DNA of 64,000 nt from positions 19,957-83,956 of the forward strand of contig ML769443.1 in assembly GCA_009733575.1 (NCBI GenBank), in the 5' to 3' direction. Below are positions 1 to 64,000 of the stretch, in pieces. Each line of letters begins with the position of its first letter. Position 1 is the first letter of the stretch. Below the pieces are notes generated by a model, which was not told where the DNA came from, searched no databases, and was given only the letters and a program-made list of their open reading frames with translations. Both the position numbers and the translations under genes were made by a program. Source of the stretch: Gymnopus androsaceus JB14. Its lineage: Eukaryota; Basidiomycota; Agaricomycetes; Agaricales; Omphalotaceae.

Positions 1-2
1 AA

Positions 3-242
3 ATTTCGCCACTAATCGTGCAGATCTCAACGCGCTTGTCCAATCCTCCAACAGGTGCAGCGATCTTGTTGATCAAGAGCACGAATCGCGCCAGTAATAC
101 ATGGACTGAGGCATTGGATCCCTCTTGGACGACGGTGTTCACTGCAAACCGTAATAATCTACTTGTTATTGCGATCACAGACAAGCAGCAAAAGCAAGGG
201 CGGGCCTTGGTGAAGGATTTGCAATCGAAGGACTACTCTTAA
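3..242 (+). CDS. 3' end of a protein gene, unrecognised (partial)
   Basis: An open frame runs in from the left edge of the window and ends with TAA at 240-242, so only about 79 C-terminal residues are visible. It has mixed, non-repetitive composition (for example ...TANRNNLLVIAITD...) and a lysine/glutamine-rich tail, as expected of a real globular protein end. I do not recognise the family. The upstream part lies outside the window. AT-rich sequence follows to about 480 and fits a 3' UTR. It could also be the last exon of a mobile-element gene. Confidence 0.5.
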   Translation: MSPLIVQISTRLSNPPTGAAILLIKSTNRASNTWTEALDPSWTTVFTANRNNLLVIAITDKQQKQGRALVKDLQSKDYS

Positions 243-790
243 TCTTGGACACTATGTATCAATAAAACCTGCTGTATCCAATGTACTATATTTCTTGGTA
301 TTTATATCGTAAAGTTTGTTTCTCGTTAGATCTTGGGTATCATTATAGTAGTTATTGTAGATACTTCATTGTAGATATGCTAGATAATATTAGATTTTGT
401 ATTGTATATAGATTGGCCCAAAGTAAAGCACTTTACAATATAACGTGTCCGCAACGACGTTAAACTAGTTCGGTCCGATTTAAGCTCAGACGCTCATGAA
501 TTCAGCGCCCAGCAGCTCGCTGCATCCACGTTGAACGCCACTAGAACACGTGCCGTTTTCCAACTTGTTCGAAACCCTCACCTTCTGAATGGTAAGTTTT
601 TTTCCCTTCTGTACAATAGCTATAATACCAAGTTGCGTATTTGAGTAAGCCTCGCGTCCAGGCATGGCTTAAAGCCACACGTTGTATAATACAGAACTCT
701 GGGAACTGTGCCAGTTATTTCCGTTTTTTTTAATTTGACTGTTATTATAATATTTTTTGAAAGCGAATTGGCTAACATTATGGTGCACAG

Positions 791-1658
791 GCGCGGCACA
801 ATACCAATCGTACTAAACAGGCTGTCAAGCCGCGTTTGGGAACAAAAGATCATTCAGGAACCACAGCCACAACAACTCGAACCACAAGAAGCAATCCTAA
901 CGCGGACTTTACTTCGTTATCTCAAGCCAAGAAGGAGCAGGAGTTGAAATCAGCTCAGAAGCGAGAGCAGGAGAAGGATGAGCCCCTGGTTGACCCGGAA
1001 GAGGTGAATCTGAGTCTCGAATCAATTTTTTTCCCTCTCTGATCATTATAAGCAGCAGGAGAGCGCATCCCGCAGCCCCATAAAAAAAGGTCAAACTTCC
1101 GAGCAAATGCAGAGAACGCCCCCTCCTTTGATGTCTGCGGTGGCCAAACGAGGCAAAATGGTCCCTTTTGTTTTAATTACAACACCTGCTCACAGTAAAA
1201 AGTCCGCTCATCGCCCAGCGGTATTGTCCCCCTTGAAGAGCATGACCGGTCTACCCTCCCGCTCTTCAATTTCGTCACCCTTGAAGCCCCCTCGTAGGAT
1301 GTCTTTATCAGAATTAATGCATGGTCCACTCACACCTCTGTCTGATGATCTTTCCTCACCTTGCCGAAGCTCTCCGTCCCGTTACAAGAAGGTGCTTTCG
1401 GAGGCTGAGCTAAAAGATAGCGGAATCCGGGAGAAGTGTAATGAGGAAAGGACCGAAGAATGGGACCGGGTGCGAGAGGCCAATGTGTTTGAATGCAGAA
1501 TCTTCCCCGTTGCTGCTCTTGCTATGGAGATACTTTGTTCCTTCGGGCAACATTCAATGACGGGCCAATTTCATGCAATTTACTGCTATATTGGAGTCTG
1601 GAGCTTCAACTATAGTTTGTGTGTTACCTTTGATAAATTACACCTTTTACCAATGTAG
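791..1658 (+). CDS. Hypothetical disordered S/T/P-rich protein (exons 791-1003 and 1053-1658)
   Basis: Two exons join in frame across a 49-bp GT-AG intron (1004-1052). The first encodes a basic, Thr/Arg-rich stretch followed by a Lys/Glu-rich, probably helical segment (SQAKKEQELKSAQKREQEK). The second is rich in Ser, Pro and Thr with repeated SPLK/SSP motifs, then a charged segment (SEAELKDSGIREKCNEER). After about residue 220 the composition changes (many C, F, Y), so the true end may be a further splice near 1490 rather than the stop at 1656-1658. A possible earlier exon (about 485-591, reading ...QQLAASTLNATRTRA...) does not join in phase with 791, so the start is unresolved. Function unknown; nuclear disordered proteins often look like this, but that is inference. 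Confidence 0.4.
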
Positions 1659-1760
1659 TTCTGTGTTTTCTCTGTCGTGAACCATTTTTACACCATGTGC
1701 ATGGCGCATCAGTATGCCTCATGTTCATGGTAGCGCCGTTGTGGTACAAGCGAAAGCGCA

Positions 1761-1768
1761 CTATATAA
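1761..1768 (+). promoter_or_regulatory. Possible TATA box
   Basis: TATATAAA, about 65 bp upstream of the ATG at 1831. It fits a core promoter for the short gene model that follows. Based on sequence match alone. Confidence 0.25.
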
Positions 1769-1830
1769 ATGCTGTGGGTCAACTTTAGCATCTCAATCTT
1801 GTATGTGATGGTTTCTCGCCGCTATCAACA

Positions 1831-2499
1831 ATGTCGATGCTCCTCCAAGCCCTGCCGCTTCTACCTAAATACACTAGGTATGTGGGCTCTACTTCTGTTC
1901 CACTCTAACTCATCTCAAGCAATGCCACTCACAGCCTGTCAGAGGCTGCTATCTTATATAGCCACTCGTTGTAATTGTATGTGCATTGTGGACTTTGCTC
2001 TGTTACACAACAATAATGAATGCAACACAATACCAGTGTTCTCGGCCAGATTATTGTATCTGGGGAATTCTCAGAGAGCACAATTCGGCCAAGGTGAGTT
2101 TCAATACTATGTTCCTACATACTACTCTGAATATTTCCAACTTGTAAACTAGTGCCTACTGTTCCCAATACACCAGTCAAGCCATACTGTCTTGAACGAA
2201 AACTCAAACATTATGATTGCATAGCGGACTTCGACATTACATATCGTGAGTTTTTAACACCATGACGCCTTTTTGCGCGATTAATAACTAATCACTGTGA
2301 ACTAGCCAAGCCCAAGCCCAAGCCCACTTCCACATCCACTTCCACATCCACTTCCACATCCCCTTCTGTGCCCACTTCCGTAACTGATGATGATGAGGAA
2401 TCATCTACTCCTTCCGTGCCCTCTACTCCTTCTAAAGTTCGGCACATTAGTGCCAAACTCCGGGATGAAATAATTGCCACTCTTCAATTTCAATATTGA
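1831..2499 (+). CDS. Possible small gene with Pro/Ser/Thr-rich acidic tail (exon structure uncertain)
   Basis: The last two exons are convincing. One ends at about 2246 (reading ...VKPYCLERKLKHYDCIADFD). A GT-AG intron of about 60 bp follows, and then an exon of (Lys-Pro)n, (Thr-Ser)n and an Asp/Glu patch (TDDDEESSTPSVPSTPSK), ending in TGA at 2497-2499. The join keeps the reading frame. The 5' exons are less clear: ATG at 1831 with a donor at 1878, and a middle exon ending at about 2094. The simple repeats CCACTTCCACAT at 2322-2360 encode the Thr-Ser run. No family recognised. The gene may be linked to the protease gene that follows on the same strand. Confidence 0.35.
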
Positions 2500-2764
2500 A
2501 AGGAAGGAAGTTTATTACACAGCGCACCCGGACTTGTGGACCCAGAGAAGTCATCAAGGTTTGGGGACCGTAGTAGAAATTCAATCAGGGCCTGTACTTG
2601 ATATCGATTTTTGTGAATAGTTCTAACTTTTAATGCCGAAAATAAAAAATGAATGATTAAGCGCTTGTTTCAACCTTCTTTCCAACACTTCTTTCCAACG
2701 CTCTTTCTGTATAAATTCCAGCTGCGGGCTCGTCCTATCGATACTCTTCTCACCTTTTCAGCTC

Positions 2765-2935
2765 AGACTGCAGGCTGTATTTAGCCGCTGCGTGCTCATT
2801 CCTCACATTTAAAATTTTCCTCCTTTCAGGCTGTGTTTTACTATTCAGCTGCTGCATGCTACCTCACATCTAAAAAGCTTTCTCTTTCAACTCGGATTGC
2901 AGGCTGTATTTAGCCGCTGCGTGCTCTTCCCTTCG
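2765..2935 (+). repeat. Three copies of a short GGCTG...AGCC hairpin repeat
   Basis: The motif GCAGGCTGTATTTAGCCGC or a close variant occurs at about 2768, 2828 (degenerate, with a small insertion) and 2900. It is followed each time by a GTGCTC/ATGCTA and CCTCAC/CTTCCC tail. The core GGCT(G)-TATT-(C)AGCC can form a hairpin. The same motif recurs at about 4894, 5451, 5531, 5574 and 5652, so it brackets the protease gene on both sides and reaches the clathrin fragment. No coding function is apparent. Confidence 0.65.
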
Positions 2936-2960
2936 CCCAAATCTCTTATTATTGTTACCA

Positions 2961-4509
2961 ATGCCTCGAATTCCTAGCAATAGGTATGTGGTCTTCCCTC
3001 TCCCATCCTGAACTCTGCTGAAAACAATACAGAGCGACGATTCAAATGCGGAAAACGGTATCATGTACAGGTCTTGTCACCATCGTCTGTCCGCCATTCG
3101 GTCAATCCTGTATCTGCATGGGTGCTTCTCTCTCCGACCTCCGCGCTAGTATGACTTTGCTCGAATCAATCCTTCCAGGATCTTCGGATCTAATGAGCAA
3201 AAATAGACCCACGTTTTCTGATTGCAAGTGTTTGTTTAACGCTACTTCAAATGAAGGTCTTGCCGCTCAGGCTCTCAACGAAGAATTGTACTACACATTC
3301 ACCTCTCAAATTTCCTTTCTTAGTCGGTGTATCAATGTGCTAAAAGAAGCTCGGAAGCCGCGATCCAAAATTCTTCGTCATCTTCAACGTCATGCCGCCG
3401 TCTCATCCAGTGCTTTGATTCGTATTGTGGCTAATAACCTGAATAAATTGCTGGAGGTGGCCTTGAGCATTCAGAGAACAACCCAGTTCGAGTTTTGGCG
3501 AATGCTCGATGCCCATCCTGACGCTAGTAGGGAAAAGCTTGCGAGCTTCCTTAACTCGGTAAGTGATGCCTCTGTATTGATCGTGGCTCCTTCTGAATGT
3601 CACAGTAGTCCCGAATGTGTTCAGACAAGATCACAAAGTTTGTGTTGTGGAAACATTTTGCGTCGTTGGGAGTTGGTCAGTGGGTAGGCGACGAGATTAT
3701 CAACCACTTTGTCGACAAATGGTGCACCCAGTCTCGCGCAACCCTGGGTCTCAATTCTTTCTTTCCAAACAACTTTCTATTCCAAGATCATGGCAATTGT
3801 AACATGGCTTATACTATTGACCAGTTGGCTGGGGACAATGCGCTCAGACATTGCTTATTGAGATGGGCGGGTAGAGCCCAGGTAAGCCTTGTTCTCTTTG
3901 AGGTCAATATTGAGTCTGACATCTTCACTTCAGCAAAAGCAAAAACTCAACACGTTTGATCAGGTTTTCATCCCTATCAATGGCAACAGGAATCATTGGT
4001 ATTCAGCTTGCATCGACTATAAGCAAAAATCCATCAACATATATGACAGTCTCCGAGACTTGTGTGTAGCAAATCACTGCAAACCTCCAGAACAACGCAA
4101 AAACAAGAAATTAATGATGGTGCTTCTGTTGAACATGACAGTGCGTGCAACGGCTAATGTGTTTTAGGCTCTGATGTGGCTTGCAGAGACCTTGGCAACT
4201 ATTCGTTGCAATAACAAAGAAGTCCATATCAGAGGTGACTTGGCCAACTGGAAGTACGACCCCCATGCCAAAGTACATCATCTCCAATCGCTCTGCCTGT
4301 GGTCTTTCACTAATCGCTTACCTTAGGTGCCATTCCAGCCTAATATGTATGATTGTGGTGTTCATACGCTTTGGCACCTCAAACATATCATCGAGCTTGA
4401 CGTTGTGCATGAAAGCTTGGACTCGGTGCACGAGTTACGATTCACTGATGATATGGTCGGTAAGCGTTTGAGACTGGCTCAAGAACTGTCGGACGAAAGG
4501 GTGCTCTAA
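2961..4509 (+). CDS. Ulp1-family (C48) cysteine protease
   Basis: Six exons join without any frame break: 2961-2983, 3033-3558, 3609-3881, 3934-4119, 4168-4272 and 4327-4509, giving 431 residues. All introns are 48-54 bp. The C-terminal half carries the Ulp1 catalytic set in order: His295 followed by Trp (NRNHWYSACIDY), Asp312 (NIYDSL), then Gln375 and Cys381 (PFQPNMYDCGVHTLWH). Proteins of this family remove SUMO or related modifiers. In mushrooms many copies belong to DNA transposons (KDZ type) rather than to the single housekeeping ULP1. The N-terminal about 180 residues are helical and unrecognised. No transposase is seen beside it, so a solo or domesticated copy is possible. Start chosen because exon 1 (MPRIPSN) splices in phase and the next in-frame ATG is internal. 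Confidence 0.8.
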
Positions 4510-5397
4510 TCTTGCAATGATATTATATGATAACGAAGCTTGTTGTACACATGTTATATCTGTTTTTCCCTTATCCACAACATGCGTCCTCTTGTACTTT
4601 CGCTCGTGCCAAGCGCTTTGACACATTCTACTAGCGAGGTTGGTTTTCTCGCCTGTGTTGTGTCTTTTCTCAGCGCTGAAGATGTTATCGATACCTACCG
4701 TATTTGATCAGTAATATTTTGGGTGGGGTCATTGAACGAGGTTCGTACACCGTCGACAAACCGCAGTGTCCATTCTTGCATCTTTCTTTCTCCTTCCGAT
4801 GTCATCTCTCTCTCTTCGACTGTCTAGAGCCTTTCCTGTAACAAGCTAACTTTGGGCCGCACTCCCATGTCTTGCCTTTAACTTCGACCAACTTGCAGGC
4901 TGTATTCAGCTGCTATTGATGAATTGCAGAGACTGCTTCCAGCAAGCCTTCAGCTGATACCTTGCGCAACCATTGTTACCTATCTACGGTGGCACGTTCA
5001 TTTCAACTTACTGCTTCTTCAAAGCCCTTAATCCTTGTCCGTCCTAAAACATAGGCTATCAGCGGTGGTGAACCATGCAATTGGACTTTCATGGGGATAT
5101 TGAGGTGGCTGCTGGGGGCTGAAGGAAAAGAAACAGCACAACTGGACGAAAATTTGACAATTCCAAGCTCACACATAGTTTGACAAGCGTAGACTTTAAA
5201 TTTGTAAATATTCAGTGGTCTGTATGTTAACACAATTGCTCGATTTGAGGTAGTAAGAATCGAAAAAGTAGTAGCAGGATTTAAGTTCGAGTAGCTAGTG
5301 CATGTACGCTAGGCCTAAAGCAGTCCCCTCCGTAAAGGTTTTAGGCGCCGGCATAGTTCTTTTGTTCCATCATGTAACGATGATCGTCTTTTCTTGC
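4510..5397. other. Intergenic, with scattered hairpin-repeat copies
   Basis: No convincing gene. One copy of the CAGGCTGTATTCAGC repeat is at about 4894-4912, with a degenerate one near 4940. The rest is mixed unique sequence; the longest open frames are short and lack family features. Confidence 0.5.
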
Positions 5398-5680
5398 CAC
5401 ACCGATTTCTGGCTGCACTCAGCCGAATCCTTTTCGTTTCTGACTCGAATTGCAGGCTGTATTCAGCCGCGATGATCGACAGTTTCTCAGTGGAATCTAT
5501 AGTTCAGCATCTTTGCTATCGCACCAATTTCAGGCTGCACTCAGCCGAATCCTTTCCTTTTCCGACTCAAATTGCAGGCTTTATTCAGCCGCGACGATCG
5601 ACAGTTTCTCAGTGGAATCTATAGCTCAGCATCTTTGCTATCGCGCCAATTTCAGGCTGTACTCAGCCAAATTCCACATC
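5398..5680 (+). repeat. Tandem repeat, unit 120-122 bp, about 2.2 copies
   Basis: Units start at 5408 and 5528, with a third partial unit at 5650. The units share long near-identical blocks (for example CAGTTTCTCAGTGGAATCTA, 20 bp, in both full units). Each unit contains two copies of the GGCTG...CAGCC hairpin motif. The array ends about 60 bp before recognisable clathrin sequence starts, so it may mark the truncation point. Confidence 0.8.
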
Positions 5681-5741
5681 TTCTGTTTCGAAGCAACTTG
5701 CAGGATCTATCAACGGGCTGCTTTCTCTTTACTTTGTCCAG

Positions 5742-7988
5742 GACGCCTTCTGCTTTGCTGAGACTGGGCAAATCAAGAAGATTGTTTTGCGCGCCAAAAA
5801 AGCTGGCTACAGTCCGGACTATGTTGCTCTCTTGCAGCATGTTATGCGTGTCAACCCCAAGAAGGGTGCTGAATTCGCCTCACAGCTTGTCAACAACAAA
5901 GCGGGACCTATGGTTGATGTAGAACGCGTCGTCGATATCTTCATGTCCCAAAACATGATTCAGCCTGCGACGTCTTTCCTCCTCAATGCATTAAAGGACA
6001 ACAAACCCGAGCAAGGCCCACTCCAAACCCGTGTGCTGGAGATGAATCTCATGCATGCCCCACAAGTCGCGGATGCTATCCTTGGCAATGAGATGTTCAC
6101 GCACTACGACCGTCCACGGATCGCCAACCTTTGCGAGAAAGCTGGATTGATGCAGAGGGTATGTATTTTAGTCTTAGCTTGTGACCGTTATTCTAACTAT
6201 TGTGCAGGCTCTCGAGCAATATGAGGATTTGGCAGACATCAAGCGTGTTATCGTTCATGCAACAACATTCCCAGTCAAGGTAGGTTATCTCAATTCACAA
6301 TTGGTTTCTGATGCTAATGATTATTCCTAGTGGCTTACCAACTACTTCAGTTGCTTGACCACTGAGCAGTCGATGGCATGCCTTCAGGAATGCTCCGTGT
6401 CAATATATGCCAGAACCTTCAAGTGGTCATCCAGATTGCCACCAAATATTCTGATATTCTTGGTCCTGTTAAATTAATCAAGATGTTAGAGAGCTACAAG
6501 ACATTCGAGGGTGTGTTTCCTGGTTGTCCCCGTGTTCTATATTGACATTTACTCTTATTAGGTCTACTACTACCTTGGCTCAATCGCCAATCTTAGCACT
6601 GACCCCGAGGTACATTTCAAGTATATCCAAGCTGCCACAAGGACTGGTCAGATTCGCGAAGTCGACGCATCTGTCGAGAAAGCAATTACTATAACCCGGA
6701 GAAGGTCAAAAATTTCCTCAAGGAAGCCAAGCTCAGAGATCAGCTTCCCCTCATCATCGTTTGCGACCATTTTGACTTTGTCCATGACCTTGTTCTTTAT
6801 CTCCTACCAAACAACCTCACCAACTTCACCGAGGTGTATGTCCAGAGGGTCAACTCCATCCGCACACCCTGGGTGGTTGGCGGTTTGTTGGATGTCGACT
6901 GCGATGAGAACACTATAAGGCTCTCCTTGCTTCTTTCACTGGCAACTTCTCCCTCGACGAGCTCGTACATGAAGTCGAGCAACGTAACCAATTGAAGTTG
7001 ATTCCTCCTTGGCTTGAGGCAAGAGTTTAGGCTGGCAGCAGGACGCGGCTCTTTACAACGTGATTGCGAAGATTTACATCGACAGCAACAACAACCCGGA
7101 AGCCTTCCTGAAAGATAACAATATGCGTCCCTTTTGCCTCTCTTTGCTCATGTATAACACAACTAAACCTTTAGCTCTACGAACCTCTTGTCGTTGGAAA
7201 GTTCTGTGAGAAGCGGGATCCTTACCTTGCTTATATCGCATACGCAAAAGGCTTCTGTGACGATGAACTGATCACCATCACCAACGACAACACAATGTTC
7301 AAGCAGCAGGCCCGTTATCTCGTGAAGCGTTGCCAACCTGAGCTTTGGGCCCAAGTTCTTGTTTCCGATAATCTCCACCGCCGCGCCTTGATTGACCAAG
7401 TAAGTTGCATATTCACTCATCTCTTACATACCGCTCATGCTACGATAGATTGTGGCCACTGCGCTGCCTGAGTCTACGGATCCAGACAACGTATCGGTCA
7501 CTGTCAAGGCCTTTTTGATTGCCGACCTCCCCATCGAGCTCATTGAGCTGCTGGAAAAGATCATCATTGAGCTGTCTCCGTTCAGCAATAACAAGAACCT
7601 GCAGAACCTCCTTCCTTTGACCGCCGTTTGTGCAGACAAGGGCAAAGTTGTCGGTTATATCAACAAACTCCAAAACTATGACTATATGGAGATTGCTAAG
7701 ATCGCAACCGAGCACGGACTGTTCAAAGAGGCTCTTACGATCTACAAGAAGTATGACCAGCACGCGATGGCTATTACGGTTCTTGTTGAACACATTGTTT
7801 TTCTGGATCGCGGTGTCGAGTACGCGATCCAGGTCAACCTGCCTGAGGTTTGGAGCCGACTTGCCAAGGCTCAGCTGGACGGTCTTCGTATCAAGGATTC
7901 CATTGACTCTTACATCAAGGCGGAAGATGCTTCTACTTTCCTCGAAGTCATCGTTGCGGGCTCCGGGGATGCCTGGTGTGAAGAATGA
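5742..7988 (+). pseudogene. Clathrin heavy chain fragment, multiply disrupted, introns retained
   Basis: The translation matches the leg of clathrin heavy chain, the triskelion subunit that coats endocytic and Golgi vesicles. Pieces in order include [57 protein letters not shown] and WSRLAKAQLDGLRIKDSID. It spans roughly residues 530-1220 of a family length near 1,680; both ends are missing. Introns of normal size are kept (6159-6207, about 7398-7449), so this is a DNA-level copy, not a retrocopy. Breaks: frameshifts near 6390, 6663 and 6918, a TAG at 7028-7030 with an adjacent 1-base loss, and a mutated donor (ATGCGT in place of GTGCGT) near 7121. After about 7960 homology stops abruptly. 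The functional gene must lie elsewhere. Confidence 0.9.
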
Positions 7989-8480
7989 GAAGAAGAGTGT
8001 TGATACGCATCGGACGGTGGTTAAATCTGGGGAGGAATTGGAGAAGGAGAGGTAGAAAGCCAAGCGGGGAAGAGAATGCAAAAGGAAAAGAGAATAAGAA
8101 GACGTACGCAGGACACAGTAGCACATCGAGGCCGTTGACGTAGCGGTTGTTTTCGAGGATTGAAGAAGAGATGGATTGGGGGAGGGAGAGGAACGATGAG
8201 ACGGCAGGAGTGGAAAGGTACAGGGATGTAGGCAATGCGATTCCGAAAACGAGCATGCTCATATGGACGAGCTGATGTCCGCATCTGCAGGAGCAATACC
8301 GTGAAGTAAAGGCCGAATTCGAACATATGGAACCCCCTTTGAAATTGAGATTTTCTCAGTCTCATCATCACCAGGAAATGTCTCTTGACTCTGGGGGAAA
8401 CAGCCATCGACGCCTACACTTCGAAAACAAAGAAGTCGTCCTAATTGTGATTTGAAGTCGCAGTATTTGTGATTGGGATG
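7989..8480. other. Intergenic; nothing supported
   Basis: Purine-rich on the plus strand (many GAAGAG/GGAGAG runs), which creates long but compositionally biased open frames on the opposite strand. No family features or splice-consistent gene seen. Confidence 0.45.
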
Positions 8481-8485
8481 CGTCA

Positions 8486-9250
8486 ATGGAGGAGAGGGAT
8501 AATTCTTGTTGGCCAAGTACTGGGTTATGGTTGTTTTTCAATGTGTCGAATCATACTGTGCGTTTACTCGGACTGCTACTACGAATTGACAGGAGCAGCT
8601 CCTGGTACCCCTTTGACCCTCTCAACAATTATGCTATTCAGCCAGGCTGGAAGTGTTTGCTGAGAAAGGATTAGTTGCGAGTCACGGTGAGTGCAGATAA
8701 GGATTACGGCGCCAATTTCTTAGTCGCTCACCAGGCTCCTTCTGAACTACTTAGCCCAACTCTCTTTCTCAAATACTCAGCTGAGCCTACTACATGATGA
8801 GTGACAAAGATAATCTTGCTGTGGTCTCAAAAGTTAGTCAATGCCCCGGAAATCTGCTGCTCAACTGAGCTCTCTTTTATCTTCAGGCCTTTGTATATTG
8901 GTCCGGGAAAGCCAAGGCTAAAGTTCTTCACCCGCTATGTCTTCAACGCATCATACGTCGAGTGGCGTCGCAGACGGGATTAAAATTGTACAATGAATTT
9001 CATTGGGTATTCGTGCATGTCTTCCTTTCATTGCGTTCAATTCATATCATTAATGGAACTTTTCAGTGCTGCTGAGACTCGCAACCACAATCATTTTACG
9101 ATTCGAGTCTTCCGTAAAAAATACAGAGAAGACGCTGTCTTTACAGTTCATTTCTACGGCGACAGGAAGACAGAGCTTTTCGGGACCGCACGTTTCAAGA
9201 AGGACTTCCGCTTTTACAAGCCCCATCTCGCTGGAGTAGTGTATCTTTGA
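8486..9250 (+). CDS. Possible small gene or gene remnant (fragmentary)
   Basis: Two segments have non-random composition. 8486-8674 reads ...FFNVSNHTVRLLG...WYPFDPLNNYAIQPGW. 9067-9250 reads AETRNHNHFTIRVFRKK...HFYGDRKTELFGTARF and ends in TGA. A short start exon around 8938 (MSSTHHTSSGVADGIKIV) precedes a plausible intron ending TTTTCAG at about 9066. The pieces suggest one or two small basidiomycete proteins, but I could not build an unbroken model and do not recognise the family. Confidence 0.25.
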
Positions 9251-9509
9251 TCATGTATCAGTCAGTGCTTTTGCTGGTATCCAATGTTTTTGTTGCTGAT
9301 TTCTATCTGCCAGGCATCCGGAACTATCATGCATTTTCGATTTTCTGCTATTAATTATTGTGAAGTAGCTTGGAATCGTTCAATGTTATAGTACTATGTT
9401 CCGAATCATAAGCGCCCACGTTTTGTCTGCAACTGTCATATCATTCCGGCTCTACTCTCTTTAGAACGCCAGCAATCGATGGAAAAGGAACTCAAGTAAA
9501 GGAGCAGGG

Positions 9510-11670
9510 GAGCAAAAACTGGCAGAAGCATAAGGAATTAGAAAGAGAAGATTGTTCATGGCTACGGTGAGTTTTCGCATTCTCATCTCTTAACTTTATA
9601 CCGACGTGTTTCTCAATGCTACTAGTTCGCAAAATGAACTCGAATAGCAATCGCAAGCCCTCGAGGTGGGAACGACTGTCAAGCATAAGAATATCTTGCT
9701 CATCAGAGCTGGTAAAAGCTCAATTGGTGTCGAAATTGTCGAGGGTTTGGTCTCTGGTGGCACGCACATTGTCATCACCACCTCCTGCTACGACCACTCC
9801 CCGGTTGAATACCACCAGTTGATTTCCCAGACCTTTGAAAGTCATGGATCTGCTCTTACCGTCGTACCTTTCAACCAGGGCTCAAAGAGCCCTCTTTGAC
9901 TTCATTCACACCACTCTCGGAATGGATCTCGACTTCATTCTTCCCTTTGCCGGAATTCCAGAGAACAGCCGCGAGATCGACGGTATCGACGACAAGTCCG
10001 ATTTGGTTGCGCCTGGGAAAGTTGTCAAGGTTAAGGGCCACATCTATTGCAATGGAAAGCCCGTTGTCGAAGTCGTTTCTGCATTCCTTTCTTCACCGAC
10101 TTCCCAAACACCTTCGAGTTGACTGAGGAACCGGACTACATCGTCACTTGGTTTGAGTGGGAAGATGAGTCCCGATCTCTCACCCCTGGACTTCCCCTTG
10201 TCTTCCAATTGCAGTCCAAGGTTTTGTTCAAGGATCGGGTCTCCTTCTGCGAGCTTTTGGTTACTGGTGACATCTTCATCCAAGATCAGTTGAAGAATTT
10301 CCACAAGGTTGGATCTGTTGACTTCCAGGCAGACGATGCGCATGGAAATCCCGTTGTTTCTTACCTTCAGAGGCACGGTGTTGCTCAAGGTCTTACTGTC
10401 CCCCTCGCCAACAAAGGCTATACCCTCACCAGCATGGAGGGTTCTACTTCTTTCTCCGCGCTTCTCACTAACGAACCCTACTCTGGCGTTTCGGGCGATT
10501 CCAACCCAATCCACATCAACCCATACTTCTCCTGCTATGCGGGTCTGCCTGGTACGATTACGCATGGCTTATGGTCCAGTGCTGCTACCCGTCGATACAA
10601 TTAGAACGTTGTTGCAAAGGAACATCCAGAACGTGTACTTTCGTGAGTCTCAAGTCTTTTTCCATGTATTTGACGCTGAATATCACCTTTTTTCTTTAGG
10701 TACAATGTTTCCTTTGTCAGAATGGTTCTTCCAGGAGAGGAGTTTACGGTCAACATACGCCATCTCGGTATGCGAGATGGCAACATTGTTGTCAAGGTCG
10801 AGACTGTAAACTCTTCCAGCGAGAAGGTCTTGGAGGGTTCAGTGGAGGTTTCTCAAACTATGACTTCCTATCGTCTTTAACGGACAAGGATCGCAGGAGC
10901 CTGGTATGGTATGGATCTCTACAACACCTCTCCCGCTGCTCGTGCTGTCTGGGACAGTGCTGACGAACATTGTCGCGCGGTATATGGATTCTCCATCGTC
11001 AAAAATGTCAAGGACAACCCGAAGGACAAGACTATCCATTTCGGTGGTATCAAAGGGCAGGCCATCCGCCAACGCTACATGGAGATGTCCTATGATACTG
11101 ATAAGGACGGGCACGTCAAGACCCTCCCCCTCTTCGCGGACATCGTCATTCTTACTCCCAAGTACACCTTCAACCACCGTAATGGTGTACTCTTTGCTCA
11201 GATCGCACTCGTCGTTACTGAGAAGGCGGCATTCGAAGACATGCGGGCCAAAGGGTTTGTCCAGACCGACTGTGCGTTTGCTGGTCACTCCCTCGGTGAA
11301 TATTCTGCTTTGGCGTCTATCGCCAATGTTCTCACCATATCTGCTCTTGTCGATATCATCTTTTATTGTGGAATTACGATGCAGCGCGCTGTCGAACGTG
11401 ATTTGGAAAACTGTTCCAACTACGCTATGTGCGCAGTCAATCCGAGCCTAATCTCCAAAGAGCTTTGAGAGAGGTAGTTGATACTATTTCTCAGCTCACT
11501 GGAACTCTTTTGGAGATTGTTAACTAATGTTGAGGTATGTGGTCTATTTTTCTGTTGCCATTTTCTTACTTATTTATTACAGGGACAACAATACGTATGC
11601 GCTGGAGAGCTGGTCGCGCTGCAGACCATGATGAACGTCTCAAGGGTCAAGATACGTAACGCTAATGTCA
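9510..11670 (+). pseudogene. Fatty acid synthase pseudogene: alpha-subunit KR fused to beta-subunit DH/MPT
   Basis: The first part (to about 9996) reads as the ketoreductase of the fungal FAS alpha subunit ([48 protein letters not shown]). Without a break it continues as the beta-subunit dehydratase ([65 protein letters not shown]) and the malonyl/palmitoyl transferase with its nucleophile motif GHSLGEYSA (about 11280-11310). Introns are retained (about 10650-10700 and 11536-11581). Inactivating changes: frameshifts near 9895, 10085, 10865-10905 and 11520, and TAG at about 10602. In fused basidiomycete FAS the order is beta then alpha, so KR followed by DH requires a rearrangement. Homology ends near 11665. 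Confidence 0.88.
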
Positions 11671-11684
11671 CTACTCCTAAACGT

Positions 11685-11794
11685 GCCTCAGTGGTGTAGA
11701 GGTTATTATACCTGGTTCAATTAATTACTGTCAACGCTGTCAACGCTGTCGAATGTGAGAGCAGGTGACATGGGTTCGATTCCCTTCTGAGGCA
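11685..11794 (+). tRNA. tRNA or tRNA-like locus, apparently interrupted; anticodon not resolved
   Basis: A perfect 7-bp acceptor stem pairs GCCTCAG (11685-11691) with CTGAGGC (11787-11793), plus discriminator A. An A-box-like TGGTGTAGAGG follows the 5' strand, and a B box GGTTCGATTCC sits in the T arm (one T-T mismatch in its stem). CCTGG (11711-11715) can pair with GCAGG (11761-11765) as an anticodon stem. Between them lie about 45 nt including a tandem TGTCAACGC repeat, so there is either an intron or an insertion. A T-rich pol III terminator (TTATTTTT) follows at once. It could be a working intron-containing tRNA or a tRNA pseudogene. Confidence 0.6.
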
Positions 11795-11802
11795 TTATTT
11801 TT
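11795..11802 (+). terminator. RNA polymerase III terminator
   Basis: TTATTTTT directly after the 3' end of the tRNA-like gene, matching the oligo-T stop of pol III genes. Confidence 0.5.
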
Positions 11803-11984
11803 CTACTCTTTTGTGGCATTAAAAGTGAATGGTGGATGTGGCAGCATCAACGCAACTTTGGGTTTTGCTTTGACTATTTAGTACTAGTGTTGCCAGTAGT
11901 AGAGTAGATGCAATATTACTACTAGTATTCATTGAAGTCTGTGCAAAAGAGATAACTACAAAAAGTGCCTAAAATGAGCCTGAT

Positions 11985-12221
11985 AATATATCTAACCAGG
12001 GGTAGCCTAGATTAGCCTCACAGGATAGCCTAGATTAGCCCTACTGGATAGCCTAGATTAACCCTAGAGGCTAATCTAGACTAACCTCAGGTACCCTCAG
12101 GTACCCTGGGTCACCCAGGCTACCCAGGCTACCCAGGCTATCTCAGGCTATCTCAGGTCAGCCTCTAGGGGTAGCCTCAGTTTTCCCAGGCTAATGCAGG
12201 TCCAGAGCATTTTTGCTGATG
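11985..12221. repeat. Low-complexity GCCTAGATTAGCC / CCAGGCTA block with one foldback-family end
   Basis: Imperfect tandem copies of TAGCCTAGATTAGCC, followed by (CCAGGCTA)n and partial reverse complements of these, so much of it can fold back. It ends at 12221 with ATTTTTGCTGATG, the right-end motif of the foldback family seen complete at 13893, 31101, 55637 and 56949. No matching left end is seen. It abuts, and probably truncates, the Gypsy protease region. Confidence 0.55.
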
Positions 12222-12222
12222 T

Positions 12223-13774
12223 TGATGCATGATCTGGTTGCTCCGCAATCTAGAAGTGCGTCTGCTTCTATTTGATTGCCTTTTGTGATGTCTTCAATTA
12301 TGACCGATAATTTAAGGTCTTTGCCTTTTGTTCCTCTTATGAAACGTTTGCATTTGAAGTTATTGACTGCTTCAATTGCATCAGGTACCGACAATTTCCT
12401 TATTTCCGTTACCGTTTGATCCGTTATTTCCCGTCATCGGTTATTAGGGACCCAGGTCCGTAATTCCCTGATTGCTCGAGAGTCATTTGATGTCCGAATG
12501 TTAGTTAACCAGCCATTCCGAAGAATTCAGAGCGAACTTTACAGGATTTTCAGTCTTTTTTGGAGATGGCAAAATAGGAGTAGATTCAGGTGTATTTATC
12601 GTATATGAAATACCACTATCAACATATATAGAGCTGTCCATGTCCGAAACTGACTGAGACTCAACAGGACCTGTGTTCACTGTTGAGATTTCACAAAACC
12701 CCAGAGCTTCCCGAGCTCTGCCTGATCTTCCTCGTTCAACGTCATAAACGCCTGACGTATTGTTTCTCGTTTATTCAGGCAATCTCTCTTCATATGTCCG
12801 GGTTGTCCACACCCAAAACATTTGAATGGGCCTCGTGTTCTGCCCTGGTCTAACTCCATTGGTTGACCGCTTCCTCCGTAGGTGACACTGGTGCCATCCT
12901 GTTGATGAGGTTGGGATGTTTGTGGAGTTGTTTTGGGTGTTTGCACCTGAGGAGTGGTTTTCTGAGTGGAGTACCACTGATTTCCGAAGCCCCATTGCTT
13001 TGTCTCATTATTCCTCCTTCTCCAAAGGTCATCAAGGTCAACACACCTCTTCTTCCATTCGCTGAAAGTGTCGGGTAGGATTCTGACACTATAAATACTG
13101 TCAATAATGGATTTATTGACTGCACATGTTATTTTTTGCAGGACATGTGTATCGTCCTCTCCATATTCTGCAGTACTGACTAGTACTTCGAAACGTTCAA
13201 AGAATGCTGCTGCGGTTTTGTCTTTTCCTTGACGAATTCTTTCAAATCTTTCTCTGGCATTGGCGTGCCTTGCCGTATCCAGGTATTGGTTATCAAGTTT
13301 CTTCATGAAATACATCCAAGTTGTATTCCATGTTCCTTCATCTTCTGAGTAGTAAACGTGATACTGGTTTTCAACCCAGTCTCGTACTTTCTCTCCTTCC
13401 ATGTAGGAGATTGTGACGTTGATTCGTTCATCGTCTGATCAAATCTTGTTCTTTGGGTCATTAACCCAGGTGATTAGTTTACGCTTCCATTTGCGGAAGC
13501 TCTCTTTATCTCCTTTAAACATTGGAGGTTCCTTCAAGAGAGACTTTCCACTAGTGGAAGTCGTGTTTTCTGCTCCTGGACGTGTTACGGTCCATCCTTC
13601 CCGTATGAGGAATTTGGCGAGTTGTTCCGGGGTGGGAACAGGAGCAGGTTGGGGATTGGTTGGAGCAGGGTTAGCGTTAGATTGTGGTTCAGACATGGTG
13701 GATATAGATGATAGAGGGGTTGTAGTTTGGTCAGATGGAGTGGGAGGTCTGGAGTTACGAGCTCGATAAGTCAT
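12223..13774 (-). pseudogene. Ty3/Gypsy-type gag and start of pol, broken
   Basis: On the minus strand 13774-12677 encodes a Gag-like protein: a Pro/Thr-rich N-terminus, a helical capsid-like region (PPMFKGDKESFRKWKRKL... LDNQYLDTARHANARERFE) and a CCHC zinc knuckle (CFGCGQPGHMKRDC). One in-frame TGA at 13438-13436 splits it; the frame is the same on both sides. About 280 bp further on, 12394-12223 carries an aspartic-protease-like site (ADALLDCGATRSC; the usual D-S/T-G is D-C-G). Reverse transcriptase and integrase are absent because the element is cut at 12221. It has the broad pattern of a fungal LTR retrotransposon. Confidence 0.8.
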
Positions 13775-13892
13775 ACGATCCAGAATGGTGAGAGGTGAAT
13801 GTGATCAACAACTCTCGGAATATAAAATGATGAAAAAGAAGATAAAAGAAATAGAAAGGTGGAGGAATAGGAATGCAATGAAATGGATATAA

Positions 13893-14278
13893 CATCAGCA
13901 AAAACTGTTTTGGGCCCAGGAGGATCTAAGGTCACCTAGTCCTCTTAGGCAACCTGAGGCATCCTAGTTGGCCCAGGAAAAAGGGTAAAACTTTGGACAC
14001 CTCAGGTATCCTAGTCATCCTAGGTGTCCTGGGAGATCCTGGGGCATCCTGGGGCATCCTGAGGCATCCTGGGATGGAACTTTTATCCTAGGATGACTCA
14101 GGATGCCCCAGGATGCCCCAGGACATCCCAGGATCTCCCAGGACACCTAGGATGACTAGGATACCTGAGGTGTCCAAAGTTTTACCCTTTTTCCTGGGCC
14201 AACTAGGATGCCTCAGGTTGCCTAAGAGGACTAGGTGACCTTAGATCCTCCTGGGCCCAAAACAGTTTTTTTCTGATG
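13893..14278. mobile_element. Foldback element, 386 bp, CATCAG-ended family, TSD AA
   Basis: Starts CATCAGCAAAAACTG and ends CAGTTTTTTTCTGATG, flanked on both sides by AA (13891-13892 and 14279-14280). The two halves are near-perfect inverted copies of about 180 bp, built from CAGGATGCC / GGCATCCTG-like units, so the single strand would form one long hairpin. There is no coding capacity, so it must be non-autonomous. It sits just upstream of gag inside the Gypsy element. Confidence 0.85.
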
Positions 14279-14511
14279 AATGCAAAATGTGTAAGGGTTG
14301 TGTGAAGAGTGTTCACAAACAGTCTTTGCACTTGTCTTGCTGACTTAACACGGCTCTCCGACTAGGAATGGAGCAATGTTCCGTGTGCTATGACCCCTCT
14401 CCGAAGATTGGTTATCAGTCAAAGGCTTTCAACTACCAGTACTACAAGTTGGACTCAACGTTACTCATGTTGTACTATAGGTGTCTATAAGTCTAATTGG
14501 GTGCAAAGATC

Positions 14512-15149
14512 TGTAAGGCAAAAGGTTGGTAGAACGGTAAGCGTAGTGTGCGGGATGAAAGAATTATGATTGCGTAGTGTGGAATACAAAATGTGAAATC
14601 TTGAGTAGCAAGAGATCACAACAATGTTGAAGAATACTGTCGACCAGTTATCAACAACGAGCAACGATCCATGACAAGTGGAAGAGAGTAGCTTCAATCT
14701 TCTGTCAGCGACTAGTTCCCCACAACACGAGGTACCAGGCATCACGACTTCCGACTTAGGCAAAGACAAGAATGATGAGGAAAAGAGAAGAAGATGATAT
14801 TGAGAACTAGGAGGTATTGACAAGATTGAAGCTAAGGACTAAGCTACAGCTACAACTACTTATATACTAAAGTACAAACCCTAAGCCCTATACCCTATAC
14901 CCTGACCGTGCGGTAACAATGCATGAAATGATAAAAGACAACAAGTAAACAACAATAAGTAATGATAGGTCGATTGTACAAGTATGGACATGTTAGCATG
15001 TGTTATGATCGGAAACGATCATACTCTGATCGACAAAACCTAATTAGTACAGCTGCGCGTCTAACGCGTTTATATGATATACAAGAGTAAATAAAGGGAA
15101 ATGATAAGGAATAATGCCATGTGTCTGATAAGATAAGAACGTTCGTAAC
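14512..15149 (-). repeat. Probable 5' LTR of the Gypsy element
   Basis: On the minus strand this region begins TGTTACGAACG (from 15149), contains a TATA-like GTATATAAG near 14861, and could end in CCTTACA near 14512, before the gag leader. The order LTR-leader-gag fits. The second LTR is not in the window, so the boundaries cannot be checked by comparing copies. Confidence 0.45.
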
Positions 15150-15380
15150 ACTAGGTCTCCTAGGACACCCAGGACACCCAGGACACCTAGGTCTCCCAGG
15201 CTTTCATAAGTCCACCCCCTTATTCCTGGGCTTCTTGAAGGAATCCTGAGGGAACCTGAGGAAACTTGAGGAAGCCTGAGGAAGCCTGAGGAAGCCTGAG
15301 GAAGCCTGAGGAAGCCTGAGGAAGCCTGAGGAAGCCTGAGGAAGCCTGGGAAGCCTGAGGCAACTTGAGGTAACCTAGGG
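15150..15380. repeat. Minisatellite (GAGGAAGCCT)n and CCAGGACAC block
   Basis: About nine near-perfect tandem copies of the decamer GAGGAAGCCT lie between about 15266 and 15358. They are preceded by CCAGGACACCCAGGACA-type repeats. Pure repeat; the open frame on the other strand is an artefact of the period. Confidence 0.85.
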
Positions 15381-15870
15381 ATACTTCTGCTGAGTTATAC
15401 AACCCAAAAAATAATTCTCATACTTTATTATTCAGCTGTATCTTTTTGCTCAATTTCCACATTTATATCACTTAAACCTTATTATCTTATTAAACTCATG
15501 GATTTTTGAATTATTTAAAGTGAACTTATTTTTCGAGACTCATTAATGTTTTACTGGCCTTAACTTATGACTCGGAACACCTCACCTAAGTATTTTTAAG
15601 TCAAGTTCAAGTAGACTAACATATTTATCAAGTTACCTGTTACTTCATGATGAATCTGATTTGACCCCATCAACAGACTTTTAATTGTACGCAGTCTACA
15701 GGCGCCCACGCGGTTCGGCGCTTATTTTGGCGCTTATTTTACGCAATTATATGTTGATAAATTCCAATAATTGGGGTGTCTACTGTTCTTTTAATGATAT
15801 TTATACACATTATAATTCAATGTACTAGTTTATTGGAGCTATTTAGCTTGTAATCCTAGTTCTAGATAAA
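15381..15870. other. AT-rich intergenic; nothing seen
   Basis: No open frames of substance, no repeats matching others in the window. Confidence 0.5.
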
Positions 15871-16203
15871 TCTCAGGCTGTCCCAGGCTTTCCCAGGCTT
15901 ATTCCCAGGCTTCCTCAGGTCTTCTCCATGCAGGCTGCCCCAGGTTCTACCTACTCAGGTTGATACTCAGGTTGTGTTCAGGTTGCACTTAGGTTGTGCT
16001 CAGGTTGTGTTCAGGCTGCAAGAAGGCTCCCTCTGGTGATATCAGGATTTGGGCATATTCCTAGGTAGCCTAAGTCACTCTCAAGTGATATTAGGATTTG
16101 GGCATATTCCTAGGTGGCCTAAGTCACCCAGGCTGCCCAGGTTGCCCAGGTCATATTAGTCTAACCTATAGGCTATCCCAGACCCAGACCATTTTTGCTG
16201 ATG
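15871..16203. repeat. CCAGGCT / CAGGTTGTG low-complexity block with one foldback-family end
   Basis: Degenerate repeats of CCCAGGCT and CAGGTTGTGCT, plus a duplicated segment (TATTAGGATTTGGGCATATT-like, at about 16040 and 16090). It ends at 16203 with CCATTTTTGCTGATG, the same right end as at 12221. No left end found. Confidence 0.55.
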
Positions 16204-17401
16204 AGGATTGTTACAGGAGGGACCATACTGTTTCAGAATTTTTGGGGACAGTTATGAGTGTGTTCTTGGCAGCCGTGACCGTTTACGAGATGGTCTAGAG
16301 CAATAATAACAATCAAAATATATCAAAACTCATTTATATTTGGTCGCTAGTAAAATACAAGTTAGTTACATTTTGCCGAGTCTTGGCTGCAAGCGCGGTA
16401 AAAAACAAGTTAACTTGATTGAATTGAACAAGTTAGCAAAACAAGTTACTTTGCTCACACTCCGCTGGACGTTGATGCCGGATGTTTCTCATTCTGGCAT
16501 CTGACACATGTTTGCAGTCGGTACTATCGATGACCCGGAGGTTTAAAAAATCACAGTAAATTGCTTGCGGTGCTTGCACATCACAGTCTTTCTGCTTGTA
16601 AATTTTAATATAAGGTCTTGTACATACTTCAAAGGCATCTGTCTATTTACATTGAAGACATATTTCAAGGAAAAAATTCAGGATTTTTGAACTTGTGCGA
16701 AATCACACTTTTTTCAGGTTCACATCAGGTTCTTGATTTTTAGAGCCACAAATACTTCACGGGCAAGTATAAGCTTTTAACAGTACCTTTGGTACATGTA
16801 TATAATTAGTACTGCCAGCCCGTTAAAGTGCCCGACGTGTGGTTGTTGTTTCGCGAGCAAAGATGCCAAAAAAGTGCAGTTTCGGACACCGCCAATTGCC
16901 GTTAAGCGCTCTTTTAACTTCTCCGCCAATTTCAAGGGTCTTGTTGGCTCCCTCTGGTATCCTTCCAGACATCTTTTAAAAATCACCAAAGTCAATGAAA
17001 AGACTCTTTATCATCTTAAATATAGTCTCTCAAAATCCGGGAGCCATCCAGTGAGAACTGAAAAAGCTTTTCTATATAGACTTTTTTTTTTTGACTTCCG
17101 GGTCATCGATAGTAGCCTGGAACACACCGGAATCCGATCGAGGTTTCCGAAGAGGTCCGAAGAGGTACGACTCCTGTCTCAGTCTCACTTGCTGCTTTCT
17201 TAGAGTCGCGTTCAGGCCGTGTTCCAACGCGTTCCTTTCCACGTCTAATGACAGAAACAAGGCAGAAAAATGCGGAGTGAAGCTGAGGCAGGGAGGGCGA
17301 AATCTAATGAGATCCAATATTTTTTTGTTCCTGTCAAAGTGGTAAATGTGAGGTATGAGAATTAGTCCGACTGAATCGCATCTTGTTTTCGAACTCCCAT
17401 C
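16204..17401. other. Intergenic; no supported gene
   Basis: Contains a frame at 16796-17203 with a CPTCGCC motif, but it has no splice-consistent extension, no family similarity I can see, and a competing frame on the other strand. The stretch up to the next gene is probably its promoter region. Confidence 0.4.
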
Positions 17402-18436
17402 ATGGACATCACCCCGCAAGACTTGTGTCTTTCTCCTGAAAGCACTTTCGAGCCCGACTCGAAACGACGATGCTGTTTCCGTTTCCCTTTGGCCATCAGG
17501 CTCTTCCCTCGAAACATCGTGCATTTCACCTGTAAAAACATTCGCAAATTATTTCAACTCTCAGTTGGTCCACCTCCTCGATTCCCCATCGAGATAATCC
17601 AACTAATCATCCACGAAGCTTGGGCAATACCACTCACAACCCCCGAACGGGTCCAATTCACCAAATCGTCGCTCCTGGTCAATCTCAGCTGGATGCACCT
17701 GTTCGCTCGTGAATCCTGCATCCATGTACATCTACTCAGTGGTGAACATACCAAATACTGGTACAAGCCCATCACATCTGGTTCACCAAGTGTTTACTCC
17801 ACCATTGCAGGCCTAGATGGTCCCGCCGTCCGTCGTTTATGCCAAACCATTACCTTCCATTGTATAGATCCTCGCGACATCCCCCAACCTCCCGGCGCCA
17901 CGCATCCCACCCACCCCATGTGTACAGCTACGAATCTCATTTCGGGAATCGTACGAGGTGGGGGTTTCGACAACTTTGAGGGATGTGTGACAATGCAGCT
18001 ACCTCATACAGTGAACATTAAGTTGAAGCAGGAGGATATTGAATGGCTCTCCTCTCATGATACATACACACTCTTGACTATGCCCCAGTTCTGGCAGGTC
18101 AAGATAGCACTGAACGGGATATCAGAGCTCTACGATGTGCTTGAAAAGTTGGTGCTGTGGGTAATGCAAAGCCGATGGGAACGTGTCAGCTTAGGGACTG
18201 TTACTACTAATAGAGGCGGAGTACTGGATACTCTATGTGGAAGGGCTTGGGTGAGTACTAATAGTAGTATCTCCAAAGGCTTGCATGATCTACATTTGCT
18301 AACTCCGTTTGTACAGTTCTTTATCAGGTATAATGGTGATGCAGGTAAAGCTTCTAGTTCAGGTTCTGTGACTTTTCTCAATGCTGGAGATTATAATATT
18401 GGTGTCAAGATAGGATTTTTCCCTCCCTGTGAATAG
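17402..18436 (+). CDS. F-box-like hypothetical protein, single exon
   Basis: An unbroken 344-residue frame. Residues about 58-100 (PPRFPIEIIQLIIHEAW... FTKSSLLVNLSWMHLF) resemble the degenerate F-box-like start of the large mushroom F-box family, which links substrates to SCF ubiquitin ligases. The rest is a variable, probably alpha/beta scaffold with no named domain. No intron is needed. The N-terminal about 55 residues are Cys/Arg/Phe-rich and may not all be translated; the ATG at 17402 is simply the first in frame. It looks intact. Confidence 0.65.
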   Translation: MDITPQDLCLSPESTFEPDSKRRCCFRFPLAIRLFPRNIVHFTCKNIRKLFQLSVGPPPRFPIEIIQLIIHEAWAIPLTTPERVQFTKSSLLVNLSWMHLFARESCIHVHLLSGEHTKYWYKPITSGSPSVYSTIAGLDGPAVRRLCQTITFHCIDPRDIPQPPGATHPTHPMCTATNLISGIVRGGGFDNFEGCVTMQLPHTVNIKLKQEDIEWLSSHDTYTLLTMPQFWQVKIALNGISELYDVLEKLVLWVMQSRWERVSLGTVTTNRGGVLDTLCGRAWVSTNSSISKGLHDLHLLTPFVQFFIRYNGDAGKASSSGSVTFLNAGDYNIGVKIGFFPPCE

Positions 18437-19139
18437 CATCCCAGTATTATTTAATATTATCTATTTTCTTTTATATCTACATTAGCCTAGGCTCATCCAT
18501 TCTCCGATTTTGACTTGCACTGAGTCGTAAATTTATGACCATACGGTGACTTTGATTTGCTGCTAGTGATCACATCTCAATTTTGCCTCGCGAACTTTTT
18601 CCAAATACTTTCCCGCCGAAAAAGAATTAGGCCAATGATTAAGGAAGTATATCAATGGCACAGTAAACCCAGTTTAGTGATCCCCTGAACTGAAATAAAA
18701 AATAAATACACTACAGTGCCCGTATATCTGCCTCAGCCTTGACCGGTTCTGGTTCAGGATCTCTGTCAAGATGTTACTACTCAATGTCAACAAATTTTGT
18801 TGAGTCTGGCATAAAATTCTCTCGAGGAATGACAGCGCCAGATCCAGGCGAGAGGAGCAAAGCCGAGAGACGCTAAGGTATGGAAGCAGACGCCGTCGCA
18901 TTCCGTTTGAAAATATTCATCTCCGGAGGTTGTTGTGATTGCTGATAAGGTTAGGGTGACTGAGAAACGAAAGCACCATTTCAAGGTGGAGGAGTTGAGT
19001 TAAAGAAAGCGCGCGCGACGCGACTAGCCTAGATTAGAATGTATAGCGTCTTGGCACTCCCGGTAACTTTTACCTGCGTCGGCGTCTATTCTTGATCTAT
19101 CATCTTGGAAAAAACTACAAACGCTGAGGTTCACGATCC
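18437..19139. other. Intergenic; nothing supported
   Basis: No gene or repeat recognised; short frames only. Confidence 0.45.
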
Positions 19140-20721
19140 TCATCCCTCGCCTTCGGAATCCGATTCCATCATGGGCCAATCAATCCCTTCCTCCCCCGGC
19201 CTGTCCCTCATCCATCTATCCGATATCAAATCGGCCACCTCTGCCGCAGTGGCCCTTTTCTCAATATCATACAGCGTCATCTTGCGCAGGATTCCATCGC
19301 TCGGTCTTTCTCGACCTCCCCCTCGAACGGAAACTGGCACGGGAGCATCAGCCATTTGCCGCTAACCGCCTTACCAGGCTTATTACATCTTGTTGAACAC
19401 CATTTTTCGTCCTCGTCGAACCACTCCCACCTTTCTCCACTAAATTTACTGGCGGATGGAAGATTCAGACGGGTCAGAGGAAGAGTCGGATCCATCAGCG
19501 CTCCCAAACCACATCGCCCACCGCCTCTCCGGGAACTTGCCAAGGTTCAACACCATAACAGCCCTTGAAAACGGCGCAGGCTCGAAAAAGAGAAATTCTG
19601 CCAGAAAGAAGTAGTTTATGAAGTGAGCAAGGGCCCAGACGTCCGATGCAGGGCTGTGTAAATTGTCGAAGAAGAGTTCAGGGGATCTGCAGACCTCGGG
19701 ACAGTGTGATGGTCGTATTCTGGAGCCCGAGCCTGGTACCGCGAGGAATGATTCACCAAAGTCGCATGTTTTAACATGCAGCGATGCAGGATCTGCAAAA
19801 CACATTTCGATAAAGGAGTATGAGTCGAGGCAGGGTAATACGAGGTATTGAGGGATGTGAGGATCAGATGCAGGCTTCAAAGACAAGTCGGAAGCAGGAG
19901 CGTTAGCTTTCCAGGCAATAGGAATATGCTGACGCTGCTTTCTGAGCATCTTTTCGATATGTTCTTGGATGGGCGAGGAGGATATGATCGTCGGGCATAA
20001 AGGAGAACGTTTCGGATGTGAAGATCTGAGAAATTGGTATGGTTAGAGGAAGATGAAGAGTCCAACTGCACAAGCTTTACCGACCTCCGTGTACGATGTC
20101 GTGCCTATGGAGATACCTCAAGCCACATGCAACCTGCGCAGCCAAGCGCTTCGCAATACCTGTAGGAGCAGGATCCTCCTTGTACATATGAAACAGAGCA
20201 TCTTGTAGATTCGGGCCCAGGATCTCCGTTGCGATACACAGATGTGTTCCGTTTGGTCCTTGGCGAGTGAATATACATCGAATATTTGGATGACATGGTT
20301 GTTCCCCTCATCATCATCATCCGGCGACCGATTGGATTGCGCACGGACACGCTGGAGGTATTCAACGACGGCAATCTCGTCCGACACACGAGATTTAGAA
20401 TGTTCGAGGTCAGCGACACAGATTTTCAATGCAGCTTAGCGGCCGATTTGAGAGTCGTAAACCAGCCAAACGACGGCGTACGTGCCGTGCCCAAGCTTAT
20501 TTACGACAGTGTAGCGTCCGTTGTGAAACTTGTCGTCTAGGTGGACAGGATGATAGCCACCAGGACGGTATCCGTAGGTGCTTTCTATGTTCATGTTCAA
20601 GAAGTGAACGGCTTTAGGCGCCTGACCTAAATTTGAATCGAATCGAATTACCTCTCAGAAAACCATCTGCTGGATCGCCGCCCGATGTAGAGACAGCACT
20701 CCGACAGTCCGACCATTTCAT
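19140..20721 (-). pseudogene. SRPK-like protein kinase, disrupted
   Basis: Reading the minus strand from 20721 the kinase elements appear in order: PGGYHPVHLDDKF leader, glycine-rich loop (KLGHGTYAVVWLVYD), catalytic lysine (AALKICVADLEHSKS), hinge region, catalytic loop HGDLHIRNVLL (HGD in place of HRD, usual in this fungal SRPK-like family; split by an intron near 20040-20095), metal-binding CDFGESFLA, and SPASDVWALAHFINYF. The tail ends MMESDSEGEG. Breaks: TAA at 20438-20436 just before the catalytic lysine, a frameshift near 20238 and further frame changes near 19490 and 19290. Such kinases phosphorylate SR-rich splicing factors, but this copy cannot make a full product. Confidence 0.85.
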
Positions 20722-20875
20722 GATTCCATTCCCCAGCCTGATGTGTGTCGATCCGCTCTGAAGTTCTCTTGTGCTGAAGCCTTGTTTAATAAGTGAGTGG
20801 TGTATAACGTATCAAAGAGTCTACAAAATTATAAGTAAAATATCGTACATATGGTATAAAAAGCAACACGTCATC

Positions 20876-22470
20876 TCAGTCTATTGGAGCCGGAACGAAA
20901 GAGTCCAAATCTTCCCCTTCTTCTTCATCGTCCGTGAGAACGTACGTACTCGTGCCTGCGTCGGTAGTCCGTTTCAGTATCTATTCTTGATCTATCATCG
21001 GGACTTGGGACAGTAGGTATGGGTTTAACGTCGACGCGTGTGCCATTATTTTCGTTGCTGTATGTTAGGAAATCTTTCACGGTTACTGGACGAGGTTTGA
21101 AGTCCTGTAGAGTAGGTTGTCAGTCTTGGGTAACCTGGGAAGACGAGAGACGAACTTTTAATTGTTCTTCGGTCAAGACTTCCCCATTAGAGAGGTTCTC
21201 CCGCATGTATTCTCGGACTGGCACCATCGCTGCAGTGCGACACATTTCCTTTAGATCTGAGCCGGAGAGACCTTCCGAGACCCGAGCAAGAATTTCGAGT
21301 GAAAGCTCGGGCGACAGAGTGATGTCGTGGAGCATCTAAGGAAGATATCAGGCGAGTAGTAGGAAGACTAGCGATAATACTTACCAATGTAAGGATCTTT
21401 AATCGTTGGTCAAAGTCAGGTAAAGTAACAGCGAATCGCTTCGGTAATCGACGGAAGATGGCAGAGTCGATGTCGTTGGGTCTATTTGTAGCACCGAGAA
21501 CGAGTATACGATCTGTTGATGATAAGAGACCATCCCAGAGTCTAACGAATGTTCAGCAATAGTCCCAGAGTTGAAAAGTAAGTCGCGCACGTCATAAACT
21601 CGGCTTTCATCATAGCCGTGACCTCATGGTCTCCAGAAGATCTCTCCCGCAGAAACGAGTCGATTTCATCAATGAAGATAATGCTAGGTTGAGTTTTCCT
21701 AGCCAGGCTGAAGAGACCCGCAACAAGCTTGTTGGATTCTCCGAACCATTTGTTCGTGAGTACGGAGGCGGCGATGTTGATGAATGTGGCTCCGGATTCT
21801 TTTGCGAGGGCTTTGGCAAGCATGGTTTTTCCGCACCCAGGGAGGTCCGTAGAGGAGGACTCCTTTGGGTGCCCCGAGGAGGGACGAAGAGGACGTGAAG
21901 AGAGTAGGATATAAAAGGGGATAGATTATGGATTCGCGGAGGGATGCTATTATGGGATCTAGTCCTCCGATGTCTGTATAGTATTAGATTGGCTGTAATA
22001 TGAGGAGCAAGTGACTGACCGGAAAATCTGACTGGGATGTCGTCTGGGTGGATCACCTCATTGGCGACGATGCCTGGGACATGTAAGATAGAATTCCGCA
22101 AGGAAAAGACCCTACGCACTTTCGTATTCGTCCAATTTGAGTTCGGTATGACCCAGTCTTTTCAAAGCCTCCAGTTGCTTCGCGTTTACATTTCTGGGCT
22201 TATCATTTCCAGTGAGAGATCCCTATGGCCCATCGCATTGTGTAATACAACGCTGCCTAGCGAAATGCTCAGCAAGTAGTATGCAGGCATTAAAGTAGAG
22301 AGACAAACTTGAGAAGCAACGAGCAGAACGACTAGAAGGAGTGTAAGCAGGAGGAAGACATTAGGTCTTGGAAGGACACACTTTCAATAGCCAGATGCCT
22401 AGTGCCATGGTTAGAAATGGCCATTGAGAAAAGCACAGTGAAAGTCGGGAGTAAAATATATAACTTTCCT
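20876..22470 (-). pseudogene. Msp1/ATAD1-like mitochondrial outer-membrane AAA ATPase, frameshifted in Walker A
   Basis: From the 5' end on the minus strand: a hydrophobic segment (VFLLLTLLLVVLLVA, near 22350) suited to the N-terminal membrane anchor, a linker (AKQLEALKRLGHTELKLDEY), then the Msp1 AAA domain ([34 protein letters not shown] as Walker [39 protein letters not shown]) and a DFKPRPVTVKDF tail with an acidic end. Msp1 pulls mislocalised tail-anchored proteins out of the outer membrane. Several GT-AG introns are consistent. The one clear lesion is an extra base inside Walker A (GPPG-CGKT, at about 21839), which shifts the frame exactly in the ATP-binding loop. The last intron (about 30 bp) is also abnormally short. 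A sequencing error cannot be ruled out. Confidence 0.85.
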
Positions 22471-22626
22471 AGCGCTTGCTACGATAAGATAAGATCTCCA
22501 CAGCTTTGGCGCTTCGCTCAACACAACCATCTTCATCTACCGCTGCAAAATTGAAGTGAGAGCTACTTGAAGATAAGTAGAACTGATATACATTGTTCCA
22601 AAACTTATTTTTGCAGATCCACGAAG
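22471..22626. promoter_or_regulatory. Short divergent promoter region
   Basis: About 150 bp separating the Msp1-like gene (minus) from the F-box gene (plus). No clear motif identified. Confidence 0.25.
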
Positions 22627-24091
22627 ATGTCTGCACTGGATGTGGAACCATCTGAACGCTCCGCCGTATTTCCTCAAGAAATCTTTGAAAGCATTATAGA
22701 TTATCTCCAAACCTCCTGTTCGGATCTCAAGGCCTGCTCACTGGTACTGTCGCGCCTTTCTTCCGCGTACCAGATCGCACTTGTTTGCCACCCTAGAGAT
22801 TCCTGCCGCTCATCGCCTAAAGAAAGGCGTGATAAGGGTTCAGAGTGTCGGACGGCCCTATCCTATGCTGGCCGGCTACCCCGAAAGCAAGAAAACGCAG
22901 ACGGAACGATTCCTAGCTCTCCGCTTGCAGAGTTTTCTATCCATCCCAGATGTCTGCACCCTTGTGCGCAACTTGAACTTGCATACAATAGGTTTTGTTT
23001 CCTGGGGAAAACACTCACCTTACCATGCCGAGCTCTCGAAACTTGATAATCTACATAAAGTCACTCTTGGTCGGCTTGCCTTGTCACCTATTAGTGACAT
23101 ACTGGCGCGAAACCAAAACACATTAGAGGAGCTTCATCTTGAATCGCCTTGCTTTGCGGACCCAGCTGACATGGTGGTTTCCCTCCAACGTAATCTACAG
23201 TCACTTCGAATACTTACGCTGGAGGGTGGACCATTAGTAACTAAAGCAGGGTCATGGCTGGATCCCGAATTCCTCGAGAAAGACCAGATGCGTAGATCCA
23301 AAGCCGAAACTACCGTATCTACACGAGCTCAGCTGGACATGCTCTCACTGAAAGGTTTAAACCTTTCGGGAACTGAGCTAGAGCCCTTCCTCCGTATCTT
23401 ATTTAACACGGACCCATGGTCGACTTTCGACGTATCTGGCTTGCGTCGTCTAGAAATCACATTCTCAATTTATTCCAATCATCTCATGGATTATGGAAGT
23501 CTTCTTAAGACAGTAGGAAGCACCCTCCGGCATCTCGAACTATCACTGAAAAGTAAGTGCGTTCGATTGCTGTTAACATGGTACACCCGCTGACCCGAAA
23601 TTCCTTCTATCATAGCTGACGAATCCATACGTCAATGGCTAATTGTGTATGTGACAAGGATGATGGCGGAAGTCCCAGTGCTCACTGGCTTCCGGGATGT
23701 AGTGAAGCAGCTTAGGCAGCTGCAGTTCTTTTCACTTACATGCGAGGATAGCCTTCCAGCCATACACAACATTATCGACCATCTCTCTTTGCTGTCTTCA
23801 CTTGAGGATGTGCAGATTACACTCATCACCCCAGGCCTTGACCTCATGCTCCTCACGCCCAACTTCGACGCGTCTTTGGCTTCCATCATAGATGCTAATG
23901 CTGGCATGAACACAATCACGATCAGGTTTCAATACCACTTCGAGTCTATCTCATATATACAGCGAGGTGTGAGCTTGCTCGAAGAAGTCCCTGGTGTTGT
24001 TGACACATCTGGCACTGGGATTTTGGAAGAATATCTTCCTCTCACATCGAAAATGGTCTCTGTGCGATTACTTCGAGCATTCGGAACTTAA
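22627..24091 (+). pseudogene. F-box protein gene with a single frameshift
   Basis: ATG at 22627 opens an F-box motif (FPQEIFESIIDYLQTSCSDLKACSLV). At about 22745 one extra base shifts the frame; one base along, the protein continues (CRAFLPRTRSHLFATLEIPA). The second frame stays open for about 265 residues of leucine-rich, LRR-like sequence and splices at 23552/23616 into a last exon ending at 24091. Apart from the one base everything is intact, so this is either a very recent pseudogene or an assembly error. F-box proteins recruit substrates to SCF ubiquitin ligases. It shares its general architecture with the genes at 44204 and 58826, but the sequence is clearly different. Confidence 0.7.
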
Positions 24092-24289
24092 GATGCACAT
24101 CCTCGTCCCGAGGAATGGGAAACGATGGAGTGAAAATGATAGTTTGACGTGTATGTTATCGGTTGTACGATGTGCTTGGCTATATATTTCGATAATTGTA
24201 AGGATTTGGACTGCCAGTGTATTGTTCAACTGTTATTTAAATTTTACCGATGATATTGTGCGTGTCGGTATCTTCCCTTGAACATCTTC

Positions 24290-24570
24290 GTGTACGCTTC
24301 AGAGCTTGACCTTGCATTCCTCACGCCCCATTTCGATGCTTCTCTAGCTCTATTGTCGAGGCCAACGCTGGAATGAAAACGATCACAGTTAAGTTCAATA
24401 CATTACGAGTCGTTCTTATAGTATTGAACGAGATCATAGGCCAAAGGTCCTTGTGAGAAGCCACTCGGTGTTCACCATGTCGCTGGAATTTCGGACGATT
24501 CATCTTTTCGCATCGAAATTGGTCTGTACGCGATTACTGCTCGCAGTAATTCTTGTGTCAATATCGAAAA
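24290..24570 (+). pseudogene. Decayed tandem duplicate of the F-box gene 3' end
   Basis: The block CTTGACCTTGCATTCCTCAC...GAGGCCAACGCTGGAATGAA parallels 23835-23930 of the preceding gene, and CATCGAAATTGGTCTGTACG parallels 24046-24066. The order is the same but there are many indels and no open frame, so this is an old partial tandem duplication. Confidence 0.6.
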
Positions 24571-24955
24571 CATTGCTCCAAGTTAAGTAATAGGACTTCA
24601 AGTTGTCTTATCTAGGGCAATCGGAATGACGTACTGTTCCTCAGAGTGTGATTCAATTTTCTGTCCATTGCAGGGAATGGTAGGCGGCCTATCGACCAAA
24701 CTGCGGGAGAGTACACTTAGTATCCTCCATAGCACACATAGTATTGGCAAAGCGCAAAAGATGTATGAATTGAAAAAGTATTGAAATCTGAGAGTGGACG
24801 TGTATGCTAATAGATATCTGGGTCTGAATACTTTAGTGCTTCTTATCTGATGAGATCGTCCGCTCGGTCAGGGATTCAGCGCTGTCCCTCCAGCAACTGG
24901 AAGGAAGCAATCTTTGAGCAAAAGTATATACAGAACAAAAGTGCGAGGGAAAAAC
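24571..24955. other. Intergenic; nothing seen
   Basis: No supported gene or repeat. Confidence 0.45.
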
Positions 24956-25622
24956 TCACAGAATCTCATAGTCACGGAACACTCGTTCTCTATCGCCCCA
25001 AGGTACATTGCAGCCAGATCTACACAACACTTCATTAGACCCTATCGAACAAGCCATAAAGTTTACTCACAGATGCACACCAGCTTTCCCCGGAACCCTG
25101 GTGAATCCACCTCTGGCCGGTAAGGGCACCTTTGCCACAGCATGATACAATTTGATCTCTCTACCATTCCGAATCTCATACCCTCCTTCAATCGGCCTGC
25201 GACCCTTGGGTATTTGCCCATTGGATGTCGGAACAAGCTCCATAGTATAGGGAATAAACGGAAGGATGATGTATGGACCACTGTGGTGGATTTCTCTGCC
25301 GCCGTAGGCGACGCGGCAGACACTGGGAGCGAGGGACGGAGCAATTTTGCATGGGTGGATAGAGGAGTCGGGAAGATGAGCCGAGCTAAAGATGGCAAAA
25401 TGTTAGTTGCTATTACTTAGCTATGAAGGCAGGTTATGTATGTGGCACGCACCCAAAAAATACAGGCGAAACACCGTCGAGATCGAAACAGGGTGGAGGA
25501 CCGGTTACTGATTGGGAGGGAAACACAGGGGTTCCTTGGACAGGAATACGAGAAGGTCCAGCAGTACTAGTGTAAGCTGGAGGAGCAGCATCCTCGTATG
25601 AATCGTATTTGGCAGGAGACAT
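24956..25622 (-). CDS. DUF3421-type protein
   Basis: Three exons on the minus strand (25622-25453, 25385-25071, 25019-24956) join in phase to 182 residues with no lesion. The N-terminus is Pro/Ser/Tyr-rich (MSPAKYDSYEDAAPPAYTS). The body has the repeated pattern typical of DUF3421 proteins: CKIAPSLAPSVCRVAYGGRE, ELVPTSNGQIPKGRRPIEGG, KLYHAVAKV, RVPGKAGVHL, SGCNVPWGDRE. The molecular role of this family is not established. It may be secreted or cell-surface in other fungi, but no signal peptide is visible here. Confidence 0.75.
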
Positions 25623-26264
25623 CGTATTACCGGCTTGATTGGTAACGTATGATTGGGTACGTTGTTGGTTGGAGCTACTACCGATCGCCTCAATGGGTTT
25701 GTGGATCAAATACGTTCTTCAGCCAGGTTAGAAAGCCCATTCTGAATTTGAGCAAGAAGAAGGAAGGAAAGAAGGCGCTACAGAAGCTGTGCCAATTCAG
25801 TGCCAATTCACAACCGAAGTTCTCACACATCAAAGCAAAGTATCTCGCGCCACATCTGTAGTTAATCGGGCTTCAACGCAGTTTACGCAAGGTAGCAAGG
25901 TGAATTTAGCTCTCAGTATCCTCTCCTCGCACCTCGCTAATCACGGTTCCACCCGTATGAGGTCTACAAGGGTCTACAAGTGAAAGAGCCGTTTAGCAGT
26001 GCGTCCAGTGGGCCTAATCCCTCCAACCTAGGATCAATTGGCTTCTCTCTTTCTTGCTCGTACCTACCAATGGCAGTACTTCCCTTCATTTCCAATACAA
26101 AAACGGCCCTTTGGGTCGGTTATACTGACTAAACACCTTTCTGCGGGTCGAACCTAAGCAATTGGAAAATAAGAATTGTTGAACAGAGAAGTAGTAAACT
26201 GATTGGCTTCTTAGGGAGGCTCGCGATCTTCGAATATGTTTAGTAGAACGATATTGAGTGCTGC
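25623..26264. other. Intergenic; nothing supported
   Basis: Unique-looking sequence up to the start of the segmental duplication at about 26265. Confidence 0.45.
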
Positions 26265-26370
26265 ATCTTTGAAGGGAAAGTACTCGACGGAGTCGGATCG
26301 GATTCATCACATTTATCGCCTATCAATTACAAGTGATCCCGGGCTACATCCGCGTAGCCTCCGACCTGCG

Positions 26371-26380
26371 GTATAAATAC
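26371..26380 (+). promoter_or_regulatory. TATA box of dienelactone hydrolase gene
   Basis: GTATAAATAC, about 84 bp upstream of the ATG. It is conserved in the duplicated copy (about 36004-36013), which supports a role. Confidence 0.5.
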
Positions 26381-26454
26381 TGCGAGCCACTAATCAAATA
26401 TCTTCAACTCAACTCACATTACAGCTTTCGCAACCCGCTTCAACACTTACAACC

Positions 26455-27560
26455 ATGAGTCTATGTGAAAACTGCGTACGAGGTTAGTACTAGTTCCATG
26501 TAGCATTAATATTCAAGTCGTTGATTTAAATATTAATCAATACCAGGTGTAACACACGAAGCAACCCCCTCCGGTACGAAATCTCTTTGAATATGGTTGA
26601 AATTGTAACTGACTCGACGCGCCAGGAACCTGGGAGGAAATTAACGGAGTCAACTGCTATATCGCAACTCCATCCTCCGAATATCCCAAAGAAAAGGTCC
26701 TCTTGCTCCTCTCGGATCTCTTTGGCCCCCAACTTGTCAACACCCAGCTTCTTGGAGATGGTTTCGCTGCTAATGGATTCAAGGTAAATCTGCGGCGCGT
26801 GAAAATCCAGCCATGATTGTCCTGCTAATAAGACCCAATTCCTAGACTATCATTCCGGATTATTTTAATGGCGATGGAGCTCCTGCGGACGCCTTGAGCT
26901 CTGGGGTTAGTTAATAGATTTTCTGCGAAAAGATTTATACTTATTTCATTCCTCACGATTTTGATAGAGCACTTTCGACCGAATGGAATGGTTAAAGCGT
27001 CATGGACCTGAAAATACCCGTCCGCCACTTGATAAAGTCGTTCAAGGCTTGAAAGCCAAAGGGGTGACCTCGTTTGGAATCCTTGGATACTGTTTCGGAG
27101 GTGAATCTGATTCACATAAAGGTCTATTTTATCTCTTACATGGTCCTAGGTCGCTACGCCTTCGATTTAGCCTTCGACGGTGTCCCAAAGGTCGTCATGG
27201 TCGCCCATCCTGCCATGTTGAAATCTCCTGAGGATCTTGAGGTAAGCAGTCTTCATACCTTGACTTCAAGTCTTCTTGCTGCTCATACAATAGCTTTTCG
27301 CGTGCCAGATGTACTTTACCAAATCCTCAGCTCCTCTCCTCATCAACAGCTGCACAGATGACGCCTTGTTTCCTCATGAGGCTCAGGCTAAAGCCGACGA
27401 GATTTTTGAAGGAAAGTTTGCTCCTGGGTACAAACGCGAATACTGGAAAGACGTTAGTCATGGTTTTGCCTCTCGAGGAGATGTTACCATTCCCGTGGTG
27501 AAAGCAGCCAAGGAAGGCGCTTTCAAAAGCTCCGTGGAGTGGATGAAGGAGTACTTGTAG
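26455..27560 (+). CDS. Dienelactone hydrolase family protein (copy A, intact)
   Basis: Seven exons (26455-26482, 26547-26573, 26626-26783, 26846-26905, 26968-27100, 27150-27241, 27309-27560) give 249 residues with no lesion. The catalytic triad of the family is visible: nucleophile Cys133 in GYCFGG (split by an intron after the second G), Asp183 or Asp184 in SCTDDALFP, and His217 in VSHGFASRGD. DLH enzymes open lactone rings such as dienelactone in aromatic breakdown; many fungal members have unknown substrates. The protein has no signal peptide, so it is probably cytosolic. The paralogue at 36088 is a pseudogene. Confidence 0.88.
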
Positions 27561-27587
27561 TGTTGACGTACGAGAATAATGCCTGGG

Positions 27588-29052
27588 ATAGGATAGGATA
27601 GGATATAAATTATACTGGTCAAGGTCCGTTTCCGAACAACCAGTTTACCATACTACTGTACAACGTACAATTCTACGTTACAGCTATGGAACACACAGCC
27701 CTACTACGGGGGGGCGATATACATGTCTGAGTCTTGGCACATGTACTCTTCCCCGCCTCAGTGAAGCATGATGAATACAGTAAAGTCCTATGCCTTTGGA
27801 CCTCCAATTGAGCCAAGTCTTCCCAAAATATACCTACATCATCAGGGTGCATAAAGTATCTCTTCACTATAATAGACTTGTAAGACATCATAAACAAACT
27901 TTGCAAGCCTGTTTGTCACCCTCTTGTCTGCCAGAAGAGTTCGGAACAAAACCCAAGAATCTGAATAGTGCTTGCCCAACTGTGGCAGATTTTCCAAAAT
28001 CATACTAGTAAACTCCTTCCTAAGTTCCACCACTTCATTTTTTGCCTCACATTCAAACAAGGCATGTGGAGGATCTTCAATTGACAGCCTACAAAACCGA
28101 CACAATCTTTGCTCTCTTGGAACATGCGGCTTATTCCGCTCGTTCCAACGTAAACGTTCCACTGCAAGTTTATGGTTCCCAGTCACCACATGAATCAGGG
28201 CAATACGATGAATACCTGAAGGAACTCGTAGATAATGCCTGAAGGCTAGTGCTTGGAATACCAACTTTTCCGACTTCTTATCAAATTCCATGCGTCCCCT
28301 TAAGGAGTCTGCAGTCCTAGGGCAAGCCATCAACTGACTCTGAATATCTTGCTTCATTGATTCTTGGACGCGCACAATCAAACTCTGAATATGTTCCACT
28401 GTGATGTTCTCAAAAGTTGGAACATTCCAAGTCACAGGTATAGGGAGCGTTTCCAAAACAAAACAAGTTTCCATGAACAATGAATGTTTTCCATCATGAG
28501 CCAAATTGTAAGCTTCACGAAATGCTTTCCATGTGTAATGGTTATGGGGCAGTTGAACCAAATATTGCATGTTCTTCAGGAGAATTACAATCCTCCTATA
28601 TCTGATTGGTAATAAACCTGTTTCAGTGAACAAAACTGCAAGTGAGGAGCGACTTTGCAGGGACAACATTCTTCTCAAAAAGTAGTGTTGTACTGCTTCC
28701 AAGACCTCCCTGTTCTTCTTGACAGTATCCGCAATGAATTCGGCACCATTCATCAAGTAAGGATCCACCCGACCAATGTATAATTGGCGCATATCCCAAA
28801 CTGGAATGTCCTTTCCAACAAAAGTCTTTGCATGTAGTACTGCACCAGCAATATTCTTTGCTTTCTCAGCATAAGCCTCATAATTCTTCTTGTACATACT
28901 GCCGCGCAATGGTGTCTGATGCCATGCTCCCATGTACTTAAATTCTGTTTCCTTCCGCATTGGTTTGCCATGAATCAAGAATACCGCACCAGGATCTGGA
29001 TTTTTCCCAAAGCCCGCCATCAAGCATTTAGGTACAGAGACTGCAAACCCGT
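27588..29052 (-). mobile_element. 5'-truncated LINE (non-LTR retrotransposon) insertion
   Basis: The insertion is defined by comparison with copy B. There, ...AATGCCTGGGC is followed directly by CTTGATACATTGAATTGC, whereas in copy A these are separated by this block. Its left end is (ATAGG)n, the complement of a short simple-repeat 3' tail of the kind some LINEs carry. The coding strand is minus, and the 5' part is missing, as is usual for LINE insertions. Confidence 0.85.
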
Positions 29053-29062
29053 CTTGATACAT
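27842..29062 (-). CDS. LINE reverse transcriptase C-terminal region (partial)
   Basis: A 406-residue open frame whose N-terminus is set by the truncation. It has features of the region downstream of the RT palm in fungal non-LTR elements: LDSQ-like/thumb helices (FKYMGAWHQTPLRGSMYKK) and a C-terminal zinc-binding motif CRFCRLSIEDPPHALFEC (C-x2-C-x8-H-x4-C). Catalytic RT motifs are absent, so it cannot move by itself. The frame is unbroken, so the insertion is recent. The first few codons lie in the flanking sequence. Confidence 0.75.
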   Translation of the reverse strand: MYQDGFAVSVPKCLMAGFGKNPDPGAVFLIHGKPMRKETEFKYMGAWHQTPLRGSMYKKNYEAYAEKAKNIAGAVLHAKTFVGKDIPVWDMRQLYIGRVDPYLMNGAEFIADTVKKNREVLEAVQHYFLRRMLSLQSRSSLAVLFTETGLLPIRYRRIVILLKNMQYLVQLPHNHYTWKAFREAYNLAHDGKHSLFMETCFVLETLPIPVTWNVPTFENITVEHIQSLIVRVQESMKQDIQSQLMACPRTADSLRGRMEFDKKSEKLVFQALAFRHYLRVPSGIHRIALIHVVTGNHKLAVERLRWNERNKPHVPREQRLCRFCRLSIEDPPHALFECEAKNEVVELRKEFTSMILENLPQLGKHYSDSWVLFRTLLADKRVTNRLAKFVYDVLQVYYSEEILYAP

Positions 29063-29094
29063 TGAATTGCAGAATTCTCAAGTACTCTTGCCTA

Positions 29095-29374
29095 CCTCCG
29101 CTAGGCATTTTACCGGTACCCCGACTACCTCAATTTCGCTCCTGAGCATAAGCATCTCTGCAGGTTGGTCTTATGAACTATATTTCTCATTACTGTTACT
29201 AATGACTGTAACATATTCTCAGTGTCACTCAACAGGCGCTCGTAGCATCTCTTACAACCGTATATGCGACTGTTCCTCGCCTCGTACAGGTGCCACAGAA
29301 GGTGTACTGCAACCAGGCATTTCACAGTAGAGAGGAGGTCTGTAGCCTTTCAAGTGAGGGATCCTCCGATCCCG
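29095..29374 (+). pseudogene. Truncated copy of the WPGY-family gene (pairs inverted with 39150-39430)
   Basis: Matches the end of exon 1, the intron and most of exon 2 of the gene at 38705-39649, in the opposite orientation. It has at least one extra base (CTCTTACAACC against CTCTACAACC) and a shifted frame before the intron. It stops at the assembly gap, so the remainder may exist but is not assembled. Confidence 0.75.
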
Positions 29375-29399
29375 NNNNNNNNNNNNNNNNNNNNNNNNN
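29375..29399. other. Assembly gap (25 N)
   Basis: Run of N at the left edge of a long palindrome. The size of the true gap is unknown. Confidence 0.99.
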
Positions 29400-29603
29400 G
29401 CGATTCATATTCTGTACAGCTTTCACTGCCTGCCTTTCCGCCCACTTCACTCCCCTCGTTTTCTCAATAGAATGCTTCTGCCTGCCATGTACAGTTATTG
29501 AGAGGCTGAGACGCTAAAGCACCGGCATTGTATTAGTGAAACCTGATGCAAGCAGTGCATTTCAGCCTCGTACTAATTTTAATTACGCTGACCTCCATAT
29601 AAC

Positions 29604-29990
29604 GTCTCTGTCGATTAGTGGTCAAATCATTAGGTTGTGTGCATGTATTGTGCATTCCACGAAGCCGGGAGCTCGAATTTCCATGGACAATAAATTGTTG
29701 TGTTTGTCCGTTGTTTTTATTGCATCTTGGAACTGAACTAACGGTTTTGGACCTTACAGATTGATGAAAGGGAGTTGTTAGCTTTCGATATCGATAAAGA
29801 ATGACTGCTGTAGACGGCCAAAAAGATCATCTGGGAACTCTGGGAACGCTTGCCACGACTTTCGATTTTAGTTTCATCTCATATTTAACGGACACCTCCG
29901 ATTCAGAATCCGAGCGGTTCCGTTTTTTCAAAAGCTCTCTAGGGCACTAGTTACACAAACTTGGGATTATCTATCGCGACCGAAACTAAC
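29604..29990 (+). repeat. tRNA-derived SINE-like element, left palindrome arm
   Basis: Head 29604-29689 resembles a degenerate tRNA gene: GTCTCTG...CATGGAC ends, A-box-like TCGATTAGTGG, B-box-like GAGCTCGAATT, and a GTG triplet in a plausible anticodon position (His-like). The body (about 300 bp) recurs at 30004-30300 inverted and at 37251-37570. In the copy near 37600 the 3' half of the tRNA is better preserved (GAGCTCGAATCCCCCAGGGA). Confidence 0.6.
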
Positions 29991-30003
29991 AAGGACTCTT
30001 GTA

Positions 30004-30386
30004 GTTTCGGTCCGATAGATAATCCCAAGTTTGTGTAACTAGTAGCCCTAGAGAGCTTTTGAAAAAACGGAACCGCTCGGATTCTGAATCGGAGGTGTCC
30101 GTTAAATATGAGATGAAACTAAAATCGAAAGTCGTGGCAGCGTTCCCAGAGTTCCCAGATGATCTTTTTGGCCGTCTACAGCAGTCATTCTTTATCGATA
30201 TCGAAAGCTAACAACTCCCTTTCATCAATCTGTAAGGTCCAAAACCGTTAGTTCAGTTCCAAGATGCAATAAAAACAACGGACAAACACAACAATTTATT
30301 GTCCATGGGGAAATTCGAGCTCCCGGCTTCGTGGAATGCACAATACATGCCACAACCTAATGATTTGACCACTAATCGACAGAGAC
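30004..30386 (-). repeat. tRNA-derived SINE-like element, right palindrome arm
   Basis: Inverted copy of the element at 29604; tRNA-like head at 30300-30386 on the minus strand. Confidence 0.6.
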
Positions 30387-30599
30387 GTTATATGGAGTCA
30401 GCGTAATTAAAATTAGTACGAGGCTGAAATGCACTGCTTGCATCAGGTTTCACTAATACAATGCCGGTGCTTTAGCGTCTCAGCCTCTCAATACTGTACA
30501 TGGCAGGCAGAAGCATTCTATTGAGAAAACAGAGGGAGTGAGTGGGCGGAAAGGGCAGGCAGTGAAAGCTGTACATATGAATCGCCACATTGGTAAACG

Positions 30600-31100
30600 T
30601 GAGAAGACTGGCCTTGTCCCATTGCTCGATTGGTACCTTGGGTTCCTCCTGATGGTCAAAGAAAAACTTCAAGGGGTGGATTATGAATTTGGGAATTGAT
30701 ACTTACATTTGATCGTGGTACTGGAATTTTGGAAGATTGTTTTAATTCGAGCGTATGTGGTCTTCGCTATAACTCCTGATCCTGTCGAGGATTGGGAAAT
30801 ATGGTTTGATGTGCTACAGCTGCATTTTTCGGACAGACGTTTGCGTTCAAATATCGAATAGTGTGCGCTTGAAATTGAGATAATTTCCTTGTGGTTGTAA
30901 TGGTTAGTGTTGCCGCGGTGCGGTGATGAGATATGATGTCGGGAAGTAGCGAGAGAAGGGTCAGCGTCGATATTGCGCAGCATATCCATAGGCTCATCTG
31001 TTATCTTGTTTGCCTCTGCTTGAGAGTCGAGTCGAGCCTCCGCATTGACCTCAGGTGGTTTTGGGCAGTTGTTGGGGTACATGATTCCAGGATATGAATA
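30600..31100 (-). CDS. Possible two-exon gene fragment, unrecognised
   Basis: On the minus strand an exon (31100 to about 30713) reads PEVNAEARLDSQAEANKITDE...FQNSSTTIK. It splices by a GT-AG intron (about 30712-30670) into KFFFDHQEEPKVPIEQWD... The 5' end is cut by the foldback element at 31101, and the 3' end runs into the palindrome. No family recognised. It is probably a disrupted gene. Confidence 0.35.
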
Positions 31101-31388
31101 CATCAGCAAAACCTGGGTGAACTGGATAGCACTTGATAGTGCTATCCAGCACTCATAGCACTCATAGCACCCATAGCAAGGTCCCCATCTATCCAGAGCT
31201 ATGAGCTGCTATGGGCTGCTATGGATTGCTATAGAGCATGACATCTGTCAACGGGCAATATAATTTGTGAAGTCCATAGTAACTCATAGCTACCCATAGC
31301 AGTTCATAGCAGTTCATAGTTCTATGGCTGCTATGACTTGCTATGGCTTGCTATAACAGCTATGGCAATTATCCAGGTTTTGCTGATG
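31101..31388. mobile_element. Foldback element, 288 bp, CATCAG-ended family, TSD TA
   Basis: The terminal inverted repeats are perfect over 16 bp: CATCAGCAAAACCTGG and CCAGGTTTTGCTGATG. They are flanked by TA on both sides (31099-31100, 31389-31390). The interior is made of short CATAGCA / TGCTATGG units in opposite orientations in the two halves. No coding capacity. Confidence 0.88.
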
Positions 31389-32160
31389 TAATGGAAACAT
31401 GGAATGGAGAGGAAATGGAAACAAAGGAGGGAAGGAGTCACATACGCACAGTGCCGACTGGTGGCTGTTTGTGCTGGTAGTTTGTTGTAACAGATGAGGT
31501 AGAGAACGGGACCATATGGATCAATATCAACCACCTGACAGAGCCAGGTTGCCCGGGATCCCGGGAGTCCAACTCCGAGTCCAAGTCCAAAATCTAAGTC
31601 TGAGTCCAAGTTTCTATATAGCTCTAAATATCATATAATATATCTAGTATGAGCACCTATGAGCACCCTAGAGTTATATATGGCTCTAGCGAGTTCCGTG
31701 ATAAGCTAGCAAGGCATGCTTATCAGAGGATAAGCTGAGCACAGCAAGAGACTTGGCATCTAGGTGCTCAGTCGTCTTGATCCTGACTCTCATTGCCGCC
31801 AATTTTACATTGGTTTTTTGAGTCTTTCCTTGGTGAGCCTCTATTGCTCAGTTCCTTGCATCACCCAATGCAATCAAGACAAGCCCAGAGGGGATGCTGG
31901 CCATGTCAGGGCTACATGTAGCCCTCATGAAGGAACCTGTTGTTGCAGGTCTCGTTGGGCTCACTAGCCCGATAAGAGAATCTTTTTGATTCTGGACTCC
32001 AGTCCTTCTTTGTTTCCCACCGAATTGTGGGAGCTTCCTCGGCATAAGGTCTCGTTCTCTTTGCAAGCTCTATTCTCACCGCTGGTTGGTGGTTTTTCAC
32101 TTTATTTTATTTTATTATTTTGTTTTATCTTTATTTTAATTTTTAATTTTAATTAATTAA
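31389..32160. repeat. Repeat-rich non-coding sequence; part recurs at 32965-33100
   Basis: 31695-31830 (AAGCTAGCAAGGCATGCTTA, TAAGCTGAGC, CGCCAATTTTACATTGGTTT) recurs almost unchanged at 32978-33100. It contains a GCTTATC...GATAAGC hairpin. 31565-31610 has a (GGACTT)n-like tract that recurs inverted near 33945-33985. 32100-32160 is (TTTTA)/(TTAA)-rich. Confidence 0.6.
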
Positions 32161-32690
32161 TTAATTATTTCTTGGCTCGGACCAACTGGTTCGCAGCTCT
32201 ATCCTTACCGCTGGTTGGTGGTATTGTTTTTTTCATTGCTCGGACCAACTGGTTTGCAGCTCTATCCTTACTGCTGGTTAGTGGTATTGTTTTTTTTCAT
32301 TGCTCCGACCAACTGGTTTGCAGCTCTATCCTTACTGCTGGTTAGTGGTATTGTTTTTTTTCATCACTCAGACCAACTGGTTTGCAGCTCTATCCTTACC
32401 GCTGGCTGGCGGTATTGTTTTTTTTTTCATTGCTTGGACCAACTGGTCCGCAGCGCTATCCTTACCGCTGGCTGGCGGTATTGTTTTTTTTCATTGCTTG
32501 GACCAACTGGTCTGCAGCTCTATCCTTACCGCTGGTTGGTGGTATTGTTTTTTTCCTTTGCTTGAACCAACTGGTTCACAGTCTATCCTTACCACTGGTT
32601 GGTGGTATTGTTTTTATTATTTTTATCCTTTTTATTCTTTGCTTGGACCAACTGGTTTGCAGCTCTATTCTCACTGCTGGTTGATGGTAC
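32161..32690. repeat. Minisatellite, about 63-66 bp unit, about 8 copies
   Basis: Each unit contains GACCAACTGGTTTGCAGCTC, TATCCTTACCGCTGG and GGTATTG followed by a T-run. Units start near 32178, 32241, 32305, 32370, 32437, 32500 and on to about 32640. Length differences come mostly from the T-run. The long open frames here are artefacts of the period. Confidence 0.88.
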
Positions 32691-33500
32691 TAAACTTCAT
32701 TTTATTAATGGTCCTCTCAAAATAGCTTCAACCATCTATCCAGAGCATCACTCTGTCTGGGTGTTGGTCCCGTGTTCCCTTTCCGTCTTCTCTCCTCCTT
32801 GTGCTCTCGGGTTGGAGCTCTGCTCTGGTTGGGACTGTGAGCACTCGGAGTCCACAGGCGGGAATGCGGGCCAAGCCCCAGCCAAACCACAATTCTATGT
32901 ATGTATGGGAACATACAACTTGTATGATTCCCATACCTCTCCTCTACACTGAACATAGTGCACCCAGCTTATTCCACAATAAGCTAGCAAGGCATGCTTA
33001 TCAGAGGATAAGCTGAGCATGGCGAGAGACTCGGCATCTAGGCGCTCAGTTGTCTTGATCCTGACTCTCATCGCCGCCAATTTTACATTGGTTTTTTGAG
33101 TCTCCCAACCCACCCATCCCATGTTGATGTCAGGGCACAGTCCAGTAGTGTAGCCTGTTGTCCTTTCCTATCTGTGGAAAGTTCCACTCTAGTAAATATT
33201 TCCAGCGTCTCTGACATTCCAGTCTTAGCCAGCATGTGGTTGTTTATTTGCCCACCACGCAGGCCAAGCCCCAGCCAAACCACAATTCTATGTATGTATG
33301 GAAACATACAACTCGTATGATTCCCATACCTCTCCTCTACACTGAACGGAGTGCACCCAGCTTATCCAAAATAAAGTCGCAAGTGTGAAGCACATGGCAC
33401 AGTCCAGGCTTAGCGCCCACATCAGTTGGGTGCTTCAATATTGTCAGTATTGATAATAATCTACGAAATGCATCCAGCGAGGCCTGCTCATATGCATTAT
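32691..33500. repeat. Duplicated non-coding blocks
   Basis: ATTCTATGTATGTATGG...CCCATACCTCTCCTCTACAC occurs at 32892-32950 and again at 33280-33345. Between them lies the second copy of the 31695 block. These look like nested remnants of one unidentified element. Confidence 0.55.
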
Positions 33501-34640
33501 CTCAAATAATTTCATTTACTCTTCAGACCACAATCCCCTCAATACACCACCAATATTTCCGAATGAAGTCAAGGTATTCCTTGGATGTGCATGTAGTGAA
33601 TAATGAGAATGTAGAGGCCTGCTGGGACGTAGCAAAGGACTTGACCTGGCAAGGAAATGAGATACTGGATTGCATTGCGACAGACCAAGCAATGAATTCT
33701 ACCTTTGCCAAATTAAAGATCTGGAAAGTGTGTTTGAAACAAGAATTATGCGAGAGAGATTATTGGGACAGTTCCGAAAGCCTTTTGGAAAGTAAAATTG
33801 ACATATAATTAGAGGCTTGAAGTACAGAAAGAAATGTAGTCCAGACCACGTGGCTCATTTCCCGGCCTTCCCAGTGTCCCAAAGCCCTCTACTGAACCCT
33901 GGGCTGGATTCTAGACTATATTCTGGATCTTGGACTGGATTTAGATACTTAGACTCAGGTTTTGGACTTGGACTTGGACTCTTGAGTTCCCGTTCGGTCT
34001 CGACGGAGCCATGTTGAGGTGTTTAGGAGGGAGACGCTGCCTACAGGAAACATTAATTAATTCAATATGACAAGTTAAATATGCTTCGGAAAAGACGCGT
34101 ACCTTCATCTTCGCACAAAGCGATGAGTGGATGCGGAGGCATAGTCCTCGCTGTCCGAGTCTGAGTTTACAGCCTCGTTTACACCTCGGAGGCTCCATAT
34201 CCACAGCCTCGCGAGGAAGGAGCTGATCATACACTTCCTCAAGTGTTCTTTGCTTTACTCGCTGCAAAACGATATCCGAGTCTGGAAAGATATGATTCAC
34301 ATACCTCCGGGTATCTCTACACAGAAGGAAAGAAGCTTTTAGTGCACTATGAAGCTGCAAAAGTCCAGAATGTACGCACCATTAAAAGACTACTGAGTAC
34401 TTGTCCACAAGTTGCCTCTAAAAAGAAACTTGCGGAATAGGTATCGATTTAAAGGAAGAGGGATGTCTTACCCATTTGTTACATGTGAACCAGGTCCCAA
34501 CCCTAGAATAGACCTTTTGATTCCGTCATGAAATCATGTCACAAACAGAAGCTAGCTGCATACGAGCGGCAGAAAAGGAATGGATTTGGAGACCATATGT
34601 AATACAGCCGTTCACCAAAGCATCCCTAACGGAGGGATGA
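33501..34640. other. Intergenic; no supported gene
   Basis: A minus-strand frame (34360-33941) ends in repeat sequence, and a plus-strand frame (33563-33808) has no recognisable features. Neither is supported. Confidence 0.35.
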
Positions 34641-34689
34641 GGACATATAGTTTCTCCAAGCATGCTAGGGATGCAGACCCGGATGGACT

Positions 34690-35070
34690 ATGTTACAAAA
34701 CCACCTTTCCCTAAACAAGCCTGAACCATCGGAACACCTATTCACATACTCACATCCAACCGCAAACAGAACCACTCGCAGACCACTCACCAAGTCAGCC
34801 TTTATGCAGCGAATACACAAGGCAGCCAAGAAACTTGGATTACCAGTCTTGCAAGGGCATGGGATCAGGATTGGGGCCACACTCGAGTACCTACTTCGAG
34901 GGGTTCCCTTCGATGCAGTGCGGGTAATAGGCAGATGGAAGAGCGATGCTTTCCTGTTATACCTACGAAAACATGCCGAAATCATGGCCCCATACATGCA
35001 ACCGGACCTACATCGCGAACTTCTACGCTACACCATGCCCCCTGTCAGATGTAAGTGCACTCCTTCCATA
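34690..35070 (+). pseudogene. Tyrosine recombinase, C-terminal catalytic half (DIRS/Ngaro-like retroelement)
   Basis: The frame reads RPLTKSAFMQRIHKAAKKLG, then the catalytic core LQGHGIRIGATLEYLL (H-x-x-R box), VRVIGRWKSDAF (the W/H position) and LLYLRKHAEIMAPYM with the nucleophile tyrosine. The N-terminal half with the first catalytic arginine is missing, as are any RT and RNase H. The wording of the core and the split direct repeats downstream fit DIRS/Ngaro retroelements, which integrate by tyrosine recombinase. Partial, so inactive by itself. Confidence 0.75.
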
Positions 35071-35120
35071 TTGGGAATCCACGGTCGCTGGACGCGTCGC
35101 ACACTCCTCCTCTCATGGGA

Positions 35121-35275
35121 ATCGCAGCTAACCGTGTCTTTAGAGAACCTCCAAGTGGCCAGGACCCGAAGGTCGCTGACCTTTCCCCCATCACGCGGAA
35201 GGGAGTGAGTTTCTAGGAGGAAACAAACTCTGAAGATCAGGTACCAAAGTCCTGCATCACAGCAAGTTCAAAGAT
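35121..35275 (+). repeat. 155-bp direct repeat (B1)
   Basis: Nearly identical to 35592-35746, starting ATCGCAGCTAACCGTGTCTT and ending AGCAAGTTCAAAGAT. It directly follows the recombinase. With 316 bp between the copies this gives the B1-A2-B2 layout of split direct repeats at the 3' end of Ngaro-type elements; the matching A1 would be upstream and is missing. Confidence 0.8.
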
Positions 35276-35591
35276 GTTGGTTTGATTATCGGAGAGTAGC
35301 GTAGATTTGGCAAACTGTAGTCTTCGAACGGACACGTGATGCGGTGATCCACTCTTTCCACTTCACCGCATCGACGCAAGGCCGTCGAAGACTCAAACTA
35401 CATATAACATAGACACTCTTATTCAACCGCACCCTCCCACCCAATATATTGATCTATTGCAGCTATCCCAGTATACAAACACTAACAACATCACAAAGCA
35501 CAATTACAAGAATAGGGAGATGAGATAACCAACGGCAAAGTAGCAGTCCAAGCCCAGGGAGATGGAATAGCTGCGATGGACCCTCCCGCCC

Positions 35592-35746
35592 ATCGCAGCT
35601 AACCGTGTCTTTAGAGAACCTCCAAGTGGCCAGGACCCGAAGGTCGCTGACCTTTCCCCCATCACGCGGAAGGGAGTGAGTTTCTAGGAGGAAACAAACT
35701 CTGAAGATCAGGTACCAAAGTCCTGCATCACAGCAAGTTCAAAGAT
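35592..35746 (+). repeat. 155-bp direct repeat (B2)
   Basis: Second copy of the repeat at 35121; probably the 3' end of the recombinase retroelement. Confidence 0.8.
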
Positions 35747-35886
35747 AGTAATTACTGTATATAAGCCCACCTGTAGTACATTGATCCCCCATCCGTTTGC
35801 CTCCCGACTCCCACTACGAGGCTCAAACGGAATATACTGTTTGACACTGCCTTTCTCGAGTGACGACGCACCCGTGTATCCCAACA

Positions 35887-37212
35887 CATCTATGAAGGGA
35901 AAGTACTCGACGGAGTCGGATCGGATTCATCACTATTATCGCCTATCAATTACAAGTGATCCCGGGCTACATCCGCGTAGCCTCCGACCTGCTTCCGAGG
36001 TAGGTATAAATACTGCGAACCACTAATCAAATATCTTCAACCCAATTCACATTACAGCTTTCGCAACCCGCTTCAACACTTACAACTATGAGTCTATGTG
36101 AAAACTGCGTACGAGGTTAGTACTATAGCATTAATCTTCAAGTCGTTGATTTAAATATTAATCAATACCAGGTGTAACACACGAAGGAACCCCCACGGTA
36201 AGAAATCTCTTTGAACATGGTTGAAATTATAACTGACTCGACGCGCCAGGAACCTGGGAGGAAATTAACGGAGTCAACTGCTATATCGCAACTCCATCCT
36301 CCGAATATTCCAAAGAAAAGGTCCTCTTGCTCCTCTCGGATCTCTTTAGCCCCCAACTTGTCAACACCCAGCTTCTTGGAGATGGTTTCGCTGCTAATGG
36401 ATTCAAGGTAAATCTACGACATGCGAGAATCCAACCATGATTATCCTGCTAATAAGACTCAATTCCCAGACTATCATTCCGGATTATTATAATGGCGACG
36501 GGGCTCCTGTAGAGGCCTTGAAACCTGGGGTTAGTTAATATATTTCTTACGAGACGATTCATGCTCATTTCATTCCTCACGATTTTGGTAGAGCACTTTT
36601 GACCGGATGGAATGGTTAAAGCGTCATGACCTGCAAATACCCGTCCGCCACTTGATAAAGTCGTTCAAGGCTTGAAAGCTAAAGGGGTGACCTCGTTTGG
36701 AATTCTTGGATATTGTTTCGAAGGTGAATCTGATCAACTTAAAAGTCTATAGTATCTCTTACATGGTCTTAGGTCGCTACGCCTTCGATTTAGCCTTTGA
36801 AGGAGTCCCAAAGGTTGTTATGGTCGCCCATCCTGCCATGTTGAAGTCTCCTGAGGATCTTGAAGTAAGGAGCCTTCATACCTTTTTTCTCTTCTTGCTG
36901 CTGCTCAATAGTTTTTCGCATGCTAGATGTACTTTACCAAATCCTCAGCTCCTCTCCTCATCAACAGCTGCACAGATGATGCCTTGTTTCCTCATGAGGC
37001 TCAGGCTAAAGCTGACGAGATTTTTGTTGAAGGAAAGTTTGCTCCTGGGTACAAACGCGAATACTGGAAAGACGTTAGCCATGGTTTTGCCTCTCGAGGA
37101 GATGTTACCATTCCCGTGGTGAAAGCAGCCAAGGAAGGCGCTTTCAAAAGCTCCGTGGAGTGGATGAAGCAGTACTTGTAGTGTTGACGTACGTGCGAGA
37201 ATAATGCCTGGG
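35887..37212 (+). repeat. Segmental duplication, copy B (pairs with 26265-27587)
   Basis: Aligns with copy A from before the TATA box to past the stop codon. It retains the pre-insertion (empty) junction of the LINE: GCCTGGGC followed by CTTGATACATTG at about 37213. Confidence 0.9.
36088..37181 (+). pseudogene. Dienelactone hydrolase paralogue (copy B), frameshifted
   Basis: Same exon layout as 26455-27560. Lesions: one base lost at the end of exon 2 (near 36195), one base lost near 36627 (CATGACC against CATGGACC), and a Gly-to-Glu change in the nucleophile elbow (GYCFEG in place of GYCFGG). A 3-bp insertion in the last exon is in frame. The last exon (36927-37181) is otherwise fully open with the Asp and His of the triad, so decay is recent. 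Confidence 0.85.
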
Positions 37213-37250
37213 CCTTGATACATTGAATTGCAGAATTCGTCAAGTACTCT

Positions 37251-37620
37251 TGGGGTTTTGGTCCGATAGACAATCCCAAGTTTGTGTAACCAGTAGCCCT
37301 AGAGAGCTTTTGAAAACACGGAACCGCTTCGATTCTGAATCGGAGGTGTCAGTTAAATATGAAATGAAACTAAAATCGAAAGTCGTGGCAGCGCCCAGAG
37401 TTTGAACACAACTACGCCCGTTTGATGATCTTCTTTTTGGCCATCTACAGCAATCATTCTTTATGGATATCGAAAGCTAACAACTCCCTTTCATCAATGT
37501 GTAAGGTCCAAAACCATTAGTTCCGTAACTTGCAGAGTTCCAAGATGCAATAAAAAAGAACAAACAAACACAACAATATACTGTCCCTGGGGGATTCGAG
37601 CTCCCGGCTTCGTAAGCGGC
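37251..37620 (-). repeat. tRNA-derived SINE-like element (single copy)
   Basis: About 370 bp homologous to the arms of the 29400-30585 palindrome, minus orientation, with the tRNA 3' half (GAGCTCGAATCCCCCAGGGA) near 37608-37575. It carries a 25-30 bp insertion (near 37405) and other differences from the palindrome copies. Confidence 0.65.
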
Positions 37621-37692
37621 CAGGCGGATGTGTTTTTTGCGGGGCGACCCCAAACGGGCGCCAATTCGGATGAATTTTTCGCGGAGCGAGGC

Positions 37693-37998
37693 CAAGCACT
37701 ACGCCAGGGTCAAACAATAACGGCCGAAATAATTAGCGAAATAATTGTTGCGATTAATTACCTTTTTCAGTAAATATTTCGGTCGAAAAAGACCACGTTT
37801 TTCATAAGAAAAACAAATTGGGAAAGAAATCAAATTTCGCTCGGGAATCTTATATGATTTCGCCCGAAAAAGATATCGCAATTGATTATCTTTTTCGGCT
37901 GGAATTTCGTCCGTAATCTGTTATCTTTCCCGTGTGAAAAAGATAAAGAAACATCTTATCTTTTTCACCCGTGATTCTTTTTCTTTTTCGCTCGGGAA
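37693..37998 (+). mobile_element. Truncated CACTA-type element arm
   Basis: Starts CACTACGCCAGGGTCAAACA and then follows the same sequence as the left arm of the foldback element at 46796 (AATAATTAGCGAAATAATTG, GATTAATTACCTTTTTCAGT). It diverges into (TTTTTCnnCCGnnA)-like repeats. No right end found. Confidence 0.55.
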
Positions 37999-38704
37999 AT
38001 TTAATGCTCAGGACCTGGGCAGGACCTGGGCAGGAACTGGGCAGGAACTGGTAAGCCACGTGGCTATCGTTCAACCCGAATATACCCGGGCTGACTGGAA
38101 TATAGGCCAGTTCCAATTGTACATTAATGGAGGAGCTGCGCCGGTTGGCGTATTTCTTTTACTCACTGTTTTTTGAACCTCACCGACATTGTTTCGCTTT
38201 TAGATACGCTGCCGGTGAGCTGATCCAGCGGAAACTAGCAACCTATCCTGGATACAAACAACGCTTTCCTTGCTTGTAGGTGTGCATTGACAGTTGTAAT
38301 GAAATCTCAAGCGCCCATCTGATGTCGGTGCTACGCGATTACTTAATTGGGTACATCCCAATTTGGAAATAGCCGCCTTTTTGTGAGTGAATCAGTGAAG
38401 AACCCTGAACCAGGAAAATCCCTAAAGGTGAATTCGACATTAGGCTTTTACTTGAGTCGAATCGCTTCGCGGTCAAAGCTGTGTATATTAGCTGTTTTTG
38501 ATGGTCAAAGCGTTATTGCTCGTTCAGATTAGTATGTTACTCCTTTCAATACCTTAAGTTCGCCTGGTCCTCAATAAAATACTTCAAATTTTGGGGCGAA
38601 GATTGACAGTGAACGAAGTCTGAACTCATTATAAAATCTAATCTAAATGATCTACGAATCATTGTTAGCATCCCGTGGTTAAATACAGAGTACGTGTGGA
38701 AGAA
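37999..38704. other. Intergenic; short tandem CAGGACCTGGG; nothing else
   Basis: A small run of GGGCAGGAACTGG units lies at 38010-38050. No supported gene. Confidence 0.45.
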
Positions 38705-39649
38705 TTAGTGTCGAGGACACCATAATTGAGGCTGCCAGTCAGCTCCTCCGCAGTGGACAAGTCGCGTAATAACCAATTTATTCAGATCGATGTGTCCCAA
38801 ATTCCAATCCGTGTTGCGGCATCGGCCTGGACTTCTCTAACACACAAGCAGAGCTTGATGAGAAGTAAATACAGAGAGGCCGCAATGAGAACACACCATG
38901 AAGTCTTGAATTATCCGTGCAAGCTCGCAAAGTAGAACTATCCGGGTGGTGGGTTCCCCTTCGCAAATCTTAATCCGCCCTAGATAGTCCTCGTATCCAG
39001 GCCACTGTGACGATTGTAAAACCAAAAGTGATCCATGGTGACTGTGAATCAAAAACTCACATTAATGCGCACATTCAAACTGCGATATACCACGCTCGAT
39101 AACGGCGTCTCCCGTTTACCCTCGACGACAACATGCGAGATATCAAATATCTGCACACCGAGATCGGAGGATCCCTTCACTTGAAAGGCTACAGACCTCT
39201 CTCTACTGTGAAATGCCTGGTTGCAGTACACCTTCTGTGGCACCTGTACGAGGCGAGGAACAGTCGCATATACGGTTGTAGAGATGCTACGAGCGCCTGT
39301 TGAGTGACACTGAGAATATGTTACAGTCATTAGTAACAGTAATGAGAAAATATAGTTCATAAAGACCAACCTGCAGATGCTTATGCTCAGGAGCGAAATT
39401 GAGGTAGTCGGGGTACCGGTAAAATGCTAGCGGAGGTAGCGGAGACTGGGTAAGGTAGTCGGAGGCTTCAGTGCCCATGGGACGTTCGGAGTGCGAGAGA
39501 CGTTCAGGAGTGACGTTAAGGTATTGGGAGTGGTCTATACTCCTGAGATAAGAATGCGAGGGATGCTGTTCTGAAGAGGAGTTACTGCCTGACGAGGACT
39601 CATAATAAGGTCCATATTCAGTTCTGGTGTCGATGCGGGTAGAGGACAT
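38705..39649 (-). CDS. Uncharacterised mushroom-specific protein, WPGY family
   Basis: Four exons on the minus strand (39649-39371, 39309-39061, 39004-38897, 38836-38705) join in phase to 255 residues with no lesion. After a Ser-rich N-terminus comes a beta-rich region (TVPRLVQVPQKVYCNQAFHS, VYRSLNVRIN), then WPGYEDYLGRI at the start of exon 3, a helix (RIVLLCELARIIQDFM), and a C-terminal DLNKLVITRLVHCGGADWQP. The gene at 62742-63562 has the same motif order and the same intron position before WPGY. A third, truncated copy is at 29095. No function is known to me; no signal peptide or membrane segment. Confidence 0.72.
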
Positions 39650-40550
39650 GTCGATAGCTGTTGTTGCATATCCCTGTGCAAAATTCGATCCTTTAAACAG
39701 GTCAGTCACAGTGGCCAAAGCGGTCATTCATGACTACGTTTAGCCACTAACAAACCGCATGAATGGGATTTCCGTAATCATAGATTCTTGTTCGGGGACC
39801 TGGCTTGAACATTGGACGCGCTGAAGATAAATTGATCATGATGCCAGGATAAATATCTCGTAGATTTATCAAAAGTAGAACAAGGGAATACAATGTTGAA
39901 AGATTTTACTGAAAGGAAAATGGGGAATCTCGCCAGAGCAGAGCAGTGATCAATCGTTCTTCGCAGTGGGACAAGCATAATGTTGAGTGAGTTTACCGCA
40001 AGACAAAGGGGCATCTCGCCAGAGCAGAGCAATGATCGATCGTTTTTAGCACTAGTTGTGATGTGTCCGCACGCGATTCCAGAGAACTGAGCCAAGGGGG
40101 AGAATAATTCCTAATTACAAGGCATTACCTGGATAGATTACAATGTCAGGTACACGCCCATGTCCAAGAAGGTGGCGAGGGGATTTTTGACCGGACGCCC
40201 TGGTACTGAGCAGAGTGAGAAGCGCTCACCATCAATAGCATTATCATAAGCGCTTTTTCACTCACGTTCAAGTTCAACGACTTACTAGACTTTGAAATGA
40301 GTCTGTCTCCTTGAAAGACGTGTCTGGTCACGCTCACCCCTGGAAGATATAACACAACAGGAGACAGGACGAATAGAAGGAAGGTCAGGACATTGTAGGA
40401 GATTTTCCACGAGGATAGCCATGACCAAGTCCACGAGTGAGTGCAGAGAAGGACGCGAAGAATTTTCGATAGGCATGAGGTAGGCCACGAGGCCGAAGCG
40501 CTCCCGACGGTCAAAGCGCTTTATACTAGGGAGTTGTGGCACGACTCCCC
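39650..40550. repeat. Intergenic with 80-bp tandem duplicate and a dispersed repeat
   Basis: Two tandem units of about 80 bp (about 39893-39970 and 39975-40050) share ATCTCGCCAGAGCAGAGCA. The part at 40420-40500 (CACGAGGATAGCCATGACC, CCACGAGG) is related to the dispersed repeat upstream of both F-box paralogues (about 43880-43990 and 60455-60600). Confidence 0.5.
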
Positions 40551-40575
40551 NNNNNNNNNNNNNNNNNNNNNNNNN
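40551..40575. other. Assembly gap (25 N)
   Basis: Run of N; true size unknown. Confidence 0.99.
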
Positions 40576-42510
40576 CGGGATAAACTACCCCGACGCTCCA
40601 CGCCGAAATCCCTACACAGTTTCCACTGCCACCGAGGCTCGTTGAGGAATGAGAGGGATTGTGTGCATACGAATCGAATTGTCCTTTTTGCGCAAGTGGT
40701 TAGTGAAGAATGTCAATTATTGGGTCACCGGAAGGAAAGCAAGGTGGTGCGAGGTGCATATGCGTTCACATAGTGGAATAGAATTGCACTTGAATGACGA
40801 GAATAGTGCAAATCGCAGAAGTAGTGGTAGTGCCCTGGTTTTATTGGGCATTAGGATGGGCCAAAGCGTGTTCACAACTTGCTTTTTGCACTCGAGAGTC
40901 GAGACGAGTCTCATCGTCGTTTTATAAACTACGCGAAAAACCCTAGACCCTCATCTTACGCTTCATTATCTTTGAATTAGATTCCGACAATACAACAGCG
41001 TTGATCCTTGCTTTGGTTGAAGACGACGTCAACAATTCTACGTTTTGGGAATTAATTATTGGGTAAATGAGGTATGTTCAGTCGTAAACTTCCTTCTTCT
41101 CATGACCAAACTAATCCACCGTCAGCGTAAACTTTAGTAGGGGACTAGCTGCCAGCCCGAACGCGCATTGTTGTTAAAAACCAGCCCTTGTCTGGGACTT
41201 AGTCTGATCAGAATACTTATCGTCTTTCCGGATGGTTAGGATTCAGGAGGGTGAGAGGAAGAATGTGTAGGAGGGCTGCGGTGAGAATAATATCTGCACA
41301 TAGGCTATCTGCACTGTGGCGGAAAACATTTCTCGCCCAGGATATATCATGTGCAGAGAAGTGCACACCAAATGTGACATACTCAACGTCACAGGGGAAC
41401 TCGCATGTCGCTGCAAAGCTCATATGTCGGTTATGGTGGGCTGTTGCGCGGGGAGGGTCTCAAATCTGAGTGCAGACACAATGGTGTAAATATTCTGTGT
41501 CTGTTGGATGAGAGTACAGTGATTCGATGCATAGACTGAGCGCCTGTCGGTGGGGACGTGTTTTTTATACTCTCGTCTTTTGTTTTTTCGCTGGGGTTCG
41601 ATATCTAGCGTTGAAGTCGGAGGACATGTTTCTAGATTTAAGCTCTTTAATGAAACTAGCCTGTTGGGTATGGCACCTTATGTTGTGGAATAGCTTGGGT
41701 GCACTATACTAATGATTCCTCTAGTTTCCTGTTTGAGGAGACTCCCGGTCATGGCGCTATCTCTTCTACCCTCAAGTTGTTTGTTCCCTCTCGCCCTACA
41801 TTCCTAGACTTTTGGTGTCTTGGCTGGGGCGTTGGCGTTCCGCATTCAATTGTTCCGTCTCGTCGTGTAATGCCTCGAAGCCCCGTTTCTGCCACGAAAT
41901 CCTTTTTCACGCTCGCTCACCAGAAAGCCCAAGTGTCTCATCACCACAGCAGACGAGGCTACCAAGCGAGAGGCCATCAGGAAATGTGAGATAGGCGGCA
42001 GGGGATGAGGCGGCAAAGTGCGTGGTGAATCCTCTCTTGAACTACACAGTTGTTATCTTAAATTTGTCCATTGTGGTGGGGAAACATTTATGTTGTTGTA
42101 TTTTCTTTTGGTTTGGGGCCCCCCATGTGTGTTAATGGTTTGTAAATCGGCTTTTGGTGAATATTTGCGATCTGGGGTCTGGATAGAGGGACCATATTTT
42201 TATCTAACATATTGAAATGGAGTTTGGTTGGGATTAGATATATTGTTGGTAACATCATATCGGGCCGCAAGTGAGAATAGGCTGCAATCGCTCAGGTATG
42301 TGTTATAGTTGAAGGAAGAAAGTAAATTACAGGACTTAGTAACTCAATTCGGAGTAATCGAAAGATGCGATAACTCGGTACTTCTCTCTTAAACATATCT
42401 CCTGTAGCGTCTAGTGTAACCACCTTGCAGTACTTGTTTCTCTCGATGTAAATAAATGGTTTATTGATAGTTAATAATGCTACTCTGAATATCAGATACA
42501 TCGTTAAAAC
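40576..42510. other. Intergenic; no supported gene
   Basis: Several frames of 60-100 codons without family features. Nothing repeated elsewhere in the window that I could see. Confidence 0.4.
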
Positions 42511-43693
42511 CTAATCTATTCTACAAACAGAAACAATGTCTGTCACAAAATGGTCGACTTTCAGGTGATAGTCTATTGTGTGTGAAAGTGTGAAACGCAC
42601 GACCACATCTCTTCCAGCGAAATACTGATCATACTCCTCCGGACTATCTATATCGAGCAAATAGCATCCTTCAATCTTCAACGCAGAGATGATATGGCTT
42701 CTTGAGCTGACCATCTCCTTCAATTCCCTAATCGCGTATTCTCCGCGTACAGGCCACCCTGCAGTACCCCAAACTATACCGCAATGAGTTATGTTGAAAC
42801 CAAACATCGGAACACGTACTGTAAAATTTGTCTGCATATTTATGATCAATGCTGTCTCCAGCTTTGAGCGCCTGTTCACAGTTTCATCGCTACTATTTGG
42901 ACAGGCTCGATAGTGCACTCACTTTGAACAGTCTGTGTTGAAAAGCAACCCGGCGATCCCTCGCATAAAAGTCTCCGAATTCATTGAAAGTGACTCCATC
43001 GGCTTTCCAACCAATGCTCGGAACTCGCTGGTTTTCCATCAGGCAGTCAAGATTCTGAAGGGCTCGGTGGAACTTTCGCTTCCTAACATCGTCCTGAGAT
43101 GCTCGCATCACAAGACGCAGTTGAGCTGCAGCAAGACAACAGTGAGAGCGATTCGGACGCTGAGGAGAGAGAGATCAGGCTGGTAGTGATGTGAGGCTCA
43201 GTCTACGTACCATATAGCCAGCATGAGGCCTGAGCTCAGAGTTGCGACCATCGACCCTCCCAACTATTGATAACTCGACCGGGGTATCCGGTTGGCCAGA
43301 ATGAACGGCTTTCATGGATTCTCCAAATTTTGCCCAAGATAGTGTGGTGGTATCCAAACTGGCAATATCGATTGACGTAGGAAGGGATTTGCTATACGAT
43401 CTCCAGGATCGGGTATGAAGGATTCTTTGGTCAGGAGATTCAGGTATCATTATTTCTAGCTCAGACATCGTCTCGGCTTGGGCTGTGATATCGGTGCTCG
43501 AAGTACTAGTCGTAAAAGAAGGCTGCAACTGAATGACATGAACTAATGCAGAGGAAAGCCAGAATTCAGAACTCACCCCAGCATCACCATCATCAGATGT
43601 GATTGAACCGATACCATTCAGAGAAATCGAATGACTTAAGGGGTGTTTGTTGTCAAAGCTGTCGCTGACAGAGGTAGTGGATGTCGTGAAGGG
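42511..43693 (-). CDS. Uncharacterised protein, five exons, intact
   Basis: Exons on the minus strand 43693-43577, 43528-43211, 43159-42923, 42871-42820 and 42773-42511 all join in phase by GT-AG introns and give 328 residues. The N-terminal about 100 residues are Ser/Thr-rich and probably disordered. The middle has a basic helix (RASQDDVRKRKFHRALQNLD). The C-terminus is globular (GYCLLD-like ...KIEGCYLLDIDSPEEYDQYF, VVVRFTLSHTIDYHLKVDHF). I do not recognise the family. The ATG at 43693 is the first after a likely upstream splice donor motif, so an extra 5' exon is possible. Confidence 0.6.
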
Positions 43694-43879
43694 CATTTCT
43701 AATGAAGCTTTGAGTGCATCGGGAGTTGGTGCGTAGACTTTACTCACCTGTGAGACGATCTAAAGACTTGGCCGTGAGTGCACGACTGATTTACCTGGAG
43801 CATTATAAGAAATTGAGTCGGGCAGGAGAAAAAGATACGCGAAAGTCACAGCAGTCTCAAATATTAGTTTAGCGCTCAC

Positions 43880-43995
43880 CGTGGACTCGTGGCCCGCCTC
43901 GTGGTTAGTGGGCGCCAAAATGCTACTCGTGGGCTTCGTTATGGCTGGCCTCGTGTCGCCACACAATTCACGCGGCTTTATGGTCTCTAGCACAA
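43880..43995. repeat. Dispersed repeat upstream of F-box paralogue A
   Basis: ACTCGTGGCCCGCCTCGTGG ... CTCGTGTCGCCACACAATTC matches the inverted region at 60455-60600 (upstream of paralogue B) and, less well, 40420-40500. Confidence 0.55.
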
Positions 43996-44203
43996 AGCTC
44001 ATATTCTTTGCGAATGAAATCACGAGAACCCAGCCTGATGTCGCGATCGATACTGATTTCTCTGGTCTGAAATATATTATATATACAAGGAGATTTTACG
44101 GCCAATGGAGTAGAAGCACCTCTAAACTCTCCAACTTGCTCCTCTACTGTTTAGTACGTGCTTTAACTTTATACTCGTCGCTGGTCTAAATTTTCCCTTA
44201 GCA

Positions 44204-45647
44204 ATGCAGTCCATGCAACATTCGATTGCTAGAACTTCAAACGAATTAACAATCGTAAGTGTCTTATTCCGACTCCATGCAAATTATGATTATTTTCACA
44301 TCCTCAGACTCAACCGAATCTTGCTAGTACTCGGACACCTCTTTCAGCACTTTTTGTTCCTGAGCTGCTCACGGAAATATTCAAACATGCTACCTTAGAA
44401 GATTTGCGTGTGTACACCGCCGTATGCTTGCAATGGGAAGAACCTGCCCAGGCGCGTCTTCTCGAGACGGTTCATCTTGACAATATCGCTCAAATGAGAT
44501 ACTTGCACACGAAACCGACCTTCCGCCGTTACGTCCGAAACCTCGTTACTGCTGTCGATTTCGATACGCCTGTCCATGAACTCCTCGTCCCAGAGTTGAC
44601 TTTTTCTTCGAAGGATCATACTCCTTACTATCACGGGCGTCCCATGAATATCACCTCTTGGCATCTCGTCGGACCTGTCCCATTCCGACCCTCGAGATTC
44701 CTCATTAATGGAATTGACTCATATTCAATGACTCTCCACACCTTTCATGTCCATGATTCAATTTGGTTGGATCTGGAGCGCCTTTGCCATTTATTGAACG
44801 CACTAGGGAATTGTCGCAGACTCAAGGATCTAGCTCTCCCATTAGACTTATCGCTCTTTCATTACCAAACATCCGAAGAACGGATTGCTGAATGCGAGGA
44901 AGCCTTCTCCACGAGGCTCTTTCCACCCACGGATAGACCCCGGATTGTGCACTTGCAACTCGTCTCTACTAATCGTCGATACCGCCTTTGTGCGACAAAG
45001 CCAATGAAGGCCATTCATACCATTTGGCTTCCTCATACCAATTGTCCCTTTGATTTTGCAGACACTTTGCATTTAGTTGTCGGCCAGGGGGAAGATTTGC
45101 AGCGCGTTCTTCCTTCAGTTCCGAACCTCCAAAGTTTGGAGATCTGTTGCGAGCATCCATTATTGTGGACTAATTATAGTGGGTGTATTCGGCTTTCAGT
45201 TAATCGCTCATTGCTCAGTGACTTTTAGTTCACCTTTTGGAAGCACCATTGAAACTACCTCGTCTGAAATCACTTCGGATGGGGTTTCATCAGATGGACG
45301 CACTCCTGTCTTTCCTCAGAGTCATCGACGTACCAAACATTGAAACTATCAAAATTCGTTACGACTGGATCTGGCACCCATTCCACGGCTCATTCTTTGA
45401 GGATTCCTTGACCGATGTGGTTGGGGAGATTGCCACATTAGGTGTGGAAAGGTCTTTTCCAATACTGCTGAAGGAAATCTACCTGGAAGGATCCTGGTAC
45501 ACACCTCCATCTACACCAGCGGAGCCTCCTAAATGGTTTCAGGATTTATTCAGTGTTATGGTGTCCAATAATGTCCAGATACTGCTCGAACGGATCAATC
45601 TTCGACAGTCGGTTTTTATGCAAGCCCATGATGCGCTTTATTATTGA
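44204..45647 (+). CDS. F-box protein, paralogue A
   Basis: Three exons (44204-44254, 44308-45178, 45229-45647) give 446 residues without a lesion. The F-box core is at the start of exon 2 (VPELLTEIFKHATLEDLRVY, AVCLQWEEPAQ). The rest is an LRR-like substrate-side region (NCRRLKDLALPLDLSLF, PNLQSLEICCEHP, LPRLKSLRMGF, VPNIETIKIRYDW). Such proteins are expanded in mushrooms and dock substrates to SCF ubiquitin ligases. An inverted paralogue of 450 residues lies at 58826-60281 with the same exon boundaries; the two differ by scattered substitutions and two extra codons. The last intron uses an A|GTGGGT donor. Confidence 0.8.
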
Positions 45648-46009
45648 TATCGAATTTATAATACATTTGTAACTTGGTAAAACGACTGTTTATATTCGGG
45701 TATCGCGAGTACCGACATTTGTAAGTCAATATTCAAGCCAAAGCCTGACCTGGCCAGTAATAAACCCGGACTGTGAAACGTTGTCGAAGACCAACAGCAG
45801 CCAGTGAAGTTCCTTCTCACCGCCGGACTCAGTGAAGATCGGCTGACATTCAGCAAATAGCCAAAGGCAGCGGTTGGCACTGGCTTTCGCTGTGTACATT
45901 AATGAAAGCAAATTAAATAGATACTACAATAAATCTAACTACAACCCGTCATCAGTCAACATCCTCGATAAACCATCGAGATTTCACCTACACTATAGCC
46001 ATACCTCCA
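45648..46009. other. Intergenic; part duplicated downstream of F-box paralogue B
   Basis: TTGTAACTTGGTAAAACGAC and GTATCGCGAGTAC recur in inverted orientation next to 58740-58810. Confidence 0.45.
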
Positions 46010-46135
46010 ATGGAACCCAATGGCGTTGACATACTAAAAGAGTGGATCATCAGCGAAAACCGGTGGCTTGAGCAGCAAAAACCGTCAGCTCCTCAGATTG
46101 GTGTACTCCAATATGAAAACCGATGGATAAGATAG
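46010..46135 (+). pseudogene. Gene start truncated by a repeat element
   Basis: ATG at 46010 opens a 41-codon frame (MEPNGVDILKEWIISENRWL...) of ordinary protein composition that runs straight into the direct-repeat element beginning at about 46127. Probably the 5' end of a gene cut by an insertion. No family assigned. Confidence 0.3.
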
Positions 46136-46600
46136 GCTAGGCTGAGGAGAGAAAGGTTGAGACTCAGATCTGAGTCTCGCATATACTTATATATATTAGA
46201 CAAAGAATGGCTTAAGGGTTTTTGGCTGGGCTTGGCCCGCGCGGGTGGGTATAAAATGAACACACACGAGAAGCGGGATCAAAGGCCTGAGTTGACCATA
46301 CAGGGTTACAGGCCACTGAAAACAGGGTGGGAGGGCGGGAGAGCTGAAAACACGTTGTACGCGCAAGACATATGCGTTGGGAGTTCGAGAACAAGTGGTG
46401 AGCGTCTAATAGATGCAGGGTGAGAACTCCCGACGCCCGGGCGCCTATCTTATCCTCCGATAAGCCTGCCTTTGCCAGGCTTATCCTGGAATAAGATAGG
46501 CTAGGCTGAGGAGAGAAAGGTTGAGACTCAGATCTGAGTCTCACATATATATATTAGACAAAGAATGGCTTAAGAGTTTTTGGCTGGGCTTGGCCTGCGC
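46127..46600. mobile_element. Short element with about 110-bp terminal direct repeats and an internal hairpin
   Basis: 46127-46242 and 46491-46600 are close direct repeats (ATAAGATAGGCTAGGCTGAG ... GGCTGGGCTTGGCC). Immediately before the right copy lies a double hairpin: CTATCTTATCC/GGAATAAGATAG enclosing GATAAGCCTG/CAGGCTTATC (46445-46499). The size and direct repeats resemble a TRIM-like mini-LTR element, but no primer-binding site was identified. Confidence 0.5.
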
Positions 46601-46795
46601 TCCCACCTAGTCTCCCCTAGGCAGACTCGAATATACACTGACAATCGATACAGTGTGTGTATATAGAGTCTGCTAGTTCCCACGGGGTCGATGCAGCTCA
46701 GGGAAAAGTATTAGTAATCATGGCACAGCCACCTCAATGCGTTCTCTTTCCGTCTACATTTATGACACGTCTCAGCTCCCATTTTCTCATCTACT

Positions 46796-47301
46796 CACTA
46801 GGCTTGCACCAAACAATAACGGTCAAAATCATTAGCGAAATTATTGTTGTGATTAATTACCTTTTTCAGTATGAATTTCGGTTGAAAAAGACCATATTTT
46901 TCCTATGAAAAACACATTGAGAAAAAATCAGAATTTTGTTCGGGAATGTTCTATAATTTCATGTGTAATGAGTCATGTATTTCGGTCGAAAAACACAAAA
47001 AATTTCACAACCCTAATTCAATTCAATGGTCTTCAGCGTTTATTTTGGCTGATTTTTAGCGCTCATCATTTTGAATTGAATTAGGGTTGTGAAATTTTTT
47101 GTGTTTTTCAAGTGAAATACATGACTCATTACACGTGAAATTATAGAACATTCCCAAACGAAATTCTGATTCTTTCTTAATGTGTTTTTCATAGGAAAAA
47201 TATGGTCTTTTTCAACTGAAATTCATACTGAAAAAGGTAATTAATCACAACAATAATTTCACTAATGATTTCAACTGTTATTGTTTGGTGCAGGCCTAGT
47301 G
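46796..47301. mobile_element. CACTA-type foldback element, 506 bp, TSD ACT
   Basis: The ends are CACTAGGCTTGCACCAAACA and the inverse TGTTTGGTGCAGGCCTAGTG, flanked on both sides by ACT (46793-46795, 47302-47304). A CACTA terminus with a 3-bp target duplication is diagnostic of the EnSpm/CACTA superfamily. The two halves are about 235-bp inverted copies around a short centre. No coding capacity. A truncated relative is at 37693. Confidence 0.88.
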
Positions 47302-47341
47302 ACTCCAATAAAACTTTTTTATTTCACTTCTTTAATCTTCG

Positions 47342-50300
47342 ATGCATGAACGCCGCTCTGGAAATCACAAAATCCCGTCAGGTGTTCAACCAGAAACACC
47401 AGTTTTCAAATTGTTGGCTCCCGCAGCTTCTTTCGCCAATGGAGAAAAACAGAGAAGCAGAGGAATGCCAGGGAGTGGTGATGCTGAGATGAATGGTGGT
47501 CATAAAATAACAGCTGCTTTTTTGGAAAGCTTGGTACCTCCTAAACGTGCTCCAAAATATCCCCCACCTCTGTCAATTCCTCAGATACCAGTGACACCTT
47601 CCTATGCTTCTTCATATGCCCCTACAATGCCAAGGCATCCTGCCACACCCTTGCTACCATCTGCCACCTTTCTGAGTCCTGTAACACCATCAACCTTCAT
47701 CGGTTCTAATGCTGATAATGCAAATCAATTCACACCAGATATCACTGCAAAGTTCTCCCACTTGCTCCCACCACTTTGCCCAGCTAAGATGTTGGATTCT
47801 CACCGCATTGAGAGGGCATTGGAAGTCCTACTTGATGAACTTCATTATTCCTTGGTTGCTGAATTCATCTCCGTTTATCTACAACAAATTCCTCGCGACA
47901 GTTCTGAATCTTTTGGTAAACGTCACTGAGCCACTGTGAAGATGTTTCTGCAGGGCCGAGCCAAAGTCAAGCCTGTGGAGATTATACAGCAGCTGTATAA
48001 TCATTGATACAGCTACCCATTGTACAAATCTAAGCAGAAGGAGGAGCAAGTATCTCTTTGCTTTCATCCATCCTTTCCTCCGGAAGAAATCAAATATGCT
48101 CAACCCTCAGTCTCCACTTGGGCAACCCAGTTGGTTGGCAAGCATGTCGAAAAGTCAATGAGAGATCTCAGCTGCAATCCTGAAATTCCCAACTCACATT
48201 CAGACTGTGTTCCTGTACATCTGCCAGCAGCTGCTAATGAACGTAGCAAGGCCAAGGGTGTTTGTACAGTCACCAAAGATGACTTGATGTCATTTTGGTT
48301 TTCTGATTGCACAAAGCTATTCAAAATGCGCTCACCGCTAGTCTGGTATCTGATGGAATGTATGGCAGCACCAAAGAAGAATGGTGTGCTTGTTGTTCAA
48401 AGAAGGAGAAATCCAGAAATTGTGAGTCTTTTACAAGGTTAATGACTTTTATATGCTTACTCCAGTCTATACAGATACAGACTAGTGCCATCCCATTGTT
48501 CGTTCTCTCTGGAAACCAATATGCCAATGGGTATATGGCCATGCACATGGGGATTTGGCATATCGCATGCGGCTCTCATGTTGATGTCAAGCGTGCATAT
48601 AGTCATTTGGCAGGTAGTGTCCATGAGACCACTGCTAGACGCGCTCTTGAGACTATGGCTGATGATTCCTTCGAACCGAGGTCAGGACTGGTGAGAAGTG
48701 CTACCAGGTTCTATACCGATATGTCCTTGACAACATCCAGGAGTTTCTCCAAGTTTGGGAAGGAGGTGTTGGGCTTGAGAACCGCATGATTTGTGGTTGT
48801 GCTTGTACTGCAATTGGTCTCGAGGACTGTGAACCGGATGCTTTTGACTTTGTTGATTGCTTCACACGCATTCTCAAGAATGAACATGCCGAACTTACCG
48901 TCTCAAAGCTCCATGAAGATATTGATTGGGATCACATCAGAGGTGTTCAGTCATTACATGTCCTTCGTGCACTCTGCAGCTTTGTCCCATCACTCAAGGT
49001 CTTAGTAAAATCAATCTCTGAAGCCTTTTGAATCAAGTTTGCTATTCATCAGATGCGCGAGGGTCAAAAAACCAAAGTGGTACCTCTTGGGTGCAATGCA
49101 AAGCATGAGATTGAAATATCTGGAATGATGCGTGCTCTGCTTGACTTCTTTAGACAGGCTGGTCTTTCACCCAAGTATGCTGCTAGTCTCATTGCCTGGG
49201 TTGGGGGCGATGGTGGTTCTGTCTTGGCTATAGATGCTGCCAAGAAGTATTCGGCAACTATGTATGACCCAGAAGATGTTGAGTGTGATTACAAGAATCT
49301 CTACAATGTAATGTCGACACTGGGTATCTGGCATACACAGTTGACAATGCAAAACTCAATTGCTGCAAATCACTATGGGCCTGTAGTTACCTGTGATCCA
49401 TCTTCCCTTTCTCGCAGTGGAGCTTGCGCTGGATTCAAATGGCCAATGAACTTCAAAGATTGCGGTAATTACTACCCTCTTTCCCGGAGTATGACTGCAA
49501 TTTGGGAGACCCATGTACTTGATTGCTGGCGGTAGATCCTCATTTTTGAATCAACGGTTTGACAAACTAATGATAATTTTAGCCTTGAGTTAGAATTCAA
49601 TAATTACAAGAAAATAAATCCGTATTTCGATGCTCTTGCAAACGAGGCCAAACTTCCAACCTTTGAATGGTTTCTTGCAAAGGCTGAGTGGATTGTAGAT
49701 TGCTACATGACTCCAGATGCATACGAGCAAGCACTTTCTGAAACACTCAATAATTCCGCTCCCGACCATCTGAAATTCCCAATTGGCAAACCACATTCAT
49801 CTTGTGGCACTATATCTACCTCACAGAGCAAAGGAAATGATGAACCAACTACTAATATGGCTATTTCCAAGGATCCAGAGGTTGAAGGAGATGCTGAAGA
49901 CAAACCTCCTACACAATCCTCCGAGTCTAAGAAAAAGAAACCGGCCACACATGTTGAAGAAAAGGGATTTACTGGGGATCGAGTACTTGCAAACACTATC
50001 TTATTCATGATGGAGTACTCCTGGTGGATCGAGGCCACATACGCAATACCAGAAGGTGATATAGGGTGGGTATAGGAAATTATGAAGGTCACTCTACCTT
50101 TTGTTTTTGGAGTTCATTTACTAACAGTATTTATCTAGATATGGATATTTGTTGCTGCCGTTGCCGGTAACACCAACTACGTCAACCTGCTCCTTGAGAT
50201 GTACTGCTTGTTCCAATACAAGAGCAGTCAAAATCTCAAGGATGCTATATGGAATAATTGGTTGGTTAATGTCACCGGTGAGCTTGGCAAATGGATTCCC

Positions 50301-51134
50301 AATGATCTGCTTCAAGAGCACTATAACTGATGGCTTGAAGACATGGTGAAGAAGAGTGGAAAAAATTTTGATGATAAATTTCTACGCAAAGTAATTTCAC
50401 CAAATGTCGAGTTTTTCCTTTGACTCAAAGAAGAACTCGAGGCATCGCTTGAGCTCTACAAGCATTCAAAATCTCATACTTCTCATCACCTTTGCGCTGA
50501 ATTCCAGCAGCTTCTTACTTTCAATGGCAAAAAAATGATGCATCTTTTCCATTCTCGTTGCTCTATGGGACATGCAGTGGTGCCCCTTCTTAACAATGGT
50601 TCTCAAAAGTTGACAGAAGGCACACTTAATACTCATCTTGGATGTCACACAGACCGAGCTGCAGTACTTCAATCTATTGAAGATAAACGAAAAGTGGTGA
50701 AGGGCAGTACTTTGATTCTAGTCCAACTTTTTGTACCCATTTCCTGATCGCCATCACCTATTCACATCGACCCTCCTACGTTCCTCATCCCTGAACTCTC
50801 CCAGTCTCCATCACCCATTCTTCATGAGCCACCAACATCCTCACCGAGTGGAAGTATTGATGAAGATGACATAATATCTGTAGAGGGAGCTGCTTCCGAT
50901 GAGGAGATCATAGAAAAAGATGATGAAATCAATTTATTGGAGGAAAGGAACAATCATTCACGTTTGGATCCTGGACCTGAGCTAATGCCCAGTATTGATC
51001 CAAACTCTGGGAGGCTGATTACGGAGTGGGAAGATGATGTAGAGGAATTACTTGAAGGAGATGATACGCTGGATTCTGGAGATGCAAGCAAGATAAGTGA
51101 GTTTGAGCAGGATTCTGATATAGACTTGCAGTAG
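47342..51134 (+). pseudogene. DUF6589-type mobile-element protein, inactivated mainly by TGA codons
   Basis: The translation follows the large DUF6589 protein family, very abundant in mushroom genomes: ARPSISSW-like AQPSVSTWATQLVG, APKKNGVLVVQRRR, ANGYMAMHMGIWHIACGSHV, MREGQKTKVVPLGCNAKHE, LGIWHTQLTMQNSIAANHYG, VLDCWR, LANTILFMMEYSWWIEATYA, LLLEMYCLFQYKSSQNLKDA, ending in an acidic tail. Introns at 48422-48474, 49532-49582 and 50088-50138 splice in phase. The frame is interrupted by TGA at 47927, 48005, 49029, 50328, 50421 and 50745, TAG at 50073, and one indel near 48650-48690. The role of DUF6589 is not established. The end lies 3 bp from the convergent helicase gene. Confidence 0.8.
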
Positions 51135-51137
51135 TTT

Positions 51138-53377
51138 TTAGTACTTACATTGATTCTTGGACTGTAATCGAGTTGAACGCCGTTGTTTGCCTTGTGGAAG
51201 TACTCCATTCTCATCAGGTGCACTCTGAGCATAGCTTCGATAAGATTTGGGGGCTGGAGTAGCGTAGAAAGACTTGGCCTCAGCTAGGGACTGTTGAGGT
51301 TGGCGGGGTTGACATTTAGCATGTGGCTGATTTTCTGCGGCCACTAATGCGGCGCGTTTAAGGGGAAGCGTAACAGGTAGTTCAACATCAAGATCAGAAA
51401 ACGAGTCAGAATCAGATACAACTTTCTTGGCCTTTTTCAATCTCGATTTACAAGACAATTTAATAGAGCTCTGAAGTGAGGAAATGAGATTGAATAGAGG
51501 TGACTCCTGTGATTCAATGAATAACCATTCATTCAATGCTAGAATAATGTTCAGATCAGCGCGAGACTTGATCTTCAAAAGATTGGTTGCAAGAGCCTCC
51601 CGGAGAGGGTTGGGGAAATATAGAGACCGAGGTCAATAGCGATGAGGAGCGACAAGCCGTTCTTCAGCGTAGAGTTGTGTTTCATACACAAGAAAAGCCA
51701 TCCCAACCACCTCCAGTTCCTTTTCCTTCAACTTGTCCACCTTCTTCCGTGGTTTGCGCTTTTTTGTTGTGATAGTCGGCATAATGAATGGAGGGAGTGT
51801 CATTTCATCAGTAGAAGGAGGGAAATGATTTTCGGGGATATGATAGTGTGTGCAGCAGAGATCACAGGGTACAAGGCGCTCAGCCTGTATGCAGTCCATA
51901 CGTGACAATTCGAGAGGAGGGTTGTCATAGATAATGTTCTCACAAGCGACTTGGCAGACCGTTTCAGCTAGGAAGACAACCTTGGCTGGATCAAGGGGGT
52001 TTTTTGTTTCCTTTTTTGTCTTCGTCGTCTGTTTAACTTTTGAGATTGCAGCAACAGAAACTTCACCTGAAGCTACAAGATAATCAGTATAAATGAAAAG
52101 CGTAAGTAATTTACACACCTTCAACAATCTTCCTAACCTTATTAAGCTCCGTCGTAGTTGTGAAGATGATTCTATGTGCAATAACACCTTCCTTCCGCCC
52201 AGCATGTTCAGCATCCTGCTTCCCATTATCTTGAGTATCGGCAGTCCCTACAGCGATACTATCTCGAAGCTCCTCCACGTGGATACCAAGCGAGAGTGCC
52301 TTGGTCGCAATCACCACTTGACATTGCGGATCAGTATCTATAAGTTCAATAGTCTTCTTGTTATACTTCTCCGAGGCTAGAGAGTTGTACATGTGTATTC
52401 GGCATAGAGGATTCGAAGATGCAGGCGTGAGGTTGAACAAAAACATAAAGATGCAGTATCCAAGATCTATTGTTTGAACGTGAATGACAGTTTTGCATTG
52501 TTGGTTAAGATAGGGAATAATTTGTGGGAATTCAGTACCACCGATGGCAGATGTGAGAGTATGTAGAATTATTTTCGTGTTTGAATGTTCATTTGAGCAA
52601 CAAATGAGATGGAAGCGCGAGCCTGAAAATCCAAGAGTCAAGCAAACAGAAAGGAAAGGAGGTCCAGGCTGCATAGTAGCAGTCATAGAGAAGACTGAGA
52701 TAGTAGAGGGAAAACGGCCACAAAAGAAAGTGCCAATATGTCAAAATAAAGGTCGGAATGATAAGCCCCATTCATTGATAACATGGCCTTCTTCCGCGCA
52801 TGCAAAGATGATATTTTGGCGGAATAGAGTTGAGTTCGAGATGAGATACCACTCCCGTTCGCATAGATGTTCAGGATTGATGCACACAATGCGATACTGG
52901 CAGGAAGTGATTTCTTTGACAATGTCAATGCCAGCTCTGCGTTTGAGAGAAAGATTTTCCGACGTGTAGGCAAATCCATTGATTCCTAGGTCCTCTTTGA
53001 GGCGCTTTACCTGAAATAACATTGTCAGCTATAAAACACTGTAGACATTGAAGTGCACGCACTATATTATTTGCGAGACCTTTTGTTGGTGTGACTACAA
53101 CTCCAATTGGATCCAAGCGAATAGGAACGTTGAACAAAGGATATGAGTCTGCATTCTGAGAGATTTCAAGGTGTAAAAGAATAGGAATACCAAAGAGCGC
53201 AGACTTGCCGCCTCCCATCGCGTCGATGGCAAAGACATCCTCGAGATTGAGAATTTTTGGTATGCAGATAAGCTGTAGTTTGCGTAAACCATTTATCCAC
53301 TTTGGAACAAGCCTGGTGACAATAGAATTAACGATTTTTACGCCTTCATTTGACGTGAATGAAAATCGAGATGACAT
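51138..53377 (-). pseudogene. RecQ-like superfamily 2 DNA helicase of the same element
   Basis: On the minus strand from ATG 53377: Walker A IDAMGGGKSALFGIPI, motif Ia VVTPTKGLANNIV, an intron, the DEAH-box equivalent AEEGHVINEWGLSFRPLF (EEGH in place of DE-A-H), motif III-like SMTATMQPGP, motif V VIATKALSLGIHVEEL, and a decayed motif VI (QDAEHAGRKEG, usual Q-R-x-G-R-x-G-R). A Lys-rich linker (KKRKPRKKVDKLKEKE) and a C-terminal helix follow. One in-frame TGA at 52743-52741 splits motif II from motif III. RecQ helicases unwind DNA 3' to 5'; here the gene belongs to a mobile cluster. A splice near 51630-51580 probably joins the last exon, ending at 51138. Confidence 0.78.
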
Positions 53378-53641
53378 TCAGAAGTATAGAATACAAAAGG
53401 TAACTGTGGCACCCTACGGACTCTTACGGACCGAGCGGTGGCAATGCAAAGCTTACTAATACTTTATCTAGAGCTGCAACGGCTGCACGGCTACTATAGG
53501 ACTAGCTCCCACCCATATATGGCAAGAGACGCGGCACACCCAACCAGAGCCAAGGCTCCAACCAGAAGCGGATCTCGCCCAAACCCCACCAGAGTCAAGG
53601 CAACGTTAGTTACCAAGAAATATCTTTAGTATTAATACATG
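53378..53641. other. Spacer between helicase 5' end and recombinase 3' end
   Basis: About 260 bp, unique, C-rich toward 53600. Probably holds the helicase promoter on the minus strand. Confidence 0.35.
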
Positions 53642-54850
53642 TTAATGTATTTGGACAACAAGAAATAAGCTAATTGTCAAGAGACGATATTTCGGAGCCA
53701 GTAATACATGTGTTAAGTAGCGAATCAGAGATTTTAAAAGCTTTTGGAAAGCAGCAACGGTTTTGCGTAAAGTATTGATCTTGTTCTGATTATAAGCTTT
53801 GGAGATGTGAATGGGGATAACCTCTTCTAAACGGCGCCAATAGAGCAAGAATGCGAGTGAGGTCCATCCTCCAGTAGCAGCAACAACCTCGGGTTTGACT
53901 CTGGCAAGTAAAAGTGCAACGGCTCCACCAATATGGAAACTATGGCCCAATACATGTTTCATTGCAGCCTTTTCCCAAACATCATAGCAAAACACCAGAA
54001 AGACATTTTTCACCATGTGCCTGGGTTGGCCTTTTTCGTCTACATCGCCAAATAGCAAGTACCCTTCTGGGACACCAGCGTTGACCCTGAGATGTTGCTC
54101 AAGGGCTGTAACACCACAGAGCTCGTTGGGGCAGCCAGTAACTACCGCGTTGACGCCTTCCTCTTTGGCGGTCTTCGTCCAAGGTATCCTGAAATTAGCT
54201 GATTTTGCCGCATTGCGATGCTGTTGGAAACAGAGGTCTGCAGAGCAGTGGGAAACATGGTATTCTGTAGAGAATTTGGAAGCAGAAGGGACTGTAATTT
54301 CACCTATAAGTAAGTTGGAGTTAATATCAACAAATCAGAGTAAAAATCAAGTACCTAGGTGGCGACAAGACCAAAAGGCTGTCAGAGCACACACCCATAT
54401 CGCGCAATGGAAGGGAATATTAAAGTTGAGAGTGCAGCGTAGCGCGAACAAATGTGCCACTGTAATAGGGTGTCGAGGGCATCTTTTGTGAGCAGTACCT
54501 TCCACGTTGGCACCCCGACAAGTGAAATGAATTCTGCAAGAGTCAGCTGGCCAAGTGGCACCTTTGAGTTCATGCCAGGTGCGTAGACCTGCAAGCCAAT
54601 TCTTGACCATTCCACCCGAAACTTTTCCCATGTGGAAGCCCATGAATCCAATAATCAGTACGTCGGATGCGGGCATTTGATCAACTTGGGGATCTTCATA
54701 AAGTCACAATATTGGGACCAATGAAGGAATCCTGCGGCGTAAGTAGTCATAGTTGAAGGAGCTAGACCAGCAAGCATTACTGCATTGCCAGCTTTTATAA
54801 CCTCCTTGGGGTATTTGGCAAGCTCCTCGGATTTCTTCTCCAGAGAAAAG
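53642..54850 (-). pseudogene. Tyrosine recombinase of the same element, one frameshift and a catalytic Arg-to-His change
   Basis: Minus strand. The SAM-like DNA-binding half (LAGLAPSTMTTYAAGFLHW, GGMVKNWLAGLRTWHELKGA, HPITVAHLFALR) leads to the first catalytic arginine in FWSCRHLG. An intron (about 54354-54304) joins in phase to EITVPSASKFS, RIPWTKTAKEEG (lysine), GHSFHIGGAVALLL (second box; the invariant Arg is His), AATGGWTSLAFLLYWRRLEE with the nucleophile Tyr. A one-base loss near 54690 breaks the frame. The domain order is that of mushroom phage-integrase-like recombinases. The H-x-x-R to H-x-x-H change is a CGT-to-CAT type transition. It differs in sequence from the recombinase at 34690. 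Confidence 0.82.
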
Positions 54851-55636
54851 GGGGTCTCCCAGGATGCGAGTTGCTCTGCTGCTCTGACTCTTGGTCGTAG
54901 GGAATTGCTAGCCAGCTCTCGTCCCTTGTGTGGTTTCCTTGGTGCTGCGGTAGGGGTAGCTTGGGCTGTGCTAGTCGGATGAGGAGTTGAGTGGAAAAGG
55001 GAGAATGAGGATGTTGGGGTGGAGTAGGGATTGGTCTTGCAGGTTTCAATCTTGGTTTCAAGGTTGTAGGTGTAGAAGAGAAGAGGGTCGAAGGTGGGTA
55101 ATTAGAATTATGGTAATATTTTGAATTAGAAAGGTGCTATTACAAATGCCACTGTGGTACCACCATGGTGCAGATAAGAGCAAACTGCAGCTTAATAACT
55201 GTACAAAGGAGAAATGCCTGCAGCAGAACCACAGCATCCACCTAGTCAGTGATGCACTGAACCTACTAAAGAGATTAGACTTACCTGAACACCTACCAAT
55301 GTCAGAGTGCAACTGTAATGCATGCAAGGTAGACCAGAGGAAAGGCTGCAAGAACCCACACAAATGTGCTGAGGCTGCATCCAAACAACTACGCCAGCTC
55401 CAAAAGCACTGGAATCCACTTGTGACCCCCCCACATGCTCATCATCTTGATGAGATAAATCTGGAAGAGGGAGATGTGCTATTTGATGCAAATTTTGAAA
55501 TGGATAATATAGCAGATGGCTTCCGCATATTCACCAAACTGGATGACAGGACTGAAGCATATGAACATCCCAATGACCAAGTTCACATAGAAGATGAGCA
55601 GACAGTAGAGGTGTGGTGTAATGGAACATCACAACA

Positions 55637-55900
55637 CATCAGCAAACCCTGTATTTTGCATTTTAATTGCAACAGCAATACATAAAATTCCCAGCACTCC
55701 CAGAGTCCCCAGCGCTTGCCAGTGCTGTCAAAAATATAAAATCGTATGACATTTTATTTATTTCCAAATAAGGCAATTTTGAGGCCTCTGGGAGCTCTGG
55801 CCAGCGCCGGCCGGACCATCTGAGTGCTGGAGCACTGGAGCTCTGGAGACACTGTCCAGCACTTGCAAGAGCTGGCCACATCATACATGTTTTGCTGATG
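55637..55900. mobile_element. Foldback element, 264 bp, CATCAG-ended family, TSD CA
   Basis: Ends CATCAGCAAACCCTGTA and TACATGTTTTGCTGATG, flanked by CA (55635-55636, 55901-55902). The interior is CTGGAG/CCAGCACT-type repeats in opposing orientation plus an AT-rich patch. It interrupts the LINE frame. Confidence 0.88.
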
Positions 55901-56948
55901 CAGCCAGGCACAGCAGAAGCAAGAGCTGGAGGTGGAGCATGGTACTCACCCTTTGATGATCGGAATGCTGCAATTGCAGTCCCTAAGGATGAAAGGCAAT
56001 CTGCACCCACAGCTGCAGCAATTGCAGTTTTATATGCTATTTTAAATGCTCCTACCAACAAACCATTAAGATGTATCATTACAAATGAGCAAGTACTCAA
56101 GAATATAACAGAACAACTCACTGGCTGGAATGACCGGGGCTTCCATAATGTGAAGGATGCAAGAGTGTATAAGGCTCTCCTGAGCCACCTCCGAGCCCAT
56201 GGAGCACCAACTATATTCTGCAAAGTGGACAAGAAAGGGAATCTAGATGCATACAGAGGAAGTATGAGCCTAGCAGAACAGGCCTCTCTGGGCATTGACC
56301 AATCCCTAGCCTATAAGACAATTAAAGGGCAAAATAAGGCAAAACCACGTCCAGCCACAGAGCATACTATTGGCAAGGTGCAACATGACCTCCATGTAGA
56401 AAGCCATGTCACACCAATGGCAGAGCACCTATGGAAATCAATCCGTGACCCTGAGTTACCCCAAAGAATAAGGGACTTCCTGTGGAAGTCAATGCATGAT
56501 GCCCATCGTGTAGGCAGATTTTGGAAACATATACCTGAATGCGAGGAAAGGATGATGTGTGCGCACTGTAATGAGGTTGAAAGCCTTGAGCATATCCTCC
56601 TAGAGTGTGATAGACCTTGGAGGAGGCTAATATGGGAAATGGCTAAAAGCCTGTGGCCTAAGACACCTGACCATGGCTCCTGGAAGGAGCCTAATCTAGG
56701 AATCATACTGGGTACAAATCTCCTTGAATTCAAGGATGCTAAGGGTAAATCAGCACCTGGGATTAAAAGACTCTACAAAATACTGATTACTGAATCAGCC
56801 CACTTGATCTGGAAGCTGCATTGTGAAGCTGTAATAGACCATGAAAATGAGGATGTTCCTGACAAGGAAACTTATAACAGATTATGCCAGGTCCTGAGCC
56901 AGAGATTAGCAAGGGACCAGAGCCTTACCTACAAACCAAGGTGGAAGA

Positions 56949-57126
56949 CATCAGCAAAACCTGTACCATCACAATACATTTCTTTCATCTCTGGAGCAAG
57001 GATAGTAATTCCAGAGATCTCCAGAGACCTCCAGAGACATCTGAAAAAGTTTGACAGCTTTTTGACAGCTGTCAGAGCTCTGGAGATCTCTGGAGACCTC
57101 TGGAGACCAACCAGGTTTTGCTGATG
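56949..57126. mobile_element. Foldback element, 178 bp, CATCAG-ended family, TSD GA
   Basis: Ends CATCAGCAAAACCTG and CAGGTTTTGCTGATG, flanked by GA (56947-56948, 57127-57128). The interior is CTCCAGAGA / TCTCTGGAG repeats in opposing orientation. It interrupts the same LINE frame. Confidence 0.88.
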
Positions 57127-57589
57127 GAAAAGTGCACTAACAAAAAAGAGAGTGCTCCAGATGTGGAATCCAATAATCAAGGATCCACAAAAGCTCCCTT
57201 TGGACTGGATAGGTGAAGCCAGGGTTTTAGTGGGTATTGGGCCCTTCAACAACTTTAGACAGCATCCACCATAATCTCTTAAATGGATGCAAATGCCGTG
57301 GACAAACCATAGTCTGGTATGCCCGAAGCCCCACACTATAGTGAGAGCTATGTGCAATGTCACCCAGACAGTGTGCATTTCCTCGGTGGTGGCTTTATTT
57401 CACCCTTTTCTCCAAAGGTTTCTCCATACGGATTTCCCCTTCACAAACTACGCAGTGGTTTGGCGCTAGCCCTATACAGTTGCCAGCTACTGATGTCTAT
57501 GACATGTACCGCCAAAATAAATAAATTAAAATTAAAATTAAAATAAATAAAAAGATACTGAATATTCATAGAATACTAGTAGTATTAGT

Positions 57590-58440
57590 TGATGCCAGAA
57601 TACGCCATGACAGTTGACGAGTCTGGAGGGAAGTCCTCGGCAGTCTCCAGCACAGTCCTCGCAATACGGCTAGCCTGCCTACTATGATCCCGTTGGAGAA
57701 CAAGCGCTTTAACCTCCGCCCTCAACTGATCTTCACGCTTTGCAGCCGCCTCTAAAGACCCATTAAGCTTCCTATTTTATTCCTGGAGATGGTGAGCTGT
57801 TTATCACGCTTGACCAAGTTCTACAGCAAGCTCTCCGGCATTCTCAATTTGGCTTTCAGGAATTAGAGCCGTGTCACCATTTTCACTCTTGAGTGCGCAG
57901 TGGTGGCTGTGAGCCGGAAACCTACAAGTGCTACATTAGTTTCAATTTTGCAAAAGAAAACAAGATACGCACTGACGTAGGAGAGTGGGAGTTGCAGGGG
58001 AGCCAGTATCATCTTCCGTCTCGGAAGTGGGGAGGGTTTCAGCACTATCGACAGAAGACAAAATTATTATAGCAATAAAATGAAATAGAAAAACAAACGC
58101 ACCGAGTTTGACCAGATGTAATTTCAACCCGCAATTTTCTCTTCAAGCTGGGCCTCATAGGACTACTGCCATTGCAGTTCTGTGAGTTTCTGGATGAGCC
58201 TGAGGCAGAATGCTTGGAACAACACCGAGGTGAACTTTGAGTCATGAGTCCCACTAGGAGTGAAGTAACTGCAGTCACGAGTCGTAGTGGGTAGCTCATG
58301 CCAAGTCTCCATGATATACTAGCTAGTGACGGTGATAGATTGTGATTGAGGTCAATGGCAACAGGATTTTGCTGGGAGCTAATAATATTGAAGAAAACTT
58401 GCAAAAAGATTGTAATCAGAAGGCCATATGATTGCACTTA
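57590..58440 (-). CDS. Possible gene with a C-terminal coiled coil (model incomplete)
   Basis: On the minus strand, exon-like segments read SGSSRNSQNCNGSSPMRPSL, then after a GT-AG intron SAETLPTSETEDDTGSPATP, then GFPAHSHHCALKSENGDTAL, then a heptad-like helix EAAAKREDQLRAEVKALVLQ followed by RIARTVLETAEDFPPDSSTV and a stop near 57590. An in-frame TAA before the coiled coil (near 57776) breaks the simplest model. No named family. Confidence 0.35.
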
Positions 58441-58825
58441 CCCTGGATTACACTTACAAGATGGTATTATGCAGTGATATCCCTGAATAACAGAACGATA
58501 CTGGCATTCTGCTGCAATATAAGGTAGAGATAGCAATACGTTGCAATCTGCTTTCCATGATAACGCGTGCCTTACAATGCATCATATTCGATTATGATAA
58601 GATTGGATAATTCCACATATTACCGTTTGATGCGGTCCGTCTGCATACTTTCCCCGATTTACTGATGTAATCAATCCATATCATATAAGATTAGCTGCTC
58701 TTGGTTCTCAAAGCAGCGTATCTCAGCCTACAAATCTCGGTTCCGGGTATGTACTCGCGATATTCAGGCCAACGTTAATACAAAAAAGTTGTTCTACCAA
58801 GTTACAATATAGTATCAATTGGGTA
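58441..58825. other. Intergenic; shares sequence with the region after F-box paralogue A
   Basis: 58740-58815 resembles 45655-45740 inverted, so the F-box duplication extends beyond the coding region. Otherwise nothing seen. Confidence 0.45.
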
Positions 58826-60281
58826 TCAAGAATAAAGCGCGTCATGGGTTTTCATGAAAACCGAGTCTCGATAAACAGTGATTGGTTCGTGCAGTATCTG
58901 GATATTATGGGACACCAGAACATTGAATGCACCCTGAAACCAATTAAGAGCCTCGACTGGTGTAGATGGACTCAGTGCTTCCCAAGATCCTTCAAGATAT
59001 ATTTCCTTCAAAAGTTGTGGAAAAGACCTTTCCACACCTAACGTGGCAATCTCCCCGACCACATCAGTCAAGGTATTCTCAAAAAATGACCTGTGGAGTG
59101 GGTGCCAGATCCAGTCGTAACGAATTTTGATGGTTTCGATGTTTGGTATATTGACGACTCTGAGGAAAGACGACAGTGCATCCATCTGACGGAAACCCAT
59201 CCGAAGTGATTTCAGACAAGGGAGCTTCAAGCGCGCCTCCAAAAGCTGATCTACAAGTCACTGAGCAATGAGCGATTAACTGAAAGTTAAAAACACAAAC
59301 TATAATTAGTCCACAACAAAGGGTGCTCGCAACTTGAACAAATCTCCAAACTTTGTAGATTCGGAATCACAGGAAGGGCGCGCTGCAGATCTTCCCCCTG
59401 GCCGACAATTAAATGCAAAGTGCCCGCAAAATCCAAGGGACAGTTGGGGTGAGGAAGCCAAATAGTATGGATTGTCTTCATCGGCTTTGTGGCACAAAGG
59501 CTGTATCGACAATTAGTTGAGACGAGTTGCAAGTGCACAATCCGGGGTCTATCCAAGGATGGAAAGAGCTTGATGGAGAATGCTTGCTCACATTGAGCAA
59601 TCCGTTCTTCGAACGTCTGGTAATGAAAGAACGACAGGTCCGTTGGGAGAGCCAAATTTTCGAGTCTCCGACAATTTCCCAGTGCGTTCAATAAATCGCA
59701 AAAGCCTTCCAGATCCAGCCAAATCGAGTCATGGACATGAAAGGTATGGAGAGTACTAGAATATGAGTCAATCCCACTAATGAGGAATCTCGAGGGCCGG
59801 ATTGGGACAGGTCCGACGAGATGCCAAGAGGTGATATTCATGGGACGCCCGTGATAGTAAGGAGTATGATCCTTCGAAGAAAAAGTCAACTCTGGGACGA
59901 GGAGTTCATGGACAGGCGTATCGAAATCGACAGCAGTAACGAGGTTTCGGACGTAACGGCGGAAGGTCGGTTTCGTGTGCAAGTATCTCATTTGAGTGAT
60001 ATTGTCAAGATGAACCGTCTCGAGAAGGCGCGCCTGAGCAGGCTCTTCCCATTGCAAGCATACGGCGGTGTACACACGCAGATCTTCTAAGGTAGCGTGT
60101 TCGAATATTTCCGTGAGCAGCTCAGGAACGAAAAGTGCTGAAAGAGGTGTCCAAGTACTAGCAAGATTCGGTTGAGTCTGAGGATGTGAAAATAATCATA
60201 ATTTGTATGGAGTCGGAATAAGAAGCTTACGATTGTTAATTCGTTTGAACGGTTAGCAATCGAATGTTGCATGGACTGCAT
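58826..60281 (-). CDS. F-box protein, paralogue B (inverted copy of 44204-45647)
   Basis: Three exons on the minus strand (60281-60231, 60177-59301, 59250-58826) give 450 residues without a lesion. The F-box core and LRR-like body match paralogue A nearly residue for residue (PTFRRYVRNLVTAVDFDTPV is shared), with the same introns. Differences include ICSSCEHP for ICCEHP. Both copies being open suggests both are under selection or the duplication is recent. Confidence 0.8.
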
Positions 60282-61054
60282 TGCTAAGGGAAAATTTAGA
60301 CCAGCGACGAGTATATTTTACCCTCTGTTAGCTGTAAATTCTCTTATAAAATACATCTCACAATAACAGAAACCAGACAACTTAGTAACGACTTGTGTTA
60401 TCGCGACATGAGGCTGGGAATTTCAGTCGCAAAGGAATGTGAGCTTCATGAAGCTGTGCGAATTGTGTGGCGACACGAGGATAGCCATAATGAAGCACAC
60501 GAGTAGTAACAGGTCACGGATAAATTGTTTGTGAAATAAGTTCAAGTTGATTGATAAAGGCATGAGGCGGGCCACGAGTACATGAAGCGCTTATCAAAGT
60601 ACCATAACGTAATCATACGTTCTCCCACTTCACTCGAATTTCGCAGCGATGTTTATTTTGCTCATCCTCTCTGCTTTAATGTGGCTTTACTACCATCCAC
60701 CAAGTTCTTCATACCAAACAGCGCGCGCAGTGAAATTTCCTATGGGAAGGTTTGGTCCGCCGTACTATATGCAGAGCGAGAGGCCGACAATAGAAGCTCA
60801 CAAGAAGTATCGGAATTCTCGACTGATATGTCTCGACGTCGAGCGGGAGAGCACTTCTGGATCTACTTATATGATGTTTCAAAGGATTCATCCCAGTTTA
60901 TCCTTCTTCGGGATTCTTGTATATCGGCGTTCCTAGGAAGCCGCCAAAGTCACGGTCGGAGATAACTCCTGTTAATTTTGGAGCTTTATAAAGGTACGTT
61001 CTCTCCCCGAAGTGACTGAAACTCATGCACTTGATTTTGTAACATGTTGAGTCA
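60282..61054. other. Duplicated upstream region, then intergenic
   Basis: 60290-60600 is homologous (inverted) to 43880-44200 upstream of paralogue A, including GTGTGGCGACACGAGGATAG. 60600-61054 holds short frames only. Confidence 0.5.
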
Positions 61055-61273
61055 TTAACAGTACATGCAGACTTCGATGAAGTACCCATTTAACGTTCGT
61101 TCTTCGTCGACCAGGAAAGCAAGGACATTGGTTCCTGGCGGTAGTTCATCTTGTTTAACTAGTCCCGAGCTAATATTTACTTCTTCTAAGCATAGGCCTG
61201 GAGCTCCGCCGTTCTTTGTCTTTTCAACTGCGATGTCCCCTCGAACTAGCCCGAACTTAGTTGAGTCTTCCAC
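61055..61273 (-). CDS. 3' end of an unrecognised small protein gene, with decayed tandem copy
   Basis: The minus strand reads EDSTKFGLVRGDIAVEKTKN ... VKQDELPPGTNVLAFLVDEE, ending MYC-stop. The composition is that of a compact beta-rich protein. The 5' exons are not clear. A second copy of the last about 110 bp, with many changes, is at about 61533-61650 (CATGCAGACTTCAATGAAGT), so the locus was tandemly duplicated. Family unknown. Confidence 0.35.
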   Translation of the reverse strand: MEDSTKFGLVRGDIAVEKTKNGGAPGLCLEEVNISSGLVKQDELPPGTNVLAFLVDEERTLNGYFIEVCMYC

Positions 61274-62741
61274 AGCAATCTGGACGTCACCTTTCGTACT
61301 AGAACAAGCGTGCTACCCACTGAGTATCGACGCTTCACCTATACGCATGATATTCTTGACACGTCCTTCGTTGATAAGCAGGAGGCGCAGCGATTACGGT
61401 CAGTGCAGCGCTCTTTAATGTCGTAGTCGTACTTACGCATTTTCCTCTCTCCGCAGGCTCTCAACATCTTAACAGGAAGAGTTCAAGTTGCGGAAAGCTG
61501 GAAGCGCCCCGTTTTAAAAGGCATCAGTCATACATGCAGACTTCAATGAAGTACCCACTTAGCGTTCGTTCTTCAACGACCAGGAACGCAAGGACACTGG
61601 CTCCGGTAACTCACCTAGTCTTACTTGTCCCGAACTACGTTTAACTCCTTGATCCTGACTATTGGTATTGACTTTCGAATCTCTTAGACCCAGTGAGTCG
61701 TATACTTCAATCTACAAAGAGCTCTCATTCGAAGCAACTCGGTAAGGTCACATAGTAGTCCAATGAAGTGTTCAATGACCGCTGTCGGTGTCAGGGAGAT
61801 GAGCAAACGGCTTGGTTTGCTACTTTTGGATTCAGTTATGCAGCTTAATATGCCTTCTTAAGTACAAACACAACCGCGCCCGCGATAACAGGTTAATAAA
61901 TCTTACTCGACAGTTCGTGTTATATCTTATGCTCAAGCCCCGAACAACGCAAAAATGTGGCCTTAATGTGTGCGTATTTTTCCAAAAGCTTGATCCCCAT
62001 GAACTGAGCATTTGCATCGCAGTTATGTGGATAATCAGCAAACACGTACTCGCCCATTCGATGCAGAGGATATCGAACGTAATCATCTAGAACTTTGCCT
62101 ACCGTTCCTTCAACGTAGACTGTCTAGCAGCAATTTGTTGACCTCGACGACTCTGCTTCCGCGTCCAAAGATTTTAGTGTCAAGGATGAAGGCCAGCTGC
62201 GATATTAGACAAACGTTATGTGCACTTAAAGTCCACATCTCTTTGAATTTGTGATCACCAGTACGTGCTTATATCTGTATTGTGTTTTCCCACTTGTTGA
62301 CTGATATAGCTCGGAGGTGACAGGACCTATTCTTTCCGTCGTGCCTTTTCCAGAAAATCATTCGTCCAATGTTTTCCGGACTGTCGGGGATTGCCACGGC
62401 AGTGGCGCTAAGGATGCCTTTTCCAGAAAATCGTTCGTCCAATGCTTCCGTTTGTACTTGGTTCACTGAGTTTCCTCACCAATGACTTTCGCGAGCATCA
62501 AGCTGTTGTCCCACGCAAGGACGTTAGCGTATTTCATTTCTAGACGCCAGTATCCACCAAAGCAATTTGACATAGAACGTAGATGAATTAATAACGAAGT
62601 GGCGAAACGCAACTTGTAAGGTATGACCTACACTACATATAGTGATCGTCAAAGCAGCGTAGAAACACACATTAGAAAACAACTAAGTAGGAAGAACTAA
62701 TAGGATTTGTGGCCCCAAGCACGAATACACTCAGGCTGAAA
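61274..62741. other. Intergenic with decayed duplicate and a short direct repeat
   Basis: Besides the copy at 61533-61650, GCCTTTTCCAGAAAATC followed by TTCGTCCAATG occurs twice (62342-62372 and 62410-62441). No supported gene. Confidence 0.45.
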
Positions 62742-63562
62742 CTAGGCGTCAAAGACAGAGCACAATATTTCAGGTTGCCAGTACGAGCCTCCACGATGAA
62801 TGAGGCGAGTAATGTAGAGCCTTCGAATGTCCGTACGTTCCAATCTCCAGTGTTCCTGAGTAGGTTCACACTTGAGTTCGTGCTTCTGAAGGAAGCTCGT
62901 CAGGACAGACAAAATACGAACGAAATAAAACGTACCTTGGTCTGATGGATGAAATTTTGAATTATCTGTGTGACCATGGTAAGGATGTCTGCCCGACTGA
63001 GGTCCTTTTCGGCGCCAAGTTGCATCCTTTGCCCATAATGAATATATCCAGGCCACTGAAAAGAACGCCATAGTGGGTATTTATATTCAACGACATCGAG
63101 GCGAAACCCATAATAAGCACTTACCTCGATGTGGATAGTGATCTCGCGATATACAAAGTTTTTAAACGGTCTGTCGTTCATGTACTCAAGTTCTGGCACC
63201 GCGAATCCCAAGCAATTAGATAACCGTACGCCGGGCTCTTTGTGTCCTTTTCTTCTAAAGACCAGAGGCGAGGCTATATCTGTTACACTCTTGACTAATT
63301 GGCGAGGCACCCTTTGAGGCACAACCATGTAGTTAGTAGCTTTGCTACTGGTGGGACGAAGGGGAGCGATGCCAGTAGACGAAGCCGAGTCCAAAGTCGA
63401 GTTCGGATGGAGTAAAGAAGGATTTTGACTGCATGGACGCGTCAAAAGATGTGGGTGGAGTGGGAGGGGTAGGCCACTATGAGGGTGCAAAGACGACGGA
63501 GGAATGTTATGTAGGGCACGAAGAGTGAGATTGTGGTTGTTTTTGTATGGTTGCGTCGACAT
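62742..63562 (-). CDS. Uncharacterised mushroom-specific protein, WPGY family (second copy)
   Basis: Three exons on the minus strand (63562-63125, 63055-62936, 62870-62742) join in phase to 228 residues. The Pro/His/Ser-rich N-terminus is probably disordered. Then come RQLVKSVTDIASPLVFRRKG, FVYREITIHIE, WPGYIHYGQRM at the start of exon 2, ADILTMVTQIIQNFIHQTK, and DIRRLYITRLIHRGGSYWQP near the C-terminus. It aligns with the 38705-39649 gene through WPGY and the ITRL(I/V)H-x-GG-x-x-WQP ending. Function unknown. Confidence 0.7.
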
Positions 63563-64000
63563 TGTTCGAAGTTGCTCGTGAGGATAAGAGGATTATTAGC
63601 TCTGGTTGCGTCTGAAACAACTCGTTCATTAACAAGACATATAGATCAGATGTAGGGCCAACGAACCTAAACTTCAATGGCTAGTGGGAGACCTGATTGC
63701 ACCGTTTTGCGAGAAGTGAGCTTTATAATGTCTTCTGGGTGCATTGCGAGATTTTCATGTGTATGAGACAGGCTAAACAACATACATCTTGAAGAATGTT
63801 TCGAAAATACGGCGAAGGATATTCTTGCATGTTCTTCATGCTCGCAAGAAGTGATCAAGGTTCTTGGGAAGTTCAACGTTCGCGACAGGGGCAACAACAT
63901 GGCCGAATTCCTCGGATTCGAACTGTTCTCTATTTGATAATCTACATATGGTAATACACTACCATTCTACGTCTTCGGAACTACGTCTACCATTCGTGTT
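63563..64000. other. Right edge; possible exon fragments on the minus strand, unresolved
   Basis: The minus strand near 63890-63790 reads MKNMQEYPSPYFRNILQD before a GT donor, but the model runs off quickly and is unsupported. Confidence 0.3.

Follow-up and report, generated by a model that had tools for sequence, protein, structure and literature searches.

The window, a stretch of 64,000 bp of the Gymnopus androsaceus JB14 genome (C61:19957-83956; genome size 83.27 Mb, 934 contigs), contains, with near certainty, one copy from each of four many-copy MITE families that share their extreme ends. The four copies are listed in Table 1 together with the dinucleotides duplicated at their borders. 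A sequence-only reading of the window had described these copies at the same positions and with the same flanks, all of which we found in place, and had assigned them to a single foldback family. The explanation favored here, which we consider probable, is that they represent four distinct MITE families with shared ends and a 2-bp target duplication, mobilized in trans by a transposase that is most likely of the PlavakaB type. MITEs are a known kind of element, as are PlavakaB-type ends and duplications, and the families described here are further members of this known kind.

Table 1. Copies with CATCAGCAAAA-type or related ends in the window.
Feature	Positions	Strand	Target duplication (positions)	Characteristics
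MITE copy, family 1	13893..14278	.	AA (13891-13892 and 14279-14280)	386 bp; near-perfect hairpin; CCCAGGA/AGGATGCC units
MITE copy, family 2	31101..31388	.	TA (31099-31100 and 31389-31390)	288 bp; CATAGCA units
MITE copy, family 3	55637..55900	.	CA (55635-55636 and 55901-55902)	264 bp; sits inside a LINE-like element
MITE copy, family 4	56949..57126	.	GA (56947-56948 and 57127-57128)	178 bp; CTCTGGAGA units
Truncated fifth-family copy	15151..16203	.		Related end CATCAGCAAAAATGGTCTGG; left terminus (at least about 50 bp) missing
One-ended copy	12000..12221	.		Right end CATCAGCAAAAATGCTCTGG; CCCAGGCTA-type array; left limit uncertain

Common ends and family-specific interiors

The exact 11-mer CATCAGCAAAA is present at six of the eight ends of the four copies, and the two remaining ends (the right end of the family 1 copy and the left end of the family 3 copy) each deviate from it by one mismatch, in agreement with the earlier description of one set of ends. 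The next four bases are CCTG at either end of the copies of families 2 and 4 and variants of this motif in those of families 3 and 1. When up to one mismatch was allowed, the 11-mer was found 12 times in the window compared to 1.97 expected occurrences. In the whole genome, the exact 13-mer CATCAGCAAAACC occurs 2982 times (1517 + 1465), compared to two occurrences (0 + 2) of the reversed pattern. A chance similarity of short ends and flanks, with no family behind it, would be in line with the shortness of the 11-mer and the roughly two near matches expected in the window; in view of the genome-wide counts and of the duplications and empty sites described below, the probability of this explanation is practically zero. 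With 2982 exact 13-base ends, PlavakaB-type ends and duplications, and clean empty sites, the elements form a very large MITE group within one genome. In one locus (L001; C1:53130 and 53145), two CATCAGCAAAACCTG ends were found directly in tandem, 15 bp apart.

Searches of the genome revealed at least 39 other near-full-length copies of family 1 with 93-99% identity to the window copy, at least 39 of family 2 (92-99%), and at least 26 of family 3 (85-95%) plus two partial ones. For family 4, at least five other full-length copies with 97-98% identity were found, along with weaker relatives at 86% and 72% and two more interiors at 96% in the fetched loci (see below). These copy numbers are lower bounds, with 40 candidates scored per search (of 459, 752 and 667). 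Occurring in many short copies with a shared interior, inverted ends and a target duplication, the elements qualify as MITEs. The earlier view that only the ends are conserved was not borne out: every copy in the window shares its interior with relatives elsewhere in the genome. Shared interiors appeared to be lacking because only one stretch of the genome had been viewed, and caution is warranted in general, as a single window can make several families resemble one family without a shared interior. The sequence-only reading had itself named one interior common to genome-wide copies as an outcome that would speak against it. In spirit this is what was observed, as interiors are shared within families, but there are several such interiors and not one. 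An assembly artefact was rejected, as the copies are spread over many contigs.

In family 1, 36 of the 40 copies scored were 385-386, 394-396 or 404-405 bp long, and these length classes fit the gain or loss of one unit of about 10 bp. All 40 copies scored also match the opposite strand (90-94%), indicating that the hairpin of this family (z = -39.4 compared to 100 shuffles) is inherited. The interiors of all four copies had been described as palindromic. This holds true for families 1, 2 and 4, whose interiors reached self-complementarity scores of 579, 81 and 79, compared to 42, 40 and 43, respectively, for the largest of 100 shuffles, but the interior of family 3 shows no palindrome beyond chance (32, largest shuffle 34). 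Likewise, the claim that the interiors are mutually unrelated was correct for the three pairs involving family 1, which were at chance level. The pairs of family 2 with family 3 and of family 2 with family 4 were borderline, each score being reached by one of 100 shuffles, and the interiors of families 3 and 4 were weakly similar (score 34; highest shuffle score 24).

Target duplication and empty sites

The target duplication was analyzed in 51 sequences, comprising the window and the loci L001-L050, many of which overlap and which were fetched on account of the ends that they contain. Two ends were paired if each had no more than one mismatch, if they were separated by 61-1299 bp and if no further end intervened; 38 pairs resulted. 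The 2-bp flanks were identical in 25 of these pairs, compared to a mean of 3.84 and a maximum of 13 in the shuffles, none of which (0 of 2000) reached 25. This result confirmed the 2-bp duplication proposed in the sequence-only reading and excluded the objection raised there that the flanking dinucleotides might match no better than by chance. When the four original copies were omitted, the duplication was present in 21 of 34 pairs. Flank matches of 1 bp and 3 bp were at chance level (3 bp: 1 of 38), and matches of 4 bp were found in two of 38 pairs (shuffle mean 0.21; 37 of 2000 shuffles reached two). Of the 13 pairs without a 2-bp duplication, seven had two exact ends, and in the other six one end or both deviated by a mismatch.

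The 25 duplications had the sequences CA (seven), TA (five), GA (four), TT (three), AA (two), and AT, TG, AC and AG (one each). Insertion is therefore not specific for TA, as stated previously. This variety distinguishes the elements from those of the Tc1/mariner type, whose duplication is always TA, and from PHISTA elements, for which the same is given by Kojima (2025; PMC12730594). The earlier statement that the 3-bp pattern of CACTA elements does not apply was also correct: unlike in strict CACTA/EnSpm elements, the ends read CATCAG and not CACTA, and the duplication comprises 2 bp and not 3 bp.

Empty sites showed directly that the elements insert with a duplication of 2 bp. The copies of families 3 and 4 lie in the same host element, which looks LINE-like and contains an open frame (55772-57122) whose match to zf-RVT (19.8 bits) did not reach the Pfam cut-off (27.5 bits). 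Positions 55100-57600 of the window were used as query for paralogs. For the insertion of the family 4 copy, the matches of the two flanks overlapped by exactly 2 bp in all five paralogs (C259, C230, C122, C674, and C755). For that of the family 3 copy, C259 and C230 each gave an overlap of 2 bp; in C674 the match extended by one more base, giving 3 bp. Pooled for both window insertions, seven of eight comparisons gave an overlap of 2 bp and one an overlap of 3 bp. At position 56299, the LINE-like copy of the window lacks about 68 bp that are present in five paralogs spanning this point.

Subterminal arms and relations between the families

Comparison of the arms (up to 100 bp) in the sample of 38 elements sorted them into groups whose partners are largely constant. 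The combination of types 0 and 1 was seen in 12 of 12 elements (278-726 bp in length), that of types 4 and 6 in five elements, and that of types 5 and 7 in four, and type 3 was present at both ends of three elements. Four elements had one unmatched arm, two had neither arm matched, and each arm of the family 1 window copy matched only its own counterpart. Arm type 2 was combined with type 8 (four elements), with type 9 (three elements, including the window copy of family 4) and with an unmatched arm (one element); this variety of partners might possibly be the consequence of an occasional replacement or exchange of arms.

The family 2 window copy has longer relatives of 613-706 bp, with which it shares the left 135-150 bp (81-89% identity) and parts of the right approximately 115 bp (73-86%), whereas the middle differs. 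From these common arms we infer that the 288-bp elements of family 2 probably arose from a longer element by internal deletion. The most extreme case is an element of 44 bp that consists of two CATCAGCAAAA ends only and has AT on both sides (L037:1516-1559).

The sequence-only reading proposed strand switching or foldback repair; in such a process, only the ends would be needed for transposition and a new palindromic arm would be built at or near each transposition event. Such a process could explain the mostly unrelated interiors of the window copies, the near-perfect hairpin of family 1, the variable partners of arm type 2 (two types and an unmatched arm), and the existence of the 44-bp element made up of ends. 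It is at odds with interiors that are each common to many copies, with a family 1 palindrome inherited by every one of the 40 copies scored, with fixed arm pairs in the larger groups of the sample and with the non-palindromic interior of family 3. We regard it as very improbable; as a general process it is largely refuted, and a rare role in the founding of new families is possible. The elements resemble Foldback (FB) of Drosophila, which is characterized by long inverted arms of short repeats, other ends and longer target duplications, with respect to their long inverted arms of short repeats, but differ from it in that the arms are family-specific and inherited.

In the explanation that we prefer, the MITE families share one terminal inverted repeat, CATCAGCAAAA(CCTG), which is 11-15 bp long. 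Each family would have been founded once and then copied with its own subterminal arms of about 100 bp and its own middle, and in at least one case the founding event would probably have been the internal deletion of a longer element.

Candidate transposase and other elements of the window

In the available part of a recent study (Kojima, 2025; PMC12730594), PlavakaB, which belongs to the CACTA-related CMCT clade, is described to have the termini 5'-CATCA..TGATG-3' and duplications of 2 or 3 bp. For PlavakaA, a 2-bp duplication and TGT..ACA termini are given there, and for EnSpm families CAC..GTG ends and 3 bp. Both PlavakaB features were found here, namely the CATCA..TGATG termini and the 2-bp duplication in 25 of 38 pairs, and the host carries transposases of this group: the Pfam family PF18759 (Plavaka) had 150 matches in the genome, all of them above the curated cut-off (one only when its neighbors were included), and none in 14 control genomes. 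Since matches to one Plavaka transposase of the genome covered a range of 26-100% identity, several Plavaka lineages are likely to be present. Unlike PlavakaB, the elements described here are short and non-coding, and no autonomous partner with the same ends was found among the loci examined. The proposal of a Plavaka-like CACTA relative, made in the sequence-only reading, consequently fits with respect to ends and duplication, but not with respect to a partner gene. Most likely, a transposase of the PlavakaB lineage supplied in trans would recognize the shared ends, perhaps together with the short subterminal repeat arrays, and would cut and insert at these ends with a 2-bp stagger; shortened elements lacking the transposase gene would have been amplified as separate MITE families. 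The link to Plavaka is the weaker part of this explanation.

A long element with the same ends and a transposase gene, as suggested earlier, was not detected in the loci examined, and the loci and end lists contained no Plavaka gene with CATCAGCAAAA ends on its two sides. At the one Plavaka locus that was read (C321), CATCAGCAAAA ends are missing. Of the 16 inverted-repeat pairs in this stretch, one resembles TGT..ACA and surrounds the gene, and it is not accompanied by a matching duplication. Linkage between ends and Plavaka genes was analyzed for 223 of about 3200 known ends (81 of 81, 42 of 42, and 100 of 234 from three patterns), with 91 Plavaka loci merged by hand as reference and with 100 ends of the 13-mer listing excluded. 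Two of the 223 ends pointed to a Plavaka locus within 10 kb, compared to 2.44 expected by chance, and four lay near such a locus but on its wrong side; in a sample of this size, a few autonomous partners may have been missed. For one of the two pointing ends (C129), no right end was found in the 1.5 kb read, and for the other one (C85), an opposite end lies between the end and the Plavaka locus. A DNA search with an 821-bp relative, in which 40 of 208 candidates were scored, gave MITE-like matches and, by eye, no end pair around a Plavaka locus. When 49 open frames, two of them from L051 and the others representing 47 of the 49 detected in L031-L050, were scanned against Pfam, one Plavaka match was present among the families listed (25 of 34), presumably that of the deliberately added C321 frame. 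A text search of the literature for CATCAGCAAAA returned no title concerning such an element.

A sequence of 2444 bp in L044 (4981-7424; C3:868480-870923) was considered as a larger element and rejected, as its match pattern appears to correspond to a MITE of about 630 bp with two nested insertions. One nested insertion in L044 contains an open frame in which a P-loop ATPase/helicase-like motif scored below the Pfam cut-offs. Flanks almost identical to those in L044 recur at C3:851883 (left) and C3:864378 (right), which suggests a duplicated segment.

A transposase outside of Plavaka, belonging to another CMCT lineage such as EnSpm or to an unrecognized group and acting on CA..TG ends with 2-bp duplications, would agree with the failure to find a Plavaka gene with these ends and with the chance-level linkage in the part of the ends analyzed. 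CMCT lineages are also described to have mostly CA..TG ends and duplications of 2-5 bp. However, CATCA..TGATG ends with 2 or 3 bp are the combination given for PlavakaB, and CAC..GTG with 3 bp that for EnSpm (PMC12730594). We consider this alternative unlikely and retain a PlavakaB-lineage transposase as the preferred candidate.

The elements are similar to CACTA/EnSpm elements and the MITEs derived from that group in having CA..TG ends and subterminal repeat arrays. In CACTA elements, such arrays are protein-binding sites. The arrays of short units in the MITEs resemble them, and a role in protein binding is putative. As the near-invariant end of 11-15 bp is paired repeatedly with arrays of different short motifs, it might be speculated that the transposase reads the end, that the array is read by a DNA-binding protein which is specific to the family and evolves fast, and that new families are occasionally founded when one arm is replaced, as the varied partners of arm type 2 might indicate, a scenario that we judge quite unlikely. 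As the related families combine the same end with subterminal arrays that differ, they represent a natural experiment on which sequences such a transposase needs. The word "subterminal" is absent from the main text of PMC12730594. In Marasmius oreades, according to the accessible part of a report (PMC9674265), terminal inverted repeats are common to several hAT families of the genome, with the non-autonomous families presumed to depend on the transposase of a single autonomous one. This situation is similar to that of the families described here, except that it concerns the hAT superfamily.

The ends at 12221 and 16203 of the window belong to a branch with CATCAGCAAAAATGSTCTGG ends, of which 113 + 121 are present in the genome. 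The copy with the end at 16203 corresponds to a member of roughly 1 kb (compare C164:39466-40537). In another copy of this fifth family (C130:141410-141990), a 36-bp unit is repeated many times in tandem, which shows local expansion of an array inside one element. Besides the families with 2-bp duplications, the window contains a CACTA-type MITE at 46796-47301, a CACTA..TAGTG hairpin; its arms of about 230 bp have 94% complementarity, and its target duplication is ACT (3 bp). A large inverted repeat composed of several adjoining pieces is located at 29413-30575. Its arms of about 560 bp flank a center of about 36 bp and are 100% complementary except for the outermost 83 bp, where complementarity is 88%.
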